Below are positions 1-64,000 of a DNA stretch of 64,000 nucleotides, in pieces. A program made the translations under genes and the position numbers. The notes beneath the pieces are model-generated. The model did not search any database. It had not been told where the DNA came from and saw only the letters and a program-made list of their open reading frames with translations. The first letter of the stretch is position 1, and each line of letters begins with the position of its first letter. The DNA is from Ulota crispa. Lineage: Eukaryota > Streptophyta > Bryopsida > Orthotrichales > Orthotrichaceae. The stretch covers positions 8,993,219-9,057,218 of the forward strand of contig OY987251.1 in the NCBI GenBank assembly GCA_963920765.1. Reading direction: 5' to 3'.

Positions 1-263
1 CCTTCAAAATGGGTGAAAAATTTAAAGGTTAATGAATCATCTTCAAAAAAAACACAAATCCAAAAGTCCCAAAATTGGGGTTTTTCCAATTTACTTAATA
101 TGGTGTTTGGTGAAGAAATCTGAATACTTAAATATGGTGTTTATGGGTCATAATCTTTATAGAGTACGGACCAATCAATAAGACAATGCTAGTATGTTGC
201 TCCTACCTTTGATATTATATATATCACTATAATAACATTGTTGTTATAAAGAGGGTCCATTAA

Positions 264-684
264 AGGAAAAATGAGCTCAAGAGAAGGCCTTCCAACCTTG
301 ACAAGTCATCTTATTTATTTAGGTAGGAGAAGCATAGGTAAGGTACCTACACAAGTGTCTCTATCTTGTGTGAACTACTCAAGTGTACCATGATACATAA
401 CAAAAGGATTGATGATGGAAAAAAATATTATAACATGACAATGACAAATGCAAGGACCTTTAGTGGGACACAAAGAATAAACTAGGACTTGAATTCCCAA
501 TCAAACAAGGACAATCATTAAACAAAAAGCATATGATATTGTAAAAAGAAATTACTCTCATGAAGTACTTGTAAAATGTTATAGGGGATTAGTCTCTTTT
601 TATTTGAAAAGAACATTACATTTAAATGCTTTTGACCCCTCCAACTACTTCCCATAGGGGCCTTCTCTTGAGCTCATTTTTCCT
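264..684. mobile_element. MITE with 26-bp terminal inverted repeats
   Basis: The left end AGGAAAAATGAGCTCAAGAG recurs in inverted orientation at about 659-684. The 421-bp interior is AT-rich and has no credible reading frame. The flanks (ATTAA on the left, CTAATG on the right) suggest a 3-bp TWA-type target duplication but do not prove it. This is a non-autonomous DNA transposon; I cannot name the family. Confidence 0.75.
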
Positions 685-2381
685 CTAATGATACATGAAT
701 GTGATTTTTTTTAAGGCTGGTCAAGTTCAAGCATACAAAAAAATTCTTTGATTGTTCACATTCAAAGTTTTCCTTTTTTACTTTAGTGGATATTATAGTA
801 TTGAGAAAGGTCATGTTTTTGCATTATTTTGTATTTGTCACATTATGAAGCTGCACTTTTTATTAAGTTGAGCAAATGTCAATTGTGACATTTTCATATG
901 CCATGTGGTTTTTTCATATATATAATGAATTCATTACTCAACAAATTGGAAAAAAATGTAGGTCACAAACATGAAATTTGACTCCACTATTACAATTTTG
1001 TTTGATATCAAGTTCCACGGTTGTGACTGTTTGCCTCACGGTATTAACACACTATTGTGAGTGCCCGCAAATTTGCAAATTTGAGAAGGATGAGAATTTT
1101 ACATACAATTCATGTGTTCACAATAAATCATGCACAATTCTATCTTTACTCCTTTAGTATTTATATAATGGCTAACGTTCAACTTGGACTTAGTTTGTAG
1201 TGATAATCTCAAAGTGTGAAAATTATCCCAATTTATTGTATTTGGTATTCATTGACTTGAATAACAAAAGATTTGGCATTACAAATAGGAACAACTCTAC
1301 AGCCTACAAGTTGCAATTGATTATTGCAAAACCTTGGTTATCTTTTCTACCTTGCATAAAGAAGTAGTAACAGAGTCATTGTGGTGTAGTGTAGCTTTTG
1401 ATACTCGACAGTTGACACCACTCTAAAACAATCTATGGTATTTTCAATTAGCTTAGTAAAAGGGAAGTGAGATATTTCTAAGAAAGCATGTGTTAATAAA
1501 TAATAAATAATAATAAATTTTCATGTAATCAAATACAAAATACTAAGATTGAAGCATGGTTATCATATTGGGCGGACCCAATTTTTTTAAACATCCCAGG
1601 ACGGACATGTGACATACATCTATAGACACATTAAATGTCTTGGATGTACATCCCATATCCATCTTGGGATGTTCAATGAACATTAAAAAAAAAGCATGGA
1701 CTGAGGGAGTTTCAGCAAATTTTAGATTTTGTTTTGATTTTTCATTGGTCAAGTGACACACATCCCACAATGCTATCAATGCACGTAGGTACGGAAACAC
1801 GGATAGCATGAGATCATCCATGTGCATTTCTTCATCCATAAAATTAGTTCATACTTACAAGTTTCATCCAAATTTGAGTGCACCTACTGTTTCTTTGAGA
1901 GGGGTTTGCTAATCCCATCCACTTTTCACCAACTGCTTTTATTAGCGTTTGAGACAGCCAATGTCAGAATGAGGTATGATTATGCCCTAAACAAAGTGCC
2001 CTGGTTCGAATACCAAGGGAGCATCCGGCCAGTTTTATCTTAACTGAGCATTCAAAGCTAAATCCTGCATGGGAGAATTTATAAGAAAGATTCACGAGGG
2101 GACCACGAATCTAACGAACACTAGAAAAATTCAATTCCAACTCACTTTAGAAACGGAACATTGAAGCACATGCTTTTGGCTTCGAAACCACGTACACTAA
2201 AGCACGAAACACGTCGAAATTGAATGCAGGAAGAAGAAAAAAATTATATCTATAGAAGCGATCCATTGAATTGCACACAAGCGTGAGATGGAGATTGATT
2301 ACCACCAGATCCAGAGCTCCAGTGATCGAGCTAGTGCCAGTTACTCTAAAACCACTGCTGCCGGATAAAAACGAAAGGAGC
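685..2381. other. AT-rich intergenic DNA, no gene seen
   Basis: No long or coding-like frame is present. A small imperfect hairpin lies near 1590-1672 around a CATCCCA/TGGGATG pair. GGTTCGAATAC at about 2005 resembles a pol III B box but has no tRNA fold around it. Composition rises slightly in GC near 2270-2380. Confidence 0.5.
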
Positions 2382-2385
2382 TTAA

Positions 2386-3288
2386 CCCTTTAAGGACCAC
2401 GCGACCATATTTTGGTCGCTGGGAGTGGTTTTTGGCCTATAGGTTGAAATCACTTTATAAATTGGAATTTGGTCTTGAAGTACGCATGTGATCACAAGAA
2501 TTTTACATCCATCTAAAAAATAACAACGCAATTGGGTATGTGAGTTGATAAATAATGGTGTTTATACGGCGTGGCTTCAAAATACGTATCCATTTTTTTG
2601 TCAAAGATGGATCAAAGCATCAACACAATACATCAAGTATGCAAGAAGAATGTCAAATTTCAATTGTATAATTCTAAAAAATTTCAAATTGCTTAAGAAA
2701 TATGCTTGTATTGTTTTCATGTATGGTAATAGTATAATTGTAGTATTTGAAGATCTACTGAAATATTGTTGTCATTTTGGCTTTAAAATTTGTCATCTTA
2801 CATTTAAGGCCAATTCTTGATTGTTTTCACCAATTGGATTTTCCAGAATAATTATCAAATTTTGTGTAGAACCGTTTTAGGGTAGCAAAGAAAGTGGGTT
2901 TTTTTACCCTTTTTGTCCACTTAGCTACACCTTGTGATTGCTATTTTTGTCTATTTTGTGTGTAACTAGTCTTGTTGGAAAGGTGGGAAACCTTGCTAGA
3001 AATGTAAGGCTCTTCTCAATCAAAACTTGCATGAAAGGTTAACATTCAAAACTAAACAAGAATGAAACACAAGAGATTTTCCGCATACGGCTCACTCAAT
3101 CATTATAATGTTTCACCTCCAACGGTAGATTTAGCTGAAATTTTGGTGCTTTACAATAAACAAGGTGTACTTCCCATTTGTATGGTTGGATTATTGAAAA
3201 TGGGTCCATATTTGAGTCAATTCCAAATCTAAGCTTACAGCCTCTGTTTTTAGTGGATTTTGTGAAAATAGGTGTAGTCGTTAAAGGG
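2386..3288. mobile_element. TTAA-flanked MITE, piggyBac-like ends (copy 1)
   Basis: The element begins CCCTTTAAGGACCAC and ends with the inverted match GTCGTTAAAGGG. It is flanked by TTAA at 2382-2385 and 3289-3292. TTAA target sites with termini starting CCC are the hallmark of the piggyBac superfamily; assignment rests on these ends only, since no transposase is encoded. Just inside the left end is a near-palindrome, GCGACCATATTTTGGTCGC. The right TTAA is shared with the next element. Confidence 0.75.
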
Positions 3289-3292
3289 TTAA

Positions 3293-4086
3293 CCCCTGAG
3301 CGCCCCAGCGACCAAAATATGGTTGCTTGAAATCAAATTTTCACAAAATTAGGTTCATATCAAAAGTATTCTTCACTAAAATTGTACTTGGTCTATGGTA
3401 AGGTACTACTCTCATGTCACATAGTGGGTGATAGGGGTTTCACCACTTGTAAAAGCACAGATTGTGCAAGTCAAGTATGGCAATAGTAAGTAATAACTTC
3501 ATTTCATGCAATTTAGGGTTTAGGTGCAAGGATAGGAACCACCGGCTAAGGTCGGTTCCATACCGTTAGGGATGTTCTGGCACTTATACCTCATACTAGA
3601 GAAGAGTTTTGCATCTGTACCACCAAGATTTGTGTCCTTGTGGAGGTCAAAGCCATACCTATACTCCATCTATTGTTCACCATGCTTTTGGAGCCTTGCA
3701 ACTTTGGGCCTCTAAAAAAGCACCTTGCAATTATCAAAACATCACCAAATTTGGCAGCAAGCAAGATACTTGTAAGTTGCATCTCTTGCCTAAATCTCAT
3801 CAAAAGGAGCCTCCTCTAAGGCATGATTTTTTGCATCCATAGCCACATACCCCCCCCCCAAAATTGGCCAATTGCCACATAGTCAACTGCATTTTGACTA
3901 TTATAATCTACAAAATGGTGCGGTCAAAAGTTCTACAAATTTCTGCTTTGAGTGCATCAATCATCCTTTTTGCTATTTTAGCCATGAATCCTTTTGGATC
4001 TAAGTTCCCAACTTGGGGCGTACAATGTTTTTGAGCATGGTCCCTCTTGGCCTCATTTTCTTGATTTTGTTGTGGGCGCTCAAGGG
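3293..4086. mobile_element. TTAA-flanked MITE, piggyBac-like ends (copy 2)
   Basis: Left end CCCCTGAGCGCCCCAGCGAC pairs with right end GGGCGCTCAAGGG, and TTAA lies on both sides (3289-3292 and 4087-4090). It abuts copy 1 through a single shared TTAA, as if one element inserted at the edge of the other. It also carries GCGACCAAAATATGG, the reverse complement of the motif inside copy 1. Short open frames at 3591-3842 have no recognisable product. Confidence 0.75.
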
Positions 4087-4465
4087 TTAATAAGGTAGTA
4101 TGCTCAAAAAGTGACACTTTCAGGGTTGGTTTGCCTTTTCATGGGCTTTCTAAGACAAGTAGATTTTTTAATCTAATTTTTGGACAAAGAGATATACAAT
4201 CATAGGTGTCAAATGTAATACAATTTATTTCATATTTTTTGAAGAATTATTGATTTGCTGATGAGTTTCAAATCTTTTTGTAGTAGGCACCTAATTGGAA
4301 CATGTAGGTCTCCCAAAATTAGTTCACTTGCAATTTGTAAAGAGATGAGGGGAAATCAAGGAGTATGATTAACTATTGCAATAGAGTACACTAATTTTCT
4401 TCTATGGCTAAAGAAGCAATTAAAAAACTAAGGTAGAAGCATCTTATATGGACACTTTTGTGAAA

Positions 4466-4597
4466 AACACCATATTCATTAAATTGGGAACCCAATTGGG
4501 AAAACTAGATTCCCAAGTTGTACGCTAATGGTTGGTTTAAGTTGGTCACCTTAAACCCAAAATGTTACAAAATTCCCAATTTAATGAATATGGTGTT
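4466..4597. mobile_element. Small MITE with AACACCATATT ends
   Basis: The 132-bp element runs from AACACCATATTCATTAAATT to the inverse AATTTAATGAATATGGTGTT. The same ends, with variants, bound copies at 5011-5342, 6004-6514, 17318-17555, 30352-30589 and 50363-50847. No coding capacity. Confidence 0.75.
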
Positions 4598-5010
4598 GAA
4601 ATCAATTTGAGAGGAAGGTGCATTGAGATTTTGAAATCATTTGTTTGTTAGCAAATGTGCACAATTGGTGAGATGGATAGAAAATTTCCCTCATACTATA
4701 TTGCAATTTTATGAACAAAATATGAAAATTTGAAGAAGAGGTTATAGATACTCTTAATGTGGCCCCTAGACCTGTTGTAAAATCGATCATGAACCTTGGG
4801 AAAACAAATAGAGAAATGAGTGAACACAAGAGTCTAGTAAGAAAACATCACTTTAATGCTTGAAAATGGTCACGGCAACTTTAATACAAACCAACACTTA
4901 TCACATTTGCGTGTAACAAAAGTTTGACTTGTGTGCACCAAGGATTTGATGTGGGGGGGATTTTGTGGGTTCGAAAACGACTAGTGTCTAGATAAGGTGC
5001 TTCTACCTTA

Positions 5011-5342
5011 AACGCCATATTAGGTAAATTGGGCCAAACCATACAAAGTGGGACTTCTGGCTTTTTTTTCCGGAGAAAGTCGTATTCATTCAGTTGGGAA
5101 TCCAATGACTATTTTCCAATGAAATGAAATATATATCTTCCAAAAATATGCTCTTTTTAGACAAAAAGTTCATTACCTTCTAAAATTTTGGACAAAAAGT
5201 TCATTAACTTCTGGAATTTTGGACATAGTTCATTAGCTAGGTTTGAGGTAACCTCCTCAATTCAAATTGAGGTAACTATTTTGGATTGAGGTGAGGTACA
5301 AAATGGTACCTCCGTTTTTTCCAATTTACCCAATATGGTGTT
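5011..5342. mobile_element. MITE with AACACCATATT ends
   Basis: The left end AACGCCATATTAGGTAAATT and the right end CCAATTTACCCAATATGGTG are inverted repeats of each other. The right end is preceded by TACCTCCG, corresponding to the CGGAGGGAC inside other copies. It lies just left of the GC-rich island. Confidence 0.65.
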
Positions 5343-5399
5343 CTTACTTCGTATCCATTCTTAAGCTTATTATACGGACTCTTTACACGAGAAGGTCGC

Positions 5400-5960
5400 A
5401 AATCGAGCAGATTACCTTAATTACATGGTGATCTGGGAACATGCCCCCCCTGCCGTTAAGTTAATCACAAACTCTAGAAGTGCAGATTACTGCGATGAGG
5501 CGTGACTGGCGGGCACGCAACACTTGAACGGCGCGGCTTTGATCTGGGCCTGGTATTACACGAGTCGGAACTTGGAAGGGTTGTTATGAGACTCGCGCTG
5601 CCATAACTGCATACAAACTTTCAACTGTTGGTTGCGACTGCAGCAACTGGCTCTGCGGCAAGCGTGCCAACCAGTCACTCCTTCACTTCCTGAGTTCCTG
5701 GTGGTCTGTGAAATCCACAGTCATGCGTGGTGAAGCTAGTGAGGGGTTTATTATTGCTGACACAGGATGCAAGTCAAATGTACTGTGCTACTCTCTTCTC
5801 TCTAAATACATCGCTGCGTGTAAGTCAGCTTCGACTCTAGCTCCGCGGAGGGCGCGGCCGGGGCGGATCGACTTCGGAGTTCGGGGTGATGCAGGCTCTT
5901 TTACTCTCGCAGGTGCGAACTCTGGCGACTACGTGTTGTAACTGTATGGCCAGTCTAGTA
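5400..5960. other. GC-rich unique island, possible gene or promoter remnant
   Basis: This stretch is much richer in GC and CpG than its surroundings (for example the CGCGGAGGGCGCGGCCGGGG run near 5843) and lacks the repeats that bound it. A 77-codon open frame (5708-5941, plus) ends with residues GDAGSFTLAGANSGDYVL, which I do not recognise. A CTCTCGCAG acceptor-like site lies at about 5910. It could be the first exon and leader of a lost gene, a captured gene fragment, or a promoter. There is no adjacent second exon that I can support. Confidence 0.3.
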
Positions 5961-6003
5961 TAGTATAGTACCTTCCTTTTTCTATAAGGTAGACGGGAAG
6001 ATA

Positions 6004-6514
6004 GAACTCCATATTAAGTAAATTGGGAAAAATGGAGGGACTATTTTGTACTCCACCTTAACCCTTAAACAACCAATTGACCATAGTACTCAGTATGTAC
6101 GTTGCTGTATAACTGACATCTGCTACCAACAAAAAAATTTCATTTGGGATCTTGACTAGCTCACTAGAATTGTATTGATTTATATTTTAACTTCATTGTT
6201 GATCTTAAATGTAATAATGGTTTGGATGCATTCCAAATACAAGAAAAAAATATTGTATTAAACTATGCACTATGGTTGGTTCACTTGGTTGGTCGTTTAA
6301 GGGTTAATCTTACATACAGTAAATGTAGGCATAGCCATAGCCCAAAGTTGTAACTATTTAAAGAATTTGGAGGCAACCATCGAGACTTCACTATTGTACA
6401 AGAAAGTGCATGCCTTTTTATTTATAATAAACAGAGTACTAAATTGTACATAATGACAAAAATAGTGAAAGTTCTAAAATGTGATGTATTTTCCAATTTA
6501 CCTAATATGGTGTT
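6004..6514. mobile_element. MITE with AACACCATATT ends, interrupted by another MITE
   Basis: The ends AACTCCATATTAAGTAAATT and CAATTTACCTAATATGGTGT are inverted. The interior aligns with the copy in the CRTISO intron (17318-17555): both carry AATGGAGGGAC-like and AAATGTAGGCATAGC-like blocks. The alignment is broken at 6058-6307, where a second TTAA-flanked element has inserted. The CRTISO copy supplies the empty site. Confidence 0.8.
6062..6303. mobile_element. TTAA-flanked MITE nested in another MITE
   Basis: The termini CCCTTAAACAACCAA and TTGGTCGTTTAAGGG are inverted repeats, with TTAA on each side (6058-6061 and 6304-6307). The 242-bp body is collinear and in the same orientation as the copy at 62176-62401. 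It has no reading frame. Nesting shows it is younger than its host element. Confidence 0.85.
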
Positions 6515-6844
6515 GTAGGAGGCTCATGAATGGAGCATCTATGGGTTGAAATTGAATTTTGGGGAGGTGAAATTTCTTGAATTTTTTTCAGTAAGTTTTC
6601 TTCAATAGAAAAGAGGAATTGGCATCTAACTCAAGTTGATTGTTTTTTTTTTGGAACTAGAACATTGTGGAACTAGTTATGAAAATTTGAAGTTGAAATG
6701 ATATGGGGCTCTTAAATAATACACCTCCTGAAATATAGATTTTTTGTAGATTGTTGCAAGGCTATGAGAAACAACATATATGAATAGAGTATATTTTAGG
6801 AGGTGCACTAGTTTAGAGCTTGCATGCTATTAGAACCTCCTACC
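6515..6844. mobile_element. MITE with GGTAGGAGGCTC ends (copy 1)
   Basis: It starts at (G)GTAGGAGGCTCATGAATGGA and ends AGAACCTCCTACC. The interior block TTGAATTTTGGGGAGGTGAA is shared with copies at 23653-23968 and (inverted) 55931-56255. The right end is followed by TTAA, which joins it directly to the next element. Confidence 0.7.
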
Positions 6845-6848
6845 TTAA

Positions 6849-7256
6849 GGTAAGGTAGGAGGCTCAAAAATCAACCATCTAAAAGCTCATCCCCCTTTTT
6901 CATGGTTTTTCATGGATGAGAGGATATTTAGTTCATTTTTCAAACAAAGAGAAATAGATGCGGAATGTAACACAAGTTGCTTCATAATTTTTGAAGCGTT
7001 TTTGAGTTATTTATGAATTTGCAAAGGGCATGTGTCATAGGTCTCTATTTATAACCCTAGGCCTTCCAAGAACCGTTCACTTACAAGTTGTGAAGAGATT
7101 TGAGAAAACAAGAAAAATGATTGACTCTTACAACTTTTCTTCCATGCATTCAATGACTGTAAGAGGACAATGTAAGAACCACCTCATGTTCATTTCAATG
7201 CAGTCTACTCTACATGGGCAATTCAAAATGCCTGAACGGATTTTGAACCTCCTACC
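6849..7256. mobile_element. MITE with GGTAGGAGGCTC ends (copy 2)
   Basis: GGTAGGAGGCTCAAAAATC at the left pairs with GATTTTGAACCTCCTACC-like sequence at the right. It is head-to-tail with copy 1, separated only by TTAA at 6845-6848. The interior differs from copy 1, so it is a different deletion derivative. A frame at 7030-7284 is not recognisable. Confidence 0.65.
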
Positions 7257-7638
7257 GCTTAAGTATGTCTATTTTTGTTTATAGTAAACTTTCACGTATG
7301 CCAGTTGCATGCATAATTGATCTCGTAGCCTGAGTGCCCTGGATTGCAGCGTTTCTGAGAGTCAAACCCCATAACTGTAGCCACTGTAGCCCTGTGTGTG
7401 TGACTTGGGGTTCTGTACGATTGTAAAAGGGGTTTGACTTCTCAGAGAGATGTGCAGTGCAGTGCAGGGGAGAAGCCTGAGACTGCAGTGCAGTTCGTCG
7501 TGGCACGCGTGCTCTAACTACTCCACCAGACTGAGTAGCCTCCTCGTCACGTTGGTGAGATTTGCATGTATGCTTGGTTAATCAGATTGTCAATGTTTTT
7601 TTTTTATTGAACCGGAGTTTTTCAAGATTTTTGTTGTC
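7257..7638. other. Intergenic DNA with moderate GC, no gene seen
   Basis: The part at 7300-7560 is richer in GC than its flanks and contains a CAGTGCAGTGCAG run near 7450-7490. No coding frame, tRNA fold or inverted ends could be supported. Confidence 0.4.
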
Positions 7639-8547
7639 ACTTCAGGGACCATTTGGGTTTTGGTCATGTACCTATGGGTAAACTATTTTGCGTGATTTTC
7701 TGAAATTTTTATTGAAAGTGTGGAATTCAAAGATCTATGTGGGTATCTAATTTTTTCTTCATTTCAACATTTGATGAAGAAGTTATGCATGAACTTATGA
7801 AATTTTGGGGCGTGCTGCCTAGTTGGGCAGCCCAAAAACTTCTTTAAAAATGATATATTTTTAAAATAAAAATTTGAAATTGGTTTTTTAGATCATTTCA
7901 TACATGAGAAGCTTTGAATCATTCAATTTCAATTGGTGAGATGAAAGTTATGAGGAGTTTTTGTTTGCAGGCAGCTATGAATTCTCTACTCTATAATAAA
8001 CTTTGAAGTCCTTTATTTTACTCAATTTTCAATATTTTGGAAAAACAATTAAATTGAAGGAAGTAGATTGTTTATCACAACATTATCTCTGTTGGGATTT
8101 GCATTTTTCAGTTCAATAATTAAATTCTTAACAATTTAGTGTTTTGATTCATTTTCTACTTTTTTTTACTTACAAATTTTTCCCATGTGTTGTATAGTTC
8201 CAATTGATTTGAAAATTCTTCAACACATTCCTAACTTGGTCTTCTACATGGGAAAAAAAAACCTCAACTTTGCATAGAGCAATTTTTTTGATTTAGGAGT
8301 GGTCAACGGCATCTGAAATTTTTGGGCAGTATGAAAAAAAACTTTTTTCTTCACTTCATATGTAAAAATCTCACTCCTTGTCATTTGGAATAAGCTCAAA
8401 TTTTTTTCCCAAGTACCTCATGCTATCTAGAGCAAGATCCTACGGTTCAATTTCAAAAAAAGTTAAAAAAATACCATTTCTCTCATTTCCCCAAAAGTGG
8501 CAGTTCTGAGTGATTTTCACTGAAAAAATGGCTTGGTCCTTTAGGGG
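7639..8547. mobile_element. TTAA-flanked MITE, piggyBac-like ends (long type)
   Basis: The right end TTGGTCCTTTAGGGG is followed by TTAA (8548-8551). The left end near CTTCAGGGACCATTTGGG is degenerate. The interior is collinear, in reverse orientation, with the intact copy at 49058-49997 and also with 11624-12590, sharing AATTCTTAACAATTTAGTGT. About 0.9 kb with no transposase. Confidence 0.7.
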
Positions 8548-8566
8548 TTAATTTGTTTGGTAGTAA

Positions 8567-8878
8567 GGTAGGAACACCCATAAGTGTTAGTTTAAGGGTT
8601 TTGAACATGATGACTATTAATAAACATCTAGCAAATTATAGGATCCTGTTAGCAAGACAAAAAAACGAGTTTGTACTTTTGAATGTATTGTTTGAATCTT
8701 GTGAGAATAAGTTGTGAATTTTTAAAGAGCAAACTGCCATTGTACTCATAAACAACATTACGGTTTTCATGTTCACAAGTTGTACATCCTTGTAATTACA
8801 TTTATTTACTTCTATAAATTTTCCAAGATTTTAGAGGTGATGGTTATGGGGATACTAACTCTTATGGGTGTTCTTACC
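8567..8878. mobile_element. MITE with GGTAGGAACACCCATAAG ends (copy 1)
   Basis: GGTAGGAACACCCATAAG at the left is inverted at the right as CTTATGGGTGTTCTTACC. The whole 312 bp aligns in reverse with 63303-63609, including the GGATCCTRTTAG and GTTGTACATCCTTG blocks. It sits 20 bp from the preceding TTAA element. Confidence 0.8.
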
Positions 8879-9317
8879 TTAGAATAAGAAGTGCAGATTT
8901 TACAACAATTTAAGTTATTTTTTGGCGGCTTTTGTAACAGCAATTTTAAGGTGTGCTATTTGCAAAAAATGGACAATGCTATTTTATGAACGTAAAATTG
9001 TGCAAGCCCATGAGTGGTGAGCCAAGATTTTGTGAGCGGAAACCAATTTTAAGCTCAAAATCAATGATTTAAAAAAAACAACAAGTTTTTCAAGAGATGA
9101 AAGTATGGAACATTTATAGTGCACAATTATAAGACCCTATATGTACTTTTATAGGTGAAATTTAATATTTTGACAAAAAATCTAGGCTTATAGCTAACTA
9201 CTCTTGGATCCCCGCTCACAATGTAACATTCCCTTGTGAAAGCAATATATGACATGTAGAAACGTTGTGAGTGTTTTTTTACAGATTCAGTATAGTATCA
9301 TTGTAAGGACGTACTAC

Positions 9318-9508
9318 ATTTAATGTTCTCATGAACTTCTTTTATGTTTCATTACATTCCCTTCTTCAACATTGATCATGAAGAAAGTACAAGCACAACA
9401 AATAAATGTTTAAAATTTATGATCTAAAAATATTTGTGCAATTTCTGAAAAAGTAAGTCTATGTAAATATCGCAAACTTCAGGGGTATCCATGAAATTTT
9501 CCCTTGAT
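9318..9508. mobile_element. Truncated MITE, GGGAAAATTTCATGGATACC family
   Basis: The right end CAGGGGTATCCATGAAATTT plus TCCC matches the ends of copies at 26622-26946 and 61210-61534. The interior AACATTGATCATGAAGAAAG is the inverse of the second copy's CTTCATGACCAATGTTGAAG. The left terminus is missing or unrecognisable. Confidence 0.6.
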
Positions 9509-10189
9509 TTTAAGGTCCTTACTTGAACTCAGTTTTCAAGATCATTTTTTTTTAAATTTGAAAAATACAACGTAAATTGCATCCTGCACTAATGCCACCG
9601 TTGGAATTATCATTTTCCAATTATATAGATCTGTAGTCATTCAAAACTTCTTCTCGTGTTGTAGTGTTTTCTCCTATTCATTTTTTTAAAGAGCCATATA
9701 TTATTACTTTTAACATTTAAATGTATTGTCAAACTATTTCCTTGGCATATTGTTTATTTGCACAATATGTGAACGTAACTGTTTCAAATGAAATTTTGAA
9801 AAGATGAAGTGTCACAATGAACAAAGCATGGGGAAAAACTCAGGGTTGCTAAACTGTGAGCAGGGAGCAATGAACGTTGAGCGTTGAGCAGTAAGTGTTG
9901 AGCGATGGGCAAACTTTTCATGAAATTTTGAAAATTGGAAATCATATTTTAGGGAGTTGCACATGATTGATTGATTGTAAGTAACAAAAGCGATCACCAT
10001 ATGAATACAAAAAATGGATGATGACTAAAATTCATCCACTAAAACAAACAAATGAAAAAAATGGATGAATGAAAATTGAAATGGATGAATAAAAATTGAA
10101 ATGGATGAATGTAAATGAAAAAAGGACAACAAATATGATGCAAACCTGTTTAAAAAAATATATCATAAATACAAATCAAGGCAACAAAT

Positions 10190-10700
10190 TTTGTTTGTGT
10201 GTTTTAGGACCCTTCTTAGAACCTTGGAAGCCCACTTATGGTGGTTTAGATTTTGTAAAAGCCTCCTTGAAATCCAAGGAGCACTTCTAAAAATAGATTT
10301 TTAAATTTTTTGGAAATATTTTTTGGATTTTTTTGTGTGCTAGGACCCTCCTCGGAACCTGGAGGCCAACTTTTGGTGGTTTTCAACTTTGTAAAAGCCT
10401 CCTCGGAATCCGAGGAGCACTTCTAAAAATAGATTATTTTTGTTTTTTATTTTTTTGGATTATTTTGTGTGTATTAGGACCCTCCTCGGAATCTAGAGGC
10501 CCACTTTTGGTGGATTTAGACTTTGTAAAGGGGAATCCAAGGAGCACTTCTAAAAATTTAATTTTTTGATTTTTTAGTTTTTTTGGATTTGGTTTTTGTG
10601 CTTTGGGACCGTCCTTGGAACCTAAAGGCCTATTTGTGCATGTTATGAATTTTGTAAAGGAGTCATAGAATTTGTTAAAATTGCACAATTCATGAAAGGT
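10190..10700 (+). repeat. Four tandem units of about 125 bp
   Basis: Each unit carries TTAGGACCCTCCTCGGAACC, then GGCCCACTTTTGGTGG, then CTTTGTAAAAGCCTCCTCGG and GGAGCACTTCTAAAAAT. Starts are near 10190, 10325, 10460 and 10585; the last is the most diverged. Within a unit CCTCGGAATCCGAGG is itself a perfect hairpin. The inverted partner units lie at about 10880-11070. Confidence 0.75.
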
Positions 10701-10939
10701 CAACAAAATCTAGAGAATTTAATAAGAACTTAGTCATTATTGCTAGAAACCAGCTACAATGACCATTTTAGACAAAAAATGGTCAAATTTATCTAATCCT
10801 TGCCTTGTAAATGCAATCACTACAATGAATTGTGCAATTTTAACAAATTCTATGACTCCTTTACAAAATTCATAATGTGCACAAATAGGCCTTCAGGTTC
10901 CAAGGAGGGTCCTAAAGCACAAAAACCAAATCCAAATAA

Positions 10940-10963
10940 CAATAATAATAATAATAATAATAA
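10940..10963. repeat. (AAT)8 microsatellite
   Basis: A pure AAT run interrupts one of the inverted units of the foldback element, where the partner units have a short AT-rich spacer. Confidence 0.9.
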
Positions 10964-11623
10964 TATATTTTTAGAAGTGCTCCTTGGATTCTGAGGAGGC
11001 TATTACAAAGTCTAAAACCACCAAAAGTGGGCCTCCAGATTCCAACAAGGGTCCTAAAACACACAAAATAATCCGTAAAAGAAACAAAAAACAATTTTTT
11101 AGCAAAAAAAAGAAAAAGAAAAAAAGAAAAAGCAAAAAGAAAACATTATGTACCCAAAATCCATGTCATAATCTCATTCGCTAGATGAATGATTGGATGA
11201 ATGTTTTTTGATCATGGATGACTAAATCCATTTTTCATCCAATTCAAAGTTCTCTTCTTGTGCGTAAAATAGAATCTTTACCATTTTTGCCTTTGTAAGT
11301 ATTATCTGGACACTAAATGAATTTATAAAAGCTCTTTTCTTCCAAGTTTAATTAGTAATTTGTCAATTTTATTAGTTTTTTCATTACTATTTTTTGGCTT
11401 AACCTCACTATTTCTTGTTTTAATTTTTTTTTTATAGTAAAATGTGAATTTGCACTGCTCAAATCCAACTGCTCACTGCTCAATGCTCAACGCTCATTGC
11501 TTCCCACTCACTCCTTAGCATCACTGGGAAAAAACTTATACTTGAAATTTAAGCATAATGGTCTTGCAGCAAGAGATGCATTCTTTGCATTGAAAATTTT
11601 ACGAATTGCACATAAGCAACTAA

Positions 11624-11639
11624 CCCCTAAAGGCCCAGA

Positions 11640-11685
<46 letters not shown>

Positions 11686-12590
11686 TGGCAACATAGCGAT
11701 TTTGGGCAGCTCACTACAAAATGAATTTTCATTTTTTTTCTTTGAAATTTTCACACATGACGTGTCTAAGGAGTTTCTTCAAGGCCCAACAACTTTCATA
11801 ACTTTTGACTACATAGTTCAAAAGTTATTGCATGATATGTAGTTTTCTTTGTTCATCAAGTAGCCTTGGCGGCTCAAAAAACTTTTAAAAATTTACATTT
11901 AAAAAGAAAACGGAAATTAGTTCTTTAAATCTATATATATATGTGGGAAGCTTTGAATCACTCAATTTTGATCAATGAGATGAAAGTTATGAGGAGATTT
12001 TGTTTGTAGGCAATTATGGATTCTCTACTTTGAAATAAATTTTTAAGTTCTTTATTTTACTCAATTTTCAATATTTAGAAAAGAAATGAAGCTAGAGGAT
12101 GTAAACTATTTATTACAACATTACAACCAATAGAATTGGTATTTTTCATTTTAATAATTAAATTCTTAACAATTTAGTGTTTTGAATCATTTTCTTCTTC
12201 TTTCTACTTACTATTGTGTTCCAATATGTTGTACAATTCCAAGTGATTTAAAAAATTTCAAGTGTGTACCCAACTTACCTTGAAGAACAAATCCAAAGAG
12301 TTATAACCATTTTGGAAATTTTTTCATACAAATATGACCTTGTGAAATGTAGTTGCTCAAGTTTTTGTAAGGACAAAAAAAAGCTTTTTGTCAATTCAAA
12401 CCCAAATATCTCAACAATCTACTTGGTGGAAATTTCTTAATTTTTTCCACATCTTTTGGTATTAGTGTACTACAAGATCTCATAGTTACATGTGTCCAAA
12501 AATGTTTTTTTTCTAAAATTTAGTACTTGTACTAGAAATGACAATTTTGGAGCAATTTTTGGTGAAAACTTAGTGAAAAGCCTTTAGAGG
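11624..12590. mobile_element. TTAA-type MITE (long type) with a poly-T tract
   Basis: The left end CCCCTAAAGGCCCAGAC is preceded by CTAA, and the right end AGCCTTTAGAGG is followed by TTAA. The interior is related to 7639-8547 and 49058-49997. A run of 42 T residues at 11643-11684 sits just inside the left end; the 49-kb copy also has a poly-T tract near one end. Confidence 0.65.
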
Positions 12591-15540
12591 TTAAACGAGA
12601 GGTCTTATGATTGATCCACTAAAAAAGTTAGGAAAACAAAAGATTCAAGGTTGTTTTAGAATATGGTGATTTGGAGCATTTTTGGCTCAAGTGACCAAAG
12701 AATTTTAGGGGTAAATACAAAGTTTGTGGTTGTGTTCATGGAATCATGCGGTTGTCACATTGGACTCTTGTTCGTCTGCTTGCCCATACCCTAAAGTGCC
12801 CAATTGAGCTCATGTGTCATGCAATGTAGTTAAGTCATAGTTGATTGCGAAAAATAATTGAAAAATGATAAAAAGAGTTTGTTTTGTACATGTTAGTGAC
12901 ACTCATTGTTGCCAACATGAAGTCAAAATGTGAATTTAAAACCATATCAGTGTATCTTGTAGTAAAAATGAAAAACAATAATTTGATACTTCAGTTTAGG
13001 TAAAAATCTAAATTTTTTTTCTAAAAAACAAGAGTTGACAAACATTTTTGTTCATGTTGTCCATTTTGTGCGTCCACCTATGCTATCCAATAGCCAAATC
13101 TTGTCCAAAGTAACAACCATGGTTGTGTTTACATTTACAAACAAACACATCTTGGAGACATCCAATTTCAAACTACTCTAAGTTAGTGTATTATAAAATT
13201 TTTCATATTTTAGCCTCTAACAAACCAAACACCAAACATCTTTTGAAAACATTGAATTTTTTAGCATCTGATTGTGAACAAAATATCCATGATTTTTTTT
13301 GAATTTTGGATAGGAGTATTTTTCCAGCATAATAACCTTCGAAGCTGCTGAAGAAAATAGGGTTTTTTTTAGTATAGTATATACAAGTTTCTTTTTCAAA
13401 TTGGTTAGTGCAAAGAGGGCATTTCACATTACACATTGTGTAGTGTTTCCTGGCGTGTGTCAAAAGACACTCAAAACTGCCATTTCTATGGCAAAGAGTA
13501 AAAAAGTATGATAATTGATCTTTTTGCATATCTAACCATAAGACCTTGTATTAGATTTGTATGAGAATGTGAACACAAAAGTCCATAAACTTTGACCGCA
13601 GAGATTGCAAGATATTTGTATTTGAAGTGTATAAAACAAACATTTTTGCACCTTGCATGATTAGATTATTTGACTTTAAACTTTTTTGACTTAAATTTTT
13701 TGCACCATAGAGTTTTGAGGTTTATTTTCTTATGGTGGGAAATTGAGTTGAGAATCTCTAAAAAAAAATCAAAACAAAAATACTTAATTTTCATTTTTGA
13801 AAAAAACATTAGATAGAAGAAGGTTTGAGATTGAACAAAAACTTAAATTGTTTATAACCTTGCAATGCAAGTGAAACACAATTATCCCAATGGTGAGTTT
13901 GTTCTAGAAATTAAACTTTACCCTTTCCAACACTTTGTTTTGGAAAAATGTTAAATTGGCATTCAAAAATGAAATTCATAAGTTGTTTTTCCAAGAAGAT
14001 GCTTGAACTGCCCAAAAAACAAGATTGTCCATAACTTTCTCATAACTAGTCCAAATGAAATGAATCAAAGCTTTAGATGTAGACAAAGATATAACCTATG
14101 AGAGAAAAAAATTTAAAAAAAAATCAAGTTCTTGTGAATTTCTTTTTGTTGCCCGATCTCCGTAAATTTTTGCTTATCTAGGTATAACTTTTGCTCCTGA
14201 ACATATATTGGAATAAAAAGTATATTCCTCAAAAGCTAATGTATTTTACTATCTTCAAAAAATGTTCCAAAAAATCAAAATAAAAATTGAGGATGTAAGT
14301 ACCTGCCCAAAATCCCATTTGTCCCCCAAGGGAACAAACAAGGCTTTAGCGCTAGATTCGAAATTGCTAGATTTGAAATAAGCCACTGGGCTTCCGTTCC
14401 TCAAAAAATCCTCCTCTCAGGTTGAAGGCACGTAGAGTTTTACTATTCAACTACAGTACCAAATAAAAAACGCTGCTACACAAAGTACCTCTTTGTGTGG
14501 ACCGGTAGGCAAGGGCAAGATAATTTACAGTATGTTGAGAATTTCAAAGCACAAAAGTGGGATATAGATTATGAATTTGCTCGCAAGGTTTCCAATTGTA
14601 GTGATACAATTTTGGCCTATGTAGCTTGAGTTTCAATGTTTTAGAGAAAAAATTCTTGAAAAACAAGACATCTCTACGGATGTCACGAGCATTTCATTTT
14701 TGATTACAAGCTTATGTGAGGGAGATATGGAATCTCAGTTTTAAAAGCAAATTTTTGCAAGCCTCTATGTGTATTTTAGTTTATTATTACATGTTTTGCA
14801 TTTCCAAAGACGTGGAAACTTTTGAGGCAATAAGCTGACATGTTTAGAATGAAAAATACCAACAAGTTCAAACCATAAGGCCAATTTCAACTGCACCCAA
14901 TTCCATTAGATGAAGGGTAAGGCTACGGAGCCCAGATAAAGAGATAAAAGCATTTAAAAAAAGAAGAAAATTTAGACAAATTTATTGCCCTAAACATGGT
15001 AGCAACTAGACCCTCTTGCAGACACATTTCTGCATGATGAAAAACAAGTTTCCATTGGTAATTTGGAACAATTTTTTTGTAAACTATTTCCTAATTTGTA
15101 CAAAGTAAAATGTCTATGCACATATTAGCATAAGAATTCATACTTCTTCAATTATCATTTATAGAATTGTTCTATGCTTGATTTTCTCATAGTACGTTCT
15201 TCTTAACATACAGCCAATTGCCATAAATTTTAAGCATTTTCCAACAGTCATATCTAAATTTATAATACTTTAGAAAAGAATGTTTGCAACATCTTGCACA
15301 AATGCAACAAATAATACAAAAGTTTCTTGCAAACACCTTACATTAACATCAACAACCAATTCATTTGAACCAGTATCCTACAAATTTCATGTAAAAGCTA
15401 CAAAAAACCAACTAAAGCTATGTACAAGCTCGATTTAACACCATTTCCATATCAAAACCATATTTTATCATATGCGATTTGTATCAATTACACTCTGTCT
15501 GGATTCCACATGACTAAGATATATAAAGGAAAACTATAAT
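12591..15540. other. AT-rich intergenic DNA with decayed repeat relics
   Basis: No gene is supported. Near 14306-14335 the block CCCAAAATCCCATTTGT matches the end region of the 49058-49997 element, so this stretch contains at least one eroded copy of that family. The open frame at 13203-13529 (minus) has low-complexity lysine- and phenylalanine-rich sequence and no recognisable domain. Confidence 0.45.
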
Positions 15541-15618
15541 ACTTTTGATACAATTTTCAATATATAGAAACGATGTAAAACTAAGCTTACACTGCACATC
15601 AACTGGTTCCATACAATT

Positions 15619-15790
15619 TTATGCAGAATCATTTTCCTTAGAATTTCCTGAGAACACAATAACAATTGAAACATCTTCATCAGTTAAAAACCCTTCAGTT
15701 TCCAGCGTGGCATCCTCTTTCTTACGCAAATTTGGCTTTACAAATCTATCAGACTTCGACGACACGTTCCCATCATCGAGGAACATTGGA
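15619..15790 (-). other. Possible terminal exon or exon relic
   Basis: The minus frame here ends in residues LETEGFLTDEDVSIVIVFSG then NSKENDSA and a stop, and reads like protein rather than AT-rich noise (balanced charged residues, no homopolymers). TTTTGTTCAG at about 15828 (minus) would serve as an acceptor. I could not find matching upstream exons and do not recognise the protein. It could be the last exon of a decayed gene or chance. Confidence 0.2.
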
Positions 15791-16158
15791 TTTAATGAAT
15801 GAACAAACAAATAAACAAACAAAAAACTGAACAAAAGAAAGTCCACATTTGATCCACTCAAAAGTGCTAAGAGAAGCATGAAAGCCCAGTTTAGGCCTCT
15901 TAATCCTTTAGAGGTTACCCATTTGAGCAAGTTCTATGCCCAAAATACTCAAGCCACTCCAGCCAAGGAGAGCATACAAATGCCACTTTTGGCAAGAACC
16001 AGTCCACGAAATTTTCAGACATTTCCAAACTCAAGAGTAAAAAGAATCGACGCTACTATACATGTACTATACATGAATCCCTGTCGAGTCTACAAAAATG
16101 CTAACTAAGTCATTGCTTTCGAGAAAAACTCTCCAAGAACACCATCAGTCAATGAATC

Positions 16159-16176
16159 TATATATATATATATATA
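16159..16176. repeat. (TA)9 microsatellite
   Basis: A pure alternating TA tract between the possible exon relic and the CRTISO 3' region. Confidence 0.85.
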
Positions 16177-16419
16177 AAAGCATCCCTCCGGGTTAAGCTT
16201 TTGGTGAAACCGCTCATTCTAAAGAGAGAGAGTTGTGGTGTAACTTCCAGTGACCAACCAAAAGGGGGGAGGAGTACATGTCTTTTTAGCAGAGGACCAA
16301 CAAGGGAGAGAGGAGTACATGCCTAAAGTGGTTTACACAAAGGCTTTACTTTGAATCAAGTTGTTGCCTCCGTTGGTACAACGGGTACCTAAACTTGTTC
16401 TGATAGAAATACCACCAAC

Positions 16420-16617
16420 ATGAGATTCTCCAAAAACCTCTTGCAAAGCAAATCCCTCCAAAAACCTCTTGCAAAAAGATAACTCAGAAAAGCTCTTGCA
16501 AAGCTCTTGCAAAAAGGGTTTCTCCAAAAACCTCTTGCAAAAATGATCTCTTCGAAAACCTCTTGCAAAAAAGATCTCTTCGAAGAGTTTTTTCAAAGAG
16601 AGTCTATTGCAAGGTTT
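16420..16617 (-). repeat. Degenerate minisatellite 3' of CRTISO
   Basis: On the minus strand the unit TTTTTGCAAGAGGTTTTTGG and its variants (TTGCAAGAG, GAAGAGATC) occur about eight times, starting 40 bp after the CRTISO stop, so it probably lies in the 3' untranslated region. The minus frame through it gives repeated KRFLE/ARGF-like peptides, which I read as a by-product. TTGCAAGAG also occurs inverted in part (TCTTCGAAGAG), so hairpins can form in the transcript. Confidence 0.7.
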
Positions 16618-16656
16618 TTTCATCAGGGGGGTTAGAGGGGGAAAATCTTGGGAAGG

Positions 16657-18823
16657 CTAAGCGAGGGTGCGAAACCAGGCCAAGAGGGAACTGAGCCCCC
16701 TATCCAAGACAGCGGACTTCTTTTCAAAACCAAGGTCGGCAGCAACACGATGAGCGCACATGGTGCCGGAGAAGGCAACGGCAATGACGCCTTGCCCAGG
16801 GAAGCAGCTGTCTCCAACACAATACAGCCCATCAACAGCCGTGGTGTTAAAAGGCATGCCCAGCAACCCCTTGGGCTTGCCAGCAGGAATGGGACCGTAG
16901 GTGCCATCGTCCCGGGCCAAGTAGCGGCGATGCGTTTTCGGAGTGCCCACCTCTCGAAACGTGGTCGCCTCTTTTAAACCCGGGAACATGGTGGCCTCCA
17001 ACCTCCGCACAATCTCGTCCGCCACGGCCTCCTTCTTTGCCTCGTAAGCAGCGGGTGCCAGGCCCTGCCAGTCGTCCATCCACGCCGTGGTGAAAATGTG
17101 CAGAATGTGCCGCCCCGGCGGAGCCAACGACGCATCCAACACGGTTGGAATGCTCATGAATATCGTCTGGTACGACTCCTCCAGTTTCGACCACTCGGAT
17201 TCCAGTACCAAATGGTGGCATTCCGTCCCTGCCAACATCACCCACAAACCCTTTTTTATCAACATACAAAGATCTTGCCAAATACTGCAAAAAACTGCAA
17301 GATATTCAAAACAGTTTTGAATATTAGGTAAATTGGGGAAAACGGAGGGACCTTTTTGTACTCCACCTTAAATGTAGGCATAGCTATAGCTCAAAGTTGT
17401 AATTATTTGAAATTCTTGGAGGCAAACATTGAGACTTCATTATTGTACAAGAAAGTGCACGCTTGTCTTTTGTCATATGCTAAATTGTACATAATGATTG
17501 AAATAGTGAATGTCCCAGAATGTACTGTTTTCCCCAATTTACCTAATATGGTGTTAACTATGAAAACTGCAAGATATTCAAACTGTGAAAACTGCCAAAA
17601 ACTGCAAAAGCTCGTCACCGACCTGCAGGGAGAACCTCGGCCTTGACGCCCATGTGGATGGACAAAAACGAGGGCGATTTCTGGTACAGCTTTTGAAAAT
17701 TCCGCTCTTCCTGCGGCATGTCCTCGGCTTTCAGCAGCTTTGCAAACGTATCCCATCGAGTCGCGTTCGAAATCACCGTCTTGGCGTAGAGTTTCTTTCC
17801 ATTCGACAACTCCACGCCCACGGCCTTGCCATTTGTCATAAGAATCCGTGTCACATTCGCTTTATATTGCAACTCACCTCCGTACTCAACAAGGCCATCA
17901 GCAAGCTCCTGTGCAATGCGGCCGACACCGCCAACAGGGTAGTTAATCCCACCGTAATGCCGGTCACACATCACCATACTGGCGTTGATCATGGGAGTCC
18001 GGCACGCATCCACGGTACTCACAATGAAACATTCAGCATCGATGAACGACAGCAAGTCCACGTCTTTAATATGTTTCCGAGCGATGTCACCGGCATTCTG
18101 AGGCAAGTAATACGCAAGGGTTAAGCAAGCAATAGGGTTTCTGACAAACTGTCCGAGTAGATACAACGGCTCTTCCAGAGACTTGAGCTCCAAAGCGTTC
18201 AAGGCGTTAAAAACCTTCCACGCTTCGTTGTAGAAAGCGCGGATGCCGACCTCCTCGTGAGGGAACTTGGTGATGAGCTCGGATAGGAATTGGTCGTAGT
18301 CCCGGTGGACTTGCACGGAGAGGGAGTTGGGTAACCGGTAATGGACCGTCACGGGATCCTCGATGGTTTCGAGCTTGCGTCCGATCGCTGCTAACGACTT
18401 GGTCACCAGGTTGATGGAGCCCTTGTCGCTGAACCCGAACATCACGGATGAGCCCACGTCGAATGTGTATCCCTCGCGCTGGAAGTAGCCGGAGCTCCCA
18501 CCCGGGATGATGTACTTCTCAAGCAACACGACGCGCGCTCCTCGCACTGCTAGTTGCGTCGCCGCCACCAGGCCTCCGATGCCCGACCCGATCACGATCG
18601 CATCGTACACGCTCTCGCTTGCTTTCGTCACCACTGGTAACACCTCCTCCTCCGCTGCAACCGATGCGGCTTGTACTCCGTGGATTTGCGCTCTCTTCAC
18701 CACCAGACACTGCGAACGACGGCGACAGGAGATTGGATTGCAAAATGGGTGTGTCTTCTTCAAGTGATCGCTACTGGGGATGTAGGGATTCAACGTAGCG
18801 ACGTGCGAGCTTGCGATGGCCAT
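16657..18823 (-). CDS. CRTISO: Carotenoid isomerase (prolycopene isomerase), plastid
   Basis: The enzyme converts poly-cis-lycopene (prolycopene) to all-trans-lycopene in plastids. It has two exons, 18823-17623 and 17228-16657, which join at GCAG/GGACGG to give VLPAGTECHH, as in plant CRTISO, for a total of 590 aa (the plant family is about 590-615). Residues 1-55 are Ser/Arg-rich, consistent with a transit peptide. The FAD-binding GSGIGG is at 79-84 and ends in a typical LLEK. The C-terminal FAD motif [19 protein letters not shown] lies near 537-555. I chose the ATG at 18821-18823 (context CACCATGG) because upstream in-frame sequence has only a TTG. The single 394-bp intron (17229-17622, GT-AG) is unusual, since flowering-plant CRTISO genes have many introns. 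The frame is intact. Confidence 0.95.
17318..17555. mobile_element. MITE inside the CRTISO intron
   Basis: The ends ATATTAGGTAAATTGGGGAA and TTCCCCAATTTACCTAATAT-type sequence are inverted repeats of the AACACCATATT family. About 240 of the intron's 394 bp are this element. Near-identical 20-bp direct repeats, AAACTGCAAGATATTCAAA, flank it at about 17292-17310 and 17565-17582. These could be a long target duplication or a pre-existing tandem repeat that the element split. Confidence 0.8.
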
Positions 18824-19340
18824 GGTGACGAGCAGGTCGTTATTAAGAAAGGCTAGCAACTTGCATTTTCTCTAAACTAGTGCAGCAAATGTTGGGGGCT
18901 ACTGTGGAAACCATGACAAGCTCGCAATTGAGAGCTTTAGGGTTTGCGTTAATGCAACATTTGCGCAGAGCTTCATCAAACTCCAGAGGTGGAAAGGCAA
19001 TCCGGAGATTGTTTTGTAGGAGTTCAATAGGAGAAAGAAAGTTTGGAGGATTCAGAGCGAGATTCCAGAGCGGTTGCCTAAGGTTTAGGGAGAGAGAGAG
19101 AGTTGGAGAGGACGGGGATTCAAACCCTAATTTGGAAAGCACGCTCAAAATTGAAATGGGTGAGTGGGGTGGTTTCGGTTAAGGGTAGTTAAATTGAACT
19201 GGACGTTGCGAGTTCGGCAAGTGAGGTACAGAGAAGAGGAGTGTTGAAATTGGCTGGCGAGCGGGGTTGCTGGTTACGAATGTGTGGGATTCTGGCTTCT
19301 GGTGAAACGAGAGAGACGAGGGTTTAGGGCTTTTTGGATA
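18824..19340 (-). promoter_or_regulatory. CRTISO leader and promoter region with telo-boxes
   Basis: This GC-elevated stretch upstream of the start codon has AAACCCTAAA on the minus strand at 18936-18945, AAACCCTAA on the plus strand at 19122-19130, and CCCTAAACC-type sites at 19082-19090 and 19320-19329. These match plant telo-boxes, which recur near start sites of housekeeping and plastid-protein genes. A CT-rich (minus) tract at 19090-19102 fits a plant pyrimidine patch. I do not see a TATA box. The open frames on either strand here look incidental. Confidence 0.55.
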
Positions 19341-19513
19341 TTGGGATAAGGTCACGGGACCCGGTGTTTCTCTTTGGGACTGCCATTCTTTTGTTCGGGG
19401 CAGCTAGATCTTTTTTTGGGGGCAGGTATTTCTTTTCTTGGTTTGTTCAACTATGAAAACAATGAATCTTAGTTTGTTACAATTTGAAAAAAAATACAAA
19501 TAAATAAATGGGA

Positions 19514-19804
19514 AATTACAAATAGGGGCACAAAAACAAAAAAATAAAATATAAATAGGGATACATTTTCAAAATAATTACAAAGAAGGGCACAATTTCA
19601 AGAAAACCATTTGTAAATTTCAGTAAAATCTTGGTTTGGATGTTGATTAATTTAGACACTTCACATTAAATGTTAGCTAACTTCCAAAAAAATTAGAGAC
19701 CTTTTCAAATCAAATATAAATAAGGAAATTTTAGTAAAGGGGTTTTGAAATTGTGATCCTAACTATAATATTTTTTGTTTTTGTGCCCCATTTTATAATT
19801 TGTC
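19514..19804. mobile_element. MITE with ACAAATAGGGGCACAAAAAC ends
   Basis: ATTACAAATAGGGGCACAAA at the left is mirrored by TTTGTGCCCCATTTTATAAT at the right, giving inverted repeats of about 30 bp over a 290-bp AT-rich body. No frame. It lies just beyond the CRTISO promoter region. Confidence 0.65.
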
Positions 19805-19869
19805 CAAAAATAAATAAATATACAATTTTTTCAAAAAAGTAAAATACCAAACTTTACAAGGGGCAAGAT

Positions 19870-20915
19870 GGAATGGAGGGTTGGGCGTTCTCCAAGACAA
19901 GCTCCTTTCAATCTACTCCCCTTGGCCTAAGTGGCCATACCTTGTGCCCCTAAAGGCTCATTGGTTTTGAAATCAACACATGTTTGCAAAGGACATGCCT
20001 TGCCCATACTGTCCCTCTTGCCCTAGTTTTGATAACTTCTTGCATAACTTCTTTCTTGAATGTTGGAATGAAGAAAAAATTAAATCCCCATGTAAGCTTA
20101 GGAGTTTTGAAATAGTCTTTTCCAAACATAGGTAAAGTAATATTTATACCAGTTGTACAATCTTTGTAGATGCATTCTCAAAGTTTAATAAAATTGGATG
20201 ATTTGATGCCAAGGTCATCATTTATGACCATTTAAAAGTGATTTGACTTCACATTTCTTTAGAATTGATATGTTTCTTTGTGTATTTCTCTTACAAAAGA
20301 GTATCAATATAAATGACATAAGCATGATTAAAAATTACATAATTGCAAAGTAATAAGTCTTCAAGTCATGAAATTTTCATTGTATTTTTTCAATGACACA
20401 GAAATTCAACAATTTCTAAATTTGGATACATTGAGAAATATTGAAAATATTTGAAAATGCAGGGACTTACCTTTTTGCACTTTTTTTTAGCAACCAACAA
20501 GAAATTATCCTTTCTTCAAGAAGAATTTACAAGTAACTAGGTGAGTTGGTTTGATTATAAACTTAGTTCAAACTTAGGCTATTGAAGAACAACAAACAAT
20601 CATCAAGTTCAAACTTGAAAGTGTGAAAGTTGAATTTTTGCCTTCAATTTCCAAAAGTATGTATTGACCTTTTAATTTCATTATAGGACTTATCCTTGTG
20701 GAAATACTTGGAATACTGGATTAGTCATTTTTGCATTGTATATCCCATTCAATTCTCCTTTCTCACAATGCCTTTTACCCTTACGTTTTCAACGTAATAG
20801 TTTGGAATTACAAAATGAATAATCACAAGCAACTTGTAAAAAAAATACCACTCAAAATATTTTGCAACTTTAAACATATAATCTTTCCATTGACACATTC
20901 AACAAAGGTAGTTTT
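19870..20915. other. AT-rich intergenic DNA, no gene seen
   Basis: No coding-like frame, inverted ends or RNA gene could be supported. A block near 20036-20080 (CTTCTTTCTTGAATGTTGGAA) loosely resembles the interior of the 49-kb TTAA element. Confidence 0.4.
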
Positions 20916-20919
20916 TGTT

Positions 20920-21280
20920 AAGTATAATTCAAATTGGGGGCAGTTCACATTATGTCCCACTTCCTATCTCTGCAAGTCCCATTGCAATGCAAAATTTTAG
21001 TTTTGTTGGGTTATTAAGGATAAAAAGGTGTAACAAAGAAAGTCATAAATATTGATGCAAAAATGTTAGTGGGATTTGGTCTAAAAGTTGGATCTAATAG
21101 AATGGTCAAATCTTGATAAACTCCCACCTTCTTTGGTGCCAGAACTTCCAAAAAGTATTGACATGTAAGCAGCTGGAACGAAGAATTTGGGATGTAATGT
21201 GAAGAGCCAAGTCCCAACCTTTGGCTCTATAGTCTACACCAATCATATTCTCAAATTTTGATGGGATTTGAGAAATAGTG
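20920..21280 (+). repeat. Dispersed repeat, left member of a pair around the epimerase-like gene
   Basis: Blocks in the same order occur at 26040-26370: GGGGGCAGTTCACATTATGT (against GGGGCGGTTTGCACTATGT), TCTGCAAGTCCCATTGCAAT, GGTCTAAAAGTTGG and ACCTTCTTTGGTGCCAGAAC. The copies are diverged and without a reading frame, so this is an old transposon family or the edges of a duplication. Confidence 0.5.
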
Positions 21281-21690
21281 TGAACCACCCCTTACTCCAA
21301 TTACTACATCCCATGATTACTTACTCAAAAATTATGCCAAAGTTTAAGATAATGGCCATATTTAAGTATAGGACAATGTTCGAGGAGGAGGGGATTGTGC
21401 CAAATAAAGGGCCAACAAGGAGGGCTGGCCTAACAAGGAGGCCTATCTTTTGCAAAATACTCGACGACTAGGGGCATTGCCTGGCGTAAACCACCGCAGG
21501 GATGTTTGGATGAATTTGTGAGTTTCTAGATGAAGGATCCATAATCCCTGATGAAGAATCTGCATCCCCAATTACGCAGGTTTTCTTGCAAAACACTTCA
21601 AAACCCCTAACTCGTCAATAGAATCTAATGGATATGAACGGCAAATATCCCTACGGTGGTTTACAAAAGTGAAAATCCTCAAAGGGGTTA

Positions 21691-22058
21691 GGGCATCTCC
21701 ACCCTAGCCGCCAAGCCGAGGTTGCAACTTGCCAGGCAACCGGGCAGGGAAGCACAGCGGGGTGGCTCCCAAAGCCCACCTAGGTCGGAGCTTGGGCCGC
21801 TGTCCTGCTCACATTTTCCAAAATCTTATCGGACTAAATTCTTGCACTCCCCACATGTCGGAACCCTACTCGCAAAGTCCGCCCGACATTTCCCCTGCGA
21901 GGCCGCCATCCTGGAAGAATATGGCATTTCTGAGGTACAGAACTCGGTTGGCCGCCCCTCTGGCCCGACGTTGCCGACACCGTGTGGGGACTGGTTGTCT
22001 CTCCGCCCCGCTAGGCCGGAGCTCCGAATGCAGGCTGGCGGGCGCAATGGAGATGGTC
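21691..22058. mobile_element. GC-rich MITE with CATCTCCA ends
   Basis: GGGCATCTCCACCCTAGCCG at the left is inverted as GGCGGGCGCAATGGAGATGG at the right. Ends of the GGGCATCTCCA type are widespread in plant MITEs. The body is far more GC-rich than other MITEs here, so the long overlapping open frames on both strands are probably compositional. It lies 650 bp upstream of the epimerase-like gene and could affect its promoter. Confidence 0.55.
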
Positions 22059-22084
22059 TTAGGCACTTCAGATTGTTCAATATG

Positions 22085-22705
22085 AACTAGCCAAATCGTG
22101 CCACGTAGGCCTAAGCGCGGTTTCCGGGCCGGGTCACACACAGAACGTACCGTGGGCACACGGTCATAAGGCAATCCTCGTCTCTCCACCTTCCACCGTC
22201 CTCCTGCCGTTCGCCTCCTCCCACGCCCTGCATCCCCCCATGCCCTCAACTCCTCACGAATCACGTACACAAACACTCGCCTTATTCACTTCCACTAACA
22301 TTTTCGCACTTTCAGAGTTTCAAACTTGCACAATTTGGCGTCAACCTCTCACTGTCCCGTTCACCAGAATTCAAATTCAGCCAATACAAGAAACTGTAGG
22401 TAATAAACTGCGGGAGGGACGCTTCCACTCTCATCCAGAAAGTGCAAAACCTCACGCATGCCACAACATTCAAGAGCATGTCACGCATCTCCGACGATCT
22501 GAGAATTTGGAGCAAAAGACAGCATGTCATGTCGCAGCATTGGCGGTGCAAGTCTTCTTGAACAATTCTTGCAATTGCCATGCTAAACAACTTCGTCGGA
22601 TAAGCGAATCAAGCGAACAATGGCCATGTCGAATACCGTTGCCGAATATGTAATTTAAGCGCCTTTTTTTTGTTTGGACTTGGCGGACTTGGAGGGAGGA
22701 TTATA
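22085..22705 (+). promoter_or_regulatory. Upstream region of the epimerase-like gene
   Basis: GC content and CpG rise here relative to flanking DNA, as upstream of the other genes in the window. I see no convincing TATA box. Stretches such as CGTACCGTGGGCACACGGTC are unique in the window. Open frames at 22240-22653 and in the reverse direction have no recognisable product. Confidence 0.35.
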
Positions 22706-25458
22706 ATGTCCCGTTTTGCATTGCGACGCGCTGCGATGTTGTGGACAACGAGAGGTGCATCTTGCCCTGCTCCAAGGGTACGTTGACACGAACCCATCTT
22801 TGAATTTCACATCAAAGCAATTAATGAAGTTTTTGTTATGTGTTGATGTTTTGAGTTTTAGGAACTTAGGTCAAGAACTTGACGCTTTGCTTGGGATGGC
22901 GTTTCTGATGTTTTTGACCTAATTTTGGGATGTGCAGATACTGTGTACACATGTGGGAGCAGGCAGTGGAGGTCGGAGTGGGGGAGTGGTGGTGCGAGGC
23001 CCTCCTGATGACTTGCCTTACACTTTGAAAGGGTTGAAGCACATCTCCATTGCAGTTCCGGATCTTGCTTCGGCAGCTGAGCATTACCGGTGTGCCTTTG
23101 GAGCGCAAGTTAGTGCTCCTGAGGTACAAACCCATCTTATTCTTCCTCTTTAGGTTTAGCCCTTATGTCCTTCATTCCTTCCTCCGATTTAAGGTAGGAG
23201 CACCCAATTGCAACACTAGCCGTTCTGCGACATCTAAAAGTAAACCTAAAGTAGACACTCCTGCACCCAAACAAGGCACAAATGCACCCAAATCAAACAC
23301 GCAAGTTAACATAAGGAAATAGAAATTGGGTAGGTGGCAGTTTTTGATTGGGTGTGACATGCTCTTTTGTTGTCATGATATGATCGCTTTTGCAGGGGTC
23401 TAGTGTCCACAATAGGTGAATCTAGGGAGTTACCTTCAACAATTCATAATTTATTCATACAATCTCAGAAAATTCTAAAAACAATTTTGCTTGAATTTGT
23501 ATCCATTTCCTAACAAGCACGTGCCATTACATTCTCAAAAGACCCTCCAGTTTACCAAATTTGATGTAAGTGTCACATTTGGGTGCTTCTACTTTAGGTT
23601 ATCTCTTTTGGCTGGAAAAGATATCCTGTCATGTTACGCTACCAAACTCTAACGTAGGAGATTCATGGATGGATCATCTAAGGGCTGAAATTGAATTTTG
23701 GGGAGGTGAAACTTTTTGAAATATTTTTCAGTAAATTTTCCTTGAAAGACAAGAGGAATTGGCATCTCACCCACGTTGTTTTATATTTTTTGGAGCTTTG
23801 TGGAATTAGTTTAAAAAAATTGAAGTGGAAAGGCCATAGGTCTCTAAAATGGAGTTCCTCCTCAAATGTACATTGTCTGCACATTGTTGAAGCCTATGAA
23901 AGTACAAAAACAGTACATTTGAGGAGGAGAACCATTTTAGAGCGTGAACCGAATTAGAGCCTCCTACCATACTTGCCTGAGCTTTCTCTTTCGAGCTCAG
24001 TGTTGCATGTTTCAGCAATCTTTGAATGTACACAGCCATGTTGAAAACATTTATTATTGTCTTAGAAGGTGATTTTCAAGGTTATTTGATACTGCAGCAG
24101 TGGCTCATTTGACAAGTGTTTTGAGTTTCATCCTCTTTTGCGTCACGAAAATCCGATTTGGGGAAGCCTTCAGTAACTTTGGAGAGGTCTAAAATTGAAT
24201 GTGCATTCGGAGTGCAGTGACTTGTGTTTCACTTCGTATCCAACATAACCATAAAACATCGGATGAAGTCATTATTTACTTCTGACCTGTATCTCTGTTA
24301 TGTACCTCCATATAAGATGAAACCTTAGGATGAACTCAAATGGACTTCGCATATGTTATCTATGTTACGGAGCCAGTCTTATTACTTGTGATAACTACTA
24401 GGATAATACTATTCTTCTACTAGTTACATTGAATATGAATTATGAACTTCGACACTAAATGGCAACAACTCCACTAATGCTACAGCATTGAATGTCAACA
24501 TGAACACTCTTTCTCAACTAAATTTTCACCAAAAATTCTAAATTAGTATCAAAACAGTTCACTCTGCACTAAAGTAGTATTGAACATGAACACTAATTGT
24601 CAACTAAATGAGAATTAAAGGGAGTTATATGATAGGGTAAATGACACTTTAATTACCATAGTACTAAATTTCATTATTGGTGTACTTGTATAACGTTTCA
24701 CTAACGGTACAGTTGTATGTGCAATTTGAATGTGTGGACGCAGGACCAGCTTGAGGAGGGTGTCAAAGTGGTGTATGTGAAGCTGCCAAACGTAGCCATT
24801 GAGCTTCTGCACCCTCTCAAAACCAACAGCGCCGTAGCAAAGTTTTTAGAAAAGAATCCGTCTGGAGGGATCCATCACCTTTGTTTTGCGGTACGTTTTC
24901 GATACTCAAGGGTTAAGGCTTCAAATTCATAAGAGCTAGTATGTGACATTGTCATCTCTCCTGCCAGCAATATCCTACAAGGTAGTGATTATAAGTTCAT
25001 TGATACCAAGTGTTTTGATGTCAGTTTCTCCTCAAATGAAGAAAATAGTTAAAGCTTTGATGAAGTGTTTGCATGCCCATATCTTGAATCTGTAATCAAA
25101 CTCTCACAGTCATTTGACAAATATGGTTTTCAACAAGATTGAAATATTTTAGGAACTTTTTAATTGCATTATGAAGAGATTTTTTTTCCCATAAGTCATG
25201 AGGAAGACTCTTGACATTTTAATTGAAAAAATTGTTTGACTCATTGATACTATATTAATGTGTATAAGATTATTAGACATCGGACTCTTATGATGTGCGT
25301 TTCTGCAGGTTGACAACTTGAACTCGGCGTCGCGGTATTTGGAGGACCTTGGTGTGGAGCGCATCGACGACGAAGCAATCCTGCAGCAGCAACCGGCGCT
25401 CAATCTGCACCCCAAGAGCACAATGGGGGTTCATGTGCAGCTCCAACAAGCAAACTGA
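22706..25458 (+). CDS. MCEE: Methylmalonyl-CoA epimerase-like VOC protein, mitochondrial
   Basis: There are four exons, 22706-22777, 22938-23123, 24744-24890 and 25309-25458; all introns are GT-AG and phase 0, giving 184 aa. The start ATG gives MSRFALRRAAMLWTTRG, an Arg-rich amphipathic mitochondrial presequence. The vicinal-oxygen-chelate fold follows: LKGLKHISIAVPDL (first metal His), VAIELLHPLKTNSAVAKFL, then GGIHHLCFAVDNLNSA (second His), then LNLHPKSTMGVHVQL. This order matches methylmalonyl-CoA epimerase, which interconverts the (R) and (S) methylmalonyl-CoA forms in propionate metabolism. The last ligand, Glu in the family (VLIEL), is Gln here, and the loop before LHPK is short. A related VOC enzyme with another substrate is possible. 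Intron 2 (1,620 bp) carries two MITEs. Confidence 0.8.
23193..23594. mobile_element. MITE in intron 2 of the epimerase-like gene
   Basis: AAGGTAGGAGCACCCAATTG at the left is mirrored by ATTTGGGTGCTTCTACTTT at the right. The ends resemble those of the GGTAGGAACACCC family (8567-8878), but the interior is different and about 90 bp longer. It begins 70 bp after the exon 2 donor. Confidence 0.65.
23653..23968. mobile_element. MITE with GGTAGGAGGCTC ends in intron 2 (copy 3)
   Basis: It begins CGTAGGAGATTCATGGATGG and ends GAGCCTCCTACC. The block ATTGAATTTTGGGGAGGTGA and AAGAGGAATTGGCATCTCAC align with 6515-6844 in the same orientation. An internal hairpin pairs GTTCCTCCTCAAATGTAC (about 23852) with GTACATTTGAGGAGGAGAAC (about 23914). 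Confidence 0.75.
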
Positions 25459-25725
25459 AGGAAAAGGTAATCAAACTGCCGCTGGTAGTTTGTAACGGGA
25501 CACCCCTGCAACAAACAATTATCATAACACTCGGAGATTTCATTCAATTTGTGCTTCAGTTTTGCATGCAGTTTTTAACATTTCTATGAAAGATCTTTTC
25601 ACTTTAAAATGCACAACTGAGTTATCTTTGTTCATTTTATATATCAGTGTCACACCAAATGTAAAAGCTTTTGACTTTTTGTTCACTTATAGTTCACCTT
25701 TGCACCACTGTAAAAGAATGCTTTA

Positions 25726-26020
25726 GAGCGTCTCCACTGGTCGTGGCACGTTCAAAGGTTTCCATCTATTTGGAAGGGCCCTCAAGCTCCTTGATCTCCA
25801 CCCATGCTCTTCAAAAAGGTGGCCTTGCACTTCAACATGCCTCATAAATAATCATTTGACCACTTGTCAAGGAAAGTAGAGAATAAAGTTCACTAAACTT
25901 AAGATGATTAGTAATGAATAGTGTCTTGAAGGGCCTTTGCTAGAAACTAAGCCAGTTTTGAAAGGGGCCTCAGCGCTTCACATCCACTTTGAGCATGTTA
26001 CGAGGCACCAGTGGAGATGC
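25726..26020. mobile_element. MITE with GAGCRTCTCCACTGG ends
   Basis: GAGCGTCTCCACTGGTCGTG at the left and GGCACCAGTGGAGATGC at the right are inverted. The flanks are CTTTA and TTTTA, compatible with a short T/A-rich target duplication. It lies 270 bp after the epimerase-like stop codon. Confidence 0.7.
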
Positions 26021-26039
26021 TTTTATGCACACCAATCTC

Positions 26040-26400
26040 AAAACACAATACAAAACTTGAACTAGGGGCGGTTTGCACTATGTCTCACGTTCCCACTGTG
26101 CAAGTCTCACTTCAATGTATAAGCCCAATTGTGTTAAATTATAAAGAGCAAAAAGAACAACAGAAAGTCTTGATTATCCTAAGCAAAAAAAATTGGTCTA
26201 ACTTGGTATCAAAGTTGGATTGTGGTTTAGCTTGACCCAAACTTTTGAGCGAAGTCTCACCTTCTTGGCACCAAGCTTCCAAAATGTGTTATATTGCTAT
26301 CATATAGGTGTTCCTAAACAAACTTCTCACCTCTCAACCAATGTTGGTATTCAAACTTGTCATGGGATGTGTTGAGTTGATGCCAAAGTAGTAACTGCAA
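26040..26400 (+). repeat. Dispersed repeat, right member of the pair around the epimerase-like gene
   Basis: This diverged copy of 20920-21280 keeps GGGGCGGTTTGCACTATGTC, TGCAAGTCTCACTTCAATG and ACCTTCTTGGCACCAAGCTT in the same order and orientation. The pair brackets the epimerase-like gene. Confidence 0.5.
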
Positions 26401-26621
26401 AGATCCTGGTTGATTTTTCTTCTATTTAGAAAGGCAAATTATTTTTCCAATTCAATGAGAGAAAAAAAAGGGAGGGACTGTGGCCACATCACCACCCAAG
26501 ATTGACGTTGACTATGGTGAAACTCAAAGCTCTCCGTGTTGCTGAAGCTTCTTCCGCATCTCGAAGTGCAGAATAGTTTGTTCCCATTCTCTCCTGATTC
26601 TCAGGGTTTGTGCTTATTTTT

Positions 26622-26946
26622 AGGGAAAATTTCATGGATACCCTGAAGTTTGCCATATTTACATAGATACCCCTGGTTTTTCAGAAATTACACAAATACT
26701 CTTGATCCATAATTTTCAGGGGTTTGTTTTGTTATGCGTGATACTTCTTTCATGACCAATGTTAAAACAAGGAGTGCAATAGAATAGAAAAGAAGCATTG
26801 TGCACACAAAAGAAAAAGAAGTGACATGCACAATATAACAACAATTGCCTGAAAACTATAGACAAGGATATTTGTGCAATTTCTGAAAAACCAAGGGTGT
26901 TCATGTATATATGGCCAACTTCAGGGGTATTCATGAAATTTTCCCT
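26622..26946. mobile_element. MITE, GGGAAAATTTCATGGATACC family
   Basis: AGGGAAAATTTCATGGATAC and CCCTGAAGTTTGCC at the left are inverted at the right as GGCCAACTTCAGGGGTATTC then ATGAAATTTTCCCT. The paired ends extend about 85 bp each way (the ACATAGATACCCCTGG and TTTTTCAGAAATT blocks also pair). The interior GAAGTGACATGCACAA matches 61210-61534. Confidence 0.85.
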
Positions 26947-27131
26947 TATTTTTAACCTTCCTTTTGAAGATATACTCTAACATTTAAACGGAGTATAGTG
27001 ACGGTTTTTGACCAATTTTTTGGGGAGATCTTTGAGCTTCATGTGATTATTATCCCTCATTTCCCACTTTGAAGTGGTTTTTCAAGTACACAGGAATTCC
27101 TGAATATTCCTTATATGTTTATACTACATTT

Positions 27132-27530
27132 TAAAAAGGGAATTGATATATGCACATTGGGGTTGATATTTGCACACCTCTTGGGTAAGTTTTATAAAGC
27201 TGAATTTGAGAATTTTGAATTCAAATTTGAACTTAGAGACCATGATTTAGTCTAAAACCATAAAAAAAGTTGCAATTCAACAACACCCAATGAAAAGTTT
27301 AGTTAGGGGGAAAAGTGTTACTTTTACTTTTGTTTATAAAAAAAGATAAGTTTTTTCATTGGGTGTTGTTGAATTGCAACTTTTTATGGTTCTAAACTAA
27401 ATCATGGTCTTTGAGTCCAAATCTGAATTCAAAATTCTCAAATTCAGCTTTATGATGGCAGAAATCTAAAATTTACCATGGGGGATGTGCACATATCAAC
27501 CCCATTTGCATATATAAACTTCCTTTAAAA
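27132..27530. mobile_element. Foldback MITE, arms about 180 bp
   Basis: The arms pair from AAAGGGAATTGATATATGCA and GGGGTTGATATTTGCACA, through AGCTGAATTTGAGAATTTTG and CAACAACACCCAATGAAAA, back to the mirrored strand ending near 27530. A short loop of about 35 bp lies at 27300-27345. A related fragment occurs at 28867-29135. Confidence 0.8.
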
Positions 27531-27610
27531 AATTGGGATTGGGATTATGTAGCGGGTGCTTCCAAGGTTTAACCAAGCTAACAGTAGCCATAGATACATT
27601 GTATTATTTC

Positions 27611-27900
27611 AAGAGAAATATTTGTGGATACCCCTAAAATTTGTAATATTTGTACAAATGCCCTTGGTTTTTCAAAAATTGCACAAATATTCTTGACATA
27701 GTTATTTTTCTTTTTCAAATTGTTATTTCTAAATCTTGCAATGAATGTCTTAATGTTTGAAACATAAAAATACAAAAATATGGAACAAAAGAATTGAAAG
27801 AAATACTTGCAAAACTACCTTGAGATCCTCCTTTGAGATGTCCAAGCCACTAGGGTATTTAAAAATCAAGGGTATTTGTACAAATATTGCAAACTCCCTA
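27611..27900. mobile_element. Diverged MITE, GGGAAAATTTCATGGATACC family
   Basis: GTGGATACCCCTAAAATTTG and CCCTTGGTTTTTCAAAAATT at the left mirror ATCAAGGGTATTTGTACAAA and TATTGCAAACTCCC at the right. This is a more decayed relative of 26622-26946. The minus frame at 27578-27775 is produced by its sequence. Confidence 0.6.
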
Positions 27901-28866
27901 ATTCAATAGGTACAGAACAGTAAAAATAACAAAATAGTTGATTAAAAAACTCAATTTAAAAATGCATGTGGGTACTTCCCACTCTCACTAGGTCGTCCTT
28001 TCGGTTACTTTTCCTATACGTAAAAGCTCTTTTTGAATGCTTCTACATCAAGTATTCTCGTTCTTTGTCTTTCAATTTAGATTGTTGTACTTCCCCGAGA
28101 TAACTTATGTGTAAAAAGAAGGCGTGCGAAATGAACTGTTTTCTCAATGCATTCATTGTTGTGGATATGAATAATTGCACTTTCTCAACACGTGGAAGTT
28201 TGCTAGTGGATGATATGAAATCAAGATATGTTTATGGTTGTTTATTGCTGAGATGTTTGTACAAAAGTTCATGATGTTATTTGACTGTATCTGACTTTTC
28301 ATGTTTTTTGAAATGGTAAGTTGATGTCTCTTCTGTGTGTAAAGTTGGTTTATATTGTGTGTAGTTGTCTATTTGATAGTGTAGCTGCACTTTCGATGTA
28401 CCCTATTTCATATTCAAGAGGTCTAGCAGTCATTTACATTTCCTTATATATAAATGTAGCTTGTATTGAAAACATTAGGAAAATTTTGAGCCCTCCAAGA
28501 ACTCCCTAAGGTTTGACAAACCAAGCTATTATTTAACTATCTTGAGTGTCACTCATGTCTATTTCTATCACTGGTATGAAGGACCTTAGTCACTTGCACA
28601 ATCCAAAATAAGATAAAAAGCATTGCATTCATAAAATATGTAAATGTGCTCACTAGTCATTATCCAAGTACTTCACTCATCTACTCAAATAGAGTAAAAT
28701 AAAATATATGGTCCTTTTGTACATTTGTACCCATGGGACACATTAAAAGAATTTAAAATTCCTTTGTAAAAGTGTGCTAGAAACCAACAAAATTGGAGAA
28801 CAAAAACTGGTGTTCCAACAAGTTTCTAGCAAAAAGCACAAAATTTGTAGGAGTCTCCTTTTTTTG

Positions 28867-29135
28867 GCTTAGTTCACTGCACATATGTCAATGTGGGCCT
28901 GTGCAGTCATAGTGAAAAACATTTTTTTTTCACCTGCCAAAAAATGTAAGAGTTTAGATATTTACTAATGATTGAATTTGGGAATTTTGAATTCATATTT
29001 GGATTTAGGGACCTTGCTTTAGTTTGGGACCTTGTAGAAAGATACAATTGAACAACAAATAAATTAGGAGATAAATGGTTAGTACTAAGTCTTTCTGCCC
29101 TGGTCCCAAATCGACTTTTGTGCAGTAAACTAAGC
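28867..29135. mobile_element. Short element with GCTTAGTTYACTGCA ends
   Basis: GCTTAGTTCACTGCAC at the left is inverted as TGCAGTAAACTAAGC at the right. The interior block GGGAATTTTGAATTCATATT and GGGACCTTGCTTTAGTTTGG is related to an arm of the 27132-27530 foldback, so it may be a one-armed derivative. Confidence 0.55.
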
Positions 29136-29699
29136 CTAGCCCAATTTCCCTACGTCAGAAAGTGGATGTCACCGTGCCCAATTTTGATTACGCATGCGAG
29201 TTGGCCTTGAGAGCATTGCCACTGCAAATGCAAGAAGAGACGCAAATGCAATTGTGGCGCAAGGGGAGAACTTTTGAGCTTTAGTGCATCCATGCCAAAA
29301 CCTTTTCTAAGAATCTGGGCAATGCTACAAGCACCCGTTCATACTACTCTCCAGATTTTTGGCATTCACGGAACAACTCACGGGAACACTCAAATATGTT
29401 GAAAGCTCGTTTGTGGTTGTTTCTTTTCCCGATGTTGAAAAAAAGAAGAGACAAAGTAGCTTGAGAGCTCGATGAAGACGTTCCCCGAAAGAAGGAGACG
29501 GTACGTGAAGTGGCCGCGTGGTCGACCGTCAATTCTCTGGTCGCGTTCGGTGTTGCGCGAGAGCGGTGGCGATGCTCTGAGCATCACAAAATCCAATGCA
29601 TGCGGACACGCCTTGGCTTCCCTCGAGATTTCGAGATGAACAGAATCGAACGAGCCGCACGAAAAGCGCATAATCTCATTCCATCGCCACCTGCCTAGC

Positions 29700-29866
29700 C
29701 GTCTTCACATTCTACATCGGCTAAGGCCACGTACGCTGGTAGCGAAGCAGCATCAGCTTGCCACCTACAAAGTACAAGTGGATTCATGGCCAGCATGCAC
29801 AAACCGAATTCATCACCACCAGGGCACCAAACCTGACAAAATTCCTCACAACTGCATCTCCATCAG
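29700..29866 (+). promoter_or_regulatory. Promoter and leader exon of MDR gene 1, without a TATA box
   Basis: This aligns with the promoters at 56500-56635 and 61860-62010. Shared blocks are GGATTCATGG, CCAGCATGCA, TCATCACCAC and CATCTCCATCAGGTTC. Where the other two have TATATAA, this copy reads CTACAAAGTACAAG (29765-29778), so the TATA box has been lost. The leader would end at the donor CATCAG/GT at 29866. Confidence 0.55.
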
Positions 29867-30616
29867 GTTCGCATACACCTCCCGCACTTTCCATCCTTTC
29901 CTCAGCTGCAGTGCTTTGATTCCGGACGAGTACTCTCAACGTCATCGACTGTGGACTTTTTGCTCTAGAGTATGCAATTTTAAGACGCACTGGTGTTGTA
30001 GCGCGTGTGCCTGCTCCAGATCATTGATGTGTGTTGTGCTTCAGCTCAAAATAGGGTTTGATCGCTTAAAGTCGGCTTCTTTTCGACTCCAGGGAGGTAT
30101 TGTGAGCGATTGTGTTCCACAGTTCTACGTGAGTCTTATATCAGTTTGGTACGAATTCTTGTTTCAGAGCTCTATTACTAGGACTTTCAGGTGTCCGGAA
30201 CTGGAGGGCTGGTATCTGAGGTTTCAGCAGGCGATTGAATTTGCTTCTGGTGTACTAGAATCAGCTAGTTTGAATGGATATGCGGTTTACTTTAAAAGAA
30301 TTGACATTCATGTGTGCTTCACTAGTTCTGACCGACAGTTATTGTGACGGTCGTTAATTTGGGAAAAATGGTACATTTTGGAACTTTCAGCAAGTGAGTC
30401 AAGAAGTTTGAGGTGATTACCTCAAACTGACACGTGCCCTCACTTGAGAGGAGGGATTTGTGAGGAAAAAAATCTTAGTGGTTCATATTGAATATGATAT
30501 TTTTGAATCTAGTTTTAAAGTAACTTTTTGGGTTTGAGGGGAAAACAAATTGGGACCCCTGTTTTTCTCAAATTAACGAATATTGTGTTCAGTGTTGATG
30601 TGCTCTTGTGTTGCAG
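29867..30616 (+). other. Intron in the 5' untranslated leader of MDR gene 1
   Basis: The donor CATCAG/GTTCGC and acceptor TTGCAG/AGAAT are both conserved in MDR gene 2 (56636-57126), and the third copy keeps the donor. The intron is 259 bp longer than in gene 2, nearly all explained by the MITE at 30352-30589. This is inferred from conservation, not from a transcript. A 189-codon frame at 29778-30347 crosses the donor and is not supported as protein. Confidence 0.55.
30352..30589. mobile_element. MITE with AACACCATATT-type ends in the leader intron of MDR gene 1
   Basis: CGTTAATTTGGGAAAAATGG at the left mirrors TTTTTCTCAAATTAACG at the right, followed by AATATTGTGTT. MDR gene 2 lacks it: its GATCGTCACAGTGTTGATG corresponds to sequence on either side of this insertion. 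The extreme left 10 bp or so are missing. Confidence 0.75.
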
Positions 30617-30644
30617 AGAATTGATCTTGGGATTGGAGAGAGCC

Positions 30645-31950
30645 ATGTCGAACAAGGCAATTGTGCAAGAAGGGTTCAACAAGGAGAACCCCTTGAGCAC
30701 TTTGAAACTCGTCACTTGCCCCATTCCTAGCGCCGGAGCAAACCAAGTGGTGGTGCACGTCACGGCGCGTCCCATCAACCCCACGGACTTTTTATCCGTG
30801 CGCAGCGGCTCTGTCGGTGGCAATGGCACCGGCACCGGCACCATTGGCTCCGAAGGCTGCGGCGTTGTACATGAGGTATCCATGCTTGAACTCTACCATT
30901 CTATCCCGACATTCTGTCACATGCATGTGCTACACAATCCATAAGAGGTTGACCAAGCATTTAGGTAGGTATACCCATACTTGACCATGAACTATGTACT
31001 CATGGTCATTTCAATTCTAAAATGACCACCTAGGTACATAGGGACGAAATTGGGTACATGCTCAACTATGGGTATACCTGCCTTATAACATCATGTTCCG
31101 TTATCACATGGATTTCAAAGCACAACATTCAAATAGTCACACCTTTGATTAGTTGTCCTGTCAAGTTCTCCAGGCTGGCAAGGGCGTGACTGCGGTTCAA
31201 AAGGGACAGCGAGTGGTGACAATCACCGGCACCCAAGTGTTCAAAGGCAACGGCGCATTCCAGGAATACATCCTGCTCGACGCATCGCTCGTCTGGCCAG
31301 TGCCCGACGACATGACCGACGAACAAGCCGCGCAGGCCGTCATCAACCCGTGGACGACCTACTCCATGTTGCACGACTTGCAAGTGCCGAAAGGGGAGTA
31401 CGTCATCCAGAGCGCCGCGGGCTCCACGCTCGGGAAGCAGGTCATCTCGCTGGCCAAGCACTGGGGCATCAAGACCATCAACATCGTCCGCCGTCCGGAG
31501 CAGAAAGCGGAGCTGCGAGCGTTGGGCGCTGACGAGGTGATCTGCTCGACGGAGGAGGACGCCGTGGCGCGAGTGAAGGAGATCACGGCGGGGAAGCTGG
31601 CGTGGGGCGCCTTGGACGCCGTGAGCGGCAGCATGACGGCCACTTTGGCGAGCTCAGTTCGAGGCGGCGGCCAGGTGTTCGTGTACGGAGTGTTGAGTGG
31701 GACGATGTCGTCCATCAGCACGTTGGATCTGTGGCGGAATGTGGAAGTCCGGGGGTGGATCATCTACGACAAGATCATGCCAAGTGTGGAGAAGAGTCAG
31801 GCTGTGGCGTCGGCCGTGTCGCCGTTGCTTGTGAGTGGGGTGATTCCTGTGGCCAAGTGTGAGAGATGGGCGTTGGAGGATTTTGAGAAGGCCATGGAGG
31901 TGGCGGAGAAGTCCGGAGGCGCTAAGAAGATCTTGCTCGTCAGCTCGTAG
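30645..31950 (+). CDS. MDR-family reductase, 2-enoyl-thioester reductase/quinone oxidoreductase-like (copy 1)
   Basis: Exons are 30645-30875 and 31174-31950 (GT-AG, phase 0), giving 335 aa. It is a zinc-free medium-chain dehydrogenase/reductase with the expected layout. The N-terminal GroES-like part has RPINPTDF (46-53) and GSEGCGVV; INPWTTYSML is at 134-143. The nucleotide-binding turn AAGSTLGK (158-165) is followed by INIVRRPEQ, whose two Arg suggest NADPH. LGADEV and GGGQVFVYG follow. The layout fits mitochondrial enoyl reductase (MECR/ETR1) and NADPH quinone oxidoreductases; the substrate is unknown. There is no clear targeting peptide, as MSNKAIVQEGF starts directly in the fold, so it is probably cytosolic. 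Relative to copy 2 it has four extra residues (GTGT, from repeated ACCGGC), and its intron carries a MITE. Confidence 0.88.
30964..31082. mobile_element. 119-bp MITE in the coding intron of MDR gene 1
   Basis: The ends GGTAGGTATACCCATA and TATGGGTATACCTGCC are inverted, with TTA on both sides (30961-30963 and 31083-31085). An inner pair, CATGGTCATTT-type, extends the foldback. The intron of MDR gene 2 (154 bp against 298 bp) lacks it. TTA duplication with GG-starting ends fits the PIF/Harbinger type. Confidence 0.85.
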
Positions 31951-32012
31951 AATACATGCCATATTCAACTTATGTTTGACAATCCAAAGTTCAAAAATAA
32001 GAATCATGATGC

Positions 32013-32386
32013 AGTCACACCTTCTCCATTCCATTGAATGCAAACATGGCAGGTTGTTAGCGATTGAAGGGAGCTCCATTCTTCGAAGATGGAGAAGTTT
32101 TCCTCTTCTCATTTGCGGGTGGAGACCTCAAGCTGTATTGTTTTCACCGCTCTTTGTTCACTCTTGTGTTCACCTTGGTGTGTCTCTATTTTGGTTTTAG
32201 TAATCGATTCTCCTCCTTTAATGGTCTTTTTATCATTCTCCATTCATTGTTCTCCACTTCTCTTAAAAGGAAATTCACACCTTCTTCTATGAAGAATTAC
32301 TTGCATTTGGCTCCTACTTGGTTCCTACTTTCACTCCACTTGTTCTCATTCTTCACAAAAGTTTGATTCTTGGAGAAGGTGTGACT
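32013..32386. mobile_element. Element with perfect 16-bp ends just 3' of MDR gene 1
   Basis: AGTCACACCTTCTCCA at the left and TGGAGAAGGTGTGACT at the right are exact inverted repeats. It begins 62 bp after the stop codon, so it may supply the 3' untranslated region or the poly(A) site. It is absent from the MDR gene 2 downstream sequence. Pyrimidine-rich frames inside are not recognisable. Confidence 0.75.
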
Positions 32387-32419
32387 AGTATGACTACCCC
32401 TAATGTGAAGATAGATTTT

Positions 32420-32935
32420 CTTTTGCTAGTTTGGTTCACCTAAATAGCATAGAAAGATCTTGAGTTTAGTAGTGGATTGAGTTCATGTAATAAATAATTA
32501 GTTCAAAAACATGTGTATAACATCATATTCCTCAATCACCATAGCCATGTATAGTCATAAATTGCATGCTTGATTTATTAGACTATGTGTAATTGATTGG
32601 TATAGTATGCATACTACCTTTAATTAAATCTAGATTATGTAAAATCTAAAAATAATAACAAAATTGCAAAACTTCATGGAAGATTTGTATAAAATATTGA
32701 AAGATGTGGGGTGTACAATGGGTTATGAATACAAAACATCTACAAGTCTATGTCCTACAACAACAAGAGATCTCCTTATGTTTTGCATACAAAATTTGAG
32801 ATTGCATGAATAGTTCAAGTTCAATGAAATGAGGCATATGTAAATCATTGGAATATGTCCTAATGTCCAAAAACCTAAATTGTGTGGAATTGCACAAATA
32901 GACCATAATTAGCTACAAACATATATAGTTAGTCA
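32420..32935. repeat. Dispersed 0.5-kb repeat (copy 1), possible gene relic
   Basis: This aligns along its length with 52985-53485 in the same orientation, sharing TTGATTGGTATAG, GCATACTACCTTTAA and CATAATTAGCT. Reading plus, both copies keep a frame like CKSLxYxLxSKNLxC then TIISxKHI, broken by a common stop. This is faintly reminiscent of leucine-rich repeats, but too short and decayed to call. Confidence 0.6.
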
Positions 32936-33398
32936 TTTACAAAACTGGTGAAGAAATGATTGTGTTAGGGCATCTCTAGCCGTCTAGTAAAAGAAGCCAG
33001 GCTAACAACAAGGATTTGGCGGTCACGTGAATATTGTGGTAATTTTTGAGTCCCACATGTTTGGCATCATGCAAACTTTGTGGTCCACAGGAAAGGGCAT
33101 TCTGCCTTCAATGTTTGGTATTCTGTCTTTGTTTGTTGTAGAAAATGTCAGCCAAGCATTGTTACTTTCTTTCTTATTGTTCCTTGTTTTAGGTGTGACC
33201 CAAGGAGGGTACCTTTTGCAAGTTGCAGAGAGGAATTGCAAGTTTGCACTGCCAACTTCTCTTTGATTGTTGTCTTGCCGTTGCTCATGTTTTGGCTGCT
33301 CTCTCTCTTTTCCAGCTTGCTGTTGTATTAGTTTTTGAGGAGCTCTAATCTTTGGGTACTTATAGAGATTGCTCAAATTGTTGGAGCTTAGGGCCTAA

Positions 33399-34141
33399 GG
33401 GTAGTTGCAAGAAACACTTCACAGTTTTGTGTCAAACACCCTTAAAACTGGTAGTACTAGGTAGTACTATGAGCTTTTGAAATAAATTTTTATTAAATAA
33501 AATAAAATATGGAAAATTTGTAAAGCACTTAAAAAATCATAGTCATGAAAATTCAAACCTAGAGTTTTTTTATTTTAAAAGTTATGCACAAAAGTAGAGG
33601 GACAAAAATTACCAACAAAAAGATAATTTGCTTTTTGCTTTTTAGGAAATAGGAAAAAATCTCAAAAAAATTTAAAAAAATATAGTCATTTTGGTCCATT
33701 GTGAGGGGCATTGACTGATGCAAATAATTTATCAAGAATGTTTGTTTCCAAACCCTAATGCCTGTCTAATGGATGCCCACTTTGAGGGAAAGTGGAGGGC
33801 ATATAATTTACATTTTTCTAAAACCCCTCAAAAAATCCGTGTAATGTTCAATTATGAACAACTCCCCAAATTTGTGGAATCAAATTCCTTTTTTTGACGC
33901 AATGCAATGTTGAAAACCCACAAAACAGCCAAGGTAGACATATTATCGGAATCCATTTAAAATTGGTGAATGATTTTAAAAAAAAAACCCAAAAAAACCC
34001 AATAGGTCCATAACTTCAATGTGAACCTTCCTCTAAATATTCACGTGAAAAGAAATTAGTAAGCAAAAGATACACCTTTAAAACCACACGCTGTGTAGCA
34101 AGGGGACAGAAAGCAAGACAAGTGTTTCTTGCAACTATCCC
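33399..34141. mobile_element. PIF/Harbinger-type MITE, 743 bp, TAA target duplication
   Basis: GGGTAGTTGCAAGAAACACT at the left is mirrored by AGTGTTTCTTGCAACTATCC plus C at the right. TAA lies at 33396-33398 and 34142-34144. A trinucleotide T/A duplication with GGG-starting ends fits PIF/Harbinger. There is no transposase; the body is AT-rich. Confidence 0.8.
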
Positions 34142-34144
34142 TAA

Positions 34145-36730
34145 AATGCATTATTTATTAAATTGAGAAAAAGTGACATTTGAGACTTTTAGATTTTATC
34201 CTTTTTTTTAAGTATTCATTGAATACTCTTTAAAAAACATAAAATCCAAAAGTCCCTAAATATCATTTTTTCCAACATAACAAACAATGCATTTTAGGCC
34301 GTATGTCCTTGTCAATGTTTGACTTTTGGCTTTTGTTAAGCTAGGTTGCAAGTACTTGAAGATTGGAGGTTGTTGTTTATTGTGATCAAAGACAAAATTG
34401 TGCTTTTGCAAAGCACAACTCTGAGAGATTTCAACGTCCACAATTCCTGCAATGGTAAGTCATCAAAGACCTAGTTTAATTATTTGAAATTGAATATTAT
34501 GTTGATAGATTTGTTGTTTTGTTAATTCAATGAACAAGCTACCAACATGGCAACATGCAAAGTAGGAAGAACAAAAACATAAACCTCATAAACTCTTTTT
34601 TACTAAAACATTTGCCAATATTGATCCTAAAACAAAACAAATACAAGACCAAACTAATACTACCAAAAAAAATTGCAATTCTTTTTAATTCTCTTTTAGG
34701 ATATCTTGGAAAAAACTAATACTCTTCAAACAAGTTTTGGACCATGTAGAAAAATTGTCTTTTCCCTCTTGCAAGAATCCCAAAAGTTGGAAAAATTCTC
34801 TTTTAGATATGTATGATTTTTTTTGACATCAATTCAATGAAGGTGATGACAATCATCTTTAGACATTTGCAAAGATTTTTTAGTAAAGCGTTATTAAAAA
34901 TTCTATACTCATAAAGATGTCTTCTTAAAACTTGCAGAGCTTCATTCACAAACATATTAAGATTGAGCTAGCATGAAAAGGAATAGTGGTTCAGATACGA
35001 ATTAGAAGTAGACGAGTTGAAGCCTTTAAGCATATCCACAATGTTATCTATGGTAAATTGTCCAACATAGAAAGTAAGAGTTTGCCTCCTCATCAACGCA
35101 TCCGCTTCCTGCTTCTGACAAACTTGTGGCTGATCTACAGTAGCTATGATCATTAATTTCAGATTTGCATATATAGCAACCTCTCTGACAAGCTTAAAAC
35201 CCTCAACTAATTGATAGGAGTTTAACTAGCTTGAATTAATTAGAGCAACTGCAAAAAACTTGAGGACATGATTATCTTCATTGAAGTATCAAAGATGGGA
35301 TGCATTCGATACACACCCAATTGCCCAAGTGCACGCCTTTAGTAATTGCATATCAAGAGTCATTTGTTTGTTTGTAACATGAGTATCTTGAACAATATTA
35401 TTTGTATGGAAATGAATCTAAAAGTTTGAAATTTATTGCAAAAAAATAAGTGATTTGCTGTTTCCATTGATTTAAAGTAGGTCTATAAAAGAAATTCATG
35501 TTTTAGCTCATGTACAATTAAAATTTACAATTAGCTTCTAAGAAAACTACCTCTAAATCTTCAAATTAAAAAATGGCCAAAATGTTCTTCAAAATTTTCT
35601 ACACATTACAAATTTAAAAAATATTATTTCAATGGTGTCAGTTACTTAACATGATTCAAAATGGTGATGGAAGTAGGAAAGAAACAAAAAAAAACAATTC
35701 AATTTAGTAGCACTTAGAATCATAGTCTTTTTTAAGAAATTTTGTATTTGTCTTGTAAGCAATGACATACAATGAAGGAAATTTAAGAATTTTTAGGAGT
35801 TTTTTTTTAGAATGCGACAAACATGTTTAAGTTTAATTATGTTACAGCACATGTTTGTTTCACAAAGTCTTGTCTTAAAGCGCAAAAGGAACAATCATCT
35901 TCCATTTATTTTGCTTAAACAACTTTGAGAAGTTTGGGAGGGAATGTACAAAGCAAATGGTTAAACTAAAACTTTTTTTTCTCAAGTCATAAATTTGAAA
36001 ACTAGATTTTTTTTGCTCATGCACATGTTACTTTCAATTTATTTTTGTTGGGTGCATGTTAGCAAGGAGGGGACTCACGCTGGCTTGGTTGTAAATTTAT
36101 TTGAAAATATTCAACAATGTGATATCACTCCTTACCTGTTGGACACGCTATCAAGTCAAGGGGGATTTGCCTTGAAAAATCACAAGGATTCTAATTGCAA
36201 CCATAAAAGACACATCAACTATAAAAATGTTATTTTGTACAGTTTTCTCATCTTGATCATTGAGACTTCTAAACTGTCAATGAATTGCTTCCTATAGGCC
36301 TATCTTATTGCAAGCTCTAAGTTGTTTCAAAGGTCAAGATAAGAATAAAAAATCATGGAATACAATATAGATTGAATCAATGGCATACCATAAGTTACCG
36401 TTGGTGAATATAGATCCTAAACTTTTAAATTCACAATTTGTCAGCAATCAATCCAACTTTAGCATGAGAATAAAGTTAGATTTGGCCATGTGGGCCATTA
36501 ACTTTACTTTGTTACCACAACAATAAATGAGGCTAAGAAATAATATAACCTATTTTGCTCGTAAGAACAAAATTCACAACAAAAAGAAAGCTACAAGTTA
36601 CAATATGCAACATACAAATTTTGAACTTCAATTCCAATTTTTTCTTCAACTCCTTGAGTTGAACATTGGTTTTGTGATATTGCTACTTCAAAAATCCAAA
36701 CAGGCAAAATGATAGTTTTGTGGAAAACCA
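34145..36730. other. AT-rich intergenic DNA, no gene seen
   Basis: At 34141-34297 the ends TAAAATGCATTATTTATT and AACAAACAATGCATTTTA are partly inverted, perhaps a small MITE placed against the preceding element. Frames such as 35995-36297 are hydrophobic, low-complexity and unrecognised. No RNA gene was seen. Confidence 0.45.
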
Positions 36731-36734
36731 ATAC

Positions 36735-37265
36735 AAATTTAAACTTATTTTTCAATTTAAATCAATCTAGAATTTGTCTGACTTTTATAGTCATCCACAA
36801 TTTTTGCTTTAGGAATTAAAGACAACATATTTTCTTTTGCTTCAGCACTCATAACTCTTTTATGCAAGTTTCAAATTGAATAAGTAATGGCTTCATGAAA
36901 AGCTAACTTAAATTCCCACTCTTTTGGCAAACTTTAATTCACTCTAATACTCTATTCAAATTTTATGGCCATCCAAAGTTTTAGCTTTCTAATGTTGTAA
37001 GCAATATATAGACTTTTTGTCACTTTAACACTCATAAGTTACTCATAAAAGCTCCAAATAGAACAAATAATAACTTTGAAAAAAACTTGTTCCATCTTTT
37101 AATTTTCCTCAAAGTTTTATTGTTAATAAAAATATGATCTGTCTTCTATAGTTGATCAAAGTCTTTGCTCCTTTTCATAAGAGACAGCAAACATTCTTCT
37201 ACTCAAACTAGCACAACTTTAAATGGCTAATTTCAAATCAAACAAGCTAAAAAATATTTAGAAAC
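36735..37265. repeat. Three degenerate tandem units of about 180 bp
   Basis: Each unit has, in order, TATRGTCATCCA-like, TTTTGCTTTA-like, CACTCATAA, then CAAATTGAATAAGTAAT-like and CCACTCTTTTGG/CCATCTTTTAAT blocks. Unit starts are near 36740, 36920 and 37110. Identity is low, so this is old. Confidence 0.4.
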
Positions 37266-40200
37266 TTCACATTAGAATTAAAAAAAAATCAAATTTTTTT
37301 TGTAAAATTCCTCAAACATAACAAGAGGTGTCTCCTTCAATTTTCAAGTCTAAATCTCCACCAAAACCCAATTCTACACAAATTCAAAATTTCTATAAAA
37401 CTTTCATAATTGCCATATGCCCATAGATCAACCCATACTCCTTTCACGTGGGTGGATTTAATGTATTTTCTCCAAAACCTATCTCTTATCCTTATTTTGA
37501 AATTACATAACTTCAAAATTCAAATAAAAAACAAAGTATCTTCTTATTTTCCTCCATTACTACTTCACATACATAATATGAAATTTGAAAATACTTCTAA
37601 ATTAAAAATGATAATATTAAGACATATTAATAAATTAATAGGGGTAATAAAATAGAGTTTCAAGACAATCTTTAGTTCTTCACTCTACCTGCAAAAACTT
37701 GAAGAAGCATTCAAAAATGGCGGCCCCGTATTCTTTGCGACCCTGTTTTAATCAAAATATTTGTCAAAATTTTCAACCAACATTGCATGCAACTTTTCCT
37801 AATAGTTCTTATATAATAATAATGGTCTTTGTTGGGACTTCCAAAACACCCTACAAATGTCATTTTTCAGCTGCCAAGTTCAACCCACACAACCTGCAAC
37901 AAGATGACCAATGCTCAAGCATCATGCTAAATGTTTCTATACCATCAGCTTTCCATGTAAGTTTGCTTTGGCAGTTGAGAAAGTATAGTTTCATCTTGTG
38001 GATGCTGATGCAGTGGTATAATACTAAGTGGCAAAAATGTTGATCCAGTAGTTGCAATGAAGGAACTTTAAATTCATGCTTCAGTCAGGGCTCTTCATCT
38101 TTAGGCTTAGACTAAACTCTTTAATTTGACATACTAGATCTAAGGTGTCAATAAAAAAAATGTAACCAAATGAATAAATTTTTTAGAAAACCCTTTTATT
38201 TATGATTGAAAAGAAGGTGTCCTCCTAAAGCTATTTCACATGACATTATTTATATCTCATCATTATCATAATCAAAATCTACTAAAGATATAACTGTTCA
38301 CATGTTTTTATATAATGTTTGCAGACGCAATGCAACAACGCAATTCCTATGCTTCCTAAACCTTGAGAAATCTAGAAATTTAGATTCCATATTTTATTTA
38401 CATTTGCAAGTAGTTCTTTAAGGTTAGAAACTAGTAGATGAAAAGTTTAACAACATAATTGTTCTAAGTACTTCATACTAGATGTTATTCAACACATATG
38501 CTTTCTAAAGCCTCGATAAACTATAAAGCATTAAAATCTATAACATTCATGAAAGTTGTAATTGGATATTCAAAAATGATGTTCTAGATTATATTTGCAT
38601 AAACAAATTAGATACATTGATTTGTCAATGTCTTTAAGAATATAATATATGATAGTTATTAAACAATAGCTAGATTCAAAGAATATTTATCAAATTTCAA
38701 ATACTCTTGAGAAGGTTGTTGCACCATTCATACACATGGTCTTAAAATGTTCAAGACATTGTTTGCGTTCTAAACAGTTACAAAAAAAAACTCAACAATT
38801 GAAATGTGTGTTTAATGCTCAAAAAATTCTTTTTCTTCCTTACTTGTTTTAACATTTGCTAAGTTTATTCTATACTTCTATTTGGTTATTAAAGTATCTT
38901 TTTATTTGTTGATTTTTTCAATTTTTTTGCACAATATGCAAGTTTACAAGTTCCATTGGTTTGTCTTACTACTAAATAGTATGTATTTTTATTTAATCAG
39001 TGCCGCTTTAAAATTCATTTTTGTTTTTTTATTTTGCTCCTATTTGTCTATTACCAGAAATAACAAAATTCATATGAATATTTATTTGTTGCAGGTGCAT
39101 TGCAAAAAAAAATGCATCCTACATATACAAAAAAATGAATACATTGAAGATTTGTGCCAAAATTGTTGAGAGAGACTCTGGTTCTCAAGATTAGGTGGTG
39201 AGAAGAAAGAATTTTGACCATGACAAAAAAATGCTATTAATTTGTAGCTATGTCAATGTTAGCCAAGATTCTATAATCAGAAATGTTCATAGATCATCAA
39301 AATTCTAGGACATGGATACCGCACATTACAATCACAGTTGATTTCCAAAAGTAGCAATTTGTCTTGCAAGATGCTTAGAGACCAAGTGGAGGGCCATCAA
39401 TCACAACATCAAATTTTTTTGTAGAGTATAAAAGCATGTTCAAGCGTTGAATGAAAGTGATGTCTCTAAACAAGACATGTTTGCTCAAGCTCTTGATTTG
39501 TACAAATAGAGACACAAAGTTCACAAGAGCTTTGCAATTTTGCATTGTTGGATAATCCTTCAGAGTATGCCTAGATGGATGGAAAGACCTCATGAAGAAG
39601 TTAGACATGCTACTATTTGAAGGCATCATGTTGAAGGTATTTATGTTTTAGAAAATCAACAATATCTACCAAATAAATGATCTGACGAAGTATCTACAAA
39701 ACATATTGATGAAGATAGAATAATTGTCACTATTCAAAATGCAAGCAAAAATAAGGGCATTGTATTTAGCAACTTCAATAGAAATAGAAGTGGAGCTAGC
39801 CAAGCCTCTGGTAGAGGTTATTTAAGAAGGCATATATGATCAAAGATTGTCAAGGAAGCAATTAAATCTGCCAAAGGGAAGTGAATGCAATTAAAGTGCA
39901 AGCGCGAGCAACATAGAACATTAGCATAGCCATGAAAAAAAAAAACCAATCCACAACTGATTAGTTAGTTATATAATTATTTATTCTGCAAAGAGATTTA
40001 TAAACTGATCCTCAGAGGTTGAGACTAAAAAATACTTCAAATTGAAAAACAAATTGGAACTTCATTTTATTTAGCAGCTTGTAGTAGAAATGGAACAAAG
40101 TATAATCCCAGATATTGTATCTGATTTTTGATGCATATCTACGCCTACAAATATAAGAGTGTCAGCCACTATAACATAGTTCAGACCAAACTCTCCTCTA

Positions 40201-40855
40201 ACTATATCGGCATCTTGAAACAAGTGCTTTTTAAATTTCCAAACATAGTCTACTTGCAGCACGGACCATGTTTTCTCAAAACAAAGAATCTTAGACATAT
40301 TGAGCTTTATGTCGTAAACAACTGGTCAAACACTTGGCACTAAGGGTCAATGTTGCACTCATTTCATTTTTATATCCACCTACATAACAATTTAGGTTGT
40401 CAATACAAAATCAAAAATCAAAATTTATAGTCGCCTTCAAATCATACATTGTCATATGCCCATTATATATATGTGGAAGGTGTAGTTCCTATATTTTTTT
40501 GCTTATTGATCAGGGCTCCATAATTTTCTTCTTTCCAATATGAACTCCATGACACATCTTCAATTCTTTTATGTATATGGCAATAGGCTATAAAGTATGG
40601 TTACAATTAGTTTCATGGACTTTGGACTTTAGTTGTACAAGGTATTCTCTACTTCCTTCTCCAACCTCTATAGGTGGAATTTCGTTTACTTGTCTTTGTT
40701 TAGACTTGTAGTTGTCAAAGAATGTGCCCGCAATTTGAATGAGACTGACCATAATAGTTCCCAAATACTTGTGAGCAGCTTTGAAAAGTTTTCAACTGTT
40801 GAGGTCTACGTTATTAGGATGTTGCATGATCCAGCGGTTGATACAAGCTCTAGGA
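37266..40855. other. AT-rich intergenic DNA, possibly with a dead transposon
   Basis: The stretch 39300-39860 contains short plus-strand pieces (for example VCLDGWKDLMKKLDMLLFEG, about 39566-39625) that look like an eroded protein, perhaps a transposase, but stops are frequent. The minus frame at 40071-40298 is similarly protein-like (KILCFEKTWSVLQVDYVWKF). I recognise neither. Confidence 0.35.
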
Positions 40856-41048
40856 CACTAGAAAAAAAAATAGCAATAAACAACTACTACAAAGTGTCAA
40901 TTGTGGTCCACAATGACTGCCTTAAAACTGCACAACAATTGCACAATTAGATTCTAATTGTGCAATTATTGTGCAGTTTTAAGGCAGTCATTGTGGACTA
41001 TGACTAGCACTTTGTAATAGTTGTTTATGGCATGTTTTTCTTTTAGTG
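40856..41048. mobile_element. Perfect-arm foldback MITE with CACTA-like ends
   Basis: CACTAGAAAAAAAAATAGC and GGCATGTTTTTCTTTTAGTG are the ends. Arms of about 95 bp pair almost fully, including CCACAATGACTGCCTTAAAA on both sides, with almost no loop. The CACTA terminus points to the CAM/En-Spm type. Confidence 0.85.
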
Positions 41049-44000
41049 TGAGTGCAAATTTCTTGTTAGTTTCTTTTTCAATCTTGCATATAATCCTACG
41101 CTTTGTACGTTTTCCAATCCCCACTCTAGCGCGGACAACGTACTCCGCAGTTATGCTGCAACCTTTATTATGAATAGAACCACTTTGGAGTACACCAAGA
41201 CGGGTATTCTTGGTTTATTGACTTTGTTGAGGAGGTATGTGGCTAATTTCTCCAACTCCCGTCGTGTAAGAGATTCTACGCATTTGAATCAGTTTTTGGA
41301 AATGGTGCAACAGATTTTGAGTTTGGTCTGAAGTTTAGAGTGTTATTTATTTGAAATCCAGTCTCTCCGCATATAAACTCTTATGTTGAGTGCTTTGTGA
41401 AAAAGAGCTCTTATTTCTTCTAATAGTTGTTGTTGGAACAAATGATGGATGAATCCTCTTTAAAGTCCTTATACTCTCACTTTGATCCCGTCTCATTATT
41501 TTTGTTGTTTTTCTTATAAAAAATACTAAATAGCGTCTAGATCATTGAAGCCAAGAACCATTGCAAAAGAAGTAGTGTTATGGACATGTTTAAGGTAATT
41601 ACCTCAAACTAAATACATTGACTGTATAAAAATTGCATTTATCATTAAGTAAAATGTGTTAATGATATAATCTACAGCACAATAGATATTAATTTGAGGA
41701 TGCATCATGCAACCTATAGAATTTATAAGGTTTAAAGTGATTACCTTAAACCAAATAAATAATATAGCAGCAGCAGTTTCAGGTAAACATCACATACTTA
41801 GCAGTACATACATTTTTATGCGAGATCTATTTTTTATTATTATCTCAATGAAATAGTAAAAGTGTGTATATGTCATCCAGTTATATTGTTTTTTGACCAA
41901 TTGCAAATTTCATCTATTTGACGCGTTGCTGCATATGTGCTCTGGCTTGTCCATGTCTTTATAGATGCTAAGCACATACACGAGATTCCTTGTCCACGTC
42001 AGCTTGAATGAGTTGTTAATGTTTAATATGTTATTATATTCAAAGATTTGTTGAATTTGCTATGCCTCTAGATTCCAAACAATCTGTACGATCCACTTTT
42101 CCATCAATTTTTTCCAAAATAAGTCCACATCAATTTCCTTTAAGAGTTTTTGTACTACTTTCACTGTATGCTGGCCGTTGATAGTCCAGAAGTGGCAATT
42201 TTTTATCTCTTCCAATTTTTATGACATTGCACTTAAGCTTTACGGGTAAAGACAGAGAGTGTGCTTGCTGGAGATAGGTTGTGTAGAAAGCCAGTTGTAC
42301 ACGGTCGCAATCTTTTCTTCTTCAAATACTCTAACGATGAAGTTTGGTGATGCACTGTGAGTAAGATTTACATCCACATTAGAAATCAAAATATATCAAA
42401 GTAATAGTACTCATATAATACTATTGTAAAAAACTGTAATATTGAAAACTGCAGCTGTGAAGCCAACTCATAGTGAGTTTATCACTAATATTTTTTGAGA
42501 GTCTTACTCTTATCTCGTTGTACTACCTAGAAAATAAGGCTTTCTGATATAAGGCAATGCCAAATTGCCCTCTCTTGCCAACACTTCCTATACAATGCAA
42601 AAGCTCTGTAGCTTTGCATAATAGCACATCACCAATATGTGGTATTGTAAACAACTTGATCTCTTGTATATCAAAACGCATTTGCTTTTAGTTCATTTTT
42701 GGAACTTACAAAATAATTCAGTGAATTAAATAAAATTCATTATATTAAAAGATAAAATATAAACAAATAAAAAATAAAACGAAACATCTAAAATGAAACA
42801 TACCATTTGCACCAATTGAATCAAAGAAACCATATGACACAACGTCGTTGTCTTTGTGAACATTGCAAGAGTAGTTCTTTGTAATGTTCACTATGGTAAA
42901 GAGAGAATTCCCAATGGTAACTACATCGTCATCTCTGATATTTTCATTTGCTATAATATTTTTCAAATGTTTAAAAATATTTAGAAACTACTTTTCCAGT
43001 TCCACACTAATTATAGAACACAATAAATTTGCTTGGCGGTGACATTATATATCATTGTGCTGAAACTTGCAAAATCAAAAAGTACAATATTAGTATGTTT
43101 TGTACAAAAAATTAATAAATACAAAACTATATGTTCAATTAAAGATTAACAAACTCACCTTCCAATGTTGCCAAGAAAATGATGAAATCCAAATTTAACC
43201 ATTTTAGAATGATCATCTGCAATCTTGCACACTCAGCAGCATCTAAACAAACTTTTGCGGATTGTGTCTACACTTTTGGGGTAGAAAAATTAACAATATC
43301 ATGATGATGTGATTTTTCATCAAATCCATGAAGCATGTCCAGCTTGCTCTTTGCTGATCTAAATAATTTATCACCCTTAGAATGTGATATACGTGTTGTA
43401 AATTGGTTGATATTTGAAAGTTTAGTAACTACCTTTGTACTATGGCAGGATTATTCGCACGGAGACATAGTTCATTGAAACGCGGTCCTGTTCCAGAATG
43501 ATTGTCTTGAAGAAAAATCCAGTAATTGGTGAACTATTGCATGGTTTTCATCATATTGTCTGTTGTTACGACATACAAACATGTCCCACGTTTTCATGAC
43601 ATATATTAATACTTGTTGTCAATGGTCTTGGCCTGATTACACAACAACATTTAGCAAGCTCTTTCAAATCTAAATCTTACGTAAATAAATAAAATGATGG
43701 TAGATAAAATCAAATATTTTGCTTTTAATTTTAATAAAGGTACATATATAAGACAACAATAGAGAATAAGAGAGACAACCAAGACCATAAGCAGAGTCCT
43801 TGAAAAAAATGCTAAGTTATTTAGCATTAATTGATGACACTGCTATTTTAATCAATCAATTAGAAAAAAAAACTAAATCTTCTTATCTTCAGAAAACCAC
43901 TCCACTAACGGTAACAAAAGTACTAAAAGCCTAACTAATTGTCAAGCTTACAAATGGAATCCTTGCATCCTCAGTGGTTGCACTAAAAGAGAGCCACCAT

Positions 44001-44940
44001 GTTTTTATCTCTAGATATTTCTTTGCTACTTCAGCCATGGTCATGGAATTTTTGTATTGCTTGCAGAGGAATTTATAAGTCATTTGGAATTCTAGATGAA
44101 TGCGTTTGTCCATGTGTCTGTTGAGTGATATGGTCCAATACAAGAAACATGACATTTTTTGATCAAACGTTAGAAAATACTTGTCACAATTGCTACACAA
44201 TCCAAATAGAATGTCAATTTGCAATTATAAATATAATAACTATACATTCATAAATTTTGCCTTAATATCTTGTTTTGAAATGGAGATTTTTAGGGTTTTG
44301 TTTTGACTTTCTATTTCTTTATTAATTTACAAATTTTTAAAATATTTTTTTTCAGATTTTTTTTTATCATACCACTAGAATTGCTTCAATTTCAAACTTT
44401 TGATAGAATTTGACAATATATAGAGACAAAATCATCAACATTATCAACATATATATCTAAGTGTCTTTTTTGCATAAACATCAATATGAGCATGCATGCA
44501 TAAAATAATTGGGATTTGACATTATTAAAGCTACCAAAAGAAAAAAATCAATCTTTAAAAAATAATAAAATAAAATTCCTTTCATAATTAATTTTAAATG
44601 GATTTAAATTATTTGTTTTGAGCTTCATTGAAAAGTGTTGGGTAGTGTGATGAGAGTTTCAACAATCGATTTTTGAATGTGATCAAGATTCTAATTTGAA
44701 ATCATCATTCAATCATTCTTCTAGATTGCATTTTAAAATTCATCTTCATTGTATTGAAAATCATAATTGCCTTTGTACTTGATGGATTCTAAGAGAAGTG
44801 TTGTAATAATGGATAACATGGTTTAATCCATGTTCGTGTGTTGTTTCATTTTGTATTTTGTTTTAACAACTAAGTTTAAATTTAATTTTTAGTATTATAA
44901 ACATATTCAAGTAAATCACATATTTGAAAGTGTAGAATTT
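41049..44940. other. AT-rich intergenic DNA, no gene seen
   Basis: Two minus frames, 42745-42966 and 43931-44224, read like protein fragments (for example GFFDSIGANGMFHF and KKYLEIKTWWLSFSATTEDA) and could belong to one decayed minus-strand element. No domain is recognisable and splice structure cannot be supported. Confidence 0.35.
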
Positions 44941-44949
44941 AGGATGTAA

Positions 44950-45545
44950 CTAACAAGTTGTATGAATTTAAATGATGACTACCAATTTGCACTTGCTATG
45001 CTACATATTTATTATTAGAAATTTTTCAGGATTTTTATGTGTTACGTAGAATGCAAAATAAACAATTTAGTAAATCTTAAAATTACATCTATGTGGCAAT
45101 ATTATAAAGATCAGAAACTTAATACTACAAAGATTGGAGATGTAAAATCACAAGACCTAGAGTTGTGATATCACAAGACCTAGAATTATGATATCATACA
45201 AATTGGAGTTGTAATATTATAGAGGTGCAAATGTGATATTATAGAGTTCATTGTGACTTTAGTAGTATGAAATGAGGTTGGCGCTTGCTATGATACGTAT
45301 TCACCATCAAAAAATTTGTTGGGATTTTCATATATTAAATAGAATGCAAAGTAAAAAATTTAATAAGTTTCCAAATTGTATATCTATGGTAATTTGAAAA
45401 GAGATTGCAGTTTTAATATCACATAGGTACAAATGTGATATTACAAAAGTCTTTGTGACTTTAGTGGTACCAATTTTATATCACAAAGATTGAAAATGCA
45501 ATATTATAGGGGTGCAAATGTAATATTACAAAGATCATTGTGATT
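44950..45545. repeat. Diverged tandem duplication, unit about 290 bp
   Basis: Unit 1 (about 44980-45270) and unit 2 (about 45275-45545) share CTTGCTATGNTACRTATT, TAGAATGCAAARTAAA and GTGATATTA blocks. Each ends with runs of GTAATATTA/GTGATATCACAAG-like motifs, giving local inner repetition. Confidence 0.6.
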
Positions 45546-46681
45546 TTTTTAGTATGACTAGATATATCTTTTGACTTTTAACAATTTCATAATGTTGTTG
45601 TTTTAATATGGTAGTGAAGATGCCATGTTTAGACACAAATCAATATGCTTGTACAGAATTTTGCTTTACTATAGTGTCTTCAATTACATCTTGATTATAA
45701 TGCAATTTTTACTTATTTAGGTAAAATACATAATATATAGTCATATAGTTAGGGTTGCTAATGTTATTAGAAGATGCTTTTTGAGAAGTCATGTGATGTG
45801 CCATAGCATAAATTACACCACTTTTAATGCATTGTATTTAATAATAATAAAGAACAACAAATATATTAATAAAAAAACAACAGTGTGCATCTTGATGATT
45901 ATTTATTTGTTTCACCCACTTTCTATAACCAATCATTTTTTCTTTTCACCAAACTAACACAAATGCTTTTTGGAGAGTTAAAGTGTCCAAATATGGTTTC
46001 TCTCCAAATTTATGAAAACAAACATATAATGTTGTTTATGGTCATTTCAAAAAGAAAAAGAAAGACTTTAGGTGTCTCACATATTAGTGACCAATCAAGA
46101 CATACATAGAAAAGCTTTGAAAGCAATTATATGTTCTTTATTTAGTAATGTTTCACATGCTTGTTATGCTCTAGATGTGTTATAAATCTTTTTTAGTTCT
46201 TCACGTTTATTCTTCATACTAACTTTTTATAATAATACTCAATAATTTCATACCATTATACACAAAAAGGAGATGAACAAGATAATAGTAAGAATTTTGC
46301 ATCCATGCTAATGTCAAGTATGTGTAAAAAATTTATAAGAATAGTGAATTACACGATAAAAAAATATTGTGGTGCAATTAGATATGTTGGATCAAAATAA
46401 TGCGTGAAAAGTAATCTAATGACATATGATTGACTTAAAAGATTCTTTGAACATAAAATATTAGAAAAGTTACTAAAAAACTATAAAAAAAAATAGTTGA
46501 TTTACTTTTTGCATCTCTAAAATTAGAGCTCTTTTGAACAATTAATGAAGAGTTCATCTTGGATTTGTATTTAAAATGTTGTGAAGTAATGATTGTATAT
46601 AGCTAAGCAACTAGAATACAACAAAGTAATGAATCATACTTATCATCCAAAGTGGTCATCCATAAAAAATTAGGTATGTAT
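45546..46681. other. AT-rich intergenic DNA, no gene seen
   Basis: A frame at 45885-46109 has no recognisable domain. Nothing else stands out. Confidence 0.4.
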
Positions 46682-46833
46682 CACTATAAGAAAATGCTGT
46701 CAATTCGGTCATTTTTTGTAGATTTAGATGTGTCAATTCAGACGTTTTTGTCAATTCAGACATTTTTTTGTCAATTTAGATTAGTTTAGTCAATTTGGAC
46801 GTGTCAATTTGGACACAGTTTTCTTGTACCGTG
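46682..46833. mobile_element. CACTA-type MITE with TGTCAATTYGGAC subrepeats
   Basis: CACTATAAGAAAATGCTGTC at the left mirrors GACACAGTTTTCTTGTACCG plus TG at the right. The interior is five or six variants of TGTCAATTYRGAC, as subterminal repeats in CACTA elements. A second member is at 54962-55109. Confidence 0.75.
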
Positions 46834-47040
46834 TAAGCACCTCAATTCGGACATTTAATGTCACATGCATGTGCCTACAAATGCAAAAGGTGTTTTTGGT
46901 ATATGTGTGAATACTACTTTTTGAATTTTATGTTTGCATTTGAATTTTGAGTGTGAATGGTTCTAAAATGCATTGGATTCAGAAGTGTAGTGTAATGTGT
47001 ATGTGGTTTTTTGAAGCAATTGGATAATAGACTATAGACA

Positions 47041-48600
47041 GTTGGAAGTTGCATAGCCTAAAGTTAGTTACAAAACTGAAGAGACTTTCTTTCCGCATAT
47101 AAGGCTATGGACTTCTTGATTTTTCTTTGGAGCAGAAATTAGAGTCTGTCGTTCCCTTGCAGTGTTTTTTTGTTTTCTTATATTCAGCTTTTTATGCTTT
47201 ATAATATGTATGCGCTCAATCTGCTTTGATTGTGGAAGGCAATATTCTCTGTGTTTTTTTTGTATTTTCTGATTTATAGATTGCAAAATTGGTGTTGTAA
47301 GAGAGTGGTTTAATTTAGTTGATGTAATCTGATTGATTTAATCAATGACTGATATGATTAAATTAGACTGTGATTGAAGGCGATGGCTGATTGTGACACA
47401 GTGAGTGAGCATACCAGACATAGCCCAAGTGTAATTGTTTAAATTATAGCCTGAGAGAGGCAAGGCAATAGTCTGAAGTGAGTATTTTTATTTGTAGAAA
47501 TTGAGGCTATGACCAGTGAAAGCAACTCAATGATTGAAAGCTTAAAGGAATAGCCAATTATATACTTAGTGAATGAGTGGAAGTTAGCAAAATATAGCCA
47601 AAGTTGTTATAGAAATTTTATCTGTAAGAGAGAAGGCTATTATTTGTAATGAGTGTTCATGTTGTGGAATTAAGACTATTGTCATTGATGGTGTCTCAGT
47701 GATTGAGAGCGTAAGGCTATAGTCAGACCATATTTGTAAGTGTATTCCTTGTTGTAGCACGATGCAATTTTTAATTGATTACAGCCAACGCAAGTAGCAA
47801 GAAAGGCTATAAACAAGAAAAGTATTCAGATCATTGCCGGTTGGTTGACAAAGATCATGTGAGTGTTTTCAAAAGAGAGAAAATCTTGAAGGCAATTGAC
47901 ATAACCCTAATTATAAAACTCAATGTATAAAATAATTAAAGAAGTGAGATACTTCTGAGAGAAATAGTGTTGATTATATTAGAACAATTTTTGAGTATTA
48001 TTGAAGCTTGTGAAGACATACCTGGATGGTTGAATCTGAGAGAAAGGCTATGAATTGATTGATGTGATGCTTGAGTAAGAAGTTGATGGCCATGATATGA
48101 GGAGAATGCTCTGCGTGTGCCCTTTTATGATTGAATATTGGAGCAAAGGAGAAAGACTATAGCCAAAGCGTGAAGCAAAGATTATAGCTAAATATAAACT
48201 CCTGGTTATTGGAAATACTGCAAGTGAAAGCAGATGGCAATTGAATAGAATGTTATTTATCCTTGTACTGATTATAGGATGGTTTCTATGATAGAAATTG
48301 AATGGGCTATTGACTAAACAAAATTCTTATCGACTGAATGATAGAATTATGTTGTTTATGATTATGGGAAACTGTGGATCATTTAACTATGCAATTGATT
48401 AATTCTTTTTTGAATCCTTTCTGAAATAGGCCACAGACGTGCTGAAAGCAGAAATGGTTAAGGATGGAAATTAATTGAATTGGCTAGAATGGTTATTGAT
48501 TACAAAAAATTGACACATGGTTTCTAACAGACACTGACTGCCACACTATTGCCACATTGTGATGTTGTTAACACACAATGACCAGACTATAGCCTTGGAC
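47041..48600. other. Stretch dense in GGCTAT/ATAGCC motifs
   Basis: By eye I count 14 exact GGCTAT or ATAGCC hexamers here, in both orientations, often as GAAAGGCTATNAA or ACTATAGCCAAAG. About one would be expected by chance. Examples are near 47053, 47102, 47446, 47505, 47594, 47633, 47805, 48045 and 48150. No protein frame runs through. It could be a highly decayed tandem array or a motif-rich non-coding transcript. Confidence 0.45.
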
Positions 48601-49057
48601 CATTTGGCTACTGATCATGACTATTGCCAAAGATTATTGCCTAAGTTTGTTTGATGCATGATAATTCCCTTAATCCCATTTTTTAATTCTTTGATAGAAT
48701 TATAGCATTTGCATGGGATTGCATACATGACTAATGGACTGATTATAGTTACTGAAACCCATATGAGAGAGGGTAAATACAAGTCTATTTATCCAATTCC
48801 TAAATGGACATACCTTTGTCACAACCTTATCCTTACATTTCCTTAATTGAACATTATTTACCTTATATTTGACCTTAGATCCTATAACTTTAACTATTCT
48901 AGACTTTCCCTGAACAAATTTGGTGTTAGCTTGTCCTTGTGTTTTGCAAAGCTAGCCATCAAATTATTACTACAATATGTATTACACGCTTTTATAATAG
49001 TCATTAATACTTATTGCGTTGCTTCAAATTGTAATGTTAATGTCATTGGAAAATTAA

Positions 49058-49997
49058 CCCCTAAAGGACCAAGCCCTTTTTTTTGCCAATATCACTGAAA
49101 CTGCCGTGTTTAGGGGATGAATAAAAAGGTTGTTTTTTTTTTTTTTTTTTTTTTTTTGAAAATCTAGCGTTAGGATCTTGCCTTAGGCTAGAAGAAGTAC
49201 TTATGGGAAACAAATCAAGTCATTCTGGATGGAGAGGAGGGAGATGTTTACATCTAAAGTGAAGAAAAATGTTTTTTTCCTTACTGCTAGTAAATTTCAG
49301 AAGCTTTTGACCACTCTTACCTGAAAAAAATTGCTCTACCCAAAGTTGTGCTTTTATTTTTCCATGTAGGAAATCAAGTTAGGTATATGTGGGAGAATTT
49401 TCAAATCAATTGGAGCTATACAACACATGGAAAAAAGATAGTAGTAAAAAGAAGTAGAGAATGTGTCAAAATACTAAATTGTTAAGAATTTAATTATTGA
49501 AACAAAAAATGCAAATCCCAACAATCATAATGTTGTGACAAGCAATGTACTTCCTTTGGTTTAGTTTTTTTTCCAAAATATTGAAAATTGAGTAAAACAA
49601 AGGACTTCAAAGTTTATTTTATAGTAGAGAATCCATAACTACCCACAAACAAAAACTCCTCATAACTTTCATGTCATTGATTGAAATTGAATGCTTCAAA
49701 GCTTCCCAGGTATTAAAAAAATCTAATAAACCAATTTTGAATTTTTATTTTCAAAAAATAACTTTTAAAGAAGTTTTTTGGGCTGCCCAAATAGCCCCTC
49801 ATTGGCTCATCCCCTTGATAAATTCTTTCATAGCTTCTTTGTTGAATCTCAGAATGAAGAAAAAAATAGATGCCCACATAGATCTCTTAATTCCCCACCT
49901 TCAACAGAAGATTCAAAAAATCACACAAAGTAGCTTATCCAAAGGTACATGCCCAAAATCCCATTTGTTCTCCAAAGGGACAATGGTCCTTTAGGGG
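49058..49997. mobile_element. Intact TTAA-flanked MITE, piggyBac-like ends (long type)
   Basis: CCCCTAAAGGACCAAGCCC at the left mirrors CAATGGTCCTTTAGGGG at the right, with TTAA at 49054-49057 and 49998-50001. This is the clearest 0.94-kb member and the reference for 7639-8547 and 11624-12590. A T-rich tract is at about 49133-49157. A 107-codon frame (49671-49994) ends in the terminal repeat and has no recognisable domain. Confidence 0.85.
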
Positions 49998-50362
49998 TTA
50001 AAGAATGTTTTAGGTTGCCATGTACCATCAATACACCTTGTCAAAGATTGCTATCAAAATTTCTCCTAATTGCCTCAAACCTTGTTCATTACAAGAAAAA
50101 CTGCAAAATACAATTGTCATAACAAATCCTTCGTAGTTGTTTAAGATAATAAACAACTTTGCTACAACTAGTATGTATGACTTGTTTTTCAATTTTTGTT
50201 TTATTAATATATTAATAAGACACGTGCCACATGCATTTGTAATAGAGTTGTAAGGTAGTTGTAATGTAGTTGTAGCATAGTTGTAGTATGTTAATTTACA
50301 TTGATTTTGTAAATATTGATTTTTATTCTAAAATTTAACAATTGTTTTTTTATTTTTTCCTA

Positions 50363-50847
50363 AAACCCCGTATTCATTAAATAGAGAGATTCTAGACCTC
50401 TCAAAATAACCATATTGATTTAGGTTGCGTGAGTAGAAGCTCAACTAAAAGCACCAATTTTCATTAAAATGAGAGTATTAATTTGACTATTTAGGTTAAT
50501 ACAACCTAAAAGTTTCAATTTTAGGTTGTACCAACTACCAACCTAAAATTGAAATGTTTAGGTCGCGTCAACCTAAAATTGAAATTTTTTAGGTCGTATT
50601 GACCTAAATAGATTGAAAAAACAAATAAAATTAAGACCATTTAGCTCTAAATGTATATCAAAAAGACTAACCACATTGAAACAATTTAAATTGAATTGAC
50701 CTAAACAAAGGTAATCTTCCTTTAAATTTCAACCAAATTTCCTCTCAAATTCATGGGAATCTCTCAAAATAATGAAAATGCACTACATTAATGCTTCTTT
50801 GGTCTCTCATTTTGCTGGAAAACTCTCTTTTTAATGAATATGGTGTT
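50363..50847. mobile_element. MITE with AACACCATATT-type ends
   Basis: AACCCCGTATTCATTAAATA and AGAGAG at the left mirror CTCTCTTTTTAATGAATATG then GTGTT at the right. Inside are several AACCTAAAATTGAAA / TTTAGGTTG repeats in both directions (50500-50700). Confidence 0.65.
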
Positions 50848-51873
50848 TTAGTTGTTTTGCACTCATTGATTGTTTTAAAGAAAGCCACATTGGGTAACAT
50901 TGTAATAGCATTATAGTTTACAATTTCAGTACTACTATAAAAAATGTATATTTTTATATAAAATTTGTCATATAGTTGTCAACTACTACAAATCTTGTAC
51001 AAAACACTATATTGCAATTGCAATATAGTCATGAATCATTTGCTACACAATAGAAAAGCAAGCATTGTAATTGCACTTTAGTAGTAATTCAATAGCAGCA
51101 CAGTTGTAAAATGATGCAATATAGTTGCATAGTAGACATTAAATAATTGTAAACAAATACTTGGTCACCAATCAAATGCAACACAATTGCTAATCAATTT
51201 TAACAAAATCACAAATTAGTCATAAATTAATAATTAATATATTTAATACAATTGCAAGCTAATTGCACAACAAAAGTATCAAAATCTCAATGTCTAAATT
51301 ATTTGTACTATAGTTGTAGATTATGCCCTAAAAATTGCAAATATATACCGGTTGCAACTAAATAGTACATATTCTTCTACTACGGAGACAATGATGGATT
51401 TACTACAAAGTATATGAACATTGATCATACAAAAAATCATGAAATCTAAATATTCACTTTTCAAAATCTTATTAATACAACATATCAAAATTGTAAAAAG
51501 CAACAATCTTATAACTTCACTTTCTTCATTGCATGTGAAGGAACACCATTTTTCATCACCACTTGTTGGTTGTTGTCATTTGAAAATATGATTTGCACCT
51601 TTCAAAAGAGTTTCATGGACATTTACTTTAAAGCAACTAGTTGGATTTAATCAAAATTAGAGAGATTATCAATGAATAAAAACTCATTTTCACTAAATTG
51701 ATTGAAAAGTATCAAATATTTGCCATTTCAAATTTCTTTGTAAAACTACTTTGATCTTTTGATTTTTGATGCTACTAAAAATGTATATGCTAAAAAAAAT
51801 AGAATTTAAAGAACTTTTTAATCCCAGATTTCATGATAAATCAACACCTAATGCTTTAATAAAATGTTCTTAT

Positions 51874-52000
51874 ATTACAAGGAAATAGCATTTTTTTGAC
51901 TCAGCACTATGACTACCATGAGTCATTTTGTGTCCAAAATGACTTCAAAATGACTCATGGTAGTCATAGTTTTGAGTCAAAAAAGCGTTTTTTTCTTGTA
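51874..52000. mobile_element. Foldback MITE with TTACAAG/CTTGTA ends
   Basis: The arms pair from TTACAAGGAAATAGCATTTT through CTATGACTACCATGAGTCAT back to AAAAGCGTTTTTTTCTTGTA. The loop is under 20 bp. TACAAGAAA ends recall the CACTA-type elements at 46682 and 54962. Confidence 0.8.
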
Positions 52001-52984
52001 GTATATATCAATTGACTAAAAAAACTTAGAGAAATAACTCTAGTTTATTTTAAATCTTGTCAAGGCTTTGAAAATAATTTAAAAATGAAACTAAAAAACA
52101 TTTGAACTTCAGACTAAACAAAAGCTTCCAACCACATATACTACATCACAAAATTCCATGTACATAACAAGATATAAATTGTCAAAGATTACCTTCTTGC
52201 ACCTATAGAGCTAAAGACCATTATGCACTCAAGAATTAATAAAAACATTATCAAGAACTAAATATTTTTATTTTTATATTTACCAAAAGTTAGATTTCAT
52301 CACACATCCAACATAAAAAATTGCACAAAAATTGAGTTAAAAGTTAACAAAATATGCACTTTTGAAGTTGTTCTTCTATATTGCCTTGTAGTAGACATCT
52401 TTATACTTGAAAATCCACCAAAAAATCCTCCAAGCTTGGAATTTAGTGTGCTCAGTGTGTTTTGAAAGCTACTAGTAGTCTAGCACAAAGAATAATTTCA
52501 TAAAATATCAAAAAATAAAAAATAAAAATTGAGCAAATAGGAAGCAAAACAAACAATGAAAAACATATATAGAAGTGATGTGTATTCAAAAACAAAGCTT
52601 AGCATGTCTTTGTCAGACAAGTGAGAAGAGGAAAGGAAAAGAGTAGGCATCCAAGCCTTTCTATCTTGCTTGCCAAGGTCCAAAGGTAGAAGCCACATCT
52701 CTATCCTATAAACTACTAACCATAATCCCAATCAATGATTCATATCAACTCTAGAACTATAACCCAAATTTAGGGTTGATTGCCTTTATAATTCAAAATA
52801 TTTTTTTTGGGCAAACCCAACATCACCATTGTGACCAAATCACAACTTTATCTCAAAATAAACTATATACATGCCACAATTCAAATTATAAAGCATTAAA
52901 AACAAATATAGTTGCTAATTTCATATTCCTTAATTCTAAAATTTTAATGAACCATGATAAAATGTGAAGAAAATTTGATTTTTT
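52001..52984. other. AT-rich intergenic DNA, no gene seen
   Basis: The frame at 52498-52731 (minus) is hydrophobic and low in complexity. No repeat ends were recognised. Confidence 0.4.
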
Positions 52985-53485
52985 TTTGCTAATTTGGTCT
53001 ATCCAAATAGCATGGAATGATCCTTCAATAATAGATCCAATTCATGTGTTAAGTAATCAGTTCAATTTTTTTTTATATATAACATCATAATCCCTCAATC
53101 AGCATAGCGATGTACAGTCATAAATTGTATGCTATTAAACTAGGTAATTGATTGGTATAGCATGCATACTACCTTTAACTAAATCTAGATTATGTATAGT
53201 CTAAAAATAATAATAAAATTGCAAAACATCGTGAAAGACTTGTATAAAACATTGGAAGATGTGTGATGTATATTGGGATATGAATGCAAAACATTCACAA
53301 GTCTGTATCTTACAACAGCAAGAAATTTCCCTATGTTTTCCATACAAAGTTTGGGATTGCACGAATAGTCCAAATTCAATGAAATGAGGCTTATGCAAAT
53401 CATTAGGATATCTCCTAATATCCAAGAATCTAAGTTGTCTGCAATTGGATGAATTGACCATAATTAGCTGCAAACATATATAGGG
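52985..53485. repeat. Dispersed 0.5-kb repeat (copy 2), possible gene relic
   Basis: This is the partner of 32420-32935, estimated by eye at about 80% identity over its length with small indels. It lies 3 kb upstream of MDR gene 2, whereas copy 1 is 0.5 kb downstream of MDR gene 1. Its plus frame reads LCKSLGYLLISKNLSCLQLD then ELTIISC, weakly like leucine-rich repeats. Confidence 0.6.
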
Positions 53486-53814
53486 TGAACAAATGATTGT
53501 GTTATGAAAAGAGTCAAGGGCCTTTAACCCTTTCTTAAGTTCTTAACTAACTTGCAGAATCTTTTAATACCACAAAGTTTTTGCCCCCTAGCTATAAAAA
53601 AGAGGTAATTGTAATCTCTGATGGCAATTTCAAAGCTTGAATTGGTGAACTAGAGAAACAGGTTTTGTACATTTTCTGAATCCTGAAGATTTTTTTTCTC
53701 TCCTCTCTAAATAAGTAAGGAAAGTTTTGATTTATTCATGCTAAAACCCAGATTTGAACTCAAAATTTCCCCTTATAGAAATTAACAAATTTGCAAGGGA
53801 ATATATTTCGGCTT

Positions 53815-54215
53815 TCCTTAAATTTAGAAATTGCTAATGAATCTTTTTGTTGCTTAACACATAGTCATATTGGCATCATTATGTTGGGATGTAATGTTCC
53901 ACCAACACTTAAAAGCCTTCTTGTTGTAATTTGATGGTAGGGGACTGATGTTCATTATAATAATGTTCATTACAATAGTGCTTCAAAAAAAAATTGGCAA
54001 AAAATAACACAATGTCAATATTCAAACTCCAACTTTGAGTATTAAATTTTCTATACTTTCATATTAAGTGCTATTTCCTTGAAAAGCCAACCATTTGAGC
54101 TTGAGTATTGTTGGCTTGTTGCAAAGGAATTTTTGTAGCACTAACGAAGATACTCTTGAGAAGTTGATGTCAAACATCCAAGTATTTGTTGGTGAGAGAC
54201 AAGGGTCATATAGAC
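53815..54215. repeat. Segmental duplicate upstream of MDR gene 2
   Basis: This matches 60178-60700 in the same orientation: AATTGCTAATGAATCTTTTT, GTTGGGATGTAATGT, TGTGCTATTTCCTTGRAR-like and AGACATCCAAGTATTTRTTG-like blocks, in order. It lacks the foldback that interrupts the other copy, so it is the empty site. It is part of the block that includes the MDR promoter. Confidence 0.75.
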
Positions 54216-54961
54216 ATTGTAAACTGTACCCAATTGGTTCATGAGAGGGTGGAATTGAGTGCAAGAATTAGGGTATGAGGTACGCCCTCCTTTAGAGCAC
54301 CTTCATCAGTATACATTGGAGCGGGCACAATAGATGCATTTTAGAGGACCCATTATGGTCAAAGTGGGCCTGCAAGGTTGGCAATGTTCACTGGAATGTA
54401 AAAAACCAACACTTCAAAACACAAAACCTCGGGCCATAACATGCGATTTGGTCTAGCTTGAGACTTGCCACACAAGCATGTGGTACCTACACTTTAAAAG
54501 TGTTGTGGTCTTCATTGTCAGAGCAAACATGGATAAGAGAGTGACTGATTTGTTTTTCAATTGTAGAACTTTTCCAACTTTCTTTACCAAGCAACAAGTT
54601 TGCTCAAGGCCGGGCCACACCAAACTAAACTAGCATTTCAAAACATCAATTTGTAAAAAACAAGTGGTGGCTATTTACTTCTAGGTGGAAAAGCAGATTC
54701 TTTGACTTTTTACTTCCACTTTTTTGGTCTATTCAAAACTGACATTCTTGAGAGACTTCAAAAACCGGCGTCTCAAACCTCGTGCCCTAGAATCATGGTA
54801 AAGAGATTATCTCAGGAGAATAACAAATAAAACTTGAGAGAAGTAATTGTCCCCCAATTTTCTAGAAACACAAGTTACTTCTTCATTTGTTTCAAACCAA
54901 TTGTTTTGGCTTGTGTGGCTACGGCATCAGAAACCTTGCAATCCCAACAAGTGACCGTCCA
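54216..54961. other. Intergenic DNA, no gene seen
   Basis: This belongs to the region between the segmental duplicate and the MDR gene 2 promoter. The start GAGCACCTTCATCAGTATAC (about 54294) resembles CATCTCCA-type MITE ends, but I found no partner. Confidence 0.35.
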
Positions 54962-55109
54962 CTACAAGAAAATGTAGTTAATTTGGTCATTTTTGTAAAT
55001 TTGGATGTGTCAATTTAGACATTTTTTTGTCAATTAGATCACCTTTTTATCAATTTGAACACTTTTTTGTCAATTTGTATGTGTCAATTTGGACACTTTT
55101 TTCTTGGGA
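54962..55109. mobile_element. CACTA-type MITE with TGTCAATTTGGAC subrepeats
   Basis: It starts CACTACAAGAAAATGTAG, the canonical plant CACTA terminus, and ends near GACACTTTTTTCTTGGGATA, a degenerate mirror. Inner TCAATTTGGACAC variants match 46682-46833. Confidence 0.7.
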
Positions 55110-55442
55110 TATAAGGTTGAAATACCATAAACGGTTAAAATAAGGCACTTTAGCTTGAAGATATGGGGAATTTCTTGAGAAAATAAGCTCAATTTGTGGA
55201 GAAACAAGGATAAGGAAGAGTGCAAAAAAAAATAAAAAAATAAAAAACAAAAAAAAAAACTTAATAATGAATATATTATGCAATATAAATGTGGATTTAG
55301 GGTTTGGACTGATTTTGGTTTCATAGGTGCACCTTAAACGACTACCTCTAAAACCTTGTTCTAAAATAAATTTGAACCAATCAAGTGCAAGGAAAGAGCA
55401 TCTTTCTGAAATCTCTTTCAAAACCAACTCTTGTTGGTTTAA

Positions 55443-55808
55443 CCCTTGAACGTCGACAAGGACAAAAATTATCCTCTAGCCTCCGGAAAACACTCTGTAT
55501 TGCAGAGAAATATAGTTTTTTACCTGATTTTTTAGTAGAAGTGACTATAGATACATGGTGCACCATGAAAAGCAAAAAGTAATCTCAGTTAAGGCGCTCA
55601 TATTTTTTGATAACCCAAATTGTGAGAAGATTAAGAGCCACGGTGTTAGGTCCCATGCTGCCCTTTCTACAATTTTCATGAGGGCACCAATCACATCATG
55701 CACTATTGACTTTTGCAGCTTTAAGAAACAATATTCTAGTGGTGGGCACATGCCACAACACTGTACATACCACTATAGAGGCATGGCCACCCAGCCAATG
55801 TTCAAGGG
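55443..55808. mobile_element. TTAA-flanked MITE, piggyBac-like ends
   Basis: CCCTTGAACGTCGACAAGG at the left mirrors GCCAATGTTCAAGGG at the right, with TTAA at 55439-55442 and 55809-55812. The body differs from the 226-242 bp and 0.9 kb types, so it is a third subfamily. Overlapping frames of 60-85 codons on both strands are unrecognised. Confidence 0.8.
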
Positions 55809-55930
55809 TTAAGAACACTCTACTTTGCCATTATTGGGCAGTAACTGTTTATGGTATTTCTACCTTATCCTTGGACGCATGTTGAGCATAGCGGCTCAAA
55901 AATCTGGCCTCCACATGCTATTGATGCTAA

Positions 55931-56255
55931 GGTAGATAGCTCAAAAACCGTCTAGGCTCTAAAATCGCTCACCCTCCAAAATATTCTCCCTCTGTACATG
56001 TATTTTTTCATAGATTTCCAAAATATACAAGTGGTGTACATTTGAGGAGGTGAGCGGTTATAGAGCCCTATGCCACTTCAACTTCAAATCTTCATAATTA
56101 ATTCTACAAAACTCCAAAAAATATGAAACAATTTGGGTTAGATGTCAATTCTTCTTGTCTTTCAAGGAAATTTTACTGGAAAAATATTTCAAGAAGTTCT
56201 ACCTCCCCAAAATTCAGTTTCAGCCCTTAGGTGGTCGGTTTTCGAGCCTTCTACC
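55931..56255. mobile_element. MITE with GGTAGGAGGCTC-type ends beside the MDR gene 2 promoter
   Basis: GGTAGATAGCTCAAAAACCG at the left mirrors CGGTTTTCGAGCCTTCTACC at the right. The interior is the reverse of 23653-23968 (CACCTCCCCAAAATTCAGTTTCAG-like, GTACATTTGAGGAGG). It ends about 270 bp upstream of the TATA box. Confidence 0.75.
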
Positions 56256-56635
56256 TTAGCTGTGATGTTCTGGCCTGCACGAGGACCCGGAGCCCGGGCT
56301 TGCTCAAACCCCGTTCCGGGCGAACCGATGGAGATGCTCGTGGAGACACCTTTATCATGAATGCGCCCCTGCTGATTCTCTCGCTGTTTCCGTCGAGATC
56401 ACCGACATAGGTGGGCCACCATCGCATCCTCATTCCACCGTACAAGCTTCGCAGGCTTCCTCACTCGCAGGAACGCCGTGCCACGGAAGCGGGTGGCGAA
56501 GCAAGCGTCCTCTTGCCAAACACACCGTATAGTATATAACTGTGACTCATAGTCATCAAGCAAGTACTGAAACAAACTCATCATCACAAAGACACTCACG
56601 TAGACTACATTCTTCGCACTCTACATCTCCATCAG
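56256..56635 (+). promoter_or_regulatory. Promoter and leader exon of MDR gene 2, with TATA box
   Basis: TATATAA at 56533-56539 sits about 100 bp before the leader donor CATCAG/GT at 56635. The upstream block AGGAACGCCGTGCCACGGAA, then GTGGCGAAGCA, is nearly identical at 61828-61860 in the third copy, so it is probably a conserved control segment. It contains the palindrome-like CCGTGCCACGG. Confidence 0.65.
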
Positions 56636-57126
56636 GTTCACACAGTCCTCTCTTTCTCCAGCTCATTGTGCTTCGATTCTATATGCACACACTGTCGACA
56701 ATTGTGCTCAATTGTGCTCCAAAACATGCATTTTCATGAATCATTGTTGTGGCTTATGACTTTGCTTGAGTTCGTTGACACGCATTTTGCTTCAGCGCTA
56801 GTTTAGGGTTTGATCGATTCATGAATTTCGAAATCGTGTTCGCCTCGATCCTTGGGATGTGTTTTTAGGGTTTGTGATGGATTATGTATCGATTGAACGT
56901 GTGGTCATGTTTGGTGATGGGGGTGTGATTCGAGCTACGATTCTGTGACTTTCAAGTGTTTGGAGCTGGAAAACTGGTGTAGATCCCAGATATGTTCAGT
57001 CGGTGGCCGAATTAGGTCAATTGTGCTAGAATTGGCTGGTCTGTTCCCAGATTTGAGGTTTTGTTTGGAGTAATTGATCGTCACAGTGTTGATGTGCTCT
57101 TGTGTTGATGTGTTCTTGTAGTGCAG
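56636..57126 (+). other. Intron in the 5' untranslated leader of MDR gene 2
   Basis: The donor ATCAG/GTTCAC and acceptor AGTGCAG/AGAATCG are conserved in gene 1. The interior matches the third copy at 62010-62690 (ATTGTGCTCCARAACATGCA). It contains two TTTAGGGTTTG telo-box-like sites (about 56803 and 56866), and duplicated GTTGATGTGCTCTTGTG near the acceptor. Inferred by comparison of copies. Confidence 0.55.
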
Positions 57127-57154
57127 AGAATCGATCTCGGCGTCGGAGAGAGCC

Positions 57155-58304
57155 ATGTCGAACAGGGCGATCGTGCAAGACGGGTTCAACAAGGAGAACC
57201 CCTTGAGCACTCTGAAACTCGTCACCCGCCCCATTCCTAGCGCCGGAGCAAACCAAGTGGTGGTGCGCGTCACGGCGCGTCCCATCAACCCCGCGGACTT
57301 CTTCTGCGTGCGCAACGGCGCTGTCGGTGGCAATGGCATCATCGGCTCCGAAGGCTGCGGCGTTGTCCACGAGGTGCCCATGCTCGAACTCTACCATTCT
57401 GTCGCATGCATGTGCTGCACAATCCTTAACCGGTCGACAAAGCAAATACTTTGTATGATGTATTCCAGGACGCCTAGAATGTAACTGCATTCAAATGCTC
57501 ACGCCTGACGGACGCTTGTGTATCCAGGTTGGCAAGGGCGTGACCGCGGTTCAAGAAGGACAACGAGTGGTGACAATCATCGGAACCCAAGTGTACCAAG
57601 GCAACGGCTCATTCCAGGAGTACATCCTGCTCGACGCATCGCTCGTCTGGCCAGTGCCCGACGACATGACCGACGAACAAGCCGCGCAGGCCGTCATCAA
57701 CCCATGGACGACCTACTCCATGTTGCACGACCTGCAAATACCGAAAGGGGAGTACGTCATCCAGAGCGCCGCGGGCTCCACGCTCGGGAAGCAGGTCATC
57801 TCGCTGGCCAAGCACTGGGGCATCAAGACCATCAACATCGTCCGCCGTCCGGAGCAGAGAGCGGAGCTGCGAGCGTTGGGCGCCGACGAGGTGATCTGCT
57901 CGACGGAGGAGGACGCCGTGGCGCGAGTGAAGGAGATCACGGCGGGGAAGCTGGCGTGGGGCGCCTTGGACGCCGTGAGCGGCAGCATGACGGCCACTCT
58001 GGCGAGCTCGGTTCGAGACGGTGGCCAGGTGTTCGTGTACGGAGTGATGGGCGGGATGACGGCGTCCATCGGCATGCCGGATCTGTGGCGGCATGTGGAA
58101 ATTCGAAGTTGGACAATTTATGACAAGATCCTGCCGAGTGTGGAGAAGAGCCATGCTGTGGCGTCGGCCGTGACGCCGCTGACTGTGAGCGGGGCGATTC
58201 CCGTGGCCAAGTGTGAGAGATGGGCGTTGGAGGATTTTGAGAAGGCCATGGAGGTGGCGGAGAAGTCCGGAGGCGCTAAGAAGGTCTTGCTCATCAGCCC
58301 CTAG
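57155..58304 (+). CDS. MDR-family reductase, 2-enoyl-thioester reductase/quinone oxidoreductase-like (copy 2)
   Basis: Exons are 57155-57373 and 57528-58304 (GT-AG, phase 0), giving 331 aa. This is the paralogue of the gene at 30645-31950. RPINPADF lies at 46-53, AAGSTLGK at 154-161, INIVRRPEQ follows, and LGADEV and GGQVFVYG are kept, so it should bind NADPH in the same way; the substrate is unknown. It starts at the first ATG after the leader intron, in the context GCCATGTCG, as in copy 1. Residues of the central coenzyme domain are almost unchanged between copies, but a patch around VMGGMTASIGMPDLWRHVEI differs strongly (copy 1: VLSGTMSSISTLDLWRNVEV). The intron is the short, insertion-free form. 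The frame is intact. Confidence 0.88.
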
Positions 58305-58922
58305 AGAGTCGACGTTGTAGAACAAGGATCTCATCCGGCTTGGCAAACTGCCCAATCTAGTGGGTGGATCCTGGGTGAAGACTCTCAGATTTTCCACCTG
58401 CCATAATTGGAAAAGGTTAGTGCACTAAATAGTGCATTTTGGGTGCCCGCACACTAATTTCTGTACATTTTACACTATGTAATTGCTTACTGATACTACA
58501 GTTACAGTAACTTTCATCAATAATTTACTGTATTATAAAGTTTTCAAAGAACCTAATAACAATAATGACGCTGCAAAAAAACAATTGAGCTCTGTCCAAG
58601 TTGTAAACCATGTGAAACTCAAATATCTAGATTGCATTTGCCTCCAAGTGGTCATGCAATGAGTCATGGGGTAACTTTCTAAAGTAAGGTAACTGTAATG
58701 TTTAGTGTAGTGTAATCAAAAAATTAAAACTAATTTTTTTGTAATGCTCATTTGGATTTGGATATTTTGTTTGGAATTTATTACCTTGTTTGGATTTAGA
58801 TACCTTATTTGACTATTTTGTATCAATGCCTAGTTGCGATCAAAAGTTGTTCTTAACTTATTTTGGCTTTTCAAAATCTTGGAAGTTTTGGGAATTGTTC
58901 TTACTTCTTAGGTTCCACTTAT
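58305..58922. other. Downstream region of MDR gene 2
   Basis: The first 100-150 bp are GC-rich and probably 3' untranslated sequence; AT-rich DNA follows with no gene. CTGTATTATAAAG and GTGTAATCAAAAAATT stretches are unremarkable. Confidence 0.4.
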
Positions 58923-59836
58923 GTACAGTACCCGGAAACAAGTATACGTACTAATGACGTTGACATTCAAAAAACTTTCACTTCTTGATTTGAAACGGGG
59001 TCACCTTGCCTCTTTTAGGCTTGAAAATTTTATATTTTGTTCTTACCCCAATCCTAATCAAGTATATCAAAATCCAACTTCAAAAAATTAAAATCCAATT
59101 TTTGATAAATGATTTTGTGTCAAATATCTTGGTTTTACAAGAAATTTGATTGAAAAACATTGGTGATGAATTTTAGAGATGTGATCGCATGGGTATATAG
59201 GTAACATCCATACGCACATCCTCCATGCTAATAAAAAAAAACCTTAAGGAAAGCTTTGATCTTCAAGGATTTAGTGAGACTTGTGATATGTCCAATTTTG
59301 TAAAGTAGATATTTTTCATTTCTCATAGGATATTTTTCATTTCTCATAAGCTTTTCACCAAATAAACACAACATCATGTCCAAAGGTACAAACTTAGTCA
59401 CATTGTATGAGTCAAAGAGCACAAAAAATGAGAAATTAAAAATATATAATTTACAAAATTTGGACATATCACAAATCACTCTAAATCCTTTGAAGATCAA
59501 ATCTTTGTTACTTAAGGGTTTTTTTTATTAGCATGGAGGATGTGCGTATGAATGTTACCTATATACCCATGCAATCACATCTCTAAAATTCATCACCAAT
59601 GTTTTTCAATCAAATTTCTTGTAAAACCAAGATATTTGACACAAAATCATTTATCAAAAATTGGATTTTAATTTTTTGAAGTTGGATTTTGATATACTTG
59701 ATTAGGATTGGGGTAAGAACAAAATGTAAAATTTTGAAGCCTAAAAGAGGCAAACTAGCCCCATTTCAAATCAAGAATTGAAAGTTTTTTGAATGTCAAA
59801 ATCAGTGGTACATATACTTGTTTCCGGGTACTATAC
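58923..59836. mobile_element. 0.9-kb foldback element with arms of about 400 bp
   Basis: The ends TACAGTACCCGGAAACAAGT and ACTTGTTTCCGGGTACTATA are inverted. The arms (about 58923-59333 and 59428-59836) pair along nearly their full length, including GAGGATGTGCGTATGRATGT and GATATTTGACACAAAATCAT on both sides. The loop is about 95 bp. The minus frame at 59228-59500 comes from the loop and arm tips and is unrecognised. Arms this long would make a long double-stranded transcript. Confidence 0.9.
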
Positions 59837-60177
59837 AATGTTATAATTTGGTATATTGATCAAACCCTTCTATGGGTTCCAAGTTGAAAGTTCACATTTT
59901 CTACTAACAAGGATAAAATCAATTTTTTTGATTTTAGGTTGCAACTGATTGATTTTGTTTCCTTTTTGAGGCTCAAGAAAAGAGCAAGTTCTCATAACTA
60001 GAAATAACACTCAAGATTTCCCAAATTCAATGTTTTGGTGGTAACTTTCAAAGGTTTAATGTGATTTGCCAAGTGAAAAGACTTAAAGTACAACTGTTGT
60101 CACCCTCCTAGTTGACGTTTGTGTTGGACCATGTTTGAGGCCTAGAGTCTATGATAAAAGCAATACATGTTTTCCTT
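59837..60177. other. AT-rich intergenic DNA, no gene seen
   Basis: No frame or inverted ends could be supported between the 0.9-kb foldback and the segmental duplicate. Confidence 0.4.
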
Positions 60178-60700
60178 GAACTTTGAAATTGCTAATGAAT
60201 CTTTTTGTTGCTGGACAAGTGGTCACACTAGCATCATTGCGTTGGGATGTAATGTACTACCAACTCTCAAGTAAATTCTTGTAACAATTTGATGGCCTAC
60301 GCTACAAGAAATCCATGGTTGAATCTACAAAAAGTTGACAAACATTGTGACCTAATCTACAATACAATGTAGATTAGGTCACAATCTTTGTCAACTTTTT
60401 ATAGATTCAACCATGGTTTTCTTGTACTAGCTAGTACTAGCTTTCATTATAACAATGTTTGTTAGAATAATGCTTCCAACTTTTTTTTGTGGCAATTCAC
60501 AACAAAATGCTAACATTCAAACGCCATGTTTAAGTATGAGATATTCTTAATATTCATACTATGTGCTATTTCCTTGGAGGATCAACCATTTGATATTTTC
60601 ACATTGATATGAACCTTGCTGGAGTGGATTTTTAGTTGCACTAAAGGAGATACTCTTGCGAAGTTGACGTTAGACATCCAAGTATTTATTGGTTTGAGTG
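60178..60700. repeat. Segmental duplicate upstream of the third MDR promoter copy
   Basis: This aligns with 53815-54215; the extra length is the foldback at 60303-60426. It lies 1 kb upstream of the third promoter copy, as its partner lies 2 kb upstream of the MDR gene 2 promoter. So promoter and upstream DNA were duplicated together. Confidence 0.75.
60303..60426. mobile_element. Foldback MITE with TACAAGAAA ends
   Basis: TACAAGAAATCCATGGTTGA pairs with TCAACCATGGTTTTCTTGTA, and the arms continue through TGACAAAGATTGTGACCTAATC-like sequence to a loop of about 5 bp. The uninterrupted homologue at 53935-53965 shows the empty site. Confidence 0.85.
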
Positions 60701-61209
60701 GGATTTATCAAACGTTCCACAAAATGCAAGTAACTTACTACAAGTAGTTTATCCTATAATCACTCCTCTATTTTCAAAATCCATATCTTTTAGGGTTTAT
60801 TTTCAAATTTGGATAAATAGATAATGCAAGAAAGGTTTTAGAGTTCTTTAATTAATTATGCAATTTTTTTTTCTATTTGATAAAAAAACTTCTAAAGATA
60901 GAGCATATTAGCTATGAAGACTTTAGTTAAACATACAACTTATGACCCCAAGGCCTTAGCTATAGCAAATTCAATTGTAAAATATCAATAACAACTTAAA
61001 TATGTCAACTTGATTAGCAATTATGGATGACAACAAAGGCCAAAAAGGAAGAAGAAGGCCAAAGATGAAAATGACAAAGTATGATCATGTATATATGATA
61101 ACCAAATCTCTAAGGAAGTGACAACAAGGAAATTTCCAATTTGGGCTTAATCTTGACCTTACCTCATTGAAATCTTGATAACTAACACATACTTCAATTG
61201 TTTAAGAAT
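60701..61209. other. AT-rich intergenic DNA, no gene seen
   Basis: No frame, repeat ends or RNA gene was recognised. Confidence 0.4.
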
Positions 61210-61534
61210 GGGAAAATTTCATGAATACCCTTGAAATTTGTAATATTTACATAGATACCCCTACTTTTTCAGAAATTACACAAACACCCTTGGACCAAAA
61301 ATTTAGGCATTCATTTGTTGTGCTTGTACTTCCTTCATGACCAATGTTGAAGAAGGGAATGTAATGAAATAGAAAAGAAGCAAGGTGCGCACATAGGAAG
61401 AAGGGAAGTGACATGCACAACATAACAAATGCCTCAAGATTTTGGTCCAAAGATATTTACGTAATTTCTGAAAAAGCAAGGATATCTATGTAAATATTGC
61501 AAACTTAAACAGAGATATTCTTGAAATTTTCCCT
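61210..61534. mobile_element. MITE, GGGAAAATTTCATGGATACC family
   Basis: GGGAAAATTTCATGAATACC at the left mirrors GATATTCTTGAAATTTTCCC at the right. It is exactly the size (325 bp) and in the same order as 26622-26946, including ACATAGATACCCCTACTTTT. It lies 150 bp before the third promoter copy. Confidence 0.85.
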
Positions 61535-61669
61535 TTAAAAATTTGAAACTTGATACAAAACCTTGACTTGATTATGTTTTAAATGATACCATAACCATGA
61601 CATTTGGAGTATTGTAGCTATTGTAATTAATTTTTGAACTGAGGCCCAGTGAAAATAGGGTAAACTGCC

Positions 61670-62687
61670 TTTGAGGTGGTGTAGGTGCGCCTTCCCTTTG
61701 GAAACACCATCCTGGCGAAGGCGCCTCTGCTGTTTCCGTCCAGAATACCGCGCATGGGTGGACATGGGTGGGCCACAACCGCATCCCCGTTCCATTACAC
61801 ATGCTTCGCAGTCTTCTTCACTCGCAGGAACGCCGTGCCACGGAAGCAGGTGGCGAAGCAGCGACCTCTCCCCACACACACACCATATATATAACTGGGA
61901 TTCATACTCAGCCAGCATGCAGAAACGACGGAAACGAACTCATCACCACAAAAACACTCACCTTCACTAGATTCTTCACACTTCGCATCTCCGATCCATC
62001 AGGTTCGCACATTCCTCTCTTGATTTCTCCTGCTGATTGTGCTTTGATTCTGAATTCTAGCAATGTCAACCATTGTGATCAATTGTGCTCCAGAACATGC
62101 ATTTTCAAGAAACCTTGTTGTCGCACGTGTGTGCTTGAGTCCGTTAACACCCATCTTGCTTCAACGCTAATTTAACCCTTAAACGCCTATAGGGGATAGT
62201 ATATACGTTTGCATATAATTGTCATTTGTTACCAGTAAGAAATTTTAATTTGGGATCTCAAGTAGCTCACTAGAATTGCATTGATCTATTCTCCAACTTC
62301 TTCATTGGTCTTAAATGTAATAGAGATGTGGATTCATTCCAAAGACAAGAAAAATACGTCATATTGTATTGGTCACAAAGGGCCTTCCCGTCGTTCAAGG
62401 GTTCAAGTTTGATCAATTGACAAACATTGAAATTGGAATTTGTTTCTATTCTCAAGAGGTTGCTAGTAGAAAATGGGTCCAAATGAAGCGGTCCTAATCA
62501 ACATAAACATATCCTCATAAACATATCCTAATCAACACTACTAATCAACATTACTATATTCAAATTATCCTAATCAAGACGTTTGAAGATTTGGGTCATG
62601 TTTACTTGTAGTGGGTGTTTTCAGAGTTTGTGATGAGTCATGTATGATTTGAGCACGTGGCCATGTTTAATAATGGGGGCGTGATTC
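61670..62687 (+). pseudogene. Third MDR copy: promoter, leader and intron only
   Basis: The block AGGAACGCCGTGCCACGGAA, the TATA box TATATATAA (61885-61893), the leader and the donor CATCAG/GTTCGC (about 62002) match MDR genes 1 and 2. The leader intron continues to 62171, is interrupted by a TTAA element (62176-62401), resumes at about 62580, and matches gene 2 to GGGGGCGTGATTC (62683). There a CACTA-type end begins. No MSN..VQ coding exon follows in the window. The copy is either headless or its coding part lies beyond an insertion running past 64000. It could still drive an unrelated transcript. Confidence 0.75.
62176..62401. mobile_element. TTAA-type MITE inserted in the third MDR copy
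   Basis: CCCTTAAACGCCTATAGGGG at the left mirrors CCCGTCGTTCAAGGG at the right. TTAA precedes it (62172-62175) and the diverged TTCA follows. It is the same subfamily and orientation as 6062-6303. The intact sequence in MDR gene 2, CGCTAGTTTAGGGTTTG (about 56800), is the empty site. Confidence 0.85.
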
Positions 62688-63100
62688 CACTACAAGGAGA
62701 ATTTGGTCCTAATTGACACAAAGTTGACATGATTATGTTAATTGTTATGTCAATCAAGATGTGGTGATTAGAATGTCCTTTTGACATAACTTATATCCAT
62801 TTTTACAAGATAATTGACATATTTATGTCAATTTAAGAATGTGGTCATGAAACAAATTTTAGTTTCATTCGTCCTAAAAAAAGAAGCCGAGAATCGGACC
62901 ACCTGGACTGGTCAACATGGTGGCCCAGCCAACTAGGCGCCACGTGGCCAGCCCCAGAAGCAAGGCAACTCGGCAACCTGGGCATGCCGGTGCAGCAGAC
63001 CAGCAGGCCGGAGGAGGCTTGATCCCCCCACCTCCCACTTGGGAGTCAAGTAGTTAAACTATTGCACAATCACCACAACCGCACGTGCACATTACTATTA
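62688..63100. mobile_element. CACTA-type left end and GC-rich interior
   Basis: CACTACAAGGAGAATTTGGT begins exactly where homology to MDR gene 2 stops. Subterminal TTGACATAATTATGTCAATT-like repeats follow to about 62840. A sudden GC-rich patch (62885-63050) may be element interior, as large CACTA elements carry such tracts. No right end (CTTGTAGTG) was found in the remaining 0.9 kb, so it may extend past the window. Confidence 0.5.
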
Positions 63101-63302
63101 AAAATAATTTTGTACATTATTGTCTTTATTACTTCGCTATCTCAGTAGATTTTGGAGGGTATTTTGACCTATTAGAGTACTTTTATTCAAAATTTTATAA
63201 CTAAAAAGGTTTGAGAACGTAGTGAACTCTCAACTCCAACAATTTTTTTCTTGATTCATATTTTAAATCAAAAGTTATAAGCAAAGGTCAAAGAGGATGT
63301 AA

Positions 63303-63609
63303 GGTAGGAACATCCATAAGCATTTGTGTTCCCATAACTGTCACCTCTGAAATCTTGAAAAATCTATGGAAGTAAAAGATGTAATGACAAGGATGTACAA
63401 TGTGTGAACACGAAATCTTGAAAGTGGTTATGGGTGCAATGGCAGTTTGATCTTTAAAAATTCACAACTTATTCTTACAGTATCCAAATAATACATTTGA
63501 AAGTGCAAACTCATTTTTTTCTGTTCCTAATAGGATCCTATAATTTGCTAGTTGTTTGTTAATAGTCATGTTCAAAACCCTTAATTTGACATTTATGGGT
63601 GCTTCTACC
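63303..63609. mobile_element. MITE with GGTAGGAACACCCATAAG ends (copy 2)
   Basis: GGTAGGAACATCCATAAG at the left mirrors ATGGGTGCTTCTACC at the right. It aligns in reverse with 8567-8878 over its whole length. If the CACTA element is large, this copy is nested in it. Confidence 0.8.
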
Positions 63610-64000
63610 TTACATAAATTTTAAGAAATTGTTTATTTTCACCCTTTTGATTTTTGTTTATATGTTCATTGGAATACACAAACCTCAAAAGGAATGTTGC
63701 AAGTGAGACTTGGGTTTATTTTTAATTTTTTGTAGTTCTAATTTTTTTGAAAAAAAACCCTTTAATAGGTTAAAATAGGTAAAATAGCCTTAATGGTTTG
63801 CTATCTTGCCATTAGACAATCAAAATTCCAATAGATCCAAAAGATTAAAAACATTGTATATTATTATGAAGATCTTTGAATCTTCCAAAAAGGTTCTAAA
63901 AATATTCTAAGAATTTATATGTATATATAAGATATTGAAATATTTTAATGAATCCCAAAAAGATTTCAAAAAGATTCCAAGAAGATTCTAGAAGACTATA
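63610..64000. other. AT-rich DNA to the window edge
   Basis: No gene is seen. Short GATTCCAAGAAGATT-like repeats lie at 63860-64000, with GAAGATTCTAGAA (63981-63993), which matches a three-unit heat-shock element by sequence. Confidence 0.4.

Follow-up and report, generated by a model that had tools for sequence, protein, structure and literature searches.

Three neighbouring MDR genes in Ulota crispa, one putatively mosaic and one a probable young pseudogene

Chimeric tandem duplicates, which arise by ectopic gene conversion or unequal crossing-over, are neighbouring paralogues that are alike in coding sequence and divergent in promoter, as are the genes described here; the literature on them includes PMC3924832 and PMC3449122. 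Gene conversion and unequal exchange are already known processes. The locus studied here differs in that the promoter of one array member (copy A) has its partner in a copy (D) that lies on the same contig at a distance of 5.2 Mb. Among described transposon types, non-autonomous CACTA (En/Spm) elements are resembled by an element in copy C, which has CACTACAAG ends on both sides and a 3-bp target site duplication (TSD), TTC, whereas an insert in copy D has a CACTA-type left end only. Tourist-like (PIF/Harbinger) MITEs are resembled by the intron MITE of copy A and by the MITE nested in the CACTA-like element of copy C, both with GGTAGG-type inverted ends; unlike in that group, the nested MITE is flanked by TAA and TTA, which is an inverted and not a direct repeat, and a target duplication is therefore not established for it. 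Introners and other transposon-derived introns (PMC9860276) resemble the D insert in that the reading frame would be kept if the insert were cut out at its GT-AG pair, but the D insert would be a candidate one-copy case.

The window (the whole stretch of 64,000 bases analysed) contains copies A and B and the first part of copy C. As in the preliminary description, the copies belong to a duplicated MDR (medium-chain dehydrogenase/reductase) family, they carry different insertions, and the coding exons of both A and B are open. We consider it probable that A, B and C are three related MDR genes in an array with D as a distant fourth, that they have received ordinary DNA-transposon insertions, that A is mosaic and that C is probably a young pseudogene. 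Of this, the layout, the insertions, the exons and broken frame of C and the disagreement between promoter and exon distances were observed directly; the direction and mechanism of the exchange, and the loss of function in C, are inferred. The family exceeds these three genes: D lies at C10:14.21 Mb, and more distant paralogues were found on C2 (two) and C4 (one). The features of A and B are as follows, the leader introns being predicted from splice sites in the sequence.

29640..30332, plus strand: D-type sequence covering the promoter and 5' leader of copy A and the greater part of its predicted leader intron
29867 (GT) to 30616 (AG): predicted leader intron of copy A
30351..30579, unstranded: MITE-like element in the A leader intron, with pairing at 17 of the 18 terminal bases, flanks not cleanly matching
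30645..30875, plus strand: copy A coding exon 1
30964..31082, unstranded: MITE in A intron 1, presumably Tourist-like, TSD TTA, absent from B, C and D
31174..31950, plus strand: second coding exon of copy A, complete protein 335 aa
32402..32928, plus strand: repeat in the A 3' flank, 81% identical to 52961-53483
52961..53483, plus strand: counterpart of the 32402 repeat, lying upstream of B
53813..54193, plus strand: upstream block common to B and C, pieces 80% and 72.5% identical to 60171-60295 and 60443-60693
56340..57154, plus strand: promoter and leader of copy B, with the predicted leader intron at 56636-57126
57155..57373, plus strand: copy B coding exon 1
57528..58304, plus strand: second coding exon of copy B, complete protein 331 aa

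Membership of the MDR superfamily is indicated by the Pfam domain ADH_zinc_N (Rossmann) in exon 2, which scored 59.2 bits in A and 61.3 bits in B, above the gathering score of 31.8; the ADH_N (GroES-like) domain scored 21 bits (cut-off 23.5) in A exon 1 alone, the domain continuing past intron 1. In MECR, a mitochondrial 2-enoyl thioester reductase distant from copy A, the tyrosine of the GNYG motif is catalytic. Although MECR structures are the best solved-structure relatives of the A protein (PDB 7ayc and 1zsy, E 1.5e-25 to 2.5e-25), this tyrosine aligns with the V of SGSVG in copy A, and identity with MECR was rejected. A PIG3-type quinone oxidoreductase (TIGR02824) was likewise rejected, the score being 106.8 bits against an NCBIfam cut-off of 296.8.

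Copy C extends beyond the window. The contig sequence past base 64000, which joins that of the window through an exact 219-base overlap, was read for the missing exons, and the leader, exon 1 and exon 2 were all present (extended coordinates below).

60171..60693, plus strand: upstream block of C, broken by a 125-bp palindrome, 60302-60426
61690..62177, plus strand: copy C promoter and leader, first part
62178..62613, unstranded: insertion in the C leader, right CACTA-like end only, about 50 bp of B missing
62614..62687, plus strand: C leader resumed between two insertions, 78% identical to the B leader (bases 520-591 of the B promoter block)
62688..64557, unstranded: CACTA-like element in the C leader intron, 1,870 bp, left part 62688-64000 in the window, TSD TTC/TTC
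63300..63612, unstranded: high-copy MITE with inverted ends nested in this element, which we take to be Tourist-like (PIF/Harbinger)
64558 to about 64738, extended: C leader past the CACTA-like element
65080-65304, extended: copy C exon 1
65876-66651, extended: copy C exon 2, one base lost

The promoter and leader block is present three times, as had been described (A about 29640-30332, B about 56340-57154, C from about 61690), and the three blocks are homologous. Those of B and C are 77% identical over 455 bp (E 3e-95); local searches gave weaker matches between A and B (81 bp at 70%, E 1.6e-7, and 111 bp at 66%, E 4e-6) and between A and C (219 bp at 66%, E 6.5e-9), and in a global alignment the three leaders align along their length. 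The leader matches were obtained with the low-complexity filter on; the third block therefore does not match by short low-complexity stretches only. That the duplication shared by B and C takes in more than the promoter was borne out by the repeat 53813-54193 / 60171-60693: a search of the genome with the B-side block gave four matches, namely itself, the two pieces upstream of C and a 47-bp piece on another contig. The repeat 32402-32928 / 52961-53483 is the only full-length pair among 37 own-genome matches.

The suggestion that every MITE has an empty site in another copy held in part. The empty sites are clean for the A intron MITE and for the C CACTA-like element, whose ends are inverted, with 13 of the first 14 bases agreeing, and whose empty site in B is GATTCGAGC, with one base different. 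The site is approximate for the palindrome upstream of C, and the flanks of the A leader element mismatch. No empty site was borne out for the insertion 62178-62613, where about 50 bp of B are absent and a left end was looked for and not found. As to the MITE nested in the CACTA-like element, 38 of 40 scored candidates match this stretch (5,126 first-look candidates for 62690-63780).

Copy C is probably a young pseudogene, given the CACTA-like element in its leader intron and the single-base loss in exon 2; the frame stops at 269 aa, compared with 335 in A and 331 in B. That C might still be useful, the leader insertions being spliced out and either a 269-aa product or an RNA having a role, appears unlikely to us. 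C retains its exons, the splice borders of intron 1 and a TATA-like box, and its dN/dS to A before the stop is about 0.26 (NG86, codons beyond the frame break excluded), but the one-base loss removes the final 60-odd residues and several insertions lie within and beside the copy.

The promoter and the coding exons of A have different closest relatives; A, B and C are therefore not one simple duplication series. In the promoter and leader (383 four-way columns within 29640-30058) the p-distances were 0.225 for A-D, 0.180 for B-C, 0.371 for A-B and 0.368 for A-C, the four cross pairs lying between 0.368 and 0.373, and A was nearer to D than to B in a share of 1.000 (three decimals) of 2,000 bootstraps in each of two promoter/leader blocks. 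At the third positions of the exons (332 columns) the distances were 0.096 (A-B), 0.111 (A-C) and 0.114 (B-C), whereas D was about twice as far from each (0.229-0.244; A-D 0.238), and none of 5,000 bootstraps placed D as near to A as B or C. Sites supporting the AD|BC split against the two other splits numbered 58 to 9 in the promoter and 3 to 20 in the exons (Fisher 2.3e-10); this is the exon-only version, and adding the intron columns gives 58:9 versus 20:20 (p 8.4e-5). These comparisons cover four copies from one species, and bases inserted in D only were dropped from the alignment, so that the extra codons of D do not enter the distance or the run-length counts. The best reading of the aligned sequences is that A is a mosaic, with a promoter and leader that would share an ancestor with D and coding exons that would derive from the B/C lineage.

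Under the topology AD|BC, the best of three, a single proportional set of branch lengths fitted worse (lnL -2316.45, 16 parameters) than separate branches (lnL -2275.88, 20 parameters). Unequal promoter and exon rates in single lineages could likewise reject proportional branches. The ratios of promoter to exon distance agree between the B-C split (0.180/0.114 = 1.58) and the old split (0.37/0.238 = 1.55), as would be expected if the body of A came from the B/C lineage.

The change of affinity in A is local. D-type sites continue to about 30262-30332, and the switch falls between about 30262 and about 30591 (about 330 bp): proper AD|BC splits stand against others at 25 to 4 in 30020-30332 and at 3 to 7 in 30591-30960. 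The alignment is poor in the middle of the leader, where part of D is missing. The A leader element 30351-30579 sits within the interval and has a relative in a D intron (L010:7139-7384). Intron 1 is ambiguous (70 columns), with two AD|BC sites, 30950 and 30954. On the other side, the 455-bp 3' flank of A had no match to the 3' ends of B, C or D, while these ends match between B and C and between C and D; the B/C-like tract in A therefore appears to be bounded on both sides. A later insertion or deletion could also explain the dissimilar 3' flank.

Run-length conversion tests on the exons gave p 0.0016 for A-C (27 shared polymorphic sites) and 0.043 for A-B, the other four pairs being not significant (0.13-0.58). 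With third positions alone, A-B (0.40), A-C (0.70) and B-C (0.45) were not significant, and A-D gave p 0.0006 (columns 755-818), in the direction opposite to the mosaic. The weakness of the third-position tests, together with pairwise dN/dS values of 0.21-0.56 (NG86), would fit an account without any exchange, in which the exons of A, B and C are strongly constrained and the promoters of A and D resemble each other only through chance effects of rate. We judge this account to be quite improbable: the third positions carry the same conflict (A-D 0.238, A-B 0.096), the bootstraps of both promoter/leader blocks place A with D, and constraint scales every pair but does not alone reverse the order of pairs. 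Returning to the mosaic reading, the body of an older D-type gene would have been overwritten by B/C-type sequence to give copy A, at a time corresponding roughly to the separation of B and C, and the likely route would be misalignment of array members followed by gene conversion or by unequal exchange.

The preliminary description had counted two genes and one promoter-only copy, a fragment ended by a CACTA-type end. There are no C exons after 62687 inside the 64,000 bases and the end at 62688 is real, but the copy does not stop there: the opposite end of the element can be seen, as can its 3-bp target duplication, and leader and exons, exon 2 with a broken frame, follow on the same contig at 64558-66651, which, if the contig is correctly assembled at this point, leaves that reading next to no probability. 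The promoter-only appearance of C is an artefact of the window edge, since the window ended inside a transposon insertion. The notion that A, B and C are a recent assembly duplication or unmerged haplotypes can be dismissed almost entirely, as they are about 10% apart at third positions and 18-37% in promoters and each has its own insertions.

Coding exon 2 of D is interrupted by a 934-bp insert (L010:7921-8854) for which A, B and C provide the empty sites. Its left end, CACTACAAAG, is of CACTA type but is not matched by a pairing sequence at the right end, so that the insert lacks the inverted ends of CACTA elements. Removal from GAG|GTCATC to GTACAG|ATC, a GT-AG pair reaching the insert edge, would leave an open product of 334 aa. 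It is possible, though doubtful, that this transposon-like insert became a spliceosomal intron, a one-copy conversion of transposon to intron.

The insert carries a nested MITE, whose terminal branch (0.089) is the longest of 27 in a tree built from the C, D and C5 copies together with 16 of the 38 matches from one search and 8 of the 38 from another. On C5, a CACTA-type end likewise has a member of this MITE family at a similar position; in the tree, the closest relative of the D MITE is a different one. When the present D sequence was allowed to drift neutrally, none of 2,000 runs kept both halves free of stops and frameshifts at K 0.089; the share that did so was 0.0065 at K 0.06, 0.0415 at K 0.04 and 0.18 at K 0.02. 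This supports retention of the D exon, but only on condition that the MITE inserted later than the arrival of the element in D. Dating the insert by the nested MITE was rejected, as entry of the MITE after arrival in D is not established. The right half of D has a dN/dS to A of 0.53 compared with 0.21 for the left half, and the A-B value for the right half is also high (0.42). About 550 bp are inserted directly after the TATA-like box of D, and a decayed relict lies about 50 kb from this copy. The higher right-half dN/dS, the 550-bp insertion and the unpaired right end of the insert were counted against an active D.

Taken at this strength, the results remove a false promoter-only gene and point to a gene whose regulatory and coding halves would have separate ancestries, with the breakpoint placed to about 330 bp. 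If the D insert is spliced, the family would also show the passage from DNA transposon to intron, with undisturbed sister copies for comparison.

The copy at 61.7 kb (C), the last of three neighbouring MDR-superfamily gene copies after those at 29.6 kb (A) and 56.3 kb (B), had been described as ending at a CACTA-type end, with its promoter as the only part left. When about 30 kb of the contig were fetched, starting just inside the window end, the gene was found to continue past position 64000, and the rest of C had been missed because the window ended. The leader restarts just beyond the window (84.6% identity to B over 175 bp), and both missing exons were found there, exon 1 at 65080-65304 (90.7% to B) and exon 2 at 65876-66651 (91.4% to B; extended coordinates). 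The supposed end of C is the left end of a CACTA-like element:

62688-64557: CACTA-like element in C, 1,870 bp, whose ends match and are each flanked by TTC
inside this element: MITE, 313 bp

B provides the empty site for the CACTA-like element, with one base different. An own-genome search with a query from the left part of the element (62690-63780) gave 5,126 first-look candidates; 40 were scored, and 38 of these match the stretch of the nested MITE. One base is missing in C exon 2 relative to A, B and D (a fourth copy, 5.2 Mb away on the same contig), and the C frame ends at 269 aa; the predicted products of A and B are 335 and 331 aa long.

Self-comparison of the window gave 77% identity over 455 bp for the B and C leaders and 93% for exon 2 of A and B. 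The A and B leaders can be aligned over their full length with low identity, and the best local matches reach 70% over 81 bp and 66% over 111 bp. The same comparison recovered the upstream repeat at 53813 and 60171, which has four matches in the 275 Mb genome, of which one, a 47-bp piece, lies on another contig. Since the repeat is nearly exclusive to these two places, the duplicated B/C block extends upstream past the B promoter by 2.5 kb or more, in agreement with the preliminary description, in which the block went beyond the promoter. The 3' ends are weakly similar (B-C 69% over 114 bp, C-D 67% over 115 bp), and no direct match was found between those of B and D. A repeat of about 530 bp in the 3' flank of A (32402-32928) has a single other full-length occurrence, at 52961-53483 on the upstream side of B; of its 37 own-genome matches, the remaining 35 are partial. 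The repeat may be the trace of an earlier unit boundary, or of an array member since lost between A and B. At 29767-29785 copy A is without the TATATAA/TATAAA-like box present at the corresponding place in B, C and D.

Several other features were observed in the window. A 916-bp inverted repeat (58922-59837, 87% over its length), a foldback-type element, lies between B and C, and an imperfect one of 655 bp (10440-11094, 78%) contains direct repeats. An internally inverted repeat family is represented at 61208-61536, 26622-26947, 9336-9504 and 27609-27703, with a relative in the D promoter, downstream of the TATA-like box (about 4980-5275 of L010, the region fetched around D). A long minus-strand ORF (16660-18871, 418 aa) has flavin amine oxidoreductase / NAD_binding_8 domains, and its product resembles a carotenoid isomerase, which points to a photosynthetic host; a Pfam search with the next ORF (16660-17367) gave no match.

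Exon 2 of A and of B gave an ADH_zinc_N match above cut-off, and the closest solved structures are mitochondrial enoyl reductases (E 1.5e-25 and above). A residue that is catalytic in those enzymes is not conserved in the copy A protein, and the scores for the 21 listed NCBIfam families all stayed below the respective cut-offs. Judged from its sequence, the predicted product is best called an MDR-superfamily oxidoreductase.

Searching the genome with exon 2 DNA yielded nine matches. Three are A, B and C, and two are the halves of D, at 14.2156 and 14.2169 Mb of C10, the contig on which the window occupies positions 8993219-9057218. C2 has single matches at two places, and C4 has two pieces at one place. 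In all three distant paralogues (two on C2, one on C4) the break between exons 1 and 2 is at about the same residue, and the C4 paralogue has an extra gap within exon 2. A decayed relict at C10:14.266 Mb has A-like leader sequence, and a 138-bp piece at this locus (62%) is the sole match of the 455-bp 3' flank of A. The halves of D exon 2 are separated by an insertion:

L010:7921-8854 (C10:14215920-14216853): insertion in D exon 2, 934 bp, with a CACTA-type left end

The insertion starts CACTACAAAG and has ATCT on each side, and its two ends do not pair with each other. Both halves of the exon are open. Among nine frame-keeping GT-AG pairs in the scanned stretches of D, ranked by a crude home-made score, the top one (GAG|GTCATC to GTACAG|ATC) reaches the edge of the insertion; joining there gives a product of 334 aa, and the candidate donor is similar to that of D intron 1 (GAG|GTCCAT). 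These features are suggestive of a predicted intron, no more; against it stand the less constrained right half of D and a large insertion in the D promoter.

The preliminary description of a single family carrying insertions holds for the family and the insertions, but it lacked the remainder of C, and the mosaic nature of A was not visible in it. In a four-way alignment the A-D distance was 0.229 in the promoter plus 5' UTR (218 columns) and 0.218 in the 5' leader intron (165 columns), B-C was 0.165 and 0.200, and all cross pairs in both blocks were 0.358-0.388. In the exons, A, B and C are at most 0.142 apart in every block, and within each block D is farther from them than any two of them are from each other; third positions gave 0.096 (AB), 0.111 (AC), 0.114 (BC) and 0.229-0.244 (D to any). 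In the 240 columns of the middle exon 2 block, each A/B/C pair differed by 0.008 and D by 0.108-0.117, and this near-uniformity of A, B and C may reflect later homogenisation of all three. The grouping AD|BC (A with D, B with C) was supported by 58 of the 67 split sites in the promoter and by only 3 of the 23 exon split sites, and on this topology, the best of three tried, a proportional-branch model with four fewer parameters was 40.6 log units worse. The final AD|BC sites ahead of the switch are 30262 and 30332; of ten proper split sites at 30591-30960, seven unite A with B or C and three unite A with D. The MITE in the A leader (30351-30579) falls inside the switch gap, which may be chance.

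Had the body of A been taken from the B/C lineage, the ratio of promoter to exon distance would be expected to match between the B-C split and the older separation of the A/D-type from the B/C-type lineage; the values were 1.58 and 1.55. By this ratio, exchange in the opposite direction predicts all exons at about 0.14 from D, in contrast to the 0.23-0.24 seen. The constituent parts of the array are of already known kinds. As to the proposed acquisition of A's body from the B/C lineage, because within-exon run tests for single conversion tracts were mixed, with one low value indicating A-D, the event is better described as whole-body replacement than as several resolved tracts.
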